Part shown: one piece after another, positions 1 through 39,051 of the stretch | How positions within the stretch are numbered: position 1 is the stretch's first letter | How the letters are laid out: each line of letters opens with the position of its first letter | Source: a virus | Length of the DNA stretch: 39,051 bases | IMG/VR virus record: IMGVR_UViG_3300036717_000119 | Location: 1-39,051 of that record | Reading direction: 5' to 3' (one strand) | Translations under genes and position numbers: made by a program | Notes under the pieces: model-generated | Databases searched by the model: none | Seen by the model: the letters and a program-made list of their open reading frames with translations, nothing else | What the model was told of the DNA's origin: nothing

Positions 1-88
1 CGGTGCGGATTTGCGCGGTGCGAATTTGCGCGGTGCGGATTTGTACGATGCGGATTTGCTCGGTGCGGATTTGCGCGGTGCGAATTTG
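1..88. repeat. 88-bp terminal direct repeat (copy at 38964-39051)
   Basis: Positions 1-88 are identical to 38964-39051. The base before the right copy and the base after the left copy continue the same reading frame, so the simplest reading is a circular or circularly permuted genome. Both copies lie inside the 15-bp repeat array of the pentapeptide gene, so repeat collapse is also possible. A second, internal 115-bp exact repeat links 49-163 with 38847-38961. Confidence 0.9.
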
Positions 89-550
89 AGCCATGCGAAT
101 TTGAGCCATGCGGATTTGCGCGATGCGAATTTGCTCGGTGCGGATTTGCGCGATGCGGATTTGCGCGATGCGGATTTGAGCGGTGCGAATTTGCGCGGTG
201 CGAATTTGCGCGGTGCGGATTTGCGCGGTGCGAGTTTGCGCGGTGCGAGTTTGCGCGGTGCGGATTTGCGCGGTGCGGATTTGCGCGGTGCGAGTTTGCG
301 CGGTGAATTAAAAGCCGAAAAAATGCGCGTCTTCGACGGACTGTACACATATCAAGTTTGGGCTGTACTGGCCCAGGATGGCACGCGATATGTCCGCATG
401 GGGTGCTTATTCCACAGCCTCGATGATTGGGATAAAATCGGCATCCGAAAATCGAACGAATCGGAATTTCCTGATGACGGTTCGGAAAAATGCGAGGAGC
501 GGGTTGCCGCGTTTGAATTCGCAAAAGCGGCGGCGTTGATGCTGAAATAG
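1..550 (+). CDS. Pentapeptide-repeat protein, C-terminal part (continues from 38752-39051)
   Basis: This is the 3' part of a gene whose start lies at the other end of the window. Joined across the 88-base overlap it is 762 nt, 253 codons plus stop, in one frame. Residues here follow A(D/N)LRG-type pentapeptides, the signature of right-handed quadrilateral beta-helix proteins, then a non-repeat C-terminal domain of about 80 residues starting near 322 ([13 protein letters not shown]...). The function of such proteins in phages is not established; some pentapeptide proteins mimic DNA and bind topoisomerases, but nothing here shows that. The DNA units are nearly identical 15-mers, so repeat number may vary between genomes or be wrong in the assembly. 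The next gene follows 11 nt downstream with a good ribosome-binding site, as part of a plus-strand operon. Confidence 0.85.
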
Positions 551-561
551 AAAGGAAACAA

Positions 562-855
562 ATGATCACAAAAATTGTAAACGGAATTCCATGCACGCGG
601 ATATGCATGATGGACCAGAACGGGGAGCGCGGGATTTGGTATCCGACGGTCGGCCTGCCTCGACTATCCGGTCGTGAAACGTACTGGCACGCGACCGAGG
701 CACCGGGCGATGCGGGGGCAAACGATGCCATTCGCGCACAGGTGGACGCGGAGATTCCCCGGCCGGTGGGTGGATTTGAGAGCGCGGATGCTGAGGACGC
801 GCACCGGGCCGCGCAGGATAAGCGGTTTCTCGAAATCGCTGGAGGTGCCCAATGA
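562..855 (+). CDS. Hypothetical protein (97 aa)
   Basis: I do not recognise this protein. The ATG at 562 is preceded by GAAAGGAAACAA, a good Shine-Dalgarno site, and the stop overlaps the next start as ATGA (852-855). It has two cysteines near residues 11-15 and an acidic C-terminal half, with no membrane segment or clear motif. It lies between the pentapeptide gene and another small gene in a tightly spaced plus-strand operon. Several shadow ORFs overlap it but lack ribosome-binding sites. Confidence 0.7.
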   Translation: MITKIVNGIPCTRICMMDQNGERGIWYPTVGLPRLSGRETYWHATEAPGDAGANDAIRAQVDAEIPRPVGGFESADAEDAHRAAQDKRFLEIAGGAQ

Positions 856-1271
856 AACCCAACTACGAGCTGGTGCCGTTCGGTGAGGTGATCCGCAACG
901 GGGATGTAATGTGGGGCGGCGATTCGGGGGAAACCATGAATGAGGCTATCGAAGCCGGGTACAAAACCGAATGCGGGGGATTAATCAGCTCCCCGCAGGA
1001 CCGGTTCCGGATTTTACGCCCAACGAGATCCTCGCCGGCGGGGGCAACCGTAGCCCAGGATGCCGATTCCCGCGCCGTGGGTGGCGCTGGCGGTGTCCCC
1101 GAGGGGGCAAAGGTAGATTCATTGGCAAATCTATCGCCGGAGCGGCTTAAATCGAAGATTGTGGCGCTTTGGGGCGAACTTGGCGAGGCTCGGCTTGCTG
1201 GCAGTCCGTCCGTGGTGCTGGAGCTTCAGCGGATTCAACGCCAGCAAGAGCGAGTCGGAGGGGCAAAATGA
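852..1271 (+). CDS. Hypothetical protein (139 aa)
   Basis: It starts inside the previous stop codon (ATGA) behind GGAGGTGCCC, so it is translationally coupled. The N-terminal half (MKPNYELVPFGEVIRNGDVMW...) resembles small phage proteins that begin with a 'Y.L.P.GEVI..GD' pattern, which I know only as conserved hypothetical. The middle is low-complexity Gly/Ala/Pro, and the last 45 residues look helical and charged (LKSKIVALWGELGEARLAG). The stop overlaps the ATG of the next gene at 1268. No function can be assigned. Confidence 0.7.
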   Translation: MKPNYELVPFGEVIRNGDVMWGGDSGETMNEAIEAGYKTECGGLISSPQDRFRILRPTRSSPAGATVAQDADSRAVGGAGGVPEGAKVDSLANLSPERLKSKIVALWGELGEARLAGSPSVVLELQRIQRQQERVGGAK

Positions 1272-1405
1272 GACCAGCCATTGCCATCCTTGCCCTCGCC
1301 GCATGGACATTGCTGCTTGCCCCGATCGCCATTATCGCGTGGTTTGTCCTCGTCAGCCTCGCCAAACTTTCCCACCTGATCCACGGCAACGACCCAGATC
1401 GTTGA
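1268..1405 (+). CDS. Small hydrophobic membrane protein (45 aa)
   Basis: The start at 1268 is preferred because GTCGGAGGGGC gives a strong ribosome-binding site and ATGA overlaps the previous stop. Residues about 4-32 are almost entirely hydrophobic (AIAILALAAWTLLLAPIAII...), enough for one long or two short membrane segments, followed by a short polar tail. It is the last gene of the plus-strand early unit. Size and topology would fit a holin-like or host-membrane-acting peptide, but position in an early operon argues against a simple lysis role. Function unknown. Confidence 0.6.
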   Translation: MRPAIAILALAAWTLLLAPIAIIAWFVLVSLAKLSHLIHGNDPDR

Positions 1406-1433
1406 TCAAAAGTGCCTTAGTTCCAGCGCGCCC

Positions 1434-1461
1434 GCGCCCGGTGGGGAGTCTCACCGGGCGC
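1434..1461. terminator. Bidirectional terminator hairpin between convergent genes
   Basis: A perfect 10-bp stem, GCGCCCGGTG / CACCGGGCGC, encloses an 8-nt loop, in the 67-nt gap between the converging membrane peptide and adenine methylase genes. There is no strong U-tract on either strand, so the call rests on stem strength and convergent position. Confidence 0.6.
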
Positions 1462-1472
1462 TATTGCTTTGC

Positions 1473-2456
1473 TCAGAACAGCGAGCCCTGTTCATTTGCG
1501 ATGCACGCCGGAGAGAACCAGAGTCGCTCTTTTTTGCCGTTGCCGTTGCGGACGTCCGCCTGACCGCCGAATCCCTCGCCCGCATTCCAAGCGAACACCT
1601 GCCAATCGTCTGGCATTTGGTGTTCGCCTTCGTATCCAGCCAGACAGATTCGCATGAGCGGATTTTTACTCTCTTCAATCGCCCATTCGCGGACGGCATG
1701 AGCAACGCTGGTTGAGTCTATGCGATAGAGTGTCTCGTTTCGGTTGGCGGTGTCGGCGTAGGGTGGGTCTAAAAAAACCGCCGTCAATCCATGCTTGAAG
1801 GTGACGGACGGCCCACAGACTCGCGACCAGTCACCGCAGCACACGCGCACTTCGCGCAGCCGGTCGGAAAGCTGCTGAAAATATTCAATCAGTTCGACGC
1901 GCTTCCGCTTCACTCCCTGTCCGCTGGTGCCAAGGTGGACGCGCTTCCGATTCACTCCCCGTCCGCTGTCGCCAAGGTGGACGAGCTTCCGATTCACTCC
2001 CCGTCCGCTGTCGCCAAGGTGGACGAGCTGCCCGTCAACCACTTGCCAAGGACCATCACCCGAACAAAATCCGCTTCCGATCCAGCAGGCCATTCCCCAC
2101 ACCCACCAGCCGGCTATTTTTGCGTCATGAAATTCGGGATCACCCTCCAGCTTTGATTGCAGTGGTTCTTTTTGCCCGACCAGCCATGCGTGCCGAGCGT
2201 GGAGATCGTTTTCATTCACCGGCCAGTCCGCGTATTCAGCAACTTTGTCTGGGTCCGCCTTCAATGCGCGCCAGAAGTTGCTCAGTAACCCGTCCGCGTC
2301 GTTGACCGTCTCAAGCGTGTGGGGAGCGGGGCGGTTCAGCAGCACGGCGCCGGAGCCGAAAAATGGTTCGACGTAATTCTTGACCGAGCCGAATCGTTTC
2401 CAAATTTCCGCCGCGACTTTTCGCTTTCCGCCGAAGTATTGGAATGGCGCTTTCAC
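1473..2456 (-). CDS. Dam-type DNA adenine N6-methyltransferase (D12 class)
   Basis: It would transfer methyl from S-adenosylmethionine to adenine N6. The SAM-binding segments FGGKRK (residues 8-13) and VEPFFGSGAVL (29-39) and the catalytic DPPY (230-233) are all present, in the alpha-class order with the target-recognition region between them. That region contains three tandem 14-residue units (144-185, LVHLGDSGRGVNRK type) not expected in standard Dam proteins. The start is GTG at 2456, one base after the cytosine methylase stop, so the two are probably coupled. No matching restriction enzyme is seen; the likely role is protection of phage DNA or timing of its replication or packaging. Confidence 0.92.
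   Translation of the reverse strand: MKAPFQYFGGKRKVAAEIWKRFGSVKNYVEPFFGSGAVLLNRPAPHTLETVNDADGLLSNFWRALKADPDKVAEYADWPVNENDLHARHAWLVGQKEPLQSKLEGDPEFHDAKIAGWWVWGMACWIGSGFCSGDGPWQVVDGQLVHLGDSGRGVNRKLVHLGDSGRGVNRKRVHLGTSGQGVKRKRVELIEYFQQLSDRLREVRVCCGDWSRVCGPSVTFKHGLTAVFLDPPYADTANRNETLYRIDSTSVAHAVREWAIEESKNPLMRICLAGYEGEHQMPDDWQVFAWNAGEGFGGQADVRNGNGKKERLWFSPACIANEQGSLF
1899..2024 (-). repeat. Three 42-bp tandem repeats inside the adenine methylase gene
   Basis: Units lie at 1899-1940, 1941-1982 and 1983-2024; units 2 and 3 differ by one base and unit 1 by a few. Each encodes 14 residues (VHLG-x-SG-x-GV-x-RK). A partial fourth copy begins after 2024. Confidence 0.95.
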
Positions 2457-2457
2457 T

Positions 2458-3552
2458 TCACAAATTCAGGTAGGCGGTGATGAATTCCGCCGCGACTTGC
2501 GGCACAATTGCATTGCCGTAGCCCCGCAAGAGTCCCACGCGGCCGGGAATCCCATGAGCCAGCGGGAAAAACTCGGGTTCAGCTGGAATGCGCCGCGCTT
2601 TTCCGTCGCGACATTGGATGATTTGGAAATCAGACCATGGGCTTGGCGTGGCAATTGGTCCAACCGTCCCCGCGTCGTCCCGTCTGGATTCGTGCCCGTT
2701 TCGGACATTCCCGGCGAGTCCTTCCAATCCCGGCTTGATGCTGTCGCCCAAGGCGACAGCATGGCCACTTGCTGACTCAACGGCTTCCCGGTGTCCTGCG
2801 GTCGCGGCGGCAGACTTCCCCGGCTGCCGTCCTGCGCTGTTGGACTGACCCAGGGCACCAGCTGTGCGACCGCTCCCAGTCCGTGTCCGCTGCTGCTGTC
2901 CAGTGGTGCATTTGGCGACCACTCCTTGCCGTCCTTGGCCTTGGTTGTCGGCCACCCAATACAATCGCTGCCGCTTGTGGGGCGCGCCGACGCTGTGTGC
3001 TCCAATAATCGTAGCCCCGCCGGCGTAACCCGCGCTTGCCAAGTCTGCCGATATTCCATCGAGCCAGCGGCGGTGAAAATGGAGCGAATCGCATTTGATA
3101 AGCGCGTTTGCAATTCTATTTGCTCTGGCGAAGTCGCCGCTTTGAACCGCGTTAACGAAAGCAGCTTCAAGCTGCGTGCCGACAACTTCTGTGGATGCGA
3201 CTTGCTCGCCGAAAACGGTTTGCGGGCGACACTCGCGGATGAGTCGGAAACCTTGGGGCCAGAGGTGGCGGGGGTCGTCTTGCGCTTGGCCTTTGCCGGC
3301 CGTGCTGAAAGGCTGGCAGGGACAGGACATGGTCCAGACTTCCCGGTCTTCTGGCCATCCGGCGAGGCGGAGTGTGAGCGGCCAGCCGGCGACCCCTCCG
3401 AAAAAATGGCATTGTTTGTATCCCACAAGGTCAATTGATTTGACATCTTTTATACTCCTTTCATCGACGTAGCCGGCCGGAATTTCACCTGCTTTAATGA
3501 GTTCTCGAATCCAGGCGGCCGCTTTTGAATCAAATTCATTGTAGTAGTTCAC
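2458..3552 (-). CDS. DNA cytosine C5-methyltransferase (Dcm-like)
   Basis: It would methylate cytosine C5 using S-adenosylmethionine. Visible motifs are a motif I-like HFFGGVAGW (49-57), the catalytic PCQPFSTAGKG (78-88, Cys79), a motif VI variant GEQV in place of ENV (115-118), the motif VIII-like KRQRLYWVA, and the C-terminal GNAIVPQVAAEF. Residues about 205-290 are low-complexity Gly/Thr/Gln/Arg, where the target-recognition domain should be. The start is GTG at 3552 with GGAG upstream, overlapping the previous stop by 4 nt. Nearly all of its length is overlapped by a second long ORF in the +1 frame, which may explain the odd composition of its middle part. Confidence 0.92.
   Translation of the reverse strand: MNYYNEFDSKAAAWIRELIKAGEIPAGYVDERSIKDVKSIDLVGYKQCHFFGGVAGWPLTLRLAGWPEDREVWTMSCPCQPFSTAGKGQAQDDPRHLWPQGFRLIRECRPQTVFGEQVASTEVVGTQLEAAFVNAVQSGDFARANRIANALIKCDSLHFHRRWLDGISADLASAGYAGGATIIGAHSVGAPHKRQRLYWVADNQGQGRQGVVAKCTTGQQQRTRTGSGRTAGALGQSNSAGRQPGKSAAATAGHREAVESASGHAVALGDSIKPGLEGLAGNVRNGHESRRDDAGTVGPIATPSPWSDFQIIQCRDGKARRIPAEPEFFPLAHGIPGRVGLLRGYGNAIVPQVAAEFITAYLNL
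2466..3446 (-). CDS. Overprinted ORF within the cytosine methylase gene (326 aa)
   Basis: This frame, +1 relative to the methylase, is open for 326 codons and ends 8 nt before the methylase stop. Its ATG at 3446 lies 8 nt behind a near-perfect AAAGGAG inside the methylase coding sequence, better than the methylase's own site. The protein begins MSNQLTLWDTNNAIFS, is rich in Ser/Thr/Pro/Ala/Arg, carries WPTTKAKDGKEWSP and WVSPTAQDGS segments, and ends with LNPSFSRWLMGFPAAWDSC and a basic tail. From memory, proteins with the same plan (LTLWDTT start, WPTPT-D repeats, LNP..SRWLMG..P end) are commonly annotated as hypothetical proteins next to or within phage methylases. I infer a real translated gene; function unknown. 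Confidence 0.6.
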   Translation of the reverse strand: MSNQLTLWDTNNAIFSEGSPAGRSHSASPDGQKTGKSGPCPVPASLSARPAKAKRKTTPATSGPKVSDSSASVARKPFSASKSHPQKLSARSLKLLSLTRFKAATSPEQIELQTRLSNAIRSIFTAAGSMEYRQTWQARVTPAGLRLLEHTASARPTSGSDCIGWPTTKAKDGKEWSPNAPLDSSSGHGLGAVAQLVPWVSPTAQDGSRGSLPPRPQDTGKPLSQQVAMLSPWATASSRDWKDSPGMSETGTNPDGTTRGRLDQLPRQAHGLISKSSNVATEKRGAFQLNPSFSRWLMGFPAAWDSCGATAMQLCRKSRRNSSPPT

Positions 3553-3740
3553 TTCTTTTGCTCCTCGATGGCGCGGCGGACAGGGAGCCGCTTCATGGTG
3601 AAGGTTTCGGCGGTTCTAGCTGACTCGAACGCGAGGGATTTTACGTCCTGGGCGCGCTCTGGGTCCGAGTGTTCGATCTGTCGGAAGAGCGCCCACAGGT
3701 GTTCCGCCTCTTTTTTGTGCGCGAGAGCGAGTGAATTCAT
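3549..3740 (-). CDS. Small hypothetical protein (63 aa)
   Basis: A short charged, helical protein (MNSLALAHKKEAEHLWALFRQ...) lying 4 nt after the helicase loader stop and overlapping the methylase GTG start by 4 nt. The tight fit between two recognised genes is the main support; no clear ribosome-binding site is seen at the ATG. No recognised domain. Confidence 0.6.
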   Translation of the reverse strand: MNSLALAHKKEAEHLWALFRQIEHSDPERAQDVKSLAFESARTAETFTMKRLPVRRAIEEQKK

Positions 3741-3744
3741 AAAT

Positions 3745-4488
3745 TTATCGGTCGGACGGGGGCAACTGGTTGTGGGCGGTCGGGGGCATTTTCATTTTCG
3801 AGATCGCGTAGGATGGCACACCGGATAGGTCCACGATGACCGAGTTTCTCAATAGCCGGTCGGCTATCCGGCCATCGAATTTATCCGCCCATTCAGCCGG
3901 TTGAATATTCGATGTAACTACGGTGAACATTCTCTCGCGGCGGCTGAGGATTTGGCAGAGCCGATCCGAAGCGACCTTCCACGGGTCATTCTCCGCGCCG
4001 ATGTCGTCCAGCACGAGCAGTTCAACCGACATTGCATCGGCCAAACACGAAAAGTTTTTTTGCTCAAATTCATTCACGGCTTGGGGCCATGGCAGGTACA
4101 TGGATTGAGGGAAACGACCACCTGGCCATTTGCGAGTTTCAAACGCAGCCATTGACGCGGTGAGGGCAAATTTGAAGATTGCGCGCGCCACATGAGTCTT
4201 GCCGCTGCCGTAGTGGCCGATGATGACGAGCAGGGATTTCTCCGGGTCGTTGGCGAACCAACGGCCGCAGAAAGATGATGCGGAATCGCCCAGTTCCTGC
4301 AACTTTGGGTGAACCACTTCAAGGCCGATCCATTTCTGCTGCCATTTGGTTTTAAGTGGGTGTTTCACTTGCAGCGATGCGTTTGAGGTGTTCGACGATT
4401 TCGCGTCCTTGCGCGGCAGCGTCAACACCCGTTCCAAAGTTTCGGGGATTAGGTTTGATACCGTTTTTTGATTTGTGGTCGGGTTCAT
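3745..4488 (-). CDS. DnaC-like AAA+ helicase loader
   Basis: It probably loads the host replicative helicase at the phage origin. Walker A is GHYGSGKT (91-98), Walker B is LLVLDDIGAE (157-166), a sensor-1-like TSN is at 192-194, and GRIADRLLR (206-214) fits the arginine-finger region of DnaC/IstB ATPases. The 247-residue length is normal. As drawn, the ATG at 4488 overlaps the DUF1376 gene by 137 nt; a GTG at 4368 would cut the overlap to 17 nt and keep the ATPase core, but neither start has a good ribosome-binding site. Being next to a DUF1376 gene is a common phage replication arrangement. Confidence 0.9.
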   Translation of the reverse strand: MNPTTNQKTVSNLIPETLERVLTLPRKDAKSSNTSNASLQVKHPLKTKWQQKWIGLEVVHPKLQELGDSASSFCGRWFANDPEKSLLVIIGHYGSGKTHVARAIFKFALTASMAAFETRKWPGGRFPQSMYLPWPQAVNEFEQKNFSCLADAMSVELLVLDDIGAENDPWKVASDRLCQILSRRERMFTVVTSNIQPAEWADKFDGRIADRLLRNSVIVDLSGVPSYAISKMKMPPTAHNQLPPSDR

Positions 4489-5164
4489 GGATGGATTGCC
4501 AGTTGGCGGTGATTGAGTGCAGGATGGCTTTTAGGGCGCGCTCCGGTCCCATGGCTTCGAGGGCTTTGATTTGCGCCTCAGCTGAGATGATCGTCGGTGT
4601 TTTTCGGAGTTGTTTCAGGTGTTCGAGCCATTTTCTCCATGCGTCTTGAATTGCCGGCGAGTTGATGGACGGGGGCAGCTTGTAGGGGTCGGATGGTGCT
4701 ACAGCTTCTGGAAAATCATTAGAGCCGATGCTACAAGCATGCTCCAAGCAATGTTTGTCTCCTATACTGTCTTTATTTGGAGACGGAGACGGAGACGGAG
4801 ACGGAGACGGAGACGGAGACGGAGAGCTTTTTCTAGGTTCGCTTCCAGAAACCACTAGGTTATCACTAGCTTTCCTAGGCCTTCCACCTAGCTTTCCGTT
4901 TTTTGCCCTACTTTCCCTGAAAATACGCTGTTTTTTTCGCTCGAACTCCAGCCGCTTGTTTTTTCCGCCTGGGAACTTGCTCAAAACATGCTCGGAAACT
5001 TCACCCTTCGCCACGATTTTCATACGCGAAACATCCTCCGAAAGTTTGCCCACAGACCACTGGTGGCAAAGCAGTAGGATATAAGCCCCGACCTCCTCTT
5101 GTGTCATGGTCGAAACACCAGACACGAAATCGTCGGGATAGAATTGAAAAGCAGGTGGATTCAT
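4352..5164 (-). CDS. DUF1376-type replication protein
   Basis: The N-terminus MNPPAFQFYPDDFVSGVSTMTQEEVGAYILLLCHQW is the DUF1376 hallmark, a winged-helix-like phage domain usually found beside a helicase loader and thought to act in replication initiation. ATG at 5164 is chosen because family members start at this point; an in-frame GTG at 5185 would add 7 residues, and neither has a strong ribosome-binding site. After a basic segment (RESRAKNGKLGGRPRKAS) comes a run of Ser-Pro dipeptides coded by a hexanucleotide repeat. The C-terminal half has a helical segment (AWRKWLEHLKQLRKTP) typical of the second domain of these proteins. A 124-nt leader with a likely promoter lies upstream. Confidence 0.88.
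   Translation of the reverse strand: MNPPAFQFYPDDFVSGVSTMTQEEVGAYILLLCHQWSVGKLSEDVSRMKIVAKGEVSEHVLSKFPGGKNKRLEFERKKQRIFRESRAKNGKLGGRPRKASDNLVVSGSEPRKSSPSPSPSPSPSPSPSPNKDSIGDKHCLEHACSIGSNDFPEAVAPSDPYKLPPSINSPAIQDAWRKWLEHLKQLRKTPTIISAEAQIKALEAMGPERALKAILHSITANWQSIHEPDHKSKNGIKPNPRNFGTGVDAAAQGREIVEHLKRIAASETPT
4779..4826 (-). repeat. Hexanucleotide repeat (GGAGAC)n coding for Ser-Pro
   Basis: Seven perfect GGAGAC units and one GGAGAG, read on the minus strand as alternating Ser-Pro codons in the linker of the DUF1376 protein. Changes in unit number keep the frame. Confidence 0.95.
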
Positions 5165-5180
5165 TCGCAAAAACTCAAAG

Positions 5181-5282
5181 GACACACCAACGTGATACCC
5201 AGCTCAGGGCCGCCCGCGAGGGCAGAGAAGGCCATGTGGCGTCGGTGTGTCTTGTGAATTTTTGCCATATCGCTGGGTATCA
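5181..5282 (-). promoter_or_regulatory. Interleaved inverted repeats in the replication operon leader
   Basis: TGATACCCAGC (5193-5203) is perfectly complementary to GCTGGGTATCA (5272-5282). Directly next to it, GACACACCAACG (5181-5192) pairs with CGTCGGTGTGTC (5240-5251), 11 of 12. The two pairs interleave, so in RNA they could form a pseudoknot; in DNA they could be operators. They sit between the predicted promoter and the DUF1376 start. Confidence 0.6.
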
Positions 5283-5294
5283 ATCAGCGCGTAA

Positions 5295-5322
5295 ACTTTA
5301 CCACGTCAGGCGCGAGTGTCAA
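5295..5322 (-). promoter_or_regulatory. Promoter for the replication and methylase genes
   Basis: On the minus strand, a consensus -35 TTGACA (5322-5317) is followed after 16 nt by TAAAGT (5300-5295), four of six matches to the -10 consensus. It overlaps the stop codon of the upstream ASCH-like gene and would start a leader of about 124 nt before the DUF1376 ATG. Confidence 0.6.
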
Positions 5323-5990
5323 GGGGTTGATCGGTTTTTGCGCTCGAAGGCCAGGACCCACACCCAAGGGTTCAAATCCCATGACCCATGGCCGTTTATT
5401 GACTCCCAAAGTTCGCGAAAGGCCATCTTCGCGTTCTGCATGTAGCAGTCCGGAAGTCCGGGATCGAAGCATGTTCGCTTGCATCCTGGCGCGTGAATCA
5501 TTTCCGCCTTGCACCCCTCCGCGATTGCATCCTCCTCGCTGATGTCCTGCAACCGCTCGATGCGAACAGCTTTCAACTTGAGCGTGATCCGGCTGGCGGA
5601 TCGTGGCATGAAGATTGACGGCTTCCATGGACCAAAGGCGTGGTCAACCTCTTGCGCGTGAGTAGTCGGCTTGTCCGCTTGGTAAACAACATGCCTGCCA
5701 ACTGGTGAATATTTGAAATTCTCGCGGACCCAGAGCTCGTCGCCAGGGCGCCCGTATGGGCACTTGAAATCTTGGTCCGCATCTGCAACACCAAAGACTG
5801 CCTTTCCAGGATAAGCCTCGCCGGTTTTTTTGTTCACTTTCAACGGATAATACATATACGCAACGCCATTTTTACCGGGATAAAAACCGTCAAATGGCTG
5901 CGGCTTCATTATTCTTCGCGTGTGCGTCTTGCTACCTTCGAGGATGCGTAGGACGTTAGGTCCGGTCATTAGGAGAGGTGTCGATTTCAT
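5319..5990 (-). CDS. ASCH/PUA-like phage protein
   Basis: The 223-residue protein starts MKSTPLLMTGPNVLRILEGSKTHTRR, contains GRPGDELWVRE and MPRSASRITLKLKAVRIERLQDISEEDAIAEG, and ends with FRELWESINGHGSWDLNPWVWVLAFE. This is the pattern of a widespread phage family with an ASCH (PUA-like, probably nucleic-acid-binding) fold: 'L.GRKT.TRR' near the N-terminus and 'W..NPWVWV..F' at the end. Two cysteines occur in a CKRTCFDPGLPDC insertion. Its role in phages is not established. It is upstream of the replication genes, and a strong hairpin sits 8 nt before its ATG. ATG at 5990 has AGGAGAG-like sequence only downstream, so translation control is unclear. Confidence 0.75.
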   Translation of the reverse strand: MKSTPLLMTGPNVLRILEGSKTHTRRIMKPQPFDGFYPGKNGVAYMYYPLKVNKKTGEAYPGKAVFGVADADQDFKCPYGRPGDELWVRENFKYSPVGRHVVYQADKPTTHAQEVDHAFGPWKPSIFMPRSASRITLKLKAVRIERLQDISEEDAIAEGCKAEMIHAPGCKRTCFDPGLPDCYMQNAKMAFRELWESINGHGSWDLNPWVWVLAFERKNRSTP

Positions 5991-5998
5991 GTTTAATT

Positions 5999-6026
5999 GC
6001 CCCGCCGACCTTTCAGCCGGCGGGGC
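5999..6026 (-). terminator. GC-rich hairpin between two minus-strand genes
   Basis: A perfect 9-bp stem (GCCCCGCCG / CGGCGGGGC) with a 10-nt loop lies 6 nt after the stop of the 94-residue gene and 8 nt before the ATG of the ASCH-like gene. There is no U-tract, so it may be a weak terminator, an mRNA end protector or a translation control element. Confidence 0.5.
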
Positions 6027-6032
6027 GCTGGG

Positions 6033-6317
6033 TCAGGGCTTGGGCGCGTCGGAGGTTTTGGAGATTGCCTTTGCGGGCTTCGCGGACTTCGGCTTGCGGG
6101 GCTTGCGGGCGCGCTTGCCGAGGATTTCGGCGAACACTTCGGAGTTTTTGGCCACGACGTTGGCCAGCAACTCCAAAGCTGAGCTCGTTGCTGATTCAAT
6201 TTCCGGCCCAGTAATCTTGTTTTTGACTTGAATTACGATTTCCGCCGCCTTCGCTGCTTCGAGCATCAGATGCACCGCGCCGTCACTGGTTTTGTAGCTT
6301 TTCGTTTGTTCGATCAT
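6033..6317 (-). CDS. Hypothetical protein (94 aa) with basic Lys/Pro/Ala tail
   Basis: The first 65 residues look helical (MIEQTKSYKTSDGAVHLMLEAAKAAEIVIQ...). The last 30 are a low-complexity basic tail (KRARKPRKPKSAKPAKAISK) like those of small histone-like or DNA-binding proteins. This suggests nucleic-acid contact, but no fold is recognised. The ATG follows a CCAACCAAAAAACAC leader without a Shine-Dalgarno site, a pattern seen before several genes here. Confidence 0.65.
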   Translation of the reverse strand: MIEQTKSYKTSDGAVHLMLEAAKAAEIVIQVKNKITGPEIESATSSALELLANVVAKNSEVFAEILGKRARKPRKPKSAKPAKAISKTSDAPKP

Positions 6318-6339
6318 GTGTTTTTTGGTTGGTTAAATT

Positions 6340-6567
6340 TCAGTTTCCGTAGCCGTAGCCGTCGCCGTAGCCGTCGCCGGAGCCGTAGCCGTAGCCGTCG
6401 CCGTCGCCGTAGCCGGAGCCGGAGCCGGAGCCGTAGCCGTAGCCGTAGCCGTAGCCGGAGCCGTAGCCGTCGCCGTCGCCGGAGCCGTAGCCGTAGCCGT
6501 AAACGGAGCGGTCGCCGGAGCCGTCGCCGGAGCCGTCGCCGTCCAGTGTTACCAGTTGCGTGAGCAT
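6340..6567 (-). CDS. Gly/Tyr/Asp/Ser dipeptide-repeat protein (75 aa)
   Basis: From ATG 6567 the protein reads MLTQLVTLDGDGSGDGSGD and then strict alternation of Gly with Tyr, Asp or Ser until the stop. It is coded by a hexanucleotide array. It overlaps the upstream gene by 19 nt. I recall similar short GYGDGSG-type ORFs beside WGTT.GLGEL proteins in other phages, which argues for a real gene, but no ribosome-binding site is evident and the repeat could be non-coding. Frame conservation is indirect support: every unit keeps Gly in this frame with no stop. Function unknown; possibly disordered or self-associating. Confidence 0.45.
   Translation of the reverse strand: MLTQLVTLDGDGSGDGSGDRSVYGYGYGSGDGDGYGSGYGYGYGYGSGSGSGYGDGDGYGYGSGDGYGDGYGYGN
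6347..6543 (-). repeat. Hexanucleotide array (GCCGTA/GCCGTC/GCCGGA)n
   Basis: About 33 consecutive 6-nt units starting CCGTAGCCGTAGCCGTCGCC. The third and sixth positions vary among a few bases, giving Gly-Tyr, Gly-Asp or Gly-Ser in the minus frame. There are several direct sub-repeats of GTAGCC. Confidence 0.95.
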
Positions 6568-6857
6568 TTGATAAAGCTGATTACGGCTCGCATCGGCAGC
6601 ACAACTTCGCCGACCATGTCCAGTTTCGTTTCGGGTTTCGGGCCGTCGATCAACTCCCCAAGACCTTGAGTCGTTCCCCATTTGCGAATGTTTCGGGCGT
6701 TTGTGATTGTCGCAAAGTCGCCATCAGTTTTGACGGTTCCGACATAGACAAATCCGCGATCAGCCACGACGATTTGAGTCCCCCATTCTTTTGGGGCTGG
6801 ATGTTGCGTTTGTTTTCCACCGACGGCGGACAACAGTTCATTTAGTTCGATTTGCAT
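6549..6857 (-). CDS. Conserved hypothetical phage protein (102 aa)
   Basis: The sequence contains GFVYVGTV, NARNIRKWGTTQGLGELIDGP and a C-terminal VLPMRAVISFI. I know this arrangement ('V.VG.V...A..IR.WGTT.GLG.L..GP......G.V..P..AVI') as a small conserved phage protein of unknown function, probably a compact beta-rich fold. It is the first gene of the minus-strand unit leaving the divergent control region. The ATG at 6857 follows CTGAACCAAAAAACACA, a leader without Shine-Dalgarno sequence. Confidence 0.75.
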   Translation of the reverse strand: MQIELNELLSAVGGKQTQHPAPKEWGTQIVVADRGFVYVGTVKTDGDFATITNARNIRKWGTTQGLGELIDGPKPETKLDMVGEVVLPMRAVISFIKCSRNW

Positions 6858-6927
6858 TGTGTTTTTTGGTTCAGCAGACTTCCGGCCTGCCAGCGGGTTA
6901 AATTAAGTCAAATTTCGGCAATCGCTC

Positions 6928-6951
6928 AAATGTCTCACGAGCCAGACATTT
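6928..6951. promoter_or_regulatory. Operator-like inverted repeat in the 6.9-kb control region
   Basis: AAATGTCT (6928-6935) and AGACATTT (6944-6951) form a perfect 8-bp dyad with an 8-nt spacer. It contains TGTCTCAC (6931-6938) followed by GACA, as in the two tandem elements at 37541-37580 in the other control region. It lies in the leader of the minus-strand unit. Confidence 0.6.
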
Positions 6952-7009
6952 ATTAACTGTAGGTCGGTTTTTTCGCTCATTGCACCGACAGTAGCGCCGG
7001 CCGGAAAAT

Positions 7010-7055
7010 AAGTCAATAAAAAAGTTGTTGACTTTCATTTGCGACATGATAATCT
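7010..7055. promoter_or_regulatory. Divergent promoters sharing a dyad over both -35 boxes
   Basis: AAGTCAA (7010-7016) and TTGACTT (7028-7034) are inverted copies. Rightward: TTGACT (7028-7033) with TAATCT 16 nt later, or TTGTTG (7025-7030) with GATAAT (7048-7053) at 17 nt spacing. Leftward on the minus strand: TTGACT (7016-7011), 17 nt, then TACTGT. The rightward start site would fall only a few bases before the HTH gene ATG at 7065. Confidence 0.55.
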
Positions 7056-7064
7056 ATTTTCGCA

Positions 7065-7244
7065 ATGGCAAAACCAACCTCAATCCCCGACGCGCTGAAG
7101 GCTTGGCGCAAACGGAGAAAGCTGACGCAGAACCAGGCGGCGCTGATTATCGGCGTGCAAAAGGAAACGTACATCAACTGGGAATACGGCAGGAACGAGC
7201 CTCAGCATTTAGCCAAAGAGGCGATGCTGAAAAAGATTAAGTAA
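7065..7244 (+). CDS. Small XRE/Cro-like HTH regulator (59 aa)
   Basis: It would bind DNA as a dimer and regulate phage promoters. The sequence MAKPTSIPDALKAWRKRRKLTQNQAALIIGVQ... has the classic XRE helix-turn-helix: RKRRKLTQNQAALIIGVQ for helices 1-3, then KETYINWEYGRNEP for the recognition and following helix. At 59 residues it is only the DNA-binding domain, as in Cro. There is no Shine-Dalgarno site and the predicted transcription start is close to the ATG, so it may be translated from a leaderless mRNA, as lambda cI is. It is first in the plus-strand unit and beside two candidate operators. No second, CI-sized repressor is seen. Confidence 0.85.
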   Translation: MAKPTSIPDALKAWRKRRKLTQNQAALIIGVQKETYINWEYGRNEPQHLAKEAMLKKIK

Positions 7245-7261
7245 CCGCCGACCGATTAATT

Positions 7262-7759
7262 ATGTTTCTTAAAAACTACACTTCCGACGTTCCAACAAGC
7301 CAGACAATTCACCGGATTGAGCAGGTGCTAATCCGCTGCGGGGCTGCCGGGATAACCAAGGAGTATGCGACCACTGCTGGAGAAATCGAAGCCCTATCGT
7401 TCCAAATCGAAACCCCCAATGGCAAAGTTTCGATCCGGCTTCCGGTGGACGTGCAGCGCGCTTGGGGTGCGCTTTGGACAGATTATGCCAATGGTGAAAA
7501 ACTATCCGATGACGGACAGAGAATCCAGTGGAATAGTCGAAAGAAAAAAGTGCGTGCAGACTTCAAGGAGCAGGCCTTGCGCACGGCCTGGAAAATAATG
7601 CAAGACTGGGTCGAAGTCCAAATGTCAATGATCCAGCTTAAGCAGGCGGAAACTCTTCAGGTGTTCCTGCCTTATGTGATTTCTTCGAGCGGCGAAACAA
7701 TATATCACAGGTTGGCTAATTCTGGCGTGGCAGGACTACTTCCGGAACGGGCTAAATAA
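7262..7759 (+). CDS. Conserved hypothetical phage protein (165 aa)
   Basis: Features are MFLKNYTSDVPTSQTIHRIEQVLIRCGAAGITKEY at the start, a central ISIRLP-type beta segment (KVSIRLPVDVQRAWGAL), and a long helix QALRTAWKIMQDWVEVQMSM ending ETLQVFLPYV. I recall phage proteins with the same order ('KNYTS.VP...TI..IE..L...GA..I.K.Y' ... 'AWK.M.DWVE.Q...I...QAE..QVFLPY'), all of unknown function, usually near recombination genes. No catalytic motif is visible. It is followed 2 nt later by the nuclease gene. Confidence 0.7.
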   Translation: MFLKNYTSDVPTSQTIHRIEQVLIRCGAAGITKEYATTAGEIEALSFQIETPNGKVSIRLPVDVQRAWGALWTDYANGEKLSDDGQRIQWNSRKKKVRADFKEQALRTAWKIMQDWVEVQMSMIQLKQAETLQVFLPYVISSSGETIYHRLANSGVAGLLPERAK

Positions 7760-7760
7760 C

Positions 7761-8249
7761 ATGATCACCCCACAACAAGGTGAAGAAATGAGGGCGCGAC
7801 TAGAGCGAGCGCGGGAGCGAGCGCGGCGCAAGCTGAAAGGCGAAAACCCGTTGCAGCCTTTGGCCGCTGAGGTCGTCGCCCAAGTCGCCCAGCCGCCGAT
7901 CAAAAAACGCATCAGGCAGAGCGCAAAACCGCTAATGAATAAGCTGGAGCAGGAATTTTTTAAAAGACTGGAGACCAGAGGAGCGGATTGTTCGACGTTC
8001 CCACTCATCGGCAGTCTTCGCGCGCAGGCTCTAAAATTCAAGATTGCCAACAACGCTTTTTACAAGCCGGACATAACTGGATTTTGCGATGGACGATTGC
8101 ACGCATGGGAGGTCAAAGGCAACAAAGGCAAAAACATCGACCGTGGAAAGCTGGCGCTTAAAGTCGCCGCCTCAGCATGGCCGGAGGTGGTTTTTATCCT
8201 CGCTTGGAAAACTGACGGCCAGTGGAACGAGCAGCGCATTTTACCGTAA
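7761..8249 (+). CDS. PD-(D/E)XK nuclease, DUF1064-like
   Basis: The C-terminal half (about 60-162) has LEQEFFKRLE, then ALKFKIANNAFYKPDITGF with Asp104, then LHAWEVKGNKG with Glu117-x-Lys119, then ALKVAASAWPEVVFILAW. The D...ExK spacing and following helix/strand match restriction-endonuclease-fold phage nucleases of the DUF1064/VRR-NUC type, which may cut branched or single-stranded DNA. The first 55 residues are a basic coiled helix rich in Arg and Ala. It sits before the ERF and exonuclease genes, in keeping with a recombination role. The ATG at 7761 has no strong ribosome-binding site. Confidence 0.75.
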   Translation: MITPQQGEEMRARLERARERARRKLKGENPLQPLAAEVVAQVAQPPIKKRIRQSAKPLMNKLEQEFFKRLETRGADCSTFPLIGSLRAQALKFKIANNAFYKPDITGFCDGRLHAWEVKGNKGKNIDRGKLALKVAASAWPEVVFILAWKTDGQWNEQRILP

Positions 8250-8274
8250 TTGAAATCGTCCAAACCACACAACC

Positions 8275-9450
8275 ATGAACACTGAAAACACTGAAACACC
8301 AAAAACCGTTGAAGTCGAAGTCGTCCAAGACGACAAACTTGTAAAATTCGCCAGCCAAACCGGGCTTGAAGCCGCGAAGGTTGCGAGTCTTGCTGAAACA
8401 TTCCGCCCCCTATTTAACAAGAGTCGGGCCGCAATTGATGAAGCGAAAGGCGTTGCCGAATCCGTGAAGGATGCGACCTGCGCAAGGGAAATCCGAAAGG
8501 CTCGCGCTTGCCGCCTGGCCCTGCGCGCCGTGCGCCTGGAAAGCGATGAGACCCGAAAGCGCGAAAAACAGTCAGCCCTGCTTTACGGCAAGGCCGTCGA
8601 TGGCTTCCACAACATCCTGATGGCCGATCTATCGCCTGTCGAAACCGCCTTGCAGGAAGCCGAAGACACCGCCGAACGTGCCGAGGCTGCGCGCCTGTCC
8701 GCGCTCAAAGTGTCCCGCGAGGCCGAGTTGCGCCCGGTGACGGATGGGCCGATCCTTGGCGACCTGTCGGAATTGTCCGAGGAGCAGTTTGACAAGCTCC
8801 TGTCTGACGCCAAGCTGTTGCGCCAGGCGAAGATTGACGCGGCTGCCAAGGCTGAGGCCGAGGCGAAAGCCAAAGCAGAAGCTGACCGTGCCGAGCGCGA
8901 GCGCATCGCCGCTGAGAATGCGCGACTGAAGGCTGAGGCGGAGGCCCGCGAGGCCGCCGCGAAAGCCGAGCGCGAGGCCGCCGCCGCCAAGCTGGCCGAG
9001 GAGCGCGCCGCCGCTGAGGCTGCCGCGAAGGCTGCCGCTGAAGCCGCACGCAAGGAACGTGAGGCCATCGAAGCGAAGGCGAAGGCTGAACGGGAGGCGG
9101 CGGAGGCCAAAGCCAGAGAGGAGCGCGCCGCCGCTGAGGAGGTTGCCCGCAAAGAGCGGTTGGTGTTGCAGGCGCGGGCTGAGGTCGAACGCCAGAAGCT
9201 CGCCGCTGCCGAGGCGGAAGCGCAACGACTGCGCGATGCTGAGGCCAAACGCCAGACGGAAGCCGCCGCCGCGAAAAAGAAAGCCGAGGCCGCCCCGGAC
9301 AACGCCAAAGCTCAGGCATTTGCAAATGTGCTGCGCGCGCTGCCGCTACCCACATTCCAGCATTCGCCGCAATTCTCGAATCTTGGAAACAAAGTCGAGT
9401 CGCTCGCAAAATGGATCGAAGGCCAGATTAAGGAGGGGGAGCTGATATGA
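8275..9450 (+). CDS. Ala/Glu-rich coiled-coil protein of the recombination region
   Basis: Residues 1-165 are a mixed helical domain (…REIRKARACRLALRAVRLESDETRKREKQ…). Residues about 185-345 are an almost uninterrupted Ala/Glu/Lys/Arg heptad-type coiled coil. A short C-terminal domain ends KVESLAKWIEGQIKEGELI. Phage proteins with this design, some placed in DUF1351, commonly precede ERF or RecT genes; the role is unclear, perhaps as an accessory to recombination. The GCC/GAG-rich coding DNA creates three long open frames on the opposite strand. The leader CCAAACCACACAACC lacks a Shine-Dalgarno site. The stop overlaps the next start by 4 nt. Confidence 0.75.
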   Translation: MNTENTETPKTVEVEVVQDDKLVKFASQTGLEAAKVASLAETFRPLFNKSRAAIDEAKGVAESVKDATCAREIRKARACRLALRAVRLESDETRKREKQSALLYGKAVDGFHNILMADLSPVETALQEAEDTAERAEAARLSALKVSREAELRPVTDGPILGDLSELSEEQFDKLLSDAKLLRQAKIDAAAKAEAEAKAKAEADRAERERIAAENARLKAEAEAREAAAKAEREAAAAKLAEERAAAEAAAKAAAEAARKEREAIEAKAKAEREAAEAKAREERAAAEEVARKERLVLQARAEVERQKLAAAEAEAQRLRDAEAKRQTEAAAAKKKAEAAPDNAKAQAFANVLRALPLPTFQHSPQFSNLGNKVESLAKWIEGQIKEGELI

Positions 9451-9683
9451 CCGTCACAATTACCGTCGAGAGGGAAGTTGAGGTTGAGATTGAATACACG
9501 CCAGCCTGCCGAGGTGCCCGCGATTCGTGCGGAGGGGTGCGCGGGGCAGGTCCGCCGCTTGAACCAGACACGCCAGAAAGCTGGGAATTCGTCAAGGCAA
9601 CTTTGGACGGGAAGGAAATCGAACTGACTAGGTCGGAAATCAAAGAGGCCGAACAACAGGCCAGAGAGGAAGGTGAAGAATGA
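9447..9683 (+). CDS. Small hypothetical phage protein (78 aa)
   Basis: It starts in ATGA overlap behind AAGGAGGGGGAG, a very strong ribosome-binding site. The sequence MTVTITVEREVEVEIEYTPACRGARDSCGG... ends in KEIELTRSEIKEAEQQAREEGEE. I know similar proteins ('V.VEIE....PG.RGA.D..G.P.EPD.P...E......G.EIELT..E...AE') as small conserved phage proteins of unknown function. It overlaps the ERF gene by 4 nt. Confidence 0.75.
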   Translation: MTVTITVEREVEVEIEYTPACRGARDSCGGVRGAGPPLEPDTPESWEFVKATLDGKEIELTRSEIKEAEQQAREEGEE

Positions 9684-10417
9684 ACACAGACAACGAATTG
9701 CCCCTGGCGACCACGCAGCGAATGGACGTTGCGCCGGTCGATCCAGTGAGTGGCGGAATATCAATCCAGCAGGCTTTCCAAGCGGCAGCCACGCGCACAT
9801 TAGACAAGGAAAGCCTGTCCGTGATGAAGGAGTTGTTAGCTATGGACGCCGAGCAGAAATTTAACGACGCATTTGTGGCGCTGCAAAAAGACATGCCCGT
9901 CATCGTGGCCCAGACGGTCATAAAAAATCGCGGAAAATACGAGCGTTTCGAGGATGTTATGGACAAAATCCAGCCCGTTCTTTCCAAGCATGGCTTCACT
10001 GTTTCGTTCGACCAAGATTTTGACGAAAAGCGAATTATCACCAAATGCCACCTGAAGCGCGGCACGCATACGCAAACAAACTCGTTTGCGGTGCGTACCG
10101 GGCCGGCTGACACCGACACGCAATCGGACTGCAAAGCGGCCACCACGGCGAAGCGCAACGCCCTGCTGCAAGCCCTTAACATAGTCATTCGTCAGGACAT
10201 ATTGACCGAGGAGCATGACGCCCACATTGAGGGTGATCCGAACGCCAAGGTGACGCCGGAGCAGGCGGCCGAGTTGGAGCATCGATGTCAGATGACAAAT
10301 TCAATCGTCCCGGCATTTCTAAAGTTCGCCAATGCCACCCGGTTTTCGGACATACCGGCGAATAAATATGCGGAATGCGATCAAATGTTGCGCCGGAAGG
10401 AGCAGGCTGGCCGATGA
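9680..10417 (+). CDS. erf: ERF-family single-strand annealing recombinase
   Basis: ERF proteins anneal complementary single strands and promote phage recombination or circularisation. The diagnostic region is residues 55-175: FNDAFVALQKDMPVI, KNRGKYERFEDVMDKIQPVLSKHGFTV and DTDTQSDCKAATTAKRNALLQAL. The last 70 residues are a linker and a helical tail. ATG at 9680 lies behind GGAAGGTGAAG and overlaps the previous stop. Its partner, a YqaJ-type exonuclease, follows with a 4-nt overlap, forming an annealase-exonuclease pair like lambda Bet/Exo. Confidence 0.92.
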   Translation: MNTDNELPLATTQRMDVAPVDPVSGGISIQQAFQAAATRTLDKESLSVMKELLAMDAEQKFNDAFVALQKDMPVIVAQTVIKNRGKYERFEDVMDKIQPVLSKHGFTVSFDQDFDEKRIITKCHLKRGTHTQTNSFAVRTGPADTDTQSDCKAATTAKRNALLQALNIVIRQDILTEEHDAHIEGDPNAKVTPEQAAELEHRCQMTNSIVPAFLKFANATRFSDIPANKYAECDQMLRRKEQAGR

Positions 10418-11112
10418 AAATTCACAACATGGAACAAGGTGGGGTGGACTGGTCTATCATGCGTTCAGGCAAGGTGACAGCCAGCGGCATGGACAGCCTA
10501 ATCACCCCTCTTGGAAAAGTCCGAACCGGCGAAGGAGTCAAGACGTACATGACCGAGCTTCTCGCGGAAAGGTGGATTGGCGGCCCGCTGCCTGCCGTCC
10601 AGGGGGTTTGGGATTTGGACCAAGGCAAAATCCTTGAGGAGTATGCCCGACCCGCCTTCACGCTGGAAACCGGACTTGAGGTCGCAACGGTCGGATTCAT
10701 CGAACACGACAACGGGCGTATGGGCGCGTCACCGGACGGGCTTGTGATTGGCCGGCAGGCGGGACTTGAAATCAAATGTCCACACATCGAAAATCACATC
10801 CGGTATTTGCTTGACGGAAAAGTGCCGCAGCAATACGTCGCGCAGGTTCAGTTTTCGATGCTGGTTACTGGGTACCCGCAATGGTACTTCTGCTCATTTC
10901 GCCGTTCGTTTCCACCGCTGGTCGTGCTGGTGGATCGCGACGATAAATTTCACGCGGCAATGGAGGATGCCCTTGCCGGATTCTTTGCCGACCTTGACGC
11001 GGCATATAAGCGGCTCTGCGAGTTTAATGGCGGTCCTCCGCCGGTCAAGCAAACATCAATGCCGCTTCAATACGAACCCGAAACCTCCGACAAGCCCGAC
11101 GTGGGAAATTGA
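10414..11112 (+). CDS. YqaJ/lambda-Exo family exonuclease
   Basis: It would degrade one strand of double-stranded DNA to feed the ERF annealase. Catalytic residues fit the PD-(D/E)XK exonuclease plan: Glu75 or Glu76 in ILEEYARP, Asp108 in ASPDGLV (105-111), and Glu119-Ile-Lys121 in LEIKCP. PQQYVAQVQFSMLVTG (138-153) matches the following helix of the family. The start at 10414 is chosen over upstream codons because of GGAAGGAG and the ATGA overlap with the ERF stop. The length of 232 residues is normal. Confidence 0.92.
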   Translation: MKIHNMEQGGVDWSIMRSGKVTASGMDSLITPLGKVRTGEGVKTYMTELLAERWIGGPLPAVQGVWDLDQGKILEEYARPAFTLETGLEVATVGFIEHDNGRMGASPDGLVIGRQAGLEIKCPHIENHIRYLLDGKVPQQYVAQVQFSMLVTGYPQWYFCSFRRSFPPLVVLVDRDDKFHAAMEDALAGFFADLDAAYKRLCEFNGGPPPVKQTSMPLQYEPETSDKPDVGN

Positions 11113-11115
11113 TAT

Positions 11116-11679
11116 ATGAACCCAATAGAGCTATTCCACAAAAACGGCAAATCAGCCGGCGTATTTTATTGCTACAAGTGCCACTGTGTAGCAAAATCCA
11201 AGGATGCGGCAGAAGAATGCTGCACTCCAACTCTGTGCAAATTCTGCGGCAAGCCATGCCGTCAATATCACACATGCTGCGACGATTGCAGTAAATCTCA
11301 ATCAGTCAAAGCCGAGCAAGAACGATTTGATAAAGCTGAGAAGTTGACAAAGTGGGACGGATGGGTTTTCTCTGCTGGACTCGGATTTCATGACGGATTC
11401 GCGGAATCTGTATCCGACTTGCTAGACCAATTGGATGACGACGAGGCTCCTGAGTATGTCTGGGCTTGCGATCCAGACAACTTCGCTGTGGCAAGCATTG
11501 ATGATGTGATTAGGCCGATATTGGAGAACGAAGCCGCTTACGAAGGGTTCGGCTCTGGCCATCTTAACGGAATCGACGAACTGAAAGCGGCCATCGACCA
11601 ATTCAACGAATCTAATAAGCACATAGTCAGCTATGCGCCAAACTTTAAAAAAGCCGTTCTAATCCAGAAACAGAATTGA
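11116..11679 (+). CDS. Cysteine-rich zinc-ribbon protein (187 aa)
   Basis: The first 65 residues have many paired cysteines (YCYKCHC, CCTPTLCKFCGKPC, CCDDC), enough for two zinc sites. The remainder is acidic, with DGWVFSAGLGFHDGFAESVSDLLDQLDDD, YVWACDP and NKHIVSYAPNFKKAVLI. I recall phage proteins with the same plan, all of unknown function. It lies 3 nt after the exonuclease gene, has no Shine-Dalgarno site, and is the longest of the run of accessory genes ending this unit. Confidence 0.75.
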   Translation: MNPIELFHKNGKSAGVFYCYKCHCVAKSKDAAEECCTPTLCKFCGKPCRQYHTCCDDCSKSQSVKAEQERFDKAEKLTKWDGWVFSAGLGFHDGFAESVSDLLDQLDDDEAPEYVWACDPDNFAVASIDDVIRPILENEAAYEGFGSGHLNGIDELKAAIDQFNESNKHIVSYAPNFKKAVLIQKQN

Positions 11680-11680
11680 T

Positions 11681-12034
11681 ATGACCGACCAAGACCAAAT
11701 CGCGGCGTTGAACGAACTGGCCGGCTGGCGGCTGGAAAAACATCACAACCAGTGGGATGTAGAGGCGATGGAAAGTCGCTCATGGGAAAGCTGGATCGGA
11801 CCTGACAAAGATTCTGGCGACGAGCCGCCGGACTGGCTGAAATCGCGCGATGCCAGCGTTGAGTTGAGGCTGAAGGTGTGCGCTGGTAAAACCGAGCGTG
11901 TCTTATGGCTGAATCACGCCCGAGTTATTCTCCATAGCAGAACCAAGCATGCGAGCGATTTTGACGTAGCCGGAATCACACCCCGCGAAGACTGCGAGGC
12001 GATCCTTCGCGCAACTGGAAAGTGGAAGGACTGA
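11681..12034 (+). CDS. Hypothetical protein (117 aa)
   Basis: It starts 1 nt after the previous stop. Residues 1-40 (LNELAGWRLEKHHNQWDVEAMES) and the C-terminus (FDVAGITPREDCEAILRATGKWKD) suggest a small phage protein with an early helix and a C-terminal 'P...C.AIL.A.G.W' motif, as in DUF2591-like proteins. The assignment is weak. No catalytic residues are evident. Confidence 0.65.
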   Translation: MTDQDQIAALNELAGWRLEKHHNQWDVEAMESRSWESWIGPDKDSGDEPPDWLKSRDASVELRLKVCAGKTERVLWLNHARVILHSRTKHASDFDVAGITPREDCEAILRATGKWKD

Positions 12035-12036
12035 TT

Positions 12037-12222
12037 ATGGGGCGCACAATTAGAGCCTTAACTTTGGCAAGTATTGCTGTTTTTTGCGTTATCTTTGAGT
12101 GCCTGACGGCCGTAAAGTTATTCTTCTGGTTTGAAGAAAATCTGTACACCGACAACATGTTTTTTGCGCTTGGATCATGCTGGGTGATTCTGGCTATTGT
12201 CTTTTATAGAAACAAATTGTGA
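12037..12222 (+). CDS. Small membrane protein, two TM segments (61 aa)
   Basis: ATG at 12037 is preferred over 12022 because GTGGAAGGACTG gives a ribosome-binding site. Residues about 9-31 (LASIAVFCVIFECLTAVKLFF) and 43-57 (MFFALGSCWVILAIVFY) are hydrophobic, with a short acidic loop between them. Size and topology would suit a small holin or a membrane-acting exclusion protein, but neither is shown by sequence. Confidence 0.6.
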   Translation: MGRTIRALTLASIAVFCVIFECLTAVKLFFWFEENLYTDNMFFALGSCWVILAIVFYRNKL

Positions 12223-12241
12223 AACCCGACAAAACACCAAC

Positions 12242-12382
12242 ATGAACAACGAACCATGCGAATTCCTGCCGGTCAAAGACTGGAACGAGAAACCAGAACC
12301 GCGGTTCCGTGGCCATTTCCTGCTTGGGGTGTTCGTCGGGATTGTCATCGGCGCGGCTATTGTAAAAATGCTGATGATGTGA
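12242..12382 (+). CDS. Small single-pass membrane protein (46 aa)
   Basis: Starting at ATG 12242 (leader GACAAAACACCAAC, no Shine-Dalgarno), the polar N-terminal 25 residues are followed by HFLLGVFVGIVIGAAIVKMLMM, one glycine-rich membrane helix at the very C-terminus. This is a tail-anchor layout. A longer in-frame start at 12197 exists but overlaps the previous gene. Function unknown. Confidence 0.55.
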   Translation: MNNEPCEFLPVKDWNEKPEPRFRGHFLLGVFVGIVIGAAIVKMLMM

Positions 12383-12403
12383 TTTAGCAAACCAACCAAA
12401 CTT

Positions 12404-12796
12404 ATGACAAAAGAACAAGCAAAGAAACTGATGAAGTTAACTCCTGAAATTAAGGCGTACGCTGATGGGAAGGATGTTGAGTTTGAACATCCAGTCAGGG
12501 GTTGGGTTATGGGAAAAAATCCCGATTTCAATCCAGATTTAAACTGGCGCATCGCCCCTGAACCTCCGACCAAGAAACTGCGCGAGTGGAAACCGGAGGA
12601 GGTGCCTCTCGATGCGTGGTATGCTACGATGAATGCTTTGCGTACAATGTATAGAATGCAATTCACTTATATTATTAATGACATTCGCTACTTTCGATTC
12701 GACGGTGGAGATTATAACGCATTTGATTTGATGAATAATTGGATGCACTCCCTCGACCAAGGCAAAACCTGGCTCCCGTGCGGAGTCGAAGAGTGA
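12404..12796 (+). CDS. Hypothetical protein (130 aa)
   Basis: It is preceded by the leader GCAAACCAACCAAACTT rather than a Shine-Dalgarno site. The first third contains IKAYADGKDVEFEHPVRGWVMG and WRIAPEPP, a pattern I recall in small phage proteins ('A...GK.IE........W.......F.....YRI.P'). The C-terminal half is aromatic and Asn-rich (YIINDIRYFRFDGGDYN...). It is the last gene of the plus-strand recombination unit and converges on the tail fibre gene. Confidence 0.65.
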   Translation: MTKEQAKKLMKLTPEIKAYADGKDVEFEHPVRGWVMGKNPDFNPDLNWRIAPEPPTKKLREWKPEEVPLDAWYATMNALRTMYRMQFTYIINDIRYFRFDGGDYNAFDLMNNWMHSLDQGKTWLPCGVEE

Positions 12797-12972
12797 CTTT
12801 TATCCTCCCATCGCCGGGCCGGTCCTCGGGCGCTTCAAATGTCGCCCGCTGGTCCGAGGGAATCGGATGGCTGCACGGCCTGTCGCCGTTCGGTCGCCGG
12901 GGTCGGCGAGGGAGGGTTTCAATCGCTCGTCAGGTAGTCGGGCGGGTCGTCGTCAGGATCGTCAGTCATAAA
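12797..12972. other. Convergent intergenic region
   Basis: This 176-nt gap separates the ends of the plus recombination unit and the minus late unit. TCGCCG (12894-12899) and CGGCGA (12904-12909) give a short hairpin, a weak terminator candidate. On the minus strand a 16-codon ORF (12969-12919), very acidic (MTDDPDDDPPDYLTSD), starts 3 nt after the tail fibre stop; it has no ribosome-binding site and I do not call it a gene. Confidence 0.45.
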
Positions 12973-15885
12973 TCAGGTGATAAGCGCCATCAATGCGGCC
13001 GTATCCGTGACGAACGCCGCGCACATCGGCTTTGAAACCGTCTGGCCGGTTGGGACCGGGCCAGCGATGGCGAGCGCCTGAATGTCCACGCGCTCGGTGC
13101 ACTGATACACAAGAGCATCGCTAGTGAATATCGGCCAGAGCACTTGGTTGATGGTGCCAGTGTTGAACGTCGCGAAGGAAACGAAGCTACCGCTGCGCAT
13201 GCATCCGACCGTAACCGCCACAGTCCCCGCCGTGCTCGCGATCCGGTTGACGGCCACCTTATAAATAAACCAACCGTAGGCCATCCCCTTCGAAGGAGCC
13301 GTGTCTGAGTTGTCGATTTTCTGCCACCCATTGTCGTGGGAGGAGCCGTTGTAATAGTTCGGCTGCCATTGGTCGTAGGCCCCCCAGATGGTGTTCCCGC
13401 TCACATTCGTGGGAGGCAATAGCCGGGTGATTGTCTCTGAATACCAATAGAACGGGTAGCGCGGTATATTCGGCTGGCGATGTTTGGCCGGCTTGATGGT
13501 CTGCCACCGGGCCGTGAGCTTCCATGTCAGGGTGTTGTCGGTAGTGCTGCCTCCGAGCGTGCCTGACCACGATGGCGCGCTCCCGCCGCTGGTGCCGGTT
13601 GCCTGCGCGGTCTGAATGTTGCCGTTGCTGTCGATGACGATTGCGCCGGACTGGTAAACTGTTGAGGCAACCCAAGTCGTTGCCGGGGCTGGGAAAAGCT
13701 TCGAGCAGTGCCACACCACGCCCCCGTCTGTTGTGCTGCCGCCAAGAGTGCTTGACCACCCAGGAGCCGACCCGCCGGACACTCCAGCCGTGAACACGGT
13801 CTGCAAATAGCCGTTGCTGTCGATGATCGTGAACCCGCCCGAAAAATAGGTGCTGGCCGCCCACGATGGCGGCTCCATCTGCTGTTCGACCGGGTTGCCT
13901 TGGTTGTAAGAGTTGGACACATGCGCGACAGCTGATCCGCCGCTTCCCGTGTTTGGCGCTTGGTCCCCAATGAGCATTGGGTTGACCAACACGGTTCCAG
14001 ATGGCGCGTATTGGTGCCGAGGAAGATTCCACGGCATCGATGTCTCAACCGCCAGGTTCTGTGACGAGATCGCCGGACTCATCGCGGTCCAGAATCCGGC
14101 CACCGTCTCGCTGATGCCCCAACCATTGCCAAATATCTTCTCGGGATTGTAGGTGATCGGCGTGGAGAACGTGCTACCGCCAGGCACGTCAGGCACGTTC
14201 CAGTAATCGTTGGGCAGATTCTGCACGTAGAGCAGCCCCGGCCCGTGCGACAAACCATCGCCCGGCAGTTGGATTTTTTTGACCGGCAGCGAATTGTGTA
14301 TCCCTGCGGTGGCGACCGCCGTGCTGTAATTAATGCTCGCAGTCACCGGCCCGAAAAGCTTCCCATTGCCGCCTGATCCATCACCCAATGGTGACGAGCT
14401 GTTGGGGAAAAGGCGTGTATATGTGGTCTGTGTACCGGTTATAGGAACTGATGTGTCATCCGGTAATTGTGGTATGTCCACCTCAAGTTCATACCGACCC
14501 GGTGCTAGAGTCGCGCTCACCGCTATTGAAATTTCGACAATCCCAATACTACAAAATCCTGTATCAGCCACATATGTAGAATAAGAAACTGAACCAGGAA
14601 ATGCATTATAACCACCACTAGGAGATAGATTTACAGACCAAAGCGTATTAGGGTCAACTGTATCGGGTGTAATGGTTGTGGTTGGTCCAGGGTATGTTAT
14701 CACAGCAGTCCCTCCACGCACATACTCCGCCAATATATGGAAGGTCCCACTAACAAAGAGAGAATCAACACCACCAACCACAAAGGCTTGTCGTTGCTTT
14801 GTTGTTACTGGATAATAGTATGGTGATAGTGGAAACGTTGACAAAAGCATACTGCAAACCGCATTCGTCCGCACCCCGCACGAAAACGGTCCCGCCCCAT
14901 AAAACTCACTCGCCACTGTGATCGTCGCCCCCGATCCCGTGTCGGCAAAATAGAACCAAGTCGACGCGTAATTGTCCGTCGGACCCGCCACCGGCCACGG
15001 CCCCGACACACACAGGGCAGCAGGTGAAATGTCCTGCATGAATGTGGTTGTCTCATCCACGCTCAACAAGTTCCACAGTGCCGCCCGGTTGCGGTTCAAT
15101 TCGGCAAGCCACGTCGGGCGCGCCGGCAGGATGAATAGCCCACCGAACGTAGCCCCAGTACCAAATCCGCCCGTGCATGGCATTGCCTGCGGATTCGTCG
15201 GCAACGTGATAGTCCAGACGTTAAAAGACGTGTTCGGCAGTGAGAATGTCAAAATCTTCCCGCTGCCATCCACCGTGGACACCGTCACCGGGAGAGCGCC
15301 GCCGCCGGACACCTGCGCGCCGGGAACGGTCAGGCTGTCGCCGGCATGGTAGCCGGTCCCGCCGTAGCAAAGGTAGAAGCCGGTGAATATTCCGTTACCC
15401 GGCGTATAGTCAGGATAGGAAAATGCCGCGTTCGGGCCGTACTGCGCGATGGTGAACGTGATTGTTGCCCCGGTGCCGCTGCTGGAAATATTCGTCAGCG
15501 CGCCCGGGGACGGGTCGTTGAACAGCGGCCAGAGCGGTGAGGAGGTCGAGTTGCCGCCAGGCGCGTAGCCGGGATTGGTCAGGGTCAGAAGTCCAATTAT
15601 CTCCCCATTCGGATCAACCAGAGTAACCTCGAATTCAGTCACCCCGATACCTACCGTGTCACCGACCGCGTAGCCGGTCCCCCCGGCGGTCAATGTGAAC
15701 GCGCCAAGCACCCGCAAACCATAAGCCGGCGTGGTTGGGTCCACATCCGATGGCACAAAATTCATCGGGTTGCACACCCAAAAAAATTCCGTGAGATCAA
15801 AATTCACCGAGCTAATCGCATTCGCCTGTGTGGCCAACGCCTGCAGGTCCGTCAGCTGAAATCGATTGCCGGGAGCTATAGCCAT
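12973..15885 (-). CDS. Large tail fibre / receptor-binding protein (970 aa)
   Basis: This is probably a virion protein contacting the host surface. It is the last and largest gene of the late unit. The N-terminal third contains repeated AGGTGYAVGDT and GGTGYHAGDSL turns typical of phage fibre beta domains. Residues about 670-760 hold two tandem modules of the type W-AST-Y-SG-x-IDSNG-x-QT-G-SGGSAP-W, ending WHCSK or WKLTA, as seen in many tail proteins. The middle is Gly/Pro/Thr-rich beta sequence without a recognised enzyme domain. No signal peptide. It overlaps the preceding gene by 10 nt. Confidence 0.75.
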   Translation of the reverse strand: MAIAPGNRFQLTDLQALATQANAISSVNFDLTEFFWVCNPMNFVPSDVDPTTPAYGLRVLGAFTLTAGGTGYAVGDTVGIGVTEFEVTLVDPNGEIIGLLTLTNPGYAPGGNSTSSPLWPLFNDPSPGALTNISSSGTGATITFTIAQYGPNAAFSYPDYTPGNGIFTGFYLCYGGTGYHAGDSLTVPGAQVSGGGALPVTVSTVDGSGKILTFSLPNTSFNVWTITLPTNPQAMPCTGGFGTGATFGGLFILPARPTWLAELNRNRAALWNLLSVDETTTFMQDISPAALCVSGPWPVAGPTDNYASTWFYFADTGSGATITVASEFYGAGPFSCGVRTNAVCSMLLSTFPLSPYYYPVTTKQRQAFVVGGVDSLFVSGTFHILAEYVRGGTAVITYPGPTTTITPDTVDPNTLWSVNLSPSGGYNAFPGSVSYSTYVADTGFCSIGIVEISIAVSATLAPGRYELEVDIPQLPDDTSVPITGTQTTYTRLFPNSSSPLGDGSGGNGKLFGPVTASINYSTAVATAGIHNSLPVKKIQLPGDGLSHGPGLLYVQNLPNDYWNVPDVPGGSTFSTPITYNPEKIFGNGWGISETVAGFWTAMSPAISSQNLAVETSMPWNLPRHQYAPSGTVLVNPMLIGDQAPNTGSGGSAVAHVSNSYNQGNPVEQQMEPPSWAASTYFSGGFTIIDSNGYLQTVFTAGVSGGSAPGWSSTLGGSTTDGGVVWHCSKLFPAPATTWVASTVYQSGAIVIDSNGNIQTAQATGTSGGSAPSWSGTLGGSTTDNTLTWKLTARWQTIKPAKHRQPNIPRYPFYWYSETITRLLPPTNVSGNTIWGAYDQWQPNYYNGSSHDNGWQKIDNSDTAPSKGMAYGWFIYKVAVNRIASTAGTVAVTVGCMRSGSFVSFATFNTGTINQVLWPIFTSDALVYQCTERVDIQALAIAGPVPTGQTVSKPMCAAFVTDTAALMALIT

Positions 15886-16190
15886 GTGGCGTAAGACGAC
15901 AATTGCACCCAGCCAATCCCGCTATCCGGCGAATTGGTGTTTGAGGCAAGGGTTGAAAGGTAGAGCCCAGCCGAAGTTCCGGCGCCCAGCAGGACGGCAT
16001 CGTTGACTGCGTATGTCGATAATGGGTTAAAAACACCTCGATAGTTCCAGCCTGACCCTCCTCCTCCACTGACTTGGCCCCACACACTCGTCGTCTTTGT
16101 GCCTGCCGTCGTGCAGCGATACAGCACCGGAGCGGACGGCGTTGTGAGGTCAACGTAATAACTGCCGACATAATAGTAGCCGGCGCTCAT
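15876..16190 (-). CDS. Small tail-associated protein (104 aa)
   Basis: The sequence has a Tyr-rich start (MSAGYYYVGSYYVDLTTP) and a C-terminal module NYRGVFNPLSTYAVNDAVLLG...GLYLS...W, the 'W.G.W....Y..GD.V...G..Y....' pattern of small carbohydrate-binding-like domains on phage tails. It is coupled to its neighbours by 4-nt (upstream) and 10-nt (downstream) overlaps, so it is probably made with the hub and fibre proteins. Confidence 0.65.
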   Translation of the reverse strand: MSAGYYYVGSYYVDLTTPSAPVLYRCTTAGTKTTSVWGQVSGGGGSGWNYRGVFNPLSTYAVNDAVLLGAGTSAGLYLSTLASNTNSPDSGIGWVQLSSYATWL

Positions 16191-18358
16191 ACGAGGGTTG
16201 ACGGGCCTGGGGCACCCGTGCCGGAAAATTCGGCCATCACGGTCGCCGAGGTCAACTGGGTTCCTGCCGACGAATCAATCTGCGCCACGGTCGATTGCCC
16301 CGCGGCGGGATTGTGCGTGATTGCGTTCGTTACGCCCGTGTTCGTCGTGTCGGGCGCGGAGAAAACCTGCAAGGCCTGGTCTGGGATTCCGTAAATGCTG
16401 TTTTCCCGCACGGTGTCCGATGGCATCACGACTGTGTTTGTCGGTGCCGGCGTGCCGGTCAACCGCTCGCTGGTGTCGATCTTGGTAAGGTCACGATTGG
16501 CAAACACGTTGAACAGTTGCACCAACTGACCCGGCTCCAAATGCTCAACCGGTCCGCATTTCACCGTGAAATTATCGTATGTGTTTCCGCTCCCGTCCAA
16601 GTGCATCTTGTATTCGCTAACTTGCAGCGTCGCGTTCATGGACGCCCAAGCGGCAGCCGCAAGTGGACCTTTCAGGTTTATTGCGTGCTTACCCGGTTTG
16701 ACCCAACTGCTGAAAGGCTTTTCAACTATGGTATGAGAAAATGAATATTGCAGCGTGGCGAGGCTGTTGTAAACGCTCTGGGCAAGGTTCGCTGGAATGG
16801 CTTCCCCGGTGGTCAGATATTGCGTGAACGATTCGGTGATGCTGGCCGAGTTGCAAAGCTTCACTCGCACGGAATGAATGTGATCGTTTGTCTGCGAATT
16901 GTTGAATGATCCGCTACCGATTGCCTTCTTTTTCGTGTACGAAAAGTGAGCCGAAACCGTCACCTCAAGAACCGACAATGATCCGCCGCCGCTGGCGGTC
17001 ATCCACGCCATTGGCGCGCTTTGTGGGAGCAGCTCGTAAGCGTACGTCGTCAAATTGGGTTGGTGCGTCGGATTCCCGTTGCCGTCAACCGTGGTCGCAT
17101 CCAGCACGGTGATGTCCACCGCCCCGCCGCCATTGACTGTCGTTGAAAGCAGGGCAAGCGCACCGGTTCCGCTTGCCGGGATGTCCTGGGCCAAGGAAGG
17201 CACCTTTTGCCGCCACCAAGCCAGTGATGCCGGGTTAAACGCGGTCGTGGTGATCGCGCTCGTCGTCACGGACATTTTTGGGCCGGCAAGGTCAATTGAG
17301 AAATCCAATGCCCGCAGCCCGCTGGCCGCCCCGACCGCGATTGTCGCCGTGCCCGTGCCCGTGATCCCGGTCATGGCCGTCCCCTTCACGGGCGACCCGC
17401 CGACCGTGTACGGCGCTGACGCTCCGCCAACGCTTTGCCCTTGGATGACTGGCCCCTGACAAAGCAGGTTGGCGTTTGGGTAGATGTCAACCGGAGTCGA
17501 TAGCAAATAGCTTCCGCTGATGATCCGATAAAACAGGGCAACTCGTAGCGGTTGAAGTTCTGGCCGAGGCTGTAGGTCTGTCGCTGTGTGTCTCCGACCG
17601 CTGCCGTCGGTGTAGGAGTAGGGCAGAGTGACTCCGGTCAGGTTTGAGCGCTGCCGGACATTGAACGTCGGCGGCGTGGTGGTGTAGTCGATCTCGGTAA
17701 AACAATCCGGATGCAACCGAAGGCAATGACGGATTGCATCGCCGCACTTCGCGTTAGTCAGTGGATACCATGCCTGATAGAGCGCTGGATTTATCGTCCC
17801 AACTTGCAGGTTTGCGCCGAGGTAGATTGCCCAGTTCAGAATGTCGGTGATCTGCTGGCCAGTATTAATTATCCCATTCACCGGCGCCGGCGAGTACGGC
17901 TCCCCCGGATTCGGCTGAAACAGCACCAAGCTCGAAAATGGAACATAATTACTCGCCCCACCCGACGTCAGCAATTGTACCCACATTTGCTGATAAGGGC
18001 AATGATCCAGGAAATACCATTCGTCATCAAATTGATATTGGCTCGATGATCGGTTGGGGTCCGCTGTGCCTGTGCGGTCGGTCCTGAGCCCCTGAAACTG
18101 CTTCACCCCGCCGGAGTAAGGTATGGCACCGGTGCGACCGCTCCAAATAGTGATTCGCGACTCAAACGGAATTGCCGGCGCGACATTGGGAGGCACCCCA
18201 GGCAGCCGCAGCGTGACCGTGCTGGCCTTGTGCGACTGGAAGCGTGCCTGCCACGCGTCCGAAACGATCTTGCCGCCCTCAAGGGCTGCCAAGGCCGGGA
18301 ACGACACCTCTTGCAACGTGTTCGACACGTCGTAATACTGGATTGTCCAAACACTCAT
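16187..18358 (-). CDS. Tail hub / baseplate-like protein (723 aa)
   Basis: It follows the tape measure gene, the usual position of tail hub proteins. The N-terminal 110 residues (WQARFQSHKASTVTLRLPG, ESRITIWSGRTGAIPYSGGVKQFQG) resemble the first beta domain of phage hub or late-control D-type proteins, which form the ring below the tail tube. The middle includes a conserved-looking 'L...YSYTDGSGRRHTATDL' stretch and Gly-rich parts; the end is low-complexity Thr/Ala. Family assignment is by position and general look, not by a decisive motif. It overlaps the tape measure stop by 4 nt. Confidence 0.6.
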   Translation of the reverse strand: MSVWTIQYYDVSNTLQEVSFPALAALEGGKIVSDAWQARFQSHKASTVTLRLPGVPPNVAPAIPFESRITIWSGRTGAIPYSGGVKQFQGLRTDRTGTADPNRSSSQYQFDDEWYFLDHCPYQQMWVQLLTSGGASNYVPFSSLVLFQPNPGEPYSPAPVNGIINTGQQITDILNWAIYLGANLQVGTINPALYQAWYPLTNAKCGDAIRHCLRLHPDCFTEIDYTTTPPTFNVRQRSNLTGVTLPYSYTDGSGRRHTATDLQPRPELQPLRVALFYRIISGSYLLSTPVDIYPNANLLCQGPVIQGQSVGGASAPYTVGGSPVKGTAMTGITGTGTATIAVGAASGLRALDFSIDLAGPKMSVTTSAITTTAFNPASLAWWRQKVPSLAQDIPASGTGALALLSTTVNGGGAVDITVLDATTVDGNGNPTHQPNLTTYAYELLPQSAPMAWMTASGGGSLSVLEVTVSAHFSYTKKKAIGSGSFNNSQTNDHIHSVRVKLCNSASITESFTQYLTTGEAIPANLAQSVYNSLATLQYSFSHTIVEKPFSSWVKPGKHAINLKGPLAAAAWASMNATLQVSEYKMHLDGSGNTYDNFTVKCGPVEHLEPGQLVQLFNVFANRDLTKIDTSERLTGTPAPTNTVVMPSDTVRENSIYGIPDQALQVFSAPDTTNTGVTNAITHNPAAGQSTVAQIDSSAGTQLTSATVMAEFSGTGAPGPSTLV

Positions 18359-19737
18359 TGCGTACTATAGCCTGCATTTTTCTGCTGCTGCTGCAAGATG
18401 TCAATTTGCTGTTCGTGCTTCGTGGCCTGCTGGGCGAGAGTTTTCAGAACCTGCAAATGTTGATAATGGCCGTCGATAATCGCCTGGGCCAGCGCGATAA
18501 CCTGCTCTTGCGACCGGCCAGTGGCCAACGCCAGCTCCGAAAACGTCTCGACTGTCCGCTGCCCATTCGCCCCCATGGCCGAAATATGCTCGTTCAACTG
18601 CTGGTCAAGCCTCTCGTCGGAGGACTTCTGGCCCTGCAATTTGATGGCCCCCGCGCGCTCGGTCGTTTCGCTGGTGATCGCTTCCCGGTTGGCCTTGCCT
18701 GTGGCCGACGCCTGCGCCTGCGCTGCCTGCGCCGCCTGCAATTCCGATCCGATAGCTGGCACAGTTTCTTCAAGCTTTTGCCGCCGCTCGGCATGTTCGT
18801 TTTGCTTTGCTGTGGCGGCCGCTAGGTCGGACTGAGCCGCGGCCAACTGCCGCTCGGCCAATACCCGCGCAGGATCATCACTCGCCATGCGCCCCACCAC
18901 CGCCGTAATCTCCTCCACCGCCTTGCTTTGCTTGTCCACATTCTCCTGATCTTTTGCAATAAGTTCAGGGTTATTCAGCTCCTTTTGCTCGGACAAGGCC
19001 CTATTCTGCGCATCCTTCGCGCGCGCAACGCGGTTTTCCTCCGCGTGTTCAGTCGCGTCAAAATCCTTCTGGCGCTCAGTTCGCGCCGCGATGTCTTTGC
19101 CCAGCTCGTTGATCGAGTTCAGAGCCGAACCGCTCTTGATATTTTCGACCTGCCTCGCCCCGGCCTCCTCCGCGCCGGCAATCTGCGCCTCGCTCGCCCC
19201 GTGACCCTTCAGAAAAAGAACATATTCCTTGTTCAGCTGCTCTATGCGTTTGGCGTGCGCCTCGGTTTCGGCCGCCGACACCTCCTTGATGCTCTTCAAC
19301 CGATCGCCAGCCGGATCTTTGCTAATGCTCGCCTGCTTGATTTCGGCGTCGTATTTTTCCACGGCCAGCTTGGCTTCCTCCCAGACTTTTTTGAAATTCT
19401 CGACCGCTTCAGCATGCGCGGTCATCTCCTCTTGCCCGAGTTTCTCCACTTCCTTGTCGGTCTCCTCGACTTTCTTGTGGAAAAATTCAAACGCGCCCGC
19501 CAGCGCCAAGGAAACCCCAATCGGACCATAAGCCAGTTCCATCAGCGAATGACCAAGCCCGGGCACCACGACATTGCCCATCTCGTGAAAAATCCGGCGC
19601 AGTTCCCGCGTGGAAAGTGCCGCCTTTTCCGTCCGGCTCGTCACCTCCTTGAGACCTTCTGACACCTTCTCCGCCCCCTGTTGCCCGGTGGCTTCCGTCT
19701 CAATCTTGATCCGCAATGTCTTGTCGGTATCGCTCAT
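18355..19737 (-). CDS. Tape measure protein (460 aa)
   Basis: It would set tail length and be ejected with the DNA. From residue about 80 onward it is almost all charged coiled coil, with an N-terminal segment (LRRIFHEMGNVVVPGLGHSLMELAYGPIGVSLALAGAFEFF) providing the single hydrophobic stretch typical of tape measures. It lies between the tail tube region and the hub gene. At about 1.5 angstrom per residue, 460 residues predict a tail of at most about 70 nm, short for a long-tailed phage. The Ala/Gln/Lys/Glu bias gives long antisense ORFs. Confidence 0.75.
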   Translation of the reverse strand: MSDTDKTLRIKIETEATGQQGAEKVSEGLKEVTSRTEKAALSTRELRRIFHEMGNVVVPGLGHSLMELAYGPIGVSLALAGAFEFFHKKVEETDKEVEKLGQEEMTAHAEAVENFKKVWEEAKLAVEKYDAEIKQASISKDPAGDRLKSIKEVSAAETEAHAKRIEQLNKEYVLFLKGHGASEAQIAGAEEAGARQVENIKSGSALNSINELGKDIAARTERQKDFDATEHAEENRVARAKDAQNRALSEQKELNNPELIAKDQENVDKQSKAVEEITAVVGRMASDDPARVLAERQLAAAQSDLAAATAKQNEHAERRQKLEETVPAIGSELQAAQAAQAQASATGKANREAITSETTERAGAIKLQGQKSSDERLDQQLNEHISAMGANGQRTVETFSELALATGRSQEQVIALAQAIIDGHYQHLQVLKTLAQQATKHEQQIDILQQQQKNAGYSTQ

Positions 19738-19740
19738 GCG

Positions 19741-20190
19741 TTATTTTTTCGCCAGCGGGTTAAGCTGATCTGGGAAAGGCAACCTCATCGCAGCCTCGGG
19801 CGGCTTTGGAGGCAGCGGCGGAAGCTTAAGCCCCAAATTGGCCGCGTCGTCGCGCCATACTTGAAATTGCTTTTCCGTAACAGCCGCGTCGAGCTTGTGA
19901 CTGATCGTCATGAACCACACCGTCACATAAACCGTCAGTGAGACCGCGAACATTAGTCCGCCCCAAACAATAGTCAATGGCACGCGGCTTTCCGCAGTGA
20001 TCAAGACTGGCTGTTCTTTGTCGTTTTGTTGGTTTTGATTATGATGTCGGTTTGGCATACGTCGCCTTTCTTGTTTGGAATTCTGTTCATAGTGGAACGC
20101 ATTATGCACCGGCATCGGCTGGCCGGGCTGCGGAAGTCCGATAAGATCGCCTCCCGCTGATGGTTGCTCGCTGTCTTCATCAAGGTTCAT
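19741..20190 (-). CDS. Single-pass membrane protein beside the tape measure (149 aa)
   Basis: A polar, Gln/Asn-rich N-terminal 65 residues, one clear membrane helix (VPLTIVWGGLMFAVSLTVYVTVWFM, about residues 70-94), then KLDAAVTEKQFQVWRDDAANLGLKLPPLPPKPP. Short proteins with an N-terminal helix and a 'W....W...L...N..L..P' tail occur next to late genes in other phages, function unknown. It ends 3 nt before the tape measure start. It could be a tail chaperone partner, an injection-related inner-membrane protein or a lysis accessory; the sequence does not decide. Confidence 0.6.
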   Translation of the reverse strand: MNLDEDSEQPSAGGDLIGLPQPGQPMPVHNAFHYEQNSKQERRRMPNRHHNQNQQNDKEQPVLITAESRVPLTIVWGGLMFAVSLTVYVTVWFMTISHKLDAAVTEKQFQVWRDDAANLGLKLPPLPPKPPEAAMRLPFPDQLNPLAKK

Positions 20191-20229
20191 TTGATGATAT
20201 TGGTCAAAACAGGATTGCGGTGGTTAGGT

Positions 20230-22668
20230 TCATGGGTGGAATGTCACCTGATTGGTTTTGGTCGAATCAATAGCTGCCACATAATTAACCCCCGAGACCG
20301 TGTTCGTTACCTGAAAACCCCATCCTGGCGGAACGTCAAACACCAGCGTGTCCTTGTTGGTAGCAATAATAGATGTTGCCCCTCCCGCAATGCTAACTTC
20401 ACCAATCGAAACGAATGCCCCACCAGCCGGCAGTTGCAGTTGCGCGTCCACCTCGGCGTTTCCAAGCGTGGTGGCGGGTGATGAAACTACCACCGGAATT
20501 TTCCAAGTCATGGTTTTAGTTCCCGTGTTTGTTTGAGTAAGTCCCGAAACAAAGTTTGTGAAGTAACTAACCGACTGGTTAGTCAGTCCAATCCCGTTTC
20601 CCGTGAACGTACCGCTTGCGGTCAACACCGTTGGAAATAACCCTGTTGGGATATAAGGAGTTTCTTGATGCAAAGGATCGCCCATGCCTGCGGCCAACAC
20701 GCCAAAATAGTCGCCATGCAAGCCGTCGTTGCCCATGTTGGTTAGCGCAAATGTAGCCGATCCATTGAAGTTTGAGCTGGCCCAGACGTTCCATTTGCCT
20801 GAATTTTGCGCGTTGATTGGATCACTCTCAGTGATGAAGTCCACGTCGCAATAATGGCTGACGTTGGGCATCATGTGATTGCGCAAAAGCGCGTTAAAGT
20901 TAGTGCGGTAGGTGTCGTTGCCATTGACCGTCTGGTTTGCCACAGTGAAGAAACCATCCGAACTGGTCGTGTATGGACTAAGGGTTTCGGCACACACTGG
21001 GACAGAAAATAGTCGGTAAAAGTTGGTAGCCACGTTGAGTAGCAACGACGGGGTGCCGGCGGTGAACTCATTAATTCCCAAGTCGGTCCAAATCACAGTC
21101 GCAAAATTGGTAAAAAACATCCGGTTCGTCGTGCCAGTGTAATTCACAAAACGATCGTATGGCTGAGACACGTTGCAAAAACCATAGTACGGCACAAACA
21201 ACCGTGCTATTCCGTTGACGAATGTAGGCATTGCGCCGCCGCTGGTTCCAATATAATTCACATCACCTACTCCCCAGTCGCGACTATCGCCCAGTATCAG
21301 GACTGATGCCTTGGTTGTGTTTCCAAGAATGGCTATCGGACCATACGAAAAGTTGCCCGTCCCCACACCGCCAGGAATTGTCGTATTCGTTGTTTGGTCT
21401 GATCCGGTTGCACCGAAAGAAGAGTATTCTAATGGACCAGTCCCGCTCGCAGATAGAATCACGCCCGCGCCGTTGGTGTAAAACGAACTAATATAAGCAA
21501 TGGCTCCCTGCGGTATCAATGGGCACGTCGTAACCAAACTTGCCGCCATCTGGCCATTGGGAATATTTGTGTACTGACCGCCGGCAAAAACTGCTTGGGA
21601 AACCCAATTGGAATAATGTATCGCACAAGATACAGTTGCAATCCCACCGGGGGCGGTTTCATTGTTTCCGTAAAAATTGGCATAATAAACTTGAAAATTT
21701 GTCATCGGACTTTCAGCAATAAACGGCTGCCAATCGTTTTCGACTTTATTCCCAGCAAATAAATTTTGTGGCACGTTGTCGTTTCCGGCAGCCACAAATC
21801 CCCAATAGGGGCGCACCGGTTGAATGCCCATCTGCGTTGGCGTGTTGTTCGTCGTCACCACGCTCCCCGGCAGGTTCGTCGGATTGACCGTCCCCACGAT
21901 GGCCGCGCCGGGCACATTCGTGATATTGGCCCCATTCAGTACCGGCGTCGACCCGTTCGTCACCACATTCACCGACTCGCTTAGATTTAATCCGCCGGCC
22001 CATGTCCCGACCACATTTCCGCCCGCGTCCCGCAGCGTCCGCGTGGTGGTGTTGATCGCCTGAAAGCCACCGATGAAATCGAAGCCTGTTAAGCCGTAAA
22101 CAGTCTCGCTGGCTGTCTGTGCCGTGCCATTCGTGGCCGTAAAATTGCCGCTCACCAGTAGCGTGTTGTTCACCGTCAGATTGTTGCTTAGGGTCACGGC
22201 GCTGGCGTTGTTGTTGGTAATGTAATAGCCCGGCAGTTGGGTGTTCAATGTTATGCTGCCGTCGCTGTTTGTAACAAAAACGAAATTCGTCCCCGCTATC
22301 AAGTTTGCCATGCCATTGGTGCCGAAATAAAACAGCGGTCCGGAAACAAGCAACGTCGTGACGTCGAGCACGTTCGTACTCGCCGGCACCGTGAACCGCA
22401 CCGGCTTTACCACGCCGGGCACCGTGAGTAGGTAGGTGTTCGGGTAGAGACCGACCACCGGGTTCGTCGTGCTGGCCGGAACAAGTGTATAGGTGCCAGC
22501 CCAAAGGTTTTGGCCGTCCGAAATCAGCGTGTTGGCCGCCGTCAAAGTCAGTTGCCGGTTATAAGCCGCCCCGCCAAAGAGCGTGTTGAGCGGGAATGAA
22601 ACCGAAGTTACCTGCGCGCAGGCCGACAACGTCAAACAGAGCAAAGCGAATGTGAATAATTTTTTCAT
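20230..22668 (-). CDS. Secreted or lipid-anchored tail-fibre-like protein with SGNH hydrolase domain (812 aa)
   Basis: The N-terminus MKKLFTFALLCLTLSACAQ is a signal peptide; LSAC (14-17) is a perfect lipobox, and ACA-Gln could also be a signal peptidase I site. Residues 20-280 are Thr/Asn/Val beta repeats with LNGANITNVPGAAIVGT, a common fibre motif. Residues about 450-665 form an SGNH/GDSL hydrolase: LILGDSRDWG with Ser462, DLGINEF with Asn533, and NDGLH with Asp648 and His651, plausible for an esterase removing acyl groups from surface glycans. A beta-rich tail follows. A virion fibre should not need export, so either it acts in the host envelope or the leader has another use. Confidence 0.75.
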   Translation of the reverse strand: MKKLFTFALLCLTLSACAQVTSVSFPLNTLFGGAAYNRQLTLTAANTLISDGQNLWAGTYTLVPASTTNPVVGLYPNTYLLTVPGVVKPVRFTVPASTNVLDVTTLLVSGPLFYFGTNGMANLIAGTNFVFVTNSDGSITLNTQLPGYYITNNNASAVTLSNNLTVNNTLLVSGNFTATNGTAQTASETVYGLTGFDFIGGFQAINTTTRTLRDAGGNVVGTWAGGLNLSESVNVVTNGSTPVLNGANITNVPGAAIVGTVNPTNLPGSVVTTNNTPTQMGIQPVRPYWGFVAAGNDNVPQNLFAGNKVENDWQPFIAESPMTNFQVYYANFYGNNETAPGGIATVSCAIHYSNWVSQAVFAGGQYTNIPNGQMAASLVTTCPLIPQGAIAYISSFYTNGAGVILSASGTGPLEYSSFGATGSDQTTNTTIPGGVGTGNFSYGPIAILGNTTKASVLILGDSRDWGVGDVNYIGTSGGAMPTFVNGIARLFVPYYGFCNVSQPYDRFVNYTGTTNRMFFTNFATVIWTDLGINEFTAGTPSLLLNVATNFYRLFSVPVCAETLSPYTTSSDGFFTVANQTVNGNDTYRTNFNALLRNHMMPNVSHYCDVDFITESDPINAQNSGKWNVWASSNFNGSATFALTNMGNDGLHGDYFGVLAAGMGDPLHQETPYIPTGLFPTVLTASGTFTGNGIGLTNQSVSYFTNFVSGLTQTNTGTKTMTWKIPVVVSSPATTLGNAEVDAQLQLPAGGAFVSIGEVSIAGGATSIIATNKDTLVFDVPPGWGFQVTNTVSGVNYVAAIDSTKTNQVTFHP

Positions 22669-22670
22669 GG

Positions 22671-23132
22671 TTAAAATGGGCTGGTCAAACTGACCAAGCC
22701 GCCGACAAAATTGTATTCAAAAGACGGTGCCGTGCCAAGCCAGTCAGCGAGATTCAGTCCCTCCAGCGCGCAGTTGAGCAGGTACAGCGTGGTGTTCGTT
22801 GTCGTGCCAACAAGCTTGATTTGCAAATTTCCGGTCGTTGGGAAGCTGGTCGGCTGCTGCAAAGCGAAACTGAAGGCTCCCTCGGGATCTGGGAATGCTA
22901 CCGATGAGAAGTCCACGCCACGACGAACGCGGAGCGAGAGTGAGTTCTGCCAGTTCTGGTTGTCAAAAAACGCCTTCGCCGCCGACCCGAAACCTGATTC
23001 GGTTTGAATTATTCGCGAGTGATTAAATTTGATGTCCATCTCGGTCAGAGACCGAGTGGTATTGCAAAGCGTCAGGACGCCGGCACCGCTCCACGAGGCG
23101 GTGCCGTCGGGCGCATATAGCAGCGTGAGCAT
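22671..23132 (-). CDS. Hypothetical tail-region protein (153 aa)
   Basis: A beta-rich protein (MLTLLYAPDGTASWSGAGVLTLCNTT ... FVGGLVSLTSPF) without recognised motif. It contains SRIIQTESGFGSAAKAFFDNQNWQNSLSLRVRRGVDF, which looks like part of a phage tail structural fold, and lies 2 nt upstream of the SGNH fibre gene. No signal peptide, unlike both its neighbours. A distal-tail or tube-linked role is possible from position only. Confidence 0.6.
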   Translation of the reverse strand: MLTLLYAPDGTASWSGAGVLTLCNTTRSLTEMDIKFNHSRIIQTESGFGSAAKAFFDNQNWQNSLSLRVRRGVDFSSVAFPDPEGAFSFALQQPTSFPTTGNLQIKLVGTTTNTTLYLLNCALEGLNLADWLGTAPSFEYNFVGGLVSLTSPF

Positions 23133-23141
23133 TCAAAGTGC

Positions 23142-23594
23142 CTAATTGAAAATTACGCCGTTGGTGAACGGGCAAGCCCCGGTCGGAGGTCCGTTGCTGA
23201 ACATTCCCCAGGGGGTCGTTGACCCGGAAATGGTTGTTTGCGGAAATGTGTAAATCCAGGTCGACCCATTAACCCAACCATTCGATGCCGGAAAATTGGT
23301 CAGGAACGGCGAAGCCACATAAAGATTTGTCGTGCCGTTCAACTGGAAGGCATACGCAACCCAAATGCTTTCATTCGTGTTAATGTTCGTCACCATGATG
23401 CTGTGCTGCTGCAAAAACTGCGAAACAGGATTGGTGATCGTCACGAACGAGGACTGGATCGGCGCATAAATATTGTTGGATATTGATGTCATCTGGAACA
23501 CGATCTGCGCGCCAGCTTTCGGTGTGAGCACCAGCGCGCAGGCCGCCGCCACTATCCCGATTTTGTTTTTAAGTTTTTTGATCAGTTTTTTCAT
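23142..23594 (-). CDS. Secreted protein with signal peptide, just after the tail tube gene (150 aa)
   Basis: MKKLIKKLKNKIGIVAAACALVLTPKAGA-Gln is a strong Sec leader: basic start, hydrophobic core and an AGA site at about residue 29. The mature part is Asn/Thr/Phe-rich beta sequence with FPASNGWVNGSTWIYTFPQ and no cysteines apart from one near the end. I do not recognise it. Its leader TTAACCATCCAACAAAAATA has no Shine-Dalgarno site. It lies inside the structural cluster where export is not expected. Composition resembles the mature part of the 174-residue protein following the capsid gene. Confidence 0.65.
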   Translation of the reverse strand: MKKLIKKLKNKIGIVAAACALVLTPKAGAQIVFQMTSISNNIYAPIQSSFVTITNPVSQFLQQHSIMVTNINTNESIWVAYAFQLNGTTNLYVASPFLTNFPASNGWVNGSTWIYTFPQTTISGSTTPWGMFSNGPPTGACPFTNGVIFN

Positions 23595-23614
23595 GGTGTA
23601 TTTTTGTTGGATGG

Positions 23615-24577
23615 TTAAGCAATTGGGTTTGCCCAGTAATCGCCACGGACGCCAGCGGTCAGGCTCGGCAGAGCTTCCCAGGCAACCTCGCCCTCGCGCA
23701 GTTGCTCGACGCCATTTTGCAGCTTGGACTTCACCAACTGGCCGATTGGAAAATTGAGATAGACTTTGCCGTCCGCGCCTGTGACGGAAACGGAAAATCC
23801 CTTTGCAAAACCACTGGCACCGCGCACCGCGCCGGCACCTTGGATCTGCAATTGAGTGTCGATCATGGTTCGGGTCACGCCGATGGGAATCCCGCGCAAC
23901 ATTCCGCCCACGGATTTGATTCGCCGATTGAAAAGGCCGACCGCCGCCACGTTGTCGTCCACAAATTCAACCTTCGGCTCGAAAGTCAATCCGTCGTAAA
24001 AATCCAAGCTCGCAAAGCCGGAAACGCTGCCCCAGGTGAGCTGATAATCTTGAGTGATTATCGACTGATTGGTAAACGTGGCGTCAACGAACGTCCCGCC
24101 CGAGTTGGCGAATGTCCGCAGCGATCCGGCCGTGGACCACGCATTGACCGCTCCGGCCGTCGTGCCCCGCAGGCAGAGCAGCTTCATTTGCCCCACCAAA
24201 GTTTTCATCGGATGAAACATCATTTGAGGCATGTCAACCACGGCTACCGCGGCATGCGTGTCCAACGAGCTGTCAATTCCGTGGACCGAGGCCGGCACGT
24301 CAGTTGTCGGAAAGATGCCAGCGCCCAGAACTGGGTTAGCGTATGGCCACAGCACGGCCGCGATCGCCGTCGTCATGCGTCCGTCTGGCGTGATGCTGAT
24401 TTCGTCATATGCCTCTTTGTCCCGGTTGTCGACCTTGCCGATGCCGGCCACTCCAACTGGCTCCTGACTGTAAACAAGGTCGGTGTCAATGGTGGTGCCA
24501 TCCTTGGAATAGACGCTGATCCCGTTGAAGGATAAGCGCCCCGGGATTCGGTTTAGAGAAGATCGTTGAAGGCTCAT
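23615..24577 (-). CDS. Tail tube protein candidate (320 aa)
   Basis: Position, between the tail completion genes and the tape measure, and length fit the major tail tube protein. The sequence has repeated beta segments (RLSFNGISVYSKDGTTIDTDLVYSQEPVGVAGIG, DYQLTWGSVSGFASLDFYDGLTFEPKVEFVDDN) and no catalytic motif. VDNRDKEAYDEISITPDGRM fits a tube domain that forms hexameric rings. I cannot confirm the family from motifs alone; a sheath or spike protein is less likely because no contractile-tail genes are seen. Confidence 0.55.
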   Translation of the reverse strand: MSLQRSSLNRIPGRLSFNGISVYSKDGTTIDTDLVYSQEPVGVAGIGKVDNRDKEAYDEISITPDGRMTTAIAAVLWPYANPVLGAGIFPTTDVPASVHGIDSSLDTHAAVAVVDMPQMMFHPMKTLVGQMKLLCLRGTTAGAVNAWSTAGSLRTFANSGGTFVDATFTNQSIITQDYQLTWGSVSGFASLDFYDGLTFEPKVEFVDDNVAAVGLFNRRIKSVGGMLRGIPIGVTRTMIDTQLQIQGAGAVRGASGFAKGFSVSVTGADGKVYLNFPIGQLVKSKLQNGVEQLREGEVAWEALPSLTAGVRGDYWANPIA

Positions 24578-24580
24578 AAA

Positions 24581-25354
24581 TTAGTTCCAAAAGTTTGCGG
24601 CGGCGGTATCGCTGCCGGATTGGTTGCGGGTGAATGCTCGCGCACGAAACAGGCACGGCTGAGTGATATTGACTGGTGCACCAGTGTAAAGCGTCGCCTG
24701 TGCGTTGCCCTCGCGCGGATGCGATCCGTCCACCGTATACCACACGGAATCAGCAGTGGCTTTCACAAGAACGGTCGCCGTCCCGGTAAGCTGGTAGGAA
24801 TTCGGCGTGATCGCGGCCACAACCGAACCGCTAACGACGATCTGGGGTCTCGCCACACGCAGGAAAGGCCGAAAATCAGCTTCGGACGCCGTAAATTTGA
24901 GTTGCCCGACCCGAAGGTTTGTGTCTCGATCCGGTGTGAATTCATAAATGGTTGGCTGGCTTGGCACCAGACTTTGAGTCAATCCGACCGGCGTGTAAAG
25001 CTTCAACAGCTTTTCGGCAAGCGCGGTCCACACGCGGCACGGAAGCATTGTCCCGCGGGGCCCCCTGTTTAGGGTCACGTTCTCGACAAACTGAACCAGA
25101 ATTGTCAGCTTGAGCGGTCCCCCGGGCATGTTGGCGTTTTCGTCGCTCGCCTCCTCGATTGGTAGCACAAGGAAGCCGATGCCCATGAGACCGTCAAGGC
25201 CTGGCCCGATGGCCATCTGAACTTTGCGATTCAGCGCATCCTCGATGTCTCCCGGCTCGACGGCCACACCTACCCGCGCGCCGATGATGGCGTCCGCGAG
25301 TAGGCACCCGAGAATGTCCTGCTGAATCAGCGGCCAAAGGTCTTGATAGTCCAC
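24581..25354 (-). CDS. Tail terminator-like protein with C-terminal chitobiase-type domain (257 aa)
   Basis: The start is GTG at 25354, not the upstream 25396, because AAGGGGGGTG lies just before it and GTG overlaps the TAG stop of the previous gene by one base. The N-terminal 170 residues (DYQDLWPLIQQDILGCLLADAIIG...) are in the usual place of a tail completion or terminator protein. The C-terminal 85 residues (VWYTVDGSHPREGNAQATLYTGAPVNIT...LFRARAF) match the CHB_HEX_C/Fn3-like beta-sandwich found at the ends of chitobiases and cell-surface proteins, possibly a surface-exposed, carbohydrate-contacting decoration. Confidence 0.6.
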   Translation of the reverse strand: MDYQDLWPLIQQDILGCLLADAIIGARVGVAVEPGDIEDALNRKVQMAIGPGLDGLMGIGFLVLPIEEASDENANMPGGPLKLTILVQFVENVTLNRGPRGTMLPCRVWTALAEKLLKLYTPVGLTQSLVPSQPTIYEFTPDRDTNLRVGQLKFTASEADFRPFLRVARPQIVVSGSVVAAITPNSYQLTGTATVLVKATADSVWYTVDGSHPREGNAQATLYTGAPVNITQPCLFRARAFTRNQSGSDTAAANFWN

Positions 25355-26022
25355 TATGCACCCCCCTTGATCTTGCGTAGTTGAAGATTCACCCAATCGG
25401 TCGCGCCGGCATTAACCGATTCGGACCATTCCTGCTCGCTGGGAAGGATGGATCGGTCTTGGGGCACCGTCACAGACTCGGCAAACCAGTACATTATCAA
25501 GCCGGGGCGGAAATATTCTGAACCCTTTTCGCCTTTCGACGTTTTGCGCGTGCGCGTGGTGGTGACCGCCTCAGCCAGTCCGCCAACCCTGCCCTTGCCT
25601 TTCCAGAACAGCACAAGGTTGCCGAACTCACGCGCCCGCATTCCGTACGACTCAGCCCGAGCCGGTATGGCAAGGTATTTGACGCCCGCCGTCTTTGTTC
25701 CAGGGAAAATTGTGATGTCACCAAACGCCCGCATCAAACCCGGCATGGTCGGGCCGCCCAAAGTAACAGTTGCTGAATTGGCCTGAACTTGAAGGCAGTC
25801 ACCGGGATTGATCTTTTGCGCGATCCGACCCCAATAGTTCGTCCGGCGGCCGCCCAGCTTATTGGGGTGCCCGATGCCCCATTGCATGACGTGCAGTGAG
25901 GTGTCGTGAATCAATCGCCGCCCCATGGCACCGACGAGGGGCCCCTTGTTGCGCAGCATCGCGATGGTCTGCCGCAGGGCCGGCGCCGCCGTATCCGACA
26001 CGATGGAAATCGTCATGTTCAC
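25354..26022 (-). CDS. Phage virion morphogenesis (Mu gpG-like) tail completion protein
   Basis: Family members join the finished tail to the head. The 222-residue protein has ALRQTIAMLRNKGPLVGAMGRRLIHDT early, HPNKLGGRRTNYWGRIAQ, then beta segments QANSATVTLGGP and FGDITIFPGTKTAGVKYLAIPARAESYGMRAREFG. The 'G...R.....NYW..A' element is typical of the virion-morphogenesis family (Pfam phage_tail_S/gpG-like) in Mu-like clusters. It is coupled to the upstream gene by a 4-nt overlap. Confidence 0.7.
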   Translation of the reverse strand: MNMTISIVSDTAAPALRQTIAMLRNKGPLVGAMGRRLIHDTSLHVMQWGIGHPNKLGGRRTNYWGRIAQKINPGDCLQVQANSATVTLGGPTMPGLMRAFGDITIFPGTKTAGVKYLAIPARAESYGMRAREFGNLVLFWKGKGRVGGLAEAVTTTRTRKTSKGEKGSEYFRPGLIMYWFAESVTVPQDRSILPSEQEWSESVNAGATDWVNLQLRKIKGGA

Positions 26023-26954
26023 GGGGTCACCTCCACCTTCACGCGAAATTTTAGGTCGCCCGATTCCAGGGATTCCTTTAGCGTCTTGAGTATGTCGGTG
26101 TCAAACCGGTCCTCGCCGACCTTAACCTTGTCGGCTCCAAATTCAGTTTCATCTGCCTCGACGCCGTCAGGATCTCCGCCAATAGCCTCAAAATCGGCAG
26201 CGGAAACTGGAATTCGAACCATGCCCGAGTTGAAAGCGAACGGCTCGAAATCGTTTCCCAGCGTGTCGCCGTGGTCGCCGGCACCGTCGCCCAACGCCTG
26301 CCAGACATCGCTGTCCTTGCGCGCTACCATGCGCCCAGACGATTCAAATATCGCTGATGCCTCATCATCGTCCGCCTCGTCGAGAGCCGCCGCCCAGCGG
26401 CCTTCCTTGCCGTCCCATGCGTCCTCGGGCACTTCCTCTTCACCTTTCTTGGTCTCCTTTGTTCCACGTGGAACTTCAACAGCAAATCCTCGGACAAGCT
26501 CCCAGGCGGGGTATTCCTCCAATTCAGCAGCTTCATTGCCCCAAATGTTCTTGGCCGCGCCCTTCGTCATTTTATCTTGCGTGTCCAAAATTAAATCAAG
26601 CCTTTGCGTGCTGAACAGGTCTTGCAACGTGCCAGCCTCGGCAGGCGGCACTTCTGGGCCGCCTGGGAATCCCGTCGCCGGGTCGTATCCAAGCATTTGA
26701 CCAACCGCCTTTAGCTTCAATCGGGCGTCCGCGACCGTGTCGGAGGTTTGATCATCCATGCCGGACAGAATTGCCGTAATAGCGTTGCGCACGCCCTGAA
26801 CCGCCGCGGCATTAGTCATGCGAGCGCTGAAGAGCGATTGACGGAGGATGTTTGAACCCAACTTGCGCAGCTCATCGGTCCCGAGCGAGGTCGGAAGATC
26901 CTCGCGGGCGTCGGCGACTTGTTGGGCGAGCGAAAGCATTTCAGGTATGACCAA
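26019..26954 (-). CDS. Head- or neck-region protein (311 aa)
   Basis: The first 110 residues are helical (LGTDELRKLGSNILRQSLFSARMTNAAAVQGVRNAITAIL) and the C-terminal 200 very acidic (EEEVPEDAWDGKEGRW, DEADDDEAS, GDPDGVEADETEFG). I do not recognise a family. Order (between connector-like and tail completion genes) suggests a head-to-tail joining or scaffolding role. It overlaps both neighbours (14 nt upstream, 4 nt downstream), so translation is coupled. Confidence 0.6.
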   Translation of the reverse strand: MVIPEMLSLAQQVADAREDLPTSLGTDELRKLGSNILRQSLFSARMTNAAAVQGVRNAITAILSGMDDQTSDTVADARLKLKAVGQMLGYDPATGFPGGPEVPPAEAGTLQDLFSTQRLDLILDTQDKMTKGAAKNIWGNEAAELEEYPAWELVRGFAVEVPRGTKETKKGEEEVPEDAWDGKEGRWAAALDEADDDEASAIFESSGRMVARKDSDVWQALGDGAGDHGDTLGNDFEPFAFNSGMVRIPVSAADFEAIGGDPDGVEADETEFGADKVKVGEDRFDTDILKTLKESLESGDLKFRVKVEVTP

Positions 26955-27381
26955 TGCGGTCGAAGCTGTGGGTGGACATGTAAACTCCCCGGCGGAGGGC
27001 GGCTACGCCCCCGGGCGCTTTGATCTCTCGCTTGGAAATCATGACAAAATATTCCTCGGCCTTTTTTGCGTCATCCTCGCGGTTTTCAGCAAGGGCTTTG
27101 CCGGTCGGGATTGCCAGCAGATAGCGAAATCTTACAATGGCAATTGCTCGATTCTTTTCGCCCGCCGGAATGGTTCCAGTAGCCGGAATCAGTCCGGTGG
27201 TTGAATCAAGCAGACGACCCGCGTTCAGGTAGGCGTCCGTGATCTGGTCCATCACCTTGATGATGATGTCCGGCAATGCCACGCTGTTCGCATCGCCCTT
27301 GGCTGAATCATACGCCGTCAGTTCCGAATCGTTGAATTGATTCAGAACTTCAACCGTGGTCAATGCGCTCCAGCCATTCAT
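26941..27381 (-). CDS. Head-tail connector protein, DUF1320 (Mu gp36)-like (146 aa)
   Basis: Pattern: TTVEVLNQFNDSELTAYDS, VALPDIIIKVMDQITDAYLNAGRL, KNRAIAIVRFRYLLAIPTG, AKKAEEYFVMISKREIKAPG. This is the helical 'L...EL..L........I...I..A...I..YL..R' and 'A.DIA.Y.L' order of DUF1320/gp36-type connectors. The ATG at 27381 is chosen because the upstream ATG at 27411 falls in the loop of a terminator hairpin, so a transcript starting there would be unlikely to be translated well. No strong ribosome-binding site precedes 27381. Confidence 0.6.
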   Translation of the reverse strand: MNGWSALTTVEVLNQFNDSELTAYDSAKGDANSVALPDIIIKVMDQITDAYLNAGRLLDSTTGLIPATGTIPAGEKNRAIAIVRFRYLLAIPTGKALAENREDDAKKAEEYFVMISKREIKAPGGVAALRRGVYMSTHSFDRIGHT

Positions 27382-27392
27382 ATTTTTTTTGC

Positions 27393-27424
27393 AAAAAAGG
27401 CGGCGGGCCATGACACCCGCCGCC
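27393..27424 (-). terminator. Rho-independent terminator inside the late operon
   Basis: On the minus strand, GGCGGCGGG, an 8-nt loop, CCCGCCGCC and then six T residues: a textbook intrinsic terminator with a 9-bp G+C stem. It follows the signal-peptide protein gene (stop at 27446) and precedes the connector gene, so it separates capsid from tail genes. It is probably partial or antiterminated, since no clear promoter lies just downstream. Confidence 0.85.
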
Positions 27425-27445
27425 AGTATTAACCCACACTGAACG

Positions 27446-27970
27446 TTACGGCGTCACCAGCCAGTCGATTTGCAAATTGAACCCGCCGTAATTGCCCGGG
27501 TTGTTGGTTCCGACAACGGTGAACGAGTACTTGTAAACACCGTACCCATCGCCCTGGGCCTGATTGATGTTCGTGGATGATCCGACGTAGGTATTCGACG
27601 CCGTGATATTGTTATTCCAAGTCAGCAACGGGTTGTAGGTCAATGCGAAATTGGTGCCCGCCGCCGGGTTGGTGTAATTGTTGTTCGGACCCACGACGCC
27701 GTAAAGGTTGAAGAAAACCTGATTGGTGCCGATGCCGTTAGTAGTGCCGCCATATGGCGAGTATTCAGACAGCAGAAAGTTTCCGTTGTGCCAGCCGGTG
27801 GGGTTCAGCTGGTTCGTCAGAAACCCGGTGTACGTCACGTTGTTCGTCACAAAGCCGTTGAAGGCCGTGTAAACGCGCGGCACAACATAAGTTTGCGCTT
27901 GCGCCGGAGCGGCCATGAAGAGCGCAGCCAAAAGCCCGAGGCTGACCGTGAATTTTTTGAGCATGTTCAT
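27446..27970 (-). CDS. Secreted protein with signal peptide, just after the capsid gene (174 aa)
   Basis: MNMLKKFTVSLGLLAALFMAAPAQA-Gln is a clear Sec leader with AQA cleavage near residue 25. The mature part is Asn/Thr/Tyr/Gly-rich beta sequence (YTAFNGFVTNNVTYTGFLTNQ, YNPLLTWNNNITASNTYVG, GGFNLQIDWLVTP) with no cysteine. It resembles a small surface or pilus-like domain more than a capsid protein. It lies between the major capsid gene and a strong terminator, so it should be expressed with the capsid at high level. Function unknown. Confidence 0.65.
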   Translation of the reverse strand: MNMLKKFTVSLGLLAALFMAAPAQAQTYVVPRVYTAFNGFVTNNVTYTGFLTNQLNPTGWHNGNFLLSEYSPYGGTTNGIGTNQVFFNLYGVVGPNNNYTNPAAGTNFALTYNPLLTWNNNITASNTYVGSSTNINQAQGDGYGVYKYSFTVVGTNNPGNYGGFNLQIDWLVTP

Positions 27971-27998
27971 ATTTTTTTCGTGTTAATGCTGAGTGGTA

Positions 27999-29021
27999 TC
28001 AGCTGATGGCCACAAGCTGTATGCCGGTCGTGTGTTGGGTGTGGAGATACTCGAAGTTTTCCACCGTGAGGACGATTTTTTTGACGCCCAGTTCGGTGAC
28101 GTAAACCGCATATTCGCCGCCGCCGCCGGCGCCGTTCGTGACGTGCCGGACAAGGTTGGAAGCGTCCATCGGGGTTACGTCCTTGATGCCGGTGAAAATC
28201 AGGACGTTCTGGCCAATCAATTCCTGCTTGGCCGTCGCCGTGTTCTGGTAGCGTTCCATGTTGATCAGCGTGGAGGAAACGCCCAAGGCGGTCGCGAGCT
28301 GCTCCTCGTTGTACACGGAGGCCCGGGCCAGAGATCCGGCCGTAAGCTGGCTCTCGTAACTGGTCGCCCGCTTGAGGAACGCCGCGTCACCATACGCCAC
28401 GTTTTGCGCATAGAAGCCGGTGGTGTTCGCCGTGTTCAGGATGATGTTGCGGATGTCCAAATCAGGATTTGCCGCGCTGTCCCAGGTCTTTCCGGAGTTG
28501 ATTGCCGCCGCCGTGTAAATCGCAATGGCTTCCTGAACCGTGGCCCGGTTCAAGAGGTCGATCAACCACTTGGTGTGGATCTGCTGCCATTCGGGCTTGT
28601 CCTTGAGTTCGTCCCGGTCAAGCACCACGGACAAGCCGCGGTTGTTGATCTGGAAATCGCTCTTGGACGCAACGCGCTGACGAACCTCGGCGAAGTCGGC
28701 GAGGATTCCGCGTTTCACCTTGTTGTAATCAACGGTTTCCCATGGCTCGTTTTCGTTGTACGTCATCAGCCGGACGATGCGCGAGTTGCTGGGGCGGGGC
28801 GGGGCGAGATAATCGCGCAGACGGGACAGCCCGTTGCCCACCATGGAATCGTAGCTGGCGGCAAAGAGTGTCAGCTCCTCGATTTGCTCGACGGAGCGGA
28901 GGAGGGAATCATTGGACAGGCAGACGGTCCCGGAGGCCATGCTGCCAATGTCGTTGGAGAGCACCACGCCCGCGCTTTGGAGGGCGGCCTGGCGGGCGTT
29001 GGAAAGGGCAATTTGTTTCAT
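27999..29021 (-). CDS. Major capsid protein (340 aa)
   Basis: It follows protease, scaffold and decoration genes and precedes connectors, the normal place of the major capsid gene, and the 340-residue size fits an HK97-fold protein. Helical N-terminal part (RSVEQIEELTLFAASYDSM), then DYNKVKRGILADFAEVRQRV with charged beta segments resembling an E-loop region, spine-helix-like KWLIDLLNRATVQEAIAIYTAAAI, and a C-terminal beta domain. Three L-S-N motifs at 6-8, 21-23 and 35-37 may be processing sites. The start is preceded by an AATAAATACCGATT leader without a Shine-Dalgarno site. A 376-codon antisense ORF is a composition shadow. Confidence 0.7.
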   Translation of the reverse strand: MKQIALSNARQAALQSAGVVLSNDIGSMASGTVCLSNDSLLRSVEQIEELTLFAASYDSMVGNGLSRLRDYLAPPRPSNSRIVRLMTYNENEPWETVDYNKVKRGILADFAEVRQRVASKSDFQINNRGLSVVLDRDELKDKPEWQQIHTKWLIDLLNRATVQEAIAIYTAAAINSGKTWDSAANPDLDIRNIILNTANTTGFYAQNVAYGDAAFLKRATSYESQLTAGSLARASVYNEEQLATALGVSSTLINMERYQNTATAKQELIGQNVLIFTGIKDVTPMDASNLVRHVTNGAGGGGEYAVYVTELGVKKIVLTVENFEYLHTQHTTGIQLVAIS

Positions 29022-29033
29022 AATCGGTATTTA

Positions 29034-29603
29034 TTAGACCGGGTTGGTGGGATAGGTCAGGGTGCCGTTAGTGTTCACCAACTGGTAGGGGTCCACCGGC
29101 ACATAAGGCACTTCCATCGTTGAATTCGTTGCGGCGATGGTTGCGGCCGCGCGACCGACGACCCAGTAAGTGCCGTTGGCGACACCGGCTTGACTGATGT
29201 CTTGCACGCATCCGAGCGGGGCGGAGACCAACAGCTTGTCGATGGTGACAGCGGTGCCGGCGGCAGCGATGCCCATTTCAAGTCCGGGCCGAGCACCGAG
29301 CCGGCGAACTGCCATCACGTCGCCGATAGCGTATGGAGCGTCAGGGCTGGGTCCGAGAGGGAACGGGCCGCCCGCACCACCGTTGCATATATCGCCGTAT
29401 TGGTAGCCAGAGGCACCGCGCTTGATCAGCAAATAACGATTCGAGAAAGGCAGTGAGGTTGAGGCCGGGTCAACAAAAAGCGACTCAATGCCGTGCTCGT
29501 TGAACACGCCCAATGCATTGGCAAGGGCGATCTTTTTAGGGCGGTCGAATAAAGCGCGAAGCGTGCAAAGCATGAGCGCCAGTTTAATTTTCAGTTGTTT
29601 CAT
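29034..29603 (-). CDS. Head decoration protein, DUF2190-like (189 aa)
   Basis: It lies 12 nt upstream of the major capsid gene, where decoration proteins usually sit. The N-terminal 30 residues are basic and hydrophobic (MKQLKIKLALMLCTLRALFDRPKKIALAN). The body has repeated beta segments with Gly turns (FPLGPSPDAPYAIGDVMAVRRLG, GCVQDISQAGVANGTYWVVGRAAAT), like DUF2190-type capsid stabilising proteins. L-A-N at 27-29 could be a cleavage point that removes the odd N-terminus. The leader ACCAACCATCAACCAAACCA has no Shine-Dalgarno site. Confidence 0.55.
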   Translation of the reverse strand: MKQLKIKLALMLCTLRALFDRPKKIALANALGVFNEHGIESLFVDPASTSLPFSNRYLLIKRGASGYQYGDICNGGAGGPFPLGPSPDAPYAIGDVMAVRRLGARPGLEMGIAAAGTAVTIDKLLVSAPLGCVQDISQAGVANGTYWVVGRAAATIAATNSTMEVPYVPVDPYQLVNTNGTLTYPTNPV

Positions 29604-29636
29604 TGGTTTGGTTGATGGTTGGTTTTGTTGTGGCGC

Positions 29637-29873
29637 TTACTTTTTTACGGCGGCGGCGGCAGCCGCTTTGACGGCGAGATCGTGCTCGCGCTGACGCTTG
29701 ATGACGCCAAAAGCCTGTTCGCGAGTGAGGCCCAGAATCATTTTAGAGCGGATCTCAATTTCGTCCGCGCTGGCTTGCTTCTGTTGGGCCTGATATTCCG
29801 CAATCAGCTGGTTGGCGGCGGTCAGTTCGACCGTAAGCCGGTCGATGGTCTGCTTTGGAGTTTCGTCGGCCAT
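29637..29873 (-). CDS. Small coiled-coil head protein (78 aa)
   Basis: The start at 29873 gives MADETPKQTIDRLTVELTAANQLIAEYQAQQK... and a C-terminus KRQREHDLAVKAAAAAAVKK. It is entirely helical and charged, with SKMILGLTREQAFGVIKRQREHD in the middle. It begins 1 nt after the scaffold gene stop. Probable scaffold accessory or minor head protein by position; no family recognised. Confidence 0.55.
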   Translation of the reverse strand: MADETPKQTIDRLTVELTAANQLIAEYQAQQKQASADEIEIRSKMILGLTREQAFGVIKRQREHDLAVKAAAAAAVKK

Positions 29874-29874
29874 A

Positions 29875-30453
29875 TTATTGAGCTTTGGGGGTGATCTTGG
29901 TTGCGAGTCCGGCATATTTCGGCAACTTCATGACGTTGGCGTGCGCGGCGACCACGTTCTGGCCGGTGACGATGAGTTCGGCTTGCAGGGCGGCCTTGTA
30001 TTCCGCTGCCGTCTGCTCGGCCTCGTTTTCGAGTGCGGAATTCTGCTTGCCGCCGATGGCGTCCATCTTTCGGATCGGCTTCGCGGCGAGCAACGCGGCG
30101 GAATCCTTCGCAAAGTCGACGCTGTTTTCCAAGGCGGTAACGGTGGCGGCGCGGTCGGCCACATTTTTTGAGCCGCGTTGAATGGCGAGGTCGGCGGCCA
30201 GTTCGGCGGCCTGTTTGCGAGCTGCCTTGTGAGCGGCCTGCTCATTGGCGAGAGCGGTCTTTGACGCGGACAATTCGTTTTCGAGCGCCACGGACTTGGT
30301 CTCAAAGCTGTCCTTTTCGTTGGCCAGGGCGTTCGATTGCTCGTCGTTTTTCGCCGCCACTTTTTGCACGGCGGCGACAACCGCTTGATCGGAGGAGTCG
30401 TTGGCCAGGACGATCCCTTTCGCGGACAACCAACCCAGAAGAATTTGTTTCAT
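29875..30453 (-). CDS. Scaffolding protein candidate (192 aa)
   Basis: An Ala/Glu/Lys/Gln-rich helical protein between the protease and decoration/capsid genes, the usual position and character of a prohead scaffold. It starts MKQILLGWLSAKGIVLAND, very similar to the internal C-terminal module of the protease gene. It has six L-(A/E)-N tripeptides at 16-18, 43-45, 57-59, 68-70, 108-110 and 141-143, spaced through the coiled coil, as expected if a maturation protease cuts scaffold into pieces. The C-terminal 40 residues (VVAAHANVMKLPKYAGLATKITPKAQ) are less regular and may bind capsid protein. Confidence 0.65.
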   Translation of the reverse strand: MKQILLGWLSAKGIVLANDSSDQAVVAAVQKVAAKNDEQSNALANEKDSFETKSVALENELSASKTALANEQAAHKAARKQAAELAADLAIQRGSKNVADRAATVTALENSVDFAKDSAALLAAKPIRKMDAIGGKQNSALENEAEQTAAEYKAALQAELIVTGQNVVAAHANVMKLPKYAGLATKITPKAQ

Positions 30454-30490
30454 AAGTGTTTTTCTAATAGTTTGGTGATTTTGTCAATGA

Positions 30491-30841
30491 TTAGTTTTTG
30501 AATCGCGCAGCCCGGCCCATGTGATAATTGGCGGCCGCTTTGTGGAACTCGGCGGCGTCGGTATCGCCCGCCTTGTCGTGAGCAGCCGCCGCTTTCATGT
30601 GGGCCTGGGCGGCTGCATGATGGCTCGCCTTGTCATTCGCGTCGGCGGATTTCAGATGCGCCTGACGGCTCGCCTCATTCTCCTTGCCGTGCGCTTCGCC
30701 TCCGGCATATTGGTTTCCGTGAAATTCGTGACCGACGTAATCGCCATTTTGCAGCGCGGCCATGATTTCTTTTTCGCCTGCGTCGTTGGCAAGGGTAACT
30801 CCCTTGCCGATCAGCAGGCCGATTATTTGTTCTTGTAACAT
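30491..30841 (-). other. Possible internal start producing a scaffold-like protein from the protease gene
   Basis: An in-frame ATG at 30841 (codon 282 of the protease) follows AATAAACCAACCAAACACT, the same A/C-rich leader seen before independently started genes here. The product (116 aa) would begin MLQEQIIGLLIGKGVTLAND, matching the start of the scaffold gene. Nested scaffold starts within protease genes are known, for example lambda C/Nu3. Confidence 0.5.
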
Positions 30842-31684
30842 AGTGTTTGGTTGGTTTATTGGTGGAGCGGTAATTGGAGCGGGCAAATGTTGATTCGCGA
30901 GACTTTCCACTCCTGAAATATTCGGAAACTGCGTGAGCGCGACAGACAGCAGCTTGAACGGTCGCGCGCGGATCGCGTCCCCGTCGTTGCCAATGGGCTG
31001 AACCAGCCAGAACGCGGACGGCAATTTCCAGCCGGCAGCAACTGCGTCTGCCCCGTCATTATCAAGTGAGAAATGCGCTTCGATGCCGCGAGCTGTCTTG
31101 CGAATCTGATCCACCACGCCCAGCTTTATTTTCTTCGTCTCATTGCCCAACGCCTTGGGGTCGTGATCGTTCAAATCACCATGACCCTTAAAAATCGGGA
31201 TTCCGACAAACGCACGCTTGAGCTTTCGGAAAAATGAATTCTCGCCGTCCAACAGGGCGTCGGCGGATTGGTTGTCGAGCACCTGAATGAACTTCTGAGT
31301 TTTCAGCTGGCCATTCTCGCGATACAAGCGCGTCTTGGGATGGTCGCCAAACGGAGCGATCAAAGCCCATCCCTCATTATCCAGGGGCCCGGGCGCATCA
31401 TTGGCCAGCACCGGCTCGTCATCGCAACAGGCCGCCATGGCATCGTGGCCGCACGCAATGCCTTCATGCATCGCGGCGTTGCCTGGCTTGCCGTCTTCGG
31501 TCGCGCGTTTCGCCGCCACGCGATGAAGCTTGGCTGCCCGCGTATGCAAAACACTGTCCGCCTTGGCATGCGCTTCACCGCTGGCACTGTGCGCCGAACT
31601 GGCCGCGTCGGAAAGTTCCGCGCTAAAATTGCCGGCTTCCCCGCGCGTCTGGTCGGGGTCAAATGCGTTGGCTAATGGGATCAT
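30491..31684 (-). CDS. Mu gpI-like prohead protease with extra N- and C-terminal modules (397 aa)
   Basis: The central part (about 96-264) resembles Mu-type phage proteases: GWALIAPFGDHPKTRLYRENGQLKTQKFIQVLDN, FFRKLKRAFVGIPIFKGHGDL, IRKTARGIEAHFSLDNDGADAVAAGW, LPSAFWLVQP. The first 90 residues are an Ala/His/Ser-rich helical module. Residues 282-397 are a second module that starts like the scaffold protein and then has GDYVGHEFHGNQYAGGEAHG, a known phage head motif, and Ala/His helices. L-A-N motifs flank the protease core (93-95 and 262-264). It starts in ATGA overlap with the portal gene. Confidence 0.75.
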   Translation of the reverse strand: MIPLANAFDPDQTRGEAGNFSAELSDAASSAHSASGEAHAKADSVLHTRAAKLHRVAAKRATEDGKPGNAAMHEGIACGHDAMAACCDDEPVLANDAPGPLDNEGWALIAPFGDHPKTRLYRENGQLKTQKFIQVLDNQSADALLDGENSFFRKLKRAFVGIPIFKGHGDLNDHDPKALGNETKKIKLGVVDQIRKTARGIEAHFSLDNDGADAVAAGWKLPSAFWLVQPIGNDGDAIRARPFKLLSVALTQFPNISGVESLANQHLPAPITAPPINQPNTMLQEQIIGLLIGKGVTLANDAGEKEIMAALQNGDYVGHEFHGNQYAGGEAHGKENEASRQAHLKSADANDKASHHAAAQAHMKAAAAHDKAGDTDAAEFHKAAANYHMGRAARFKN

Positions 31685-33678
31685 GATTTTTTAGCGAGTG
31701 CTTTCGCCAGCTTTTGGGTTGTGAAATCGTTCAAAACTTTTGCCGCTTTCGGATACGCATTGATGTCGCCAAGCAGTTCAATCAGTGGACCGCGTTCAGC
31801 TACAAACTCTTTGAGTTTTTTCACCATGAGCGAATCATCCTTGATTTTTTCGATGGATTGCAAGGCATTTCGCACCGGGTCAAGATCGTCGGCGCGCGCA
31901 GCAGCCAATTGATTGGCCGGTTTCATTACTTCATTTTCCAGAGCGATCTTGCGGGTTTTTGAGGTCACCACACGCCGCAATGTTTGCGCGGCGCGCGTGT
32001 TGCCGAGGCCCAGCGAGTCCAACTCGACCAGCTTGGAATTCGGGATCGAGTAGCCCAACGCGGGCGATTGCAACCCGGCCTGACTCCATAGCCCGGCGTC
32101 ATCAACCTCGGGCGTGCCCATGCGCTTTGGAATTGGCATTTGACGCGAGGCCGCCTGCGAATAATAGGGAGCGCCCGGCTTGGCAAGGTCGGGATTGCGT
32201 TTCGGATCAGCTCCAGCTCCAATGGTGGCGTCTTGCGATTGCATTGCCGGCTGCGTTTCTTCTTTCGGCAACCCCCCATTAATGAGCGGGTCCGTCTCCT
32301 CACCGGTGGCATCGCTGGCGACAGGCGGCTTCGGTGGTGCCGCAGGTTTCGGCTTGGCCGCAGGTTTGGGTTGCCCGGGCTTGGCTGGCGCGTCCTCGTC
32401 ATCCTCTTGCGGAGGTCCTCCGGCACCCATTGGCGGGGCGGGCGGTTGCAAGCACGGCTCGCCGGCCTGGGGCACCGACCAGCGGAAACGCTTGTAAACT
32501 TCCTTCATCATCACCTTGAATCCCATTGGGACCAGCCCCTGCAGCGCCAGCAAATCATCGGGCGACGTGTCGGCAAGCGGCGGCATCAGGACGAACCACG
32601 CGCGCGGCTCCTGGTTGAACAGGTAACGGATAACTGGCCGGTCAATACGTTCGTTAAAAACTCCAGTGCACCATTTGGCGTCGCGGATCAGCAGAATGCC
32701 CGACTCCTCCTTTTGCACGCTCGCGCCAACGGCACCCTTGCCGCCGCCGCCAGATTGGCCGCCTTGACCGGCCTGAGAAGAGCGCGAACCGGTGGCGAGA
32801 TCCACGCCGCGGTAGCACTTGGCGTAAAGCCCATTGATGAACTCAATCATCGGATGGAACGGGGTCTGGTTGCGTGATTCCTGTTCGAGGAATTTCAGCT
32901 CCACCCCTTTGTTGTGCAGCGATGCACCGTCATTGGCCAAAGTTTGCAAGGCGGTCATTGCCTGCGTCCATTCAGGCGATCCCTCTTGCGCATCCGTTAT
33001 CGCTTCCAAAAATCCGCTGCCGTATCGCGTGTTGAACAGCATCCAGTCGCGCAACGAAAACATTTTCATAGCGTACGCAATTCCAAGCGAACGCATCCAA
33101 CCGATGTTAACCGCAGTCAACCATTCGCCTTGGACACACGGTATTCCGTACATGTCAAAGATGTGGGGCATGTAGCCGAGATAACCGCGCCGGCATTCAA
33201 AAAACCAGAGCGGCGTGTGCCGGAATTCGGCGGTGACTTCGCGGGCGCTGGCATTGTCCACGCGCAGCAGCATTTCATGAATGCTGAATTTGTAATCAAC
33301 GGCCGAGAAAACCTGATAGATCAATTCATCTGTGCCGCCGGTCGTGTCTTGTTCTAGCGCCTCGGTCGCCTGAACATTCTCGTAAAAATATTGGAGCGCC
33401 GCCGCGTGTTCGTCGCCGTCCGATGAGCCGTCCGAAACGATTTGCCATTCCATTCCGGTAGCATCGGATTTTCGTTTGTCGGAATTGACGGCCAGTTCGC
33501 CATCACGTTCCATCATCACTTCCCAGGTCTTGCCGATCTGTCGGAAATCACCAATCCGAAAGGCATTCATTTGCCGCGACAATTCATCCATGTCGAGCGA
33601 CGGCATGGGGGAATATTTGAGGCGGATGGCCCATTCGATGCGGGCCTGGTTAAATTGCGATGCGCCGGTTTGATTCAT
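31681..33678 (-). CDS. Portal protein, Mu gp29/DUF935-like (665 aa)
   Basis: Portals form the 12-subunit DNA channel at one capsid vertex. The DUF935 pattern is visible: ALQYFYENVQ, SAVDYKFSIHEML, HTPLWFFECRRGYLGY, MKMFSLRDWMLFNTRYG, LQTLANDGASLHNKGVELKFLEQ, GSRSSQAGQGGQ, FNERIDRPVIRYLFN. A Pro/Ala/Lys-rich linker (about 410-460) is followed by a C-terminal helical domain of about 200 residues, longer than usual for this family. The start overlaps the large terminase stop by 4 nt and the stop overlaps the protease start by 4 nt. Confidence 0.88.
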   Translation of the reverse strand: MNQTGASQFNQARIEWAIRLKYSPMPSLDMDELSRQMNAFRIGDFRQIGKTWEVMMERDGELAVNSDKRKSDATGMEWQIVSDGSSDGDEHAAALQYFYENVQATEALEQDTTGGTDELIYQVFSAVDYKFSIHEMLLRVDNASAREVTAEFRHTPLWFFECRRGYLGYMPHIFDMYGIPCVQGEWLTAVNIGWMRSLGIAYAMKMFSLRDWMLFNTRYGSGFLEAITDAQEGSPEWTQAMTALQTLANDGASLHNKGVELKFLEQESRNQTPFHPMIEFINGLYAKCYRGVDLATGSRSSQAGQGGQSGGGGKGAVGASVQKEESGILLIRDAKWCTGVFNERIDRPVIRYLFNQEPRAWFVLMPPLADTSPDDLLALQGLVPMGFKVMMKEVYKRFRWSVPQAGEPCLQPPAPPMGAGGPPQEDDEDAPAKPGQPKPAAKPKPAAPPKPPVASDATGEETDPLINGGLPKEETQPAMQSQDATIGAGADPKRNPDLAKPGAPYYSQAASRQMPIPKRMGTPEVDDAGLWSQAGLQSPALGYSIPNSKLVELDSLGLGNTRAAQTLRRVVTSKTRKIALENEVMKPANQLAAARADDLDPVRNALQSIEKIKDDSLMVKKLKEFVAERGPLIELLGDINAYPKAAKVLNDFTTQKLAKALAKKS

Positions 33679-35168
33679 GTCAGTGAGCCCACTTTAAGCC
33701 TACCCATGCCAAGATTTCCAGCATTATGTTGGATCGTCAGCCCGGTTACGCGACTGGACGACACCGGCAAGCTGCCGTGTTCTGCCGCGCGAACCGCCAG
33801 CGCCAAAGCCCAAAAATGATCAGCATGACCGCTCTCAGTGCGCGTGGCCGCAATGCTGGTTCGGCCACCGGGTGTCGTGATTCGCTCTGGCTTGCGCAAA
33901 TCCTCGATCGCGTCAGAGTCGAGCAAGACCTCGATCGTCAAAGAGCGGTCCTCGAAAACTTTCAGCAACGCCGTGGCCATGTTTTCGGTCACCCTCGCCG
34001 TTTCCTGCTTGCGCCCTTCGGAACGTATGAAGTCGTTGATCGGCTCAGTGCAGGCGAAGTTCACGCCAGCAATCCTCGCCCGTCCCCAAGATTGCGCCTG
34101 CGAAAACTCGACTAGACCCAACCCAAGCCCGGTCATGTCGATGCAACCGCCGCGAAACTTTGGCATTCGGCAAATGAGTTCAAGCTGATTCTGTTGGTCG
34201 GGCAAACGCATCCCGGCCATGCGCAACACGCCCAACACGCGGCGGGATTGTCCCTGCCTCTCAAGGACGATGATCACGGACAAATCGCGGTTACGACCAA
34301 CGTCCTGGCCAAGGAACAAGTCGCCCTCCGCGCGGAACAATCGCGCTATGGTCACCGCCGACCAAGATTGATCGTTCATCGGGATTCCATCACGCAACGC
34401 CTGCTGGATAAGTTCGTTGGTTAGCAAGCACATGTTTTCGTCGTTGAACTTGCACTCGTAGTTCTGGTCGTAGGCGCGTTTGTCCAGGGCCCGGGAGCGG
34501 GCGACGTCGGGGGTGATCTCTTCGCGAGTGTTGGGGTCGTACACAGGGACCCCCATCTCGTATGCGCACTGCCGAGTCACGCGGCTTAGTCTGAATCCTG
34601 CCGGCGTTGTGAACACCTCGCCATTCTGCGGGCCGGCACCCGAGGTCATGCGGTGGAACATGTTGTATTTTCCGTTGCCGGTCGATGCGATGCGGCAAAG
34701 ATAATCGCGATTGCTCGACAGGATTGGTTCGGCCGCTTCCCAGATTGCGCTGCTGTTTTCGTGGAAGGCGAATTCATCGAGGATTAGATCGCCGGAGAAG
34801 CCGCGGGCGGTGCGGGGATTGGCCGCCAGCACCTTGATGCGTCCGATTTTTCCACCGACTTTTATGCGCACCTCGAACCGCATGTTTTCGTAGGTTGCAT
34901 CCGGTGAATCGTCCATCGTCTCGAACACGGCGCCAAGCTCTGTGCAGATGGCTCCGGCCCGCGCGGCAAACTCACCACCATTGTCGCGTGAGTTACTCAG
35001 CACGGTGACAAGCCGGCCCGGGCGAGTCAATAGCCGGTCCACTGCCCAGGCTGCCAGCACAAAGCTCTTCCCGATCTGTCGCGACCAGTGAATAATGAGG
35101 ATGCCGGTTGCGTTGTCGCGGAAGATCGCCAATTGATACGGACGGAACGTTAGTTGCCCCTTCAGCAC
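33675..35168 (-). CDS. Terminase large subunit, Mu gp28-like (497 aa)
   Basis: It is the ATPase and nuclease that packages DNA. The N-terminal ATPase has an adenine-contacting FRPYQLAIFRD, a Walker A variant HWSRQIGKS (27-35) and Walker B GDLILDEFAFHE (126-137). The C-terminal nuclease has Asp290 in FLGQDVGRNRDLSVIIV and a second acidic site in CIDMTGLGLGLVE; GHADHFWALALAVRA closes the fold. Sequence order fits the Mu gp28 class, so packaging may be headful. ATG at 35168 overlaps the small terminase gene by 7 nt. Confidence 0.92.
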   Translation of the reverse strand: MLKGQLTFRPYQLAIFRDNATGILIIHWSRQIGKSFVLAAWAVDRLLTRPGRLVTVLSNSRDNGGEFAARAGAICTELGAVFETMDDSPDATYENMRFEVRIKVGGKIGRIKVLAANPRTARGFSGDLILDEFAFHENSSAIWEAAEPILSSNRDYLCRIASTGNGKYNMFHRMTSGAGPQNGEVFTTPAGFRLSRVTRQCAYEMGVPVYDPNTREEITPDVARSRALDKRAYDQNYECKFNDENMCLLTNELIQQALRDGIPMNDQSWSAVTIARLFRAEGDLFLGQDVGRNRDLSVIIVLERQGQSRRVLGVLRMAGMRLPDQQNQLELICRMPKFRGGCIDMTGLGLGLVEFSQAQSWGRARIAGVNFACTEPINDFIRSEGRKQETARVTENMATALLKVFEDRSLTIEVLLDSDAIEDLRKPERITTPGGRTSIAATRTESGHADHFWALALAVRAAEHGSLPVSSSRVTGLTIQHNAGNLGMGRLKVGSLT

Positions 35169-35731
35169 ACCGCCTCCTCGCCAAACAGTTTGATTCGCGC
35201 CTGCTTGATCTTTTGTTCTTCCGTCAGGTTTGAATCGGCTTTGATGGACCGCAACGATTCGATTTGAGAAAGTGCCAGTTCGGCGGCGCGAAACTCGAAC
35301 TTATCGCGATCCAGTTTTAGATTTTGCGCTGCCAGATCCTGCTTTATTATTGCGACCCCCAAATCAAAATCACCAGTCTGCTCCGCTCGCCGGTATCCCT
35401 TGGACAATACCGCCTCGCGAGCCTGGTCGAGGCTCCATGTTGGATTATCTTCAATCGCACGCTTGAGCTCTTCGCGTTGCAGTTCGGCTTCCTCTCGATA
35501 CCTCAATTCATGTTGCCACCACGACCGGAATTTGGAGATGGTGCTGTCGTGTTTGATGTCAATATCGAGCCGCTTCAGAATTTCGGCGCGCACATCGAAC
35601 AGAGTTTTTTCCGGGCTCAAAAATAAGTCCATCCAGAAAGCGCGCTCCTCGTCGGTCATTGCCACCCACGCTTTTTTCAAATCGCCGATGGGCCCTGGAA
35701 TTGCCTTTCTCGAAAGCTGGGTGGAAATCAT
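35162..35731 (-). CDS. Terminase small subunit, Mu gp27/DUF3486-like (189 aa)
   Basis: This is the DNA-recognition partner of the large terminase. It is helical and charged, with IPGPIGDLKKAWVAMTDEERAFW, an HTH-like EILKRLDIDIKHDSTISKFRSWWQ segment (about 50-72), and a long C-terminal coiled coil, in the style of DUF3486. It lies directly upstream of the large subunit. The start overlaps the lipase stop by 4 nt. Confidence 0.75.
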   Translation of the reverse strand: MISTQLSRKAIPGPIGDLKKAWVAMTDEERAFWMDLFLSPEKTLFDVRAEILKRLDIDIKHDSTISKFRSWWQHELRYREEAELQREELKRAIEDNPTWSLDQAREAVLSKGYRRAEQTGDFDLGVAIIKQDLAAQNLKLDRDKFEFRAAELALSQIESLRSIKADSNLTEEQKIKQARIKLFGEEAVC

Positions 35732-36525
35732 AAAATCTGGACCGGATTGTTGATGCCATCCAGGGCGTTGATGTAATTTCCAACGTGATGATCAACGATT
35801 GGATCAAGCGCGGCGGTAAAATGCGACGTGGTCCATTTGCGCCAGATGCCCCAGGCATCAGATGCGAGCATGCGAATCAGCGGCGGATTGAACCAGAGAT
35901 CATCAATTGATTTGGTCGGTTGCAGGCTGGAGATAAAAACTTCGTTTCCGCCGTGCCAGTAGAGATCCCGAAATGATGGAATATGCGGAAACCTCGGAAC
36001 GATGTCCTCCTCAAATACCATGCGCCAGGTGCGATCTTTAAGCGCGGAGTCGTACCAATCCGCGAATGCTTTATTGCCGACGCGGGGTTGGCCAAACGTG
36101 TAAACCTGCGCGATGCTGAAACCGTTCCGGTGCAACTCCATTGCGGCGAGCACGGCCAGGGCACCGCCAAGCGAATGGCCTGTGACAAATATTGGCTTTG
36201 CGTGAATCGCGTTCGAGCAACCGCCCAGGGCCTCACATATGGCGATCAGCACAGAGTTTAGAGCCGCCTCAAAGCCGCGATGAACACGCACGTTTAGTCC
36301 GCCGGCCGACATGAGCAAGCGCCGCTCAAAGTCGGCATCGGTCAGCCAGTTGCGGATTGAGTGGGTGCCGCGAAACGCGATCACGGTTGAGTCCGGCAAC
36401 TGCTGGATTGTCAAATGCGTGTCGGTCGCTATCTCGCTAATGTCCGCCGCGGCGTATGCGCCGGCACTCGCTTTGCAGCAGTACCGGGCATTTTCAAGAT
36501 CGAAAAATTTGGCTTGGATGTTCAT
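35728..36525 (-). CDS. Class 3 lipase (alpha/beta hydrolase, 265 aa)
   Basis: It hydrolyses ester bonds, probably of glycerolipids or phospholipids. The class 3 lipase plan is complete: oxyanion loop VIAFRGTHSIRNWLTD (48-63), nucleophile Ser118 in FVTGHSLGGALA, YTFGQPRVGN (142-151), acid Asp174 in EEDIVPRFP, and His246 or His247 in VDHHVGNYINAL. ATG at 36525 is preferred over an upstream in-frame start because it makes a 4-nt overlap with the zinc-ribbon gene. There is no signal peptide. It is the gene just before the terminase, an unusual place for such an enzyme; a role in host lysis is the main suggestion. Confidence 0.88.
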   Translation of the reverse strand: MNIQAKFFDLENARYCCKASAGAYAAADISEIATDTHLTIQQLPDSTVIAFRGTHSIRNWLTDADFERRLLMSAGGLNVRVHRGFEAALNSVLIAICEALGGCSNAIHAKPIFVTGHSLGGALAVLAAMELHRNGFSIAQVYTFGQPRVGNKAFADWYDSALKDRTWRMVFEEDIVPRFPHIPSFRDLYWHGGNEVFISSLQPTKSIDDLWFNPPLIRMLASDAWGIWRKWTTSHFTAALDPIVDHHVGNYINALDGINNPVQIL

Positions 36526-36716
36526 GTGGTTCGAGTCGTGAATTTTGGACAATCGAAAATCAGCACAGAGGTCTTGCGGCGGGCGTTCGTCTTGTACGGG
36601 CCGCCAACGCAGCCCGCTTCCTCCAATCGTTTGCACCGATCGCAAACTGGCGATCCCTTTTTCACCTCCAACGCCAGCCGGCCGCAATCACAGTGCATGA
36701 TCTTGGCGGTCTTCAT
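36522..36716 (-). CDS. Small zinc-ribbon protein (64 aa)
   Basis: Cys9-x-Cys11 and Cys25-x-x-Cys28 (HCDCGR ... VCDRCKR) form a likely zinc site, followed by a basic, unstructured C-terminus (KTNARRKTS). It lies 3 nt after the outer membrane protein gene and overlaps the lipase start. A role in nucleic-acid binding or as a late regulator is possible; no family is recognised. Confidence 0.65.
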   Translation of the reverse strand: MKTAKIMHCDCGRLALEVKKGSPVCDRCKRLEEAGCVGGPYKTNARRKTSVLIFDCPKFTTRTT

Positions 36717-36719
36717 CGG

Positions 36720-37262
36720 TCAGAATGTGAAGCCCATGCCTCCGCGAACTGCCGGGGTGCCGTCGAATGTCACGCCCTTTTCCCATGGAATCGAAAGCGA
36801 GGCGGTTGCGTAGGTGATCCGCGTCATGAATTTTGTGATCTTCAGTTCCGGCTCGACCTTGAGCCGCAACGTGGTGGTGCCGGGAATCTTCTGCCCGCCG
36901 ACCAACGCGTTTAATTCCATCTTGAAATCGTATTTCTGGATGATCGCAAAACCAATACCGCCTTCGCCGGCATTGAGCGCGGACCCGACGCCAAAAAAGT
37001 CGCCCTCGGCCGTAATATTCCACCGGCTGAAATTGTATTGGGCGCGCAGGTAGTCGCTGGCCCCCTGGCCGGTTGTCTGGTTGTAGCCGTCCTCAAATTG
37101 CAGTGTGGCCGTCCAGTTGAAATTCGTGTTGAAGCCGGTGCCCCAATCCGCCGCCTGGTTGAAAAAATTCAGCTCGACCGGCGCGTTCGTTTGACCGCGT
37201 GCTGAAAAGGCGAACATAGTTGCGATTATGGCGTATGCCGCGATGATGAGTAGTTTTTTCAT
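36720..37262 (-). CDS. Outer membrane beta-barrel-like protein (180 aa)
   Basis: MKKLLIIAAYAIIATMFAFSARG-Gln is a signal peptide. The mature part of about 157 residues is a series of amphipathic strands (FNTNFNWTATLQFEDGY, YLRAQYNFSRWNITAEGDFF, YDFKMELNALVG, TTLRLKVEPELKITKF, ITYATASLSIPW) and ends RGGMGFTF. The terminal aromatic Phe is the beta-signal recognised by the outer-membrane assembly machinery. Size fits an 8-stranded barrel such as OmpX or lambda Lom. ATG 37262 is used; an upstream TTG would spoil the leader. First gene of the late unit. Possible roles: superinfection exclusion or envelope change before lysis. Confidence 0.7.
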   Translation of the reverse strand: MKKLLIIAAYAIIATMFAFSARGQTNAPVELNFFNQAADWGTGFNTNFNWTATLQFEDGYNQTTGQGASDYLRAQYNFSRWNITAEGDFFGVGSALNAGEGGIGFAIIQKYDFKMELNALVGGQKIPGTTTLRLKVEPELKITKFMTRITYATASLSIPWEKGVTFDGTPAVRGGMGFTF

Positions 37263-37333
37263 ACTTAAGTTGTTCAATTTAAACTGGTTATGTGTTTGGA
37301 CGGGGTTTTATTCCCGCTTTTGCTGACACACTA

Positions 37334-37361
37334 GAATTACCGTTTAAATAGTTAATGTCAA
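37334..37361 (-). promoter_or_regulatory. Candidate late promoter (minus strand)
   Basis: On the minus strand, a perfect TTGACA (37361-37356) is followed after 16 nt by TAATTC, a poor -10. It lies about 75-100 nt upstream of the first late gene; a phage-specific activator may be needed. No other promoter-like sequence was seen upstream of this 24-kb unit. Confidence 0.4.
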
Positions 37362-37402
37362 CGGAAGATTTGGCACACTTTCTGTCACAAAGCACTTTGG
37401 GC

Positions 37403-37432
37403 TTGACAAGCTGGTGCCTGACTACCAATAGT
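37403..37432 (+). promoter_or_regulatory. Candidate early promoter (plus strand)
   Basis: TTGACA (37403-37408), an 18-nt spacer and AATAGT (37427-37432, four of six matches). A second TTGACA at 37443-37448 has no well-spaced -10. A leader of about 280 nt would separate this start from the first clear ORF at 37712. Confidence 0.45.
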
Positions 37433-37540
37433 ATTCCACTCCTTGACACGCGCCTTTTGTCTTTCGGTGGCATGATATTCGCTTTCGCTCAATTCCATAT
37501 TTGGTACAGTTTTTCATCATTTGTCTCGAAGTTGGAATAG

Positions 37541-37580
37541 TGTCTCACAGAAAGTGGACATGTCTCACAGGAAGTGGACA
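37541..37580 (+). promoter_or_regulatory. Two tandem 20-bp operator-like elements
   Basis: 37541-37560 and 37561-37580 are TGTCTCACAGAAAGTGGACA and TGTCTCACAGGAAGTGGACA, differing by one base. Each is an imperfect palindrome (TGTCTCAC / GTGGACA), and a degenerate third copy starts at 37521. The TGTCTCAC and GACA parts recur at 6931-6948 in the other divergent control region. They lie downstream of the candidate early promoter, where a bound protein could block transcription. Confidence 0.65.
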
Positions 37581-37711
37581 GAAATCGGGCTTCTGGAGGT
37601 AGAATCGTGCTTGAATCATTTGGCACGCAAGCCGCTATATCACAATTGCGATTTACGAGCCCGACCCCGGGGCAACCACCAGGGCGAGCGGCTGAGAGGC
37701 CGAGAAAAAAT

Positions 37712-38296
37712 ATGACAACGAAAATCACACTTACTCCCGAACTTGAAGCCGCGTTTGCCGCGTTTAAACAGTCTGATCGCCCGAACATCTTTGCAGACTC
37801 GATCAATGACCTTTGCGAAGCCGAATTGCGGAGGATTCATGCGTGCAGCAACGGAACTGACTCTGCTGCGATCCTTGCGGAAGTTTTGAGCAATCCCTCT
37901 CCCGTTAAGCGCTTTGCCTTCGACCAAGAAAACGCTTTGGAGATTTTTGAAGATGGTTCTCTTTATGAGAGAACCAGCGCGGACTCGACGGTTTGGGCTG
38001 AAGCCCGCGACCTTTACCTGAATCGTCTTGAAGAACCGGTTACAGCCGGTTTGCGCGACTTCTTCAACGTTGAAGCACCGGAGGATGCGGACGAGTTCCG
38101 CATCACCGTGCGGCGCAGTTGGTATGGTTCGCTCACCACCGAGACTTTCGCAGACCATGATGATCGAAGCGAGGTCGCGGTATTCACTAGCCGGGAAACC
38201 GCTCAACAGTGGATTACCGACCGCGAAGCTAGTGAATACCGGCTGTCCCACAACGAAGCCAGCCGTCCGGAATACATCATCACCCCCGGCGCTTAA
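37712..38296 (+). CDS. Conserved hypothetical protein (194 aa)
   Basis: The first gene of the plus-strand early unit. Starting at ATG 37712 it reads MTTKITLTPELEAAFAAFKQSDRPNIFADSINDLCEAEL..., with a C-terminal FADHDDRSEVAVFTSRETAQQWITDREASEYRLSHNEASRPEYII. I recall the 'A..WI.......Y.LSHNE..RP.Y' ending in small phage and plasmid proteins of unknown function. A GTG at 37607 has a better ribosome-binding site (GGAGG, 7 nt spacing) and the same frame, and would add 35 Pro/Arg-rich residues; the ATG is chosen because the extension looks non-coding. Confidence 0.7.
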   Translation: MTTKITLTPELEAAFAAFKQSDRPNIFADSINDLCEAELRRIHACSNGTDSAAILAEVLSNPSPVKRFAFDQENALEIFEDGSLYERTSADSTVWAEARDLYLNRLEEPVTAGLRDFFNVEAPEDADEFRITVRRSWYGSLTTETFADHDDRSEVAVFTSRETAQQWITDREASEYRLSHNEASRPEYIITPGA

Positions 38297-38377
38297 ATGA
38301 ACACGCGCTGATTCTCGCAACCTGTCCCTACGCGGGGGCAGGGCGCGGTAATTAGCAAAAACTTAAAAACAATAAAT

Positions 38378-38572
38378 ATGAGCAGCAACAACAAAAACTA
38401 CATTGTCGAATACAACGGTGAACCGGTCACCCGCCTCTCGTTTGAGGGCAACAATGCCAACGTGACCACGGGCGACATTATGGACGCCATTTTGTTCACG
38501 GCGGAAGAGGCCGCTGAGTGTGCGGCGGCCATTGGCACCGGAGCGGAAATTGAACTCGCGAACCTCCAATGA
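38378..38572 (+). CDS. Small hypothetical protein (64 aa)
   Basis: The sequence MSSNNKNYIVEYNGEPVTRLSFEGNNANVTTGDIMDAILFTAEEAAECAAAIGTGAEIELANLQ suggests a small alpha/beta fold. The leader AAAAACTTAAAAACAATAAAT is A-rich with no Shine-Dalgarno site. It is coupled to the next gene by an ATGA overlap at 38569-38572. No function known. Confidence 0.65.
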   Translation: MSSNNKNYIVEYNGEPVTRLSFEGNNANVTTGDIMDAILFTAEEAAECAAAIGTGAEIELANLQ

Positions 38573-38736
38573 AAACAACCGAATTAATAAAATCGCCGTG
38601 CATGATCGCGGTGTGCGCGTGGTGCAACAAGCTGCTCGGCTTGCGTCCGGTGGGGAAAAACGACGCGTGCGACGGCCAGCTGACACACGGAATTTGCGCG
38701 GAATGTTTAGCGAAAAAGAAACTGCAACTCGGTTAA
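38569..38736 (+). CDS. Small zinc-ribbon protein (55 aa)
   Basis: A 55-residue protein starting in ATGA overlap with the previous gene. CAWCNKLLG (16-24) and GICAECLAKK (41-50) form the two CxxC halves of a zinc ribbon: the 'C.WC.K ... HGIC.EC..K' pattern seen in small zinc-binding and two-component-associated proteins. Ends 15 nt before the pentapeptide gene. Role unknown; could be a host-interaction or regulatory protein. Confidence 0.75.
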   Translation: MKTTELIKSPCMIAVCAWCNKLLGLRPVGKNDACDGQLTHGICAECLAKKKLQLG

Positions 38737-38751
38737 CTAAAGGAAAAACAC

Positions 38752-39051
38752 ATGAAAATTAAAATCAATTCAATCTTTGGAAAACTTCTGTTTGAGGGTG
38801 ATTTTGCGGACATCAAAGAGTGCGTTTTGGCGGCTTTACAATCCTGTGCGGATTTGCTCGGTGCGGATTTGCGCGGTGCGAATTTGAGCCATGCGAATTT
38901 GAGCCATGCGGATTTGCGCGATGCGAATTTGCTCGGTGCGGATTTGCGCGATGCGGATTTGAGCGGTGCGGATTTGCGCGGTGCGAATTTGCGCGGTGCG
39001 GATTTGTACGATGCGGATTTGCTCGGTGCGGATTTGCGCGGTGCGAATTTG
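38752..39051 (+). CDS. Pentapeptide-repeat protein, N-terminal part (continues at 1-550)
   Basis: ATG at 38752 follows AACTAAAGGAAAAACAC, an acceptable ribosome-binding site. The first 32 residues ([29 protein letters not shown]) are not repeated and resemble the usual N-terminal cap of phage pentapeptide proteins; repeats then begin with [18 protein letters not shown]. The coding frame runs off the end of the window and continues in frame at its start through the shared 88 bases. In the joined gene the array has roughly 25-29 pentapeptide units; the exact number depends on the assembly. Confidence 0.85.
38964..39051. repeat. 88-bp terminal direct repeat (copy of 1-88)
   Basis: Right-hand copy of the terminal overlap described at 1-88, inside the 15-bp repeat array of the pentapeptide gene. 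Confidence 0.9.

Follow-up and report, generated by a model that had tools for sequence, protein, structure and literature searches.

A phage cytosine-5 DNA methyltransferase that is very likely split between two almost completely overlapping reading frames

The methylase locus analyzed here very likely encodes a split cytosine-5 DNA methyltransferase, in which frame 0 provides a catalytic alpha subunit and the +1 frame a nested beta subunit bearing target recognition and motif IX. The locus is located on an IMG/VR virus record that carries terminase and portal genes; the whole stretch of 39,051 nt that was analyzed is called the window below. The catalytic frame is a C5-cytosine methyltransferase ORF of 364 codons with a GTG start on the minus strand (positions 2458-3552), which matches Pfam PF00145 (4e-14) and phrog_363 (4e-69). 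The proposed beta subunit is encoded by a gene of 326 codons with an ATG start on the same strand (2466-3446), which matches phrog_1008 (4e-21) and shows in-phase conservation and purifying selection. Inspection of the sequence bore out what the original prediction had described: the nested ORF, in phase +1 and at offset 106, runs without a stop over 90% of the methylase gene and ends 8 nt ahead of the methylase stop, its ATG is preceded at 8 nt by AAAGGAG (3455-3461, minus strand), and the methylase frame reads GNAIVPQV and the second frame LNPSFSRWLMGFP.

By itself, the open frame in the window is only suggestive, because the +1 frame also stays open in 0.9% of cases when the synonymous codons of the methylase are shuffled (3.5 stops expected). 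At 104 related loci the expectation is about 3.6 stops each, yet the +1 frame is open in almost all of them, a count made on loci that are related to each other and in the majority were found via the second frame itself. Every locus returned by a search with the nested protein has the nested frame open, in the same phase and inside a methylase. Because a search of this kind is biased, loci were also chosen by their methylase, and in this unbiased test the nested ORF was present in the same phase in 98 of 99 loci, the single exception being a 23-codon fragment at a contig end. A third sample consisted of the 119 sites obtained by searching for the methylase motif GRVA[DH]GxPxRV with free third bases. 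A nested W(V)EWLMG-type motif is encoded at 117 of these sites, and in 92 of the 94 clear methylases of this sample the nested ORF reaches 150 codons or more (its median is 273 codons, that of frame +2 is 17). At conserved methylase residues the codons are restricted, with GGG at Gly334 in 58 of 58 cases, GCT at Ala185 in 48 of 54 and GTT at Val118 in 56 of 61, these loci having been partly selected via the nested frame. A few contigs were sampled twice, which was corrected in the substitution analysis of pairs described below; the other counts may include a few duplicates. Relatives with an intact methylase and a broken second frame, which would speak against a nested gene, were searched for, and nearly all relatives had kept the frame. 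The overlap arrangement is maintained over deep divergence in hundreds of phages and in prophages from many bacterial phyla, and the nested frame is kept likewise in bacterial genomes, which mostly represent presumed prophages. Thus, the nested 326-codon ORF is a real, conserved gene.

The two sites of the third sample that do not encode the nested motif are L518, which shows no sign of a methylase, and L476. The latter was considered as a loss of the nested frame, and this was rejected: near position 7918 of L476 the WVEWLMG motif is the exact site of an inserted small cysteine-rich ORF, which forms a fusion with the nested frame. For this short zinc-finger-like ORF no confident Pfam family was found. 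Abundant proteins with LNPxWVEWLMG, expected to stand alone as separate genes, did not do so: 118 of 120 overlap a C5 methylase.

The frame-specific substitutions in relatives were analyzed by classing isolated substitutions in pairs of related loci by their effect in each frame (106 pairs, near-duplicates removed). In the overlap, the rates were 0.0037 for changes altering both proteins, 0.0200 for changes in the methylase only, 0.0388 for changes in the nested protein only and 0.0923 for changes in neither, and in control genes from the same loci the corresponding rates, taken with their +1 frame, were 0.0035, 0.0030, 0.0687 and 0.0299. Methylase-only changes are therefore 5.5 times (4.6-6.5) as frequent as changes altering both proteins, compared with 0.85 times in the control genes. 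Stops in the +1 frame arise freely in the control genes; since the pair analysis excludes nested-frame stops by construction, their scarcity was not counted as evidence in it. Protein changes in the second frame are thus avoided, unlike in the control genes, and both frames are under protein-level selection.

The constraint is not distributed evenly. Before motif VIII (region A) constraint is stronger on the methylase and weak but measurable on the nested frame (NS/NN 3.2, 2.6-3.9, versus 0.85 in control genes; SS/SN 1.7); over its first ~100 codons the nested protein shows weak conservation and modest constraint. In the variable region between motifs VIII and IX (2650-2931, minus strand) the order is reversed, with rates of 0.049 for methylase-only and 0.014 for nested-only changes (ratio 3.5, 2.6-4.6), and this reversal is also seen when only window-type relatives are used (ratio 2.9, 2.1-3.8). 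Around motif IX both frames are constrained. Hence, the constraint in the target-recognition region lies in the +1 frame. Taken together, conservation, codon restriction, frame-specific substitution and the start-site signals presented below strongly support the claim of the original prediction that one DNA stretch encodes two proteins.

The conserved motifs of a C5 methylase are divided between the two frames. The annotated methylase frame contains motifs I-VIII and X and is without motif IX. They include motif IV, PCQPFS with the catalytic Cys (3304-3321, minus strand; invariant columns in the translation), and motif VIII, GAPHKRQR (2965-2988, minus strand), placed by translation and alignment. 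Taken alone, frame 0 has the PCQ of motif IV and the AdoMet-binding fold expected of a C5-methyltransferase, and does not have motif IX in the same chain. The second frame has a C5-methylase motif IX (LNPSFSRWLMGFP). The 61-residue IX-X module of single-frame C5-MTases was used as a profile: its first third matches the nested protein (LNPSFSRWLMGFPAAW, 2535-2582, minus strand; probability 96.5, E 8e-10) and its second half matches the methylase frame (GNAIVPQVA, motif X, RVGLLRGYGNAIVPQVA, 2491-2541, minus strand; probability 78.7, E 2e-5). In the methylases of some phages, such as Mycobacterium phages Magnar (gp43) and Starcevich (gp69), motif IX (L.P.F.EWMMG.P.GWVT) is followed by motif X (LGNGVVPQQA) in one frame. 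By these profile matches, motif IX of the nested protein and motif X of the methylase are the two halves of one single-frame MTase module. The module weakly resembles plant DRM C5-methyltransferases (E 0.012), and none of 112 nested proteins gave a DNA_methylase Pfam match.

The AF2 models are in line with this division. Methylase residues 1-207 form a confident M.HhaI-like domain that matches M.HhaI structures in the PDB, and residues 208-301 (pLDDT ~35) and 328-344 are disordered, so that the variable region combines disorder of the methylase chain with constraint on the nested one. The nested protein is predicted with low overall confidence (pLDDT 61.6, pTM 0.31). Its conserved core, codons 101-160 (2967-3146, minus strand), with conserved G128, S129 and W136, is mostly at pLDDT 74-91 and is predicted to form a helix and a beta hairpin. 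It is followed by W-x-TP-type (xTP) modules at codons ~165-267 (2646-2954, minus strand; conserved W165, T167 and W233), which we propose to be target-recognition modules. The model of the nested protein had no PDB fold match, its viral matches being family members, and for this reason and because of the low AF2 confidence a recognition fold is not seen in it.

The location of the motifs in relatives provides a further line of evidence. The frames were clearly resolved at 54 P.FVEWMMG loci. At 28 of these the nested frame holds motif IX, at 23 the motif shares one frame with everything else, and at 3 it is split off along with motif X. The nested gene is therefore not always the carrier of motif IX, as the P.FVEWMMG-type motif lies in the methylase frame in 23 of the 54 loci. 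On a tree of the catalytic domain the layouts of motif IX changed several times, with a minimum of 7 changes for three states, some of the 'split' labels being loose, since no motif X was detected for them. Of the 27 methylases with an in-frame motif IX, 24 have their xTP modules in the nested frame, and the other 3, natural fusions (L582, L618 and Mycobacterium phage Starcevich gp69), have them in the methylase frame between motifs VIII and IX. In Gordonia phage Camerico (L575), gp38 terminates downstream of motif VIII, and motifs IX and X are found in gp39, which follows it in +1; this may reflect either a split enzyme or a frameshift. Other irregularities were also observed. At L074 (2829-3893), nested-type xTP peptides are read in the methylase frame over one segment, as if the frames had been exchanged by compensating indels, and L103 and L105 have a frameshift in the methylase. 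L098 has an insertion in the overlap (2900-3461) with a 176-aa ORF in the nested frame and the methylase frame open throughout; by eye this ORF resembles an HNH-type nuclease, reminiscent of the ShiLan domain discussed below, and it had no Pfam match.

Based on this, the following arrangement is proposed. Frame 0 would give rise to alpha, in which the domain for catalysis and AdoMet binding (motifs I-VIII) is linked to motif X through a segment whose coding constraint has been lost. The +1 frame, with its own AAAGGAG-ATG start, would give rise to beta, consisting of a short helix-hairpin core, W-x-TP-type modules in place of a target-recognition domain, and motif IX. The two chains would assemble into one active enzyme for the methylation of phage DNA, with the xTP modules of beta selecting the sites, and this methylation would probably protect the phage against host restriction. 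The second protein is very probably the DNA-recognition part of the methylase. The original prediction had proposed that it acts with the methylase, for example as a specificity or anti-host factor: motif IX, the constrained recognition-region frame and the fusions argue for the former, and the latter found no support.

How the nested protein is made bears on this arrangement. For the Shine-Dalgarno sequence AAAGGAG, an anti-SD pairing of -8.2 kcal/mol is predicted. When the best start close to the expected position was taken from each of 94 relatives chosen by their methylase, the pairing was -5.8 kcal/mol, versus -3.2 kcal/mol in synonymous-randomised controls (Wilcoxon 5e-12, a p value that is too small since the loci are related). 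It is conceivable, although unlikely, that ribosomes undergo a programmed +1 shift downstream of motif VIII and so produce a fused chain of motifs I-VIII, xTP modules and motif IX, and that the nested frame has no start of its own. This would fit the natural fusions, in which these pieces are contiguous in one frame, and Camerico, where gp38 stops after motif VIII and the next frame holds IX and X. However, constraint on the nested protein extends to the part before motif VIII (the region A ratio of 3.2), which a frameshift product would not use, the nested start and its Shine-Dalgarno sequence are under selection, and the fusion would be without motif X unless alpha were made as well. Because of the selected SD pairing and the constraint before motif VIII, independent initiation is favored over a programmed frameshift, and beta is presumably translated from its own start in vivo.

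Two further explanations concern the nested protein itself. It could be real but act alone, for instance as a regulator or host-takeover factor that merely shares the DNA of the methylase. The protein is conserved as such, and the searches found no solved fold or characterised homologue of it, both of which would be compatible with this idea. We nevertheless regard it as improbable: the protein bears the motif IX that the methylase frame is without, its modules occur fused into methylases, and among loci selected through the nested frame it was found only overlapping a C5 methylase. The idea that the ORF is a functionless by-product of methylase codon usage and base composition is more improbable still. 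The chance of an open frame in the window alone is not negligible, and annotators often record one frame only, but the conservation in 98 of 99 loci, the fixation of codons and the reversed constraint in the variable region stand against it; a chance ORF is ruled out by conservation, codon restriction and a substitution pattern that differs from that of control genes.

Two-polypeptide C5-methyltransferases are known, among them M.EaeI and M.EcoHK31I, the latter with specificity YGGCCR. Lee, Kam and Shaw are said to have described in 1995 that the small-subunit gene of M.EcoHK31I lies inside the large-subunit gene in another frame, and the small gene of the window is likewise nested in the large one. 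In M.EcoHK31I, which like M.AquI is a two-polypeptide enzyme, the smaller chain holds only motif IX, and the large subunit has motifs I-VIII and X and is predicted to contain the recognition domain (PMC3404938). Compared by description, the window shows the same division, its large frame having I-VIII and X without IX and its small frame having IX, and by these motif descriptions M.EcoHK31I appears to be the closest known system. Unlike in M.EcoHK31I, the constraint in the window would place recognition in the nested frame, and the pair is a phage gene in a replication-gene neighborhood, with no restriction enzyme found among the neighbor genes examined. M.AquI is split inside the variable region, and its small chain comprises the distal variable region, IX and X (PMC3404938). 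The window pair would resemble it as a C5 enzyme in two chains divided in the variable region, but keeps motif X on the large chain and has almost completely overlapping genes; closer to M.AquI is the layout of Camerico. The single-frame phage enzymes Magnar gp43 and Starcevich gp69 share a homologous catalytic domain and the IX-X module with the window pair, but have IX and X, and in Starcevich gp69 also the xTP modules, in one frame.

Other phage methylase genes with a second frame are also relevant. The 'Mte8-like protein' ORF28 of K1ind2, one of the E. coli K1-independent phages, is an annotated nested ORF at the same place in a C-specific methylase; in the papers searched we found the name only, and no function. 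The ShiLan domain is an HNH endonuclease encoded out of frame by a mobile insertion in a phage methylase gene (PMC11855218). The window similarly has a second protein out of frame within a phage methylase gene, but the ShiLan domain is a removable nuclease insert outside the enzyme, whereas the nested ORF of the window spans the conserved methylase itself; P0001, a protein of the overlap locus, gave no HNH family match. A literature search on overlapping reading frames in phage methylases found nothing on this nested-frame family.

Long same-strand overlapping genes in which both frames are selected are rare and disputed in bacteria and phages; in the overlap described here, the constraint shifts between the frames over the length of the gene. 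Databases usually list one of the two proteins, some frame 0 only and some the nested frame only, and a few list both. Both frames are recorded for K1ind2 (ORF29 and ORF28), fTaEco01 and the Xanthomonas PhiXhv phages; the nested frame alone is annotated in OM373202 (CrLKS3 g58), HQ711985 (PMG1_57) and MT161385 (FoX4 gp11). CrLKS3 and the RefSeq version of PMG1 name the nested product methyltransferase and omit the catalytic frame. Compared with M.EcoHK31I, what would be new is how widely the arrangement occurs among phages, the placement of target recognition in the nested frame, and the movement of modules between frames. We consider it reasonably likely that a large group of C5-methyltransferases from phages, recorded for decades as single genes, are two-subunit enzymes encoded in two fully overlapping frames with a nested recognition domain, and that motif IX and the recognition modules have moved between frames, so that phages could alter specificity by swapping nested modules, a change to which the catalytic frame is passively tolerant. 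Should the enzyme indeed be split in this way, many phage methylase annotations describe half an enzyme, and an annotated gene recoded for synthesis would lose its second subunit and yield an inactive protein. The natural fusions would then make the split testable.

The genes adjoining the methylase locus encode a D12-type adenine methylase, a DnaC-like loader and a replication protein. Several repeats were observed in the window. A 42-bp tandem repeat of 3.2 copies (1896-2029) lies within the D12 adenine methylase gene and repeats the peptide LVHLGDSGRGVNRK. The hexanucleotide GGAGAC, in ~8 copies (4779-4825), encodes Ser-Pro repeats of the replication protein, and the hexanucleotide CCGTAG is present in ~33 copies (6347-6542). 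Finally, a 15-bp tandem repeat (GTGCGGATTTGCGCG-like) of the same kind is found at both contig ends (1-305 and 38846-39051); it is possibly part of a pentapeptide-repeat gene, and the contig may represent a genome, circular or longer, that was interrupted within this repeat.

Follow-up and report, generated by a model that had tools for sequence, protein, structure and literature searches.

Four genes in and beside the virion gene block of an uncultured virus (record IMGVR_UViG_3300036717_000119) encode proteins with Sec signal peptides, and related phages carry such signals in the same gene slots. Judged from sequence, export of the four proteins is very probably real and selected. We tentatively favour the explanation that the phage remodels the host surface late in infection with fibre-type modules rerouted through Sec. 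The window (the whole stretch of DNA analysed) is 39,051 bases. An exported set in the virion gene block, as the original prediction had it, is supported and conserved across relatives, but it is not uniform: it mixes a predicted outer-membrane protein with a fibre-like enzyme and two small proteins rich in beta structure. The genes concerned are as follows.

12973-15885: long adhesin-type gene without a signal peptide
18355..19737, minus strand: tape-measure-type protein, named by gene order only; has relatives
19741..20190, minus strand: small protein with a single hydrophobic segment, encoded ahead of the tape-measure-type gene
20230..22668, minus strand: SP_SGNH, 812 residues; signal peptide with lipobox LSAC at 22615-22668 (MKKLFTFALLCLTLSACA, then QVTS after the predicted cleavage point); conserved N-domain at about residues 19-125, SGNH esterase at about 283-665, remainder variable
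22671..23132, minus strand: g153, conserved tail-region protein without a signal peptide, 53-67% identical in L028, L031 and L033
23142..23594, minus strand: SP_150, after the tube gene; signal peptide at 23508-23594 (MKKLIKKLKNKIGIVAAACALVLTPKAGA, then QIVF) and an uncharged beta-type protein of about 121 residues
23615..24577, minus strand: probable tail tube gene, named by gene order only; no PHROG match
27446..27970, minus strand: SP_174, after the capsid gene; signal peptide at 27896-27970 (MNMLKKFTVSLGLLAALFMAAPAQA, then QTYV) and an Asn/Thr-rich beta protein of about 149 residues
27999..29021, minus strand: major capsid protein, by alignment and by relatives that match phrog_1005 (major head protein)
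29034..29603, minus strand: g189, upstream of the capsid gene; hydrophobic leader, then basic residues and a LAN motif; not classed among the Sec signals
35728..36525, minus strand: class 3 lipase (Pfam Lipase_3, E 2.6e-34), beside the barrel gene
36720..37262, minus strand: predicted outer-membrane beta-barrel protein, 180 aa, ATG start; signal peptide at 37194-37262 (MKKLLIIAAYAIIATMFAFSARG, then QTNA)

Signal peptides were called by a home-made score. It was positive for only 4 of the 48 window genes (codon-usage gene caller), exactly those at 20230, 23142, 27446 and 36720 in which Sec signals had been predicted, and all four lie where they had been placed. In a control stretch of E. coli K-12 none of the 38 cytosolic genes and 5 of the 8 exported ones came out positive; the score is specific, yet misses some lipoproteins. 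The four leaders fit the SPase I pattern of a positive n-region, a hydrophobic core and small residues at -3 and -1. Few charges lie beyond the core, and the cleavage sites read A-x-A or A-x-G followed by Gln. This Gln, singled out in the original prediction, is present at all four sites; it is in host style, and any special meaning was rejected because in a Pedosphaera MAG 9 of the 29 N-termini that were called as signal-type have Gln at +1 as well. The perfect lipobox reported for one protein does occur in the 20230 product (LSAC), but among the relatives compared it is shared with one near-identical phage only, and the LPAM_1 score (11.2 of 20 bits) is under the Pfam cut-off. A lipoprotein theme for the set was rejected on the same ground, that the lipobox is not conserved in orthologues. 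No small conserved lipoprotein is found among the four. When N-termini were permuted at constant composition, 37 to 487 of 5,000 trials passed (about 1-10%), so that one call could arise by chance and conservation of the slot across relatives weighs more than single calls.

The window encodes TerL and a Mu-type portal, with a weak match to a Mu-type head protease. Relatives of its capsid gene occur at 24 genome loci, almost all of them in records titled Verrucomicrobiota, including a Limisphaerales MAG, Akkermansia, strain LW23 and a Brevifollis strain. Verrucomicrobiota is the host phylum of this phage family, and its phages are little studied. Nearly all relatives compared are metagenomic. 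Some members are probably prophages, as several of the loci sit within 50-150 kb contigs. Neither the capsid protein nor SP_174 gave a tblastn match among 50,697 GenBank phages. Identity of the window capsid is supported by the phrog_1005 matches of relatives about 30% identical to it. The original prediction placed two of the exported genes directly after the capsid and tail tube genes; this is supported for the capsid, while the tail tube assignment follows gene order only.

In 20 related phage or prophage loci, selected for a small gene that separates the major capsid gene from the next head gene, this post-capsid gene encodes a signal peptide in every case (18 called automatically and two by eye: L008, with a downstream start, and L056, where an Arg lies close to the cleavage site). 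Among the other genes in the same loci, 29 of 350 have a signal peptide (Fisher P = 4e-16, a guide only, as the loci are related and not a random draw). Outside this set the post-capsid place can differ: L060, at least, encodes a cytosolic-type protein there. By our count, 28 of the 29 other calls fall in recurring places: 11 in the pre-tape-measure slot, two after the tube gene, eight just upstream of the capsid gene (a leader of another type) and seven on the lipase/terminase side. The pre-tape-measure slot has signal peptides in L004, L005, L008, L028, L029, L033 and L054. Chance hydrophobic N-termini are ruled out by this conservation. Members of the post-capsid family share 15-53% identity with SP_174, and in alignments the best-kept N-terminal parts are the cleavage region and then a V-x-P-R type motif. 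The leader types vary among members while the export signal stays, as would be expected if selection acts on export. The post-capsid gene is accessory, yet fixed in position: it is absent from Akkermansia and Spartobacteria prophages, and from L054 although the L054 capsid is 79% identical.

The 36720 product is, with good confidence from its model, an envelope protein with a predicted 8-stranded outer-membrane barrel. In the AlphaFold model the signal peptide is followed by eight strands in succession (barrel pLDDT about 80). Foldseek placed NspA, OprF and Ail among the top ranks, and the comparison with OprF gave a VIA Z of 16.7 (2.5 A over 126 residues). Orthologues in L003, L004, L008 and L054 retain both the signal peptide and a Phe at the C-terminus. 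Five members of the family gave no Pfam match at E up to 1, and the barrel was therefore not filed as Lom or Ail. PHROG and PDB profile searches were uninformative, and close relatives in IMG/VR were limited to the near-identical phage. The lipase/barrel neighbourhood is the same in L003, L004, L005, L055 and L058.

SP_174 and SP_150 have nearly no charged residues and are rich in Asn, Thr, Ser and Gln; their sequences indicate phage-specific beta-rich proteins. Profiles of the SP_174 family found nothing informative in Pfam, PHROG or PDB. A PDB match to coronavirus spike S1 chains (best E 0.002) was discarded as an artefact of Asn/Thr-rich composition. The SP_174 model is a beta-sandwich of low confidence (pLDDT 63). 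Compared with XepA of PBSX, an exported prophage protein with a beta-sandwich, it gave a VIA Z of 8.8 (3.0 A over 107 residues), but many unrelated jelly-roll proteins score equally against this model, and homology is not claimed. A named fold for SP_174 was likewise rejected, as its matches are generic jelly-rolls for which a Z of 8-10 means little. SP_150 has an orthologue with a signal peptide in L044. In L028 it is fused behind a small cytosolic-type protein that stands alone in L029, L031 and L033.

SP_SGNH matches phrog_8480 (E 1.2e-23), and its SGNH motif residues are intact (GDS at 460 and DGLH, the DG-H motif, at 648). The N-domain of about 105 residues is common to SP_SGNH and the proteins of L004, L005, L028, L029, L033, L054 and L069. 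In L005 the slot protein has Melibiase_2 and Melibiase_C domains (alpha-galactosidase-like) where the window protein has the SGNH esterase. L002 shares 95-100% identity with the window in most virion proteins. Its long protein is identical to SP_SGNH over residues 1-160 and 97% identical over residues 161-200, and then falls to about 25%, a domain exchange after about residue 199 in the style of tail fibres. Several relatives contain fibre-type repeats. Ten members of the N-domain family gave no PHROG match, and searches of the N-domain against PDB and Pfam brought nothing meaningful. The N-domain query recovers four records that have the domain; its profile gave no match in 387 Verrucomicrobiota genomes, a sample that included no known positive. 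Close relatives of the SGNH protein in IMG/VR were again the near-identical phage only.

Under host-surface remodelling, the exported proteins would be made late, together with the virion genes (a timing read from gene position only), leave the cytoplasm via Sec and work on the cell surface up to and during lysis. The outer membrane would be the site of the barrel. The fibre-type SGNH esterase would remove acyl groups from surface polysaccharide or LPS, and the small beta-rich proteins may coat or bind surface glycans or the receptor. Infected cells and debris would become poor receptors, sparing progeny from waste and excluding competitors. Virion-appendage modules would have reached the envelope by gain of host-style signal peptides. 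We prefer this explanation because the signals, read plainly, mean export and the enzyme types act on glycans or their acyl groups. It is also favoured by the separate long adhesin-type protein without a signal peptide (12973-15885), owing to which the particle need not depend on the exported fibre-like protein, and by the established use of exported exclusion proteins by phages. The export of phage proteins to block adsorption to infected cells and debris is established for T5 Llp (PMC9586334). The surface change or exclusion put forward in the original prediction fits the predicted barrel; the lysis role suggested with it is without direct support. Soluble proteins do not cross the outer membrane by Sec alone, and access to the outer surface before lysis is therefore unexplained, save for the barrel and the lipobox protein. 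Two slots right after particle-shell genes and one product with fibre architecture are also odd for a pure envelope role. If the exported proteins do act on the envelope, they would reveal a route by which fibre modules become surface-modifying enzymes.

The main alternative, possible but rather doubtful, is that the particles are finished outside the cytoplasm. The exported proteins would then be virion appendages (head fibres or decorations, tube decorations and tail fibres) that mature in the periplasm and bind particles at lysis, when the inner membrane fails and the cell opens. Their genes directly follow the capsid and tube genes and, in the case of SP_SGNH-type genes, precede the tape-measure-type gene, and a conserved N-domain with an exchanged C-terminal part suits an appendage. 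By gene-order naming, signal peptides occur on outward-facing types only; portal, capsid, tube and tape measure are without them. In L058 the post-capsid signal-peptide protein has a fibre-type repeat, a Gp53-like_C tail-fibre match below the Pfam cut-off (E 0.012) and a PHROG virion structural match (E 6.6e-5); among post-capsid proteins, fibre or virion family matches were seen in L058 only. The SGNH region is 26-33% identical over about 340-385 residues to proteins of Shewanella phage vB_Sb_QDWS, Mesorhizobium phage Lo5R7ANS and Arthrobacter phage TripleJ, which differ from the 20230 product in having neither a signal peptide nor its N-domain. The Shewanella record and one of the TripleJ records annotate the homologue as a minor tail protein. 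Against appendages, tailed-phage assembly is known as cytoplasmic, and the literature searched (a partial, word-matched search) contained no report of Sec signals on fibre-type proteins of tailed phages. The particle also does not need these proteins, since the post-capsid gene is lost in L054 and SP_150 is shortened in L002 by an in-frame deletion of 270 bases. Were the appendage explanation true, a host-facing particle coat would be added after assembly, and any exported protein that joins the particle would be an exception to a basic rule of tailed-phage assembly.

It is improbable that the leaders are morphogenetic signals, directing proteins to the prohead or inner membrane and cut by the phage head protease without involvement of Sec. 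The idea draws on g189, which often has a hydrophobic leader with basic residues and a LAN-type motif that the head protease may cut off. Even the capsid protein carries a g189-type leader in two Akkermansia prophages, and a similar leader is common to several virion proteins of L058. The four leaders differ from it in charge pattern and cleavage sites (mean charges flanking the core are +2.5/+0.9 in the post-capsid family and +2.6/+0.4 in the fibre slot, compared with +1.7/+1.4 in g189), and the barrel must be exported. We give equally little credence to unrelated host-derived cargo genes (morons) that lie in the late region by chance. Signal-type N-termini abound in host genomes (one MAG has them in 29 of its 121 called genes) and outer-membrane protein genes are frequent in phages, but the positions are kept over deep divergence, and the SP_174 profile found in the 387 Verrucomicrobiota genomes only the known prophage and one weak match (7.5e-4).

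Phages are known to encode exported proteins in cargo or exclusion genes. To our knowledge, no tailed-phage family has Sec signals on fibre-type proteins in fixed slots beside capsid and tail genes. The exclusion lipoproteins T5 Llp, Cor and Rtp45 are envelope-exported phage proteins that stop adsorption (PMC9586334, PMC12685063). The 20230 product resembles them in having an export signal and a lipobox; it differs in its 812 residues, its esterase and a lipobox that is not conserved, and the likeness is without shown homology. The long proteins resemble tail fibres in modular exchange between near-identical phages and in fibre-type repeats. They differ in having a signal peptide and in a gene position before the tape measure rather than after the tail tip gene. 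The 36720 product is similar to lambda Lom and the Ail/OmpX fold barrels in its signal peptide, its predicted 8-stranded barrel and its location beside late phage genes. The lambda lom gene follows the tail tip gene, whereas the 36720 gene lies by the lipase and terminase genes. The latter gene also has an alternative TTG start 15 bases upstream of its ATG.

The gene upstream of the major capsid gene (g189, window 29034-29603, minus strand) encodes a hydrophobic leader, not counted as a Sec signal, which is followed by basic residues and a LAN-type motif and is conserved in the related phage or prophage loci L064, L033, L028, L066 and L068. The LAN-type motif is seen again in the N-termini of the protease, the scaffold-type protein and the capsid; in L066 and L068 a g189-like leader is found on the capsid protein itself. 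The leader with its motif is possibly a head-protease site that frees a membrane-held protein. At loci L072, L074, L075 and L076, in Verrucomicrobiota MAGs, a capsid-type gene and a g189-type gene adjoin aldo-keto reductase or sugar-kinase-like genes. Such loci may represent the remains of prophages, or shells that have been domesticated.

A near-identical leader, MKxKLLLTLA..., opens four neighbouring virion-type genes of prophage L058:
9042-9374, virion-type gene
9436-9933, virion-type gene
11088-11846, virion-type gene
15204-15704, virion-type gene

The signal-peptide protein SP_150 (window 23142-23594, minus strand) has a counterpart in L028 that is fused in frame to a small protein (fusion gene at 11065-11778), and the signal-type segment is therefore internal to the reading frame. 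The fusion partner is a separate small protein in L029, L031 and L033.

No endolysin or holin was recognised across the whole window. A class 3 lipase gene (35728-36525) adjoins the predicted outer-membrane beta-barrel gene in a conserved position and could have a part in lysis.

GenBank entries OP650936.1 (Hujiaoplasma phage zrk29-1) and OK094664.1 (Shewanella phage vB_Sb_QDWS, carrier of an SGNH region homologous to the window 20230 product) are both 47,902 long with identical match statistics; one host label is probably wrong.

Among other window products, a tail-region protein (24581-25396) has a C-terminal Ig-like domain (Fn3_assoc / CHB_HEX_C), an early-region protein (6340-6567) consists mostly of GYGSGDG-type repeats, and a pentapeptide-repeat-type protein is encoded at the window edge (11-550).

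What the first reader, a model, noticed from the sequence alone, without database searches (positions are those of the whole stretch)
27999..31684. Repeated Leu-x-Asn motif in protease, scaffold, decoration and capsid proteins: candidate maturation cleavage code
Seen: L-A-N, L-E-N or L-S-N, usually followed by Asp or Glu, occurs six times in the 192-residue scaffold, three times in the first 37 residues of the capsid protein, at 27-29 of the decoration protein, and in the protease on both sides of its core (93-95, 262-264) as well as at 4-6 and 298-300. Known: T4 prohead protease cuts after (Leu/Ile)-x-Glu in scaffold, capsid and itself. Inference: this protease uses L-x-N, freeing its own core, chopping the scaffold and trimming capsid and decoration N-termini.
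Basis: partly seen in the sequence, partly recalled or inferred. Interest (0 to 1): 0.74.

Follow-up and report, generated by a model that had tools for sequence, protein, structure and literature searches.

The report
Predicted Leu-x-Asn phage protease cut sites
A little-known group of Mu-like phages carries a short repeated signal, leucine-any-asparagine, just where a head-building protease would have to cut its own protein, the scaffold, the shell proteins and attached cargo, so the protease's preference can be read from sequence alone and tested at the bench.

Summary
L..N at spacing +2 ranks first of 1600 residue-pair tests in the window's candidate segments (15 seen, 2.7 expected, P=1.6e-7). 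It ranks first of 1200 in 8 of 8 related phages; segment edges were partly motif-informed. The same scan of T4 returns T4's known code, L-x-E then I-x-E, on top. A strict form occurs 25.5 times per 1000 residues in predicted cut segments, 1.9 elsewhere in head proteins and 1.1 in 131 other genes. In the cement-protein leader the only invariant residues besides Met1 are this Leu and Asn. The protease is a divergent Mu-type head maturation protease. Best reading: it cuts after (A/V)-L-x-N, freeing its core, shredding the scaffold and trimming capsid and cement proteins, as T4 gp21 does with (L/I)-x-E. Distant relatives often keep Asn but drift at P3; B3-type phages look like F-x-E. New here: a portal-tail site, cargo domains behind sites in the protease and, in one relative, a PBECR3 nuclease on the portal. 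No cleavage has been shown experimentally; both structure models were poor.

The parts
30491..31684 (-). Head maturation protease polyprotein, 397 aa: N-terminal cargo-like helical domain (about 7-92), protease core (about 96-264), scaffold-start-like segment (281-300), C-terminal cargo-like domain (301-397)
   Evidence: PF10123 Mu-like_Pro E=1.4e-4, 21.9 bits, below the 25.2 cut-off; phrog_328 head maturation protease E=4.3e-4; hhalign of core profile to Mu-type proteases Prob 79.5, E=1.5e-5; candidate catalytic Ser223 kept in 40 of 40 aligned proteases
31667..31675 (-). L-x-N site, protease 4-6 (PLAN|A), before the N-terminal domain
   Evidence: conserved in L003 as ALAN|AFDPDQT
31400..31408 (-). 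L-x-N site, protease 93-95 (VLAN|D), N-terminal edge of protease core
   Evidence: an L-x-N site upstream of the core in 8 of 8 lineages
30893..30901 (-). L-x-N site, protease 262-264 (SLAN|Q), C-terminal edge of protease core
   Evidence: L262, A263, N264 invariant in 8 of 8 lineages
30785..30793 (-). L-x-N site, protease 298-300 (TLAN|D), in a copy of the scaffold start
   Evidence: N300 invariant in alignment A7
30746..30754 (-). Weaker L-x-N, protease 311-313 (ALQN|G), directly before the GDYVGHEFHGNQY cargo linker
29875..30453 (-). Scaffold protein, 192 aa, with six L-x-N sites
   Evidence: homologous to the C-terminal part of the fused protease-scaffold ORF in L003, L004, L008, L015, L023, L029
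30400..30408 (-). Scaffold site 16-18 (VLAN|D)
30319..30327 (-). Scaffold site 43-45 (ALAN|E)
30277..30285 (-). Scaffold site 57-59 (ALEN|E; ALAN|E in near-identical L002)
   Evidence: Asn kept in only half of the lineages
30244..30252 (-). Scaffold site 68-70 (ALAN|E)
30124..30132 (-). Scaffold site 108-110 (ALEN|S)
30025..30033 (-). Scaffold site 141-143 (ALEN|E)
29034..29603 (-). Cement ('decoration') protein, 189 aa, leader 1-29 then mature part
   Evidence: linked by profile to distant homologues (Prob 98.8, E=7.9e-17), and those to B3-type cement proteins (Prob 92.6, E=4.5e-7); two of four distant homologues tried match PF09956 at E<1e-4, one of them above the Pfam cut-off
29517..29525 (-). 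Cement-protein site 27-29 (ALAN|A)
   Evidence: L27 and N29 are the only invariant residues of 1-29 besides M1 in 8 lineages
27999..29021 (-). Major capsid protein, 340 aa, leader 1-37 then mature part from D38
   Evidence: profile match to distant capsids (Prob 100, E=1.6e-45), and those to B3-type capsids (Prob 97.2, E=4.5e-11)
28998..29006 (-). Capsid site 6-8 (ALSN|A)
   Evidence: not kept in every relative
28953..28961 (-). Capsid site 21-23 (VLSN|D)
   Evidence: L21, N23, D24 invariant in 8 lineages
28911..28919 (-). Capsid site 35-37 (CLSN|D), predicted final trimming site
   Evidence: L35, N37 invariant in 8 lineages, directly before the conserved block
31681..33678 (-). Portal protein, 665 aa, with variable C-terminal tail
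   Evidence: PF06074 Portal_Mu E=7.2e-39
31933..31941 (-).
   Evidence: portal tails of 8 of 8 lineages hold at least one L-x-N, at shifting positions

Best explanation
The phage encodes a Mu-type head maturation (prohead) serine protease whose cleavage signal is (A/V/S)-L-x-N, with cutting most likely after the Asn (P3 Leu, P1 Asn, P2 free, P1' Glu/Asp/Ala/Ser). Inferred sequence of events: protease polyprotein, scaffold, capsid, cement protein and portal co-assemble into a prohead; the protease frees its own core (about residues 96-264) by cutting at 93-95 and 262-264, cuts the scaffold at up to six places so the pieces can leave, removes capsid residues 1-37 and the cement leader 1-29, cuts the portal tail, and frees domains tethered to the protease. 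Shown by computation: the sites, their non-random enrichment, their placement, their conservation with a free middle residue, and the identity of the proteins. Inferred: that they are cut, after Asn, by this protease, and the order of events. The code appears to drift between Mu-type phages (often Asn at P1 with varying P3 and P1' in distant relatives of this window; F-x-E in B3-type phages).
For: L..N(+2) is rank 1/1600 in the window and rank 1/1200 in 8/8 lineages, P 1.7e-4 to 1.8e-8, but rank 5 to 701 in the other segments. Positive control: the same scan on T4 gp67, gp68, gp21, gp22 and gp23 1-80 returns L..E then I..E, the published L/I-X-E (PMC9026906 passages). Cross-prediction from the scaffold alone works in 8/8 lineages. 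First 50 residues hold the strict motif in 8/8 capsids and 8/8 cement proteins versus 2/131 control genes. P3 Leu is 100% and P1 Asn 90% conserved at the six scaffold sites, P2 62%, all columns 66%. Only invariant residues in the cement leader: M1, L27, N29; capsid leader 1-37: 8/37 invariant, including L21, N23, L35, N37. Codons vary (47 different 9-mers at 97 sites), so selection is on the protein. Candidate catalytic Ser223 in 40/40 aligned Mu-type proteases. Distant relatives: position-picked capsids carry a related x-x-N pattern near their start in 11 of 14, controls 7 of 149.
Against: No experimental cleavage data were found for this group. L-x-N also lies inside folded regions (protease 136, 179, 207; portal 247, TLAN|D, strict motif) and would have to be shielded. 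L..N is also mildly enriched in the window's other segments (13 seen, 6.8 expected). Segment boundaries and the pattern were set after seeing sequences; the 8 lineages are homologous, not independent. Scaffold site 57 keeps Asn in only half of the lineages, site 16 is LSP in L005. Cut register (after Asn, not before it) is by analogy. Mu's own capsid start is annotated as confirmed by protein sequencing, and capsid residues 2-14 are described in mature JBD30 heads (passage), so trimming of the capsid is not general in Mu-like phages. The AlphaFold models are poor (pLDDT 48.1 and 37.7).
Confidence: 0.87

Rival explanations
1. The motif is a by-product of coiled-coil composition: ALENE/ALANE runs are common in coiled coils such as leucine zippers (recalled), and the scaffold is such a protein.
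For: The scaffold is Ala/Leu/Glu rich and likely helical (sequence); LENE-type runs are known from coiled coils (recall, no call).
Against: Sites are out of heptad register (P3 positions mod 7 = 2,1,1,5,3,1). The motif is enriched against composition-preserving shuffles and sits in capsid, cement, protease and portal segments. P3 and P1 are conserved while P2 between them is free.
Confidence: 0.05
2. L-x-N with its flanking helix is a docking or head-targeting signal rather than a cut site: capsid, scaffold and the protease C-terminal part share a G-hydrophobic-x-L-x-N leader.
For: G[VILMYA]x(1-2)L-x-N occurs in 8/8 capsid leaders and at the scaffold start in 7/8 lineages. T4 capsid targeting sequences combine targeting and cleavage in ten residues (passages).
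Against: Most scaffold sites, the cement site and the portal-tail site lack that leader. Sites bracket the protease core on both sides. The conservation step at capsid residue 38 fits a removed propeptide. Dual use, as in T4, is possible and not excluded.
Confidence: 0.06
3. The sites are cut by a host or other protease, or only some of them (protease and scaffold) are cut while capsid and cement leaders stay.
For: In Mu the capsid start is annotated as confirmed by sequencing although Mu has a homologous protease; the capsid 6-8 site is not kept in all relatives.
Against: The capsid and cement Leu and Asn are the most conserved residues of their leaders. B3-type capsids, to which these are related, have no comparable leader before the homologous block.
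Confidence: 0.1

Closest known systems
T4 gp21 prohead protease and its L/I-X-E sites
   Same: Three-residue signal with P3 Leu, free P2 and fixed P1; many copies in scaffold, sites at the protease's own ends and in leaders of capsid and internal proteins (PMC9026906 passages)
   Different: P1 is Asn, not Glu; the protease is Mu-type, not gp21-type; cement protein and portal tail are predicted substrates; no experiment yet
Giant-phage prohead proteases (SPN3US gp245, phiKZ gp175)
   Same: Short repeated motif in propeptides; for SPN3US the motif A-X-E was derived from mass spectrometry (PMC10052503 passages)
   Different: P1 Glu; large internal-head proteome; unrelated head module
Mu gpI protease / gpZ scaffold (PF10123, phrog_328)
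   Same: Protease-scaffold gene order with scaffold read from within or behind the protease gene; profile relationship; candidate catalytic Ser shared
   Different: Mu shows A-L-S(-A)-type repeats instead of L-x-N (reading by eye; L..S and S..A at +1 are ranks 2 and 3); its capsid is a different family (no profile match) and starts at its predicted start
B3-type transposable phages
   Same: Capsid and cement proteins are related by profile through the distant set; protease-scaffold ORF with its own repeated motif
   Different: The repeated pair is F..E(+2) in B3, PhiKM and Suso (rank 1); capsids have no leader; direct profile match of the proteases is absent (Prob 0.4)
Polyvalent / MuF / portal-fused phage toxins (PBECR and others)
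   Same: Relative L003 carries a PBECR3 domain at the portal C-terminus (PF18812 E=9.6e-20); PBECR fusions to MuF and portal domains are published (PMC5512222 passages)
   Different: Here an L-x-N site (ALAN|AGDIPGHAFRGNQY) lies between portal and toxin, so release by the head protease is predicted. In the passages seen, PMC5512222 suggests autoproteolysis by metallopeptidase domains and processing by assemblin-like peptidases fused to polyvalent proteins; PMC5576092 passages do not discuss cleavage

Membership tests
Mu-type head maturation protease (PF10123 / phrog_328) | Profile match | tested here: inconclusive
   PF10123 E=1.4e-4 but 21.9 bits, below the 25.2 cut-off; phrog_328 E=4.3e-4; hhalign to six Mu-type proteases Prob 79.5, E=1.5e-5 over 143 columns
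Mu-type head maturation protease (PF10123 / phrog_328) | Conserved candidate active-site residues | tested here: met
   Ser223 in 40/40 aligned proteases (8 clade, 16 distant, 16 isolates); His168 aligned in 8/8, 13/16 and 9/16, the rest gapped in the alignment. That these are catalytic is inference
Mu-type head maturation protease (PF10123 / phrog_328) | Gene order terminase-portal-protease/scaffold-cement-capsid | tested here: met
Mu-type head maturation protease (PF10123 / phrog_328) | Scaffold encoded within or directly behind the protease gene | tested here: met
   Fused ORF in L003, L004, L008, L015, L023, L029; separate gene in window and L005. Use of an internal start was not tested
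Mu-type head maturation protease (PF10123 / phrog_328) | Proteolytic activity | not testable with these tools
T4 gp21 type (works like it) | Cleavage motif (L/I)-x-E | tested here: not met
   L..N, not L..E or I..E, is rank 1 in 8/8 lineages. Hence not filed as a member, only as an analogue
T4 gp21 type (works like it) | Repeated tripeptide in scaffold, capsid leader and protease ends | tested here: met
   T4 control
Assemblin-like protease fold | Detectable relation to a solved structure | tested here: inconclusive
   No PDB sequence match at E<=1 for the protein; the A6 profile gave only an unrelated hit at E=0.32; model pLDDT 48.1 too poor for a fold search, none was run
Portal-fused PBECR toxins | PBECR domain on the portal | tested here: met
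   In relative L003 only; a second contig, L018/L090, carries the same extension. The window's portal lacks it

The most novel reading that the evidence does not exclude
In Mu-type phages the protease-scaffold gene spells out its own protease's specificity as a repeated tripeptide, the code drifts between lineages (L-x-N here, other x-x-N codes in distant relatives, F-x-E in B3-type phages), and the same code works as a release tag: domains attached to the protease or portal, including a PBECR3 RNase-like toxin in a relative, sit behind a cut site so that they ride into the head as part of a structural protein and are set free there for injection.
Probability: 0.45. Interest if true: 0.78.

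Novelty: new variant of a known kind. Interest (0 to 1): 0.64.

Why it matters
Few prohead protease specificities are known, and those named in the passages read end in Glu at P1 (T4, phiKZ, SPN3US). A predicted Asn-specific head protease in a Mu-type background would widen the range. If a protease's signal can be read off its scaffold, as the T4 control suggests, mature ends of virion proteins could be predicted for many uncultivated phages. The cargo arrangement gives a testable route by which portal-fused toxins could become free inside the head.

Tried and rejected
Structure prediction: capsid model pLDDT 37.7 and protease model 48.1, both from 8-row alignments, are too poor to use; in the protease model 93-95 and 262-264 fall in segments without helix or strand, noted only as consistent. 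No fold search was run on them. PDB sequence searches gave nothing useful. NCBIfam gave nothing. tblastn of window capsid, protease and portal against named phages gave no match. Direct profile match of this protease core to B3-type proteases failed (Prob 0.4). In D3112-like, Klebsiella, RcapMu, TJ1 and other isolates no clear code emerges from one protein, so the general claim that every Mu-type phage spells its code is not established. Among 16 distant loci the rank-1 pair contains Asn in 9 and does not in 7 (core left out); among 16 named isolates in 0 of 16 (whole protein, core included, so not the same cut of the data). The distant capsid and cement sets used for profiles had been picked by motif strings; the position-and-size pick is the fairer count, though its pattern was written after looking. 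Coiled-coil, DNA-element and docking rivals were considered.

Rows dropped before counts: L002 (near-identical to the window), L006 and L007 (as L005), L018 (as L003), and loci that are re-fetched stretches of the same contigs (L009-L014, L016, L017, L019-L022, L024-L028, L030-L032). Of 23 matches, 16 were read further; not taken: L033 (same as L023), L054 (second copy in one genome), L046, L048, L050, L052, L053 (weak, partial or oddly built).


Full report
What is there. The window is a 39-kb virus record from IMG/VR. On its minus strand lie, in order, the terminase large subunit, a Mu-type portal (PF06074, E=7.2e-39), a protease, a scaffold, a small protein, a cement protein and the capsid protein. 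The capsid and cement labels, which no library confirms directly, are supported by a profile chain: clade capsid to distant capsids Prob 100, E=1.6e-45, distant capsids to B3-type capsids Prob 97.2, E=4.5e-11; clade cement to distant cement Prob 98.8, E=7.9e-17, distant cement to B3-type cement Prob 92.6, E=4.5e-7. Distant cement proteins match PF09956 Phage_cement_2 at E<=0.1 in 3 of 4 tried, one above the Pfam cut-off. The distant sets had been picked with motif strings.

The observation. In the window, L[AES]N occurs 6 times in the scaffold (0.41 expected from shuffles), 3 times in capsid 1-45 (0.14), twice in protease 1-98 (0.08), twice in protease 260-397 (0.18), and 0 times in the protease core, the rest of the capsid and the rest of the cement protein. 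Testing all residue pairs at spacings 1 to 4 in the candidate segments (1600 tests), L..N at +2 comes first: 15 seen, 2.68 expected, P=1.6e-7; the next is N..D(+1) at 1.4e-3.

Relatives. Scans of viral and genome contigs gave seven further distinct lineages: L003, L004, L005, L008, L015, L023, L029. In each of the 8 lineages L..N(+2) is rank 1 of 1200 pair tests in the predicted substrate segments (protease N- and C-flank, scaffold, capsid leader, first 40 residues of the cement protein, portal tail), P from 1.7e-4 to 1.8e-8; in the remaining segments it ranks 5 to 701. The boundaries were drawn from conserved blocks but with the motif in mind. A fairer version learns the motif from the scaffold part alone: L..N is rank 1 in 7 of 8 and rank 2 in L023; the other segments then hold 7 to 10 L-x-N against 1.3 to 3.2 in shuffles, P<=0.002 in 8 of 8. 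Strict motif density is 110 in 4321 residues (25.5 per 1000), 26 in 13406 (1.9), and 41 in 37643 residues of 131 control genes (1.1). The first 50 residues hold the strict motif in 8/8 capsids, 8/8 cement proteins, 6/8 proteases and 2/131 controls.

Conservation has the shape of a protease signal. At the six scaffold sites P3 Leu is identical in 100% of rows, P1 Asn in 90% on average, P2 in 62%, against 66% over all columns; site 57 is the weak one (Asn in half). Across 128 L-x-N in substrate segments P4 is Ala in 55%, P2 mostly Ala, Gly, Glu, Ser or Pro, P1' Glu, Asp, Ala or Ser in 92% together. In the cement leader (1-29) the invariant residues are M1, L27, N29; in the capsid leader (1-37) they are M1, G18, L21, N23, D24, G31, L35, N37, 8 of 37, against 148 of 303 afterwards. 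The near-identical relative L002 differs from the window in the scaffold triplets only at a free P2 (ALEN to ALAN at 57). Leu and Asn codons vary (five Leu codons, both Asn codons, 47 different 9-mers at 97 sites), so the constraint is on protein.

Positive control. The same scan on T4 gp67, gp68, gp21, gp22 and gp23 1-80 puts L..E(+2) first and I..E(+2) second. That is the published specificity L/I-X-E (PMC9026906, passages).

The protease. It matches PF10123 and phrog_328 weakly and Mu-type proteases by profile comparison (Prob 79.5, E=1.5e-5), with an aligned Ser223 in 40 of 40 proteases. In L003, L004, L008, L015, L023 and L029 protease and scaffold form one ORF; in the window and L005 they are separate, and the window's protease still carries a copy of the scaffold start (TMLQEQIIGLLIGKGVTLAND beside MKQILLGWLSAKGIVLAND). 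In place of the scaffold it has a C-terminal domain led by GDYVGHEFHGNQY.

Distant relatives. A profile search of 387 genomes of the phylum of L023's genome found Mu-type proteases in 21. Of 16 loci read further, the rank-1 pair outside the core contains Asn in 9 (L..N, A..N, I..N, N..E, N..T, N..R) and not in 7. Capsids picked by position and size carry [LVAIF][ASGC]N[EDASVI] in their first 60 residues in 11 of the 14 loci that have one, against 7 of 149 control ORFs; the pattern was written after looking. The three without (L068, L072, L073) have N-R or I-x-N type proteases and capsids without leaders. Named isolates look different: F..E(+2) is rank 1 in B3, PhiKM and Suso, L..A(+2) in the Vibrio phage, and none of 16 has Asn in its rank-1 pair; in most of the 16 no clear code emerges. 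So drift of the code is suggested, not proven.

Cargo. L-x-N sites stand before domains that lie outside the core: PLAN|AFDPDQTRGEAGNF at the protease N-terminus, ALQN|GDYVGHEFHGNQY at its C-terminus, and in L003 ALAN|AGDIPGHAFRGNQYT on the portal, followed by a PBECR3 nuclease domain (PF18812, E=9.6e-20, above the Pfam cut-off). Portal-PBECR fusions are known (PMC5512222, passages); release by the head protease at this site is my inference. A scan for further copies found only two contigs that carry the same extension.

How it most likely works, and novelty. Like T4: self-release of the protease core, shredding of scaffold, trimming of shell leaders, plus a portal-tail cut. Literature searches (open-access PMC full text only) listed no paper that I recognised as describing an L-x-N or Asn-specific head protease; I judged from listings and passages, not whole papers. 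I rate it a new variant of a known kind.

Noticed in passing
L003 6009-6461 (portal residues about 689-838): Portal of a relative carries a PBECR3 RNase-like domain behind an L-x-N site; same portal extension on a second contig (L018/L090).
   Followed up: partly
window 27446-27970 (-): Gene right after the capsid gene encodes a 174-aa protein with a signal-peptide-like start (MNMLKKFTVSLGLLAALFMAAPAQAQ); distant loci L060, L070 and L072 also have a small protein with such a start behind the capsid gene. A secreted-looking protein within a head operon is odd.
   Followed up: no
window 30491-31684 (-), residues 281-300 versus 29875-30453 (-), residues 1-19: The protease C-terminal part holds a diverged copy of the scaffold start, as if a fused protease-scaffold gene had been split by duplication with a cargo domain inserted.
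   Followed up: partly
window 27999-29021 (-), residues 1-24, and 29875-30453 (-), residues 1-18: Capsid and scaffold leaders look alike (MKQI...G-V/I-V-L-x-N-D), possibly a shared head-targeting leader as in T4.
   Followed up: partly
L059, L062, L063, L066, L070, L074 cement proteins, N-termini: Several distant cement proteins have a hydrophobic, membrane-helix-like leader before the x-x-N site.
   Followed up: no
window 12973-15885 (-), 20230-22668 (-), 35728-36687 (-), 2458-3552 (-): PHROG hits: head-decoration-like domains in a 970-aa protein, lysophospholipase-L1-like esterase, esterase/lipase, DNA methyltransferase.
   Followed up: no
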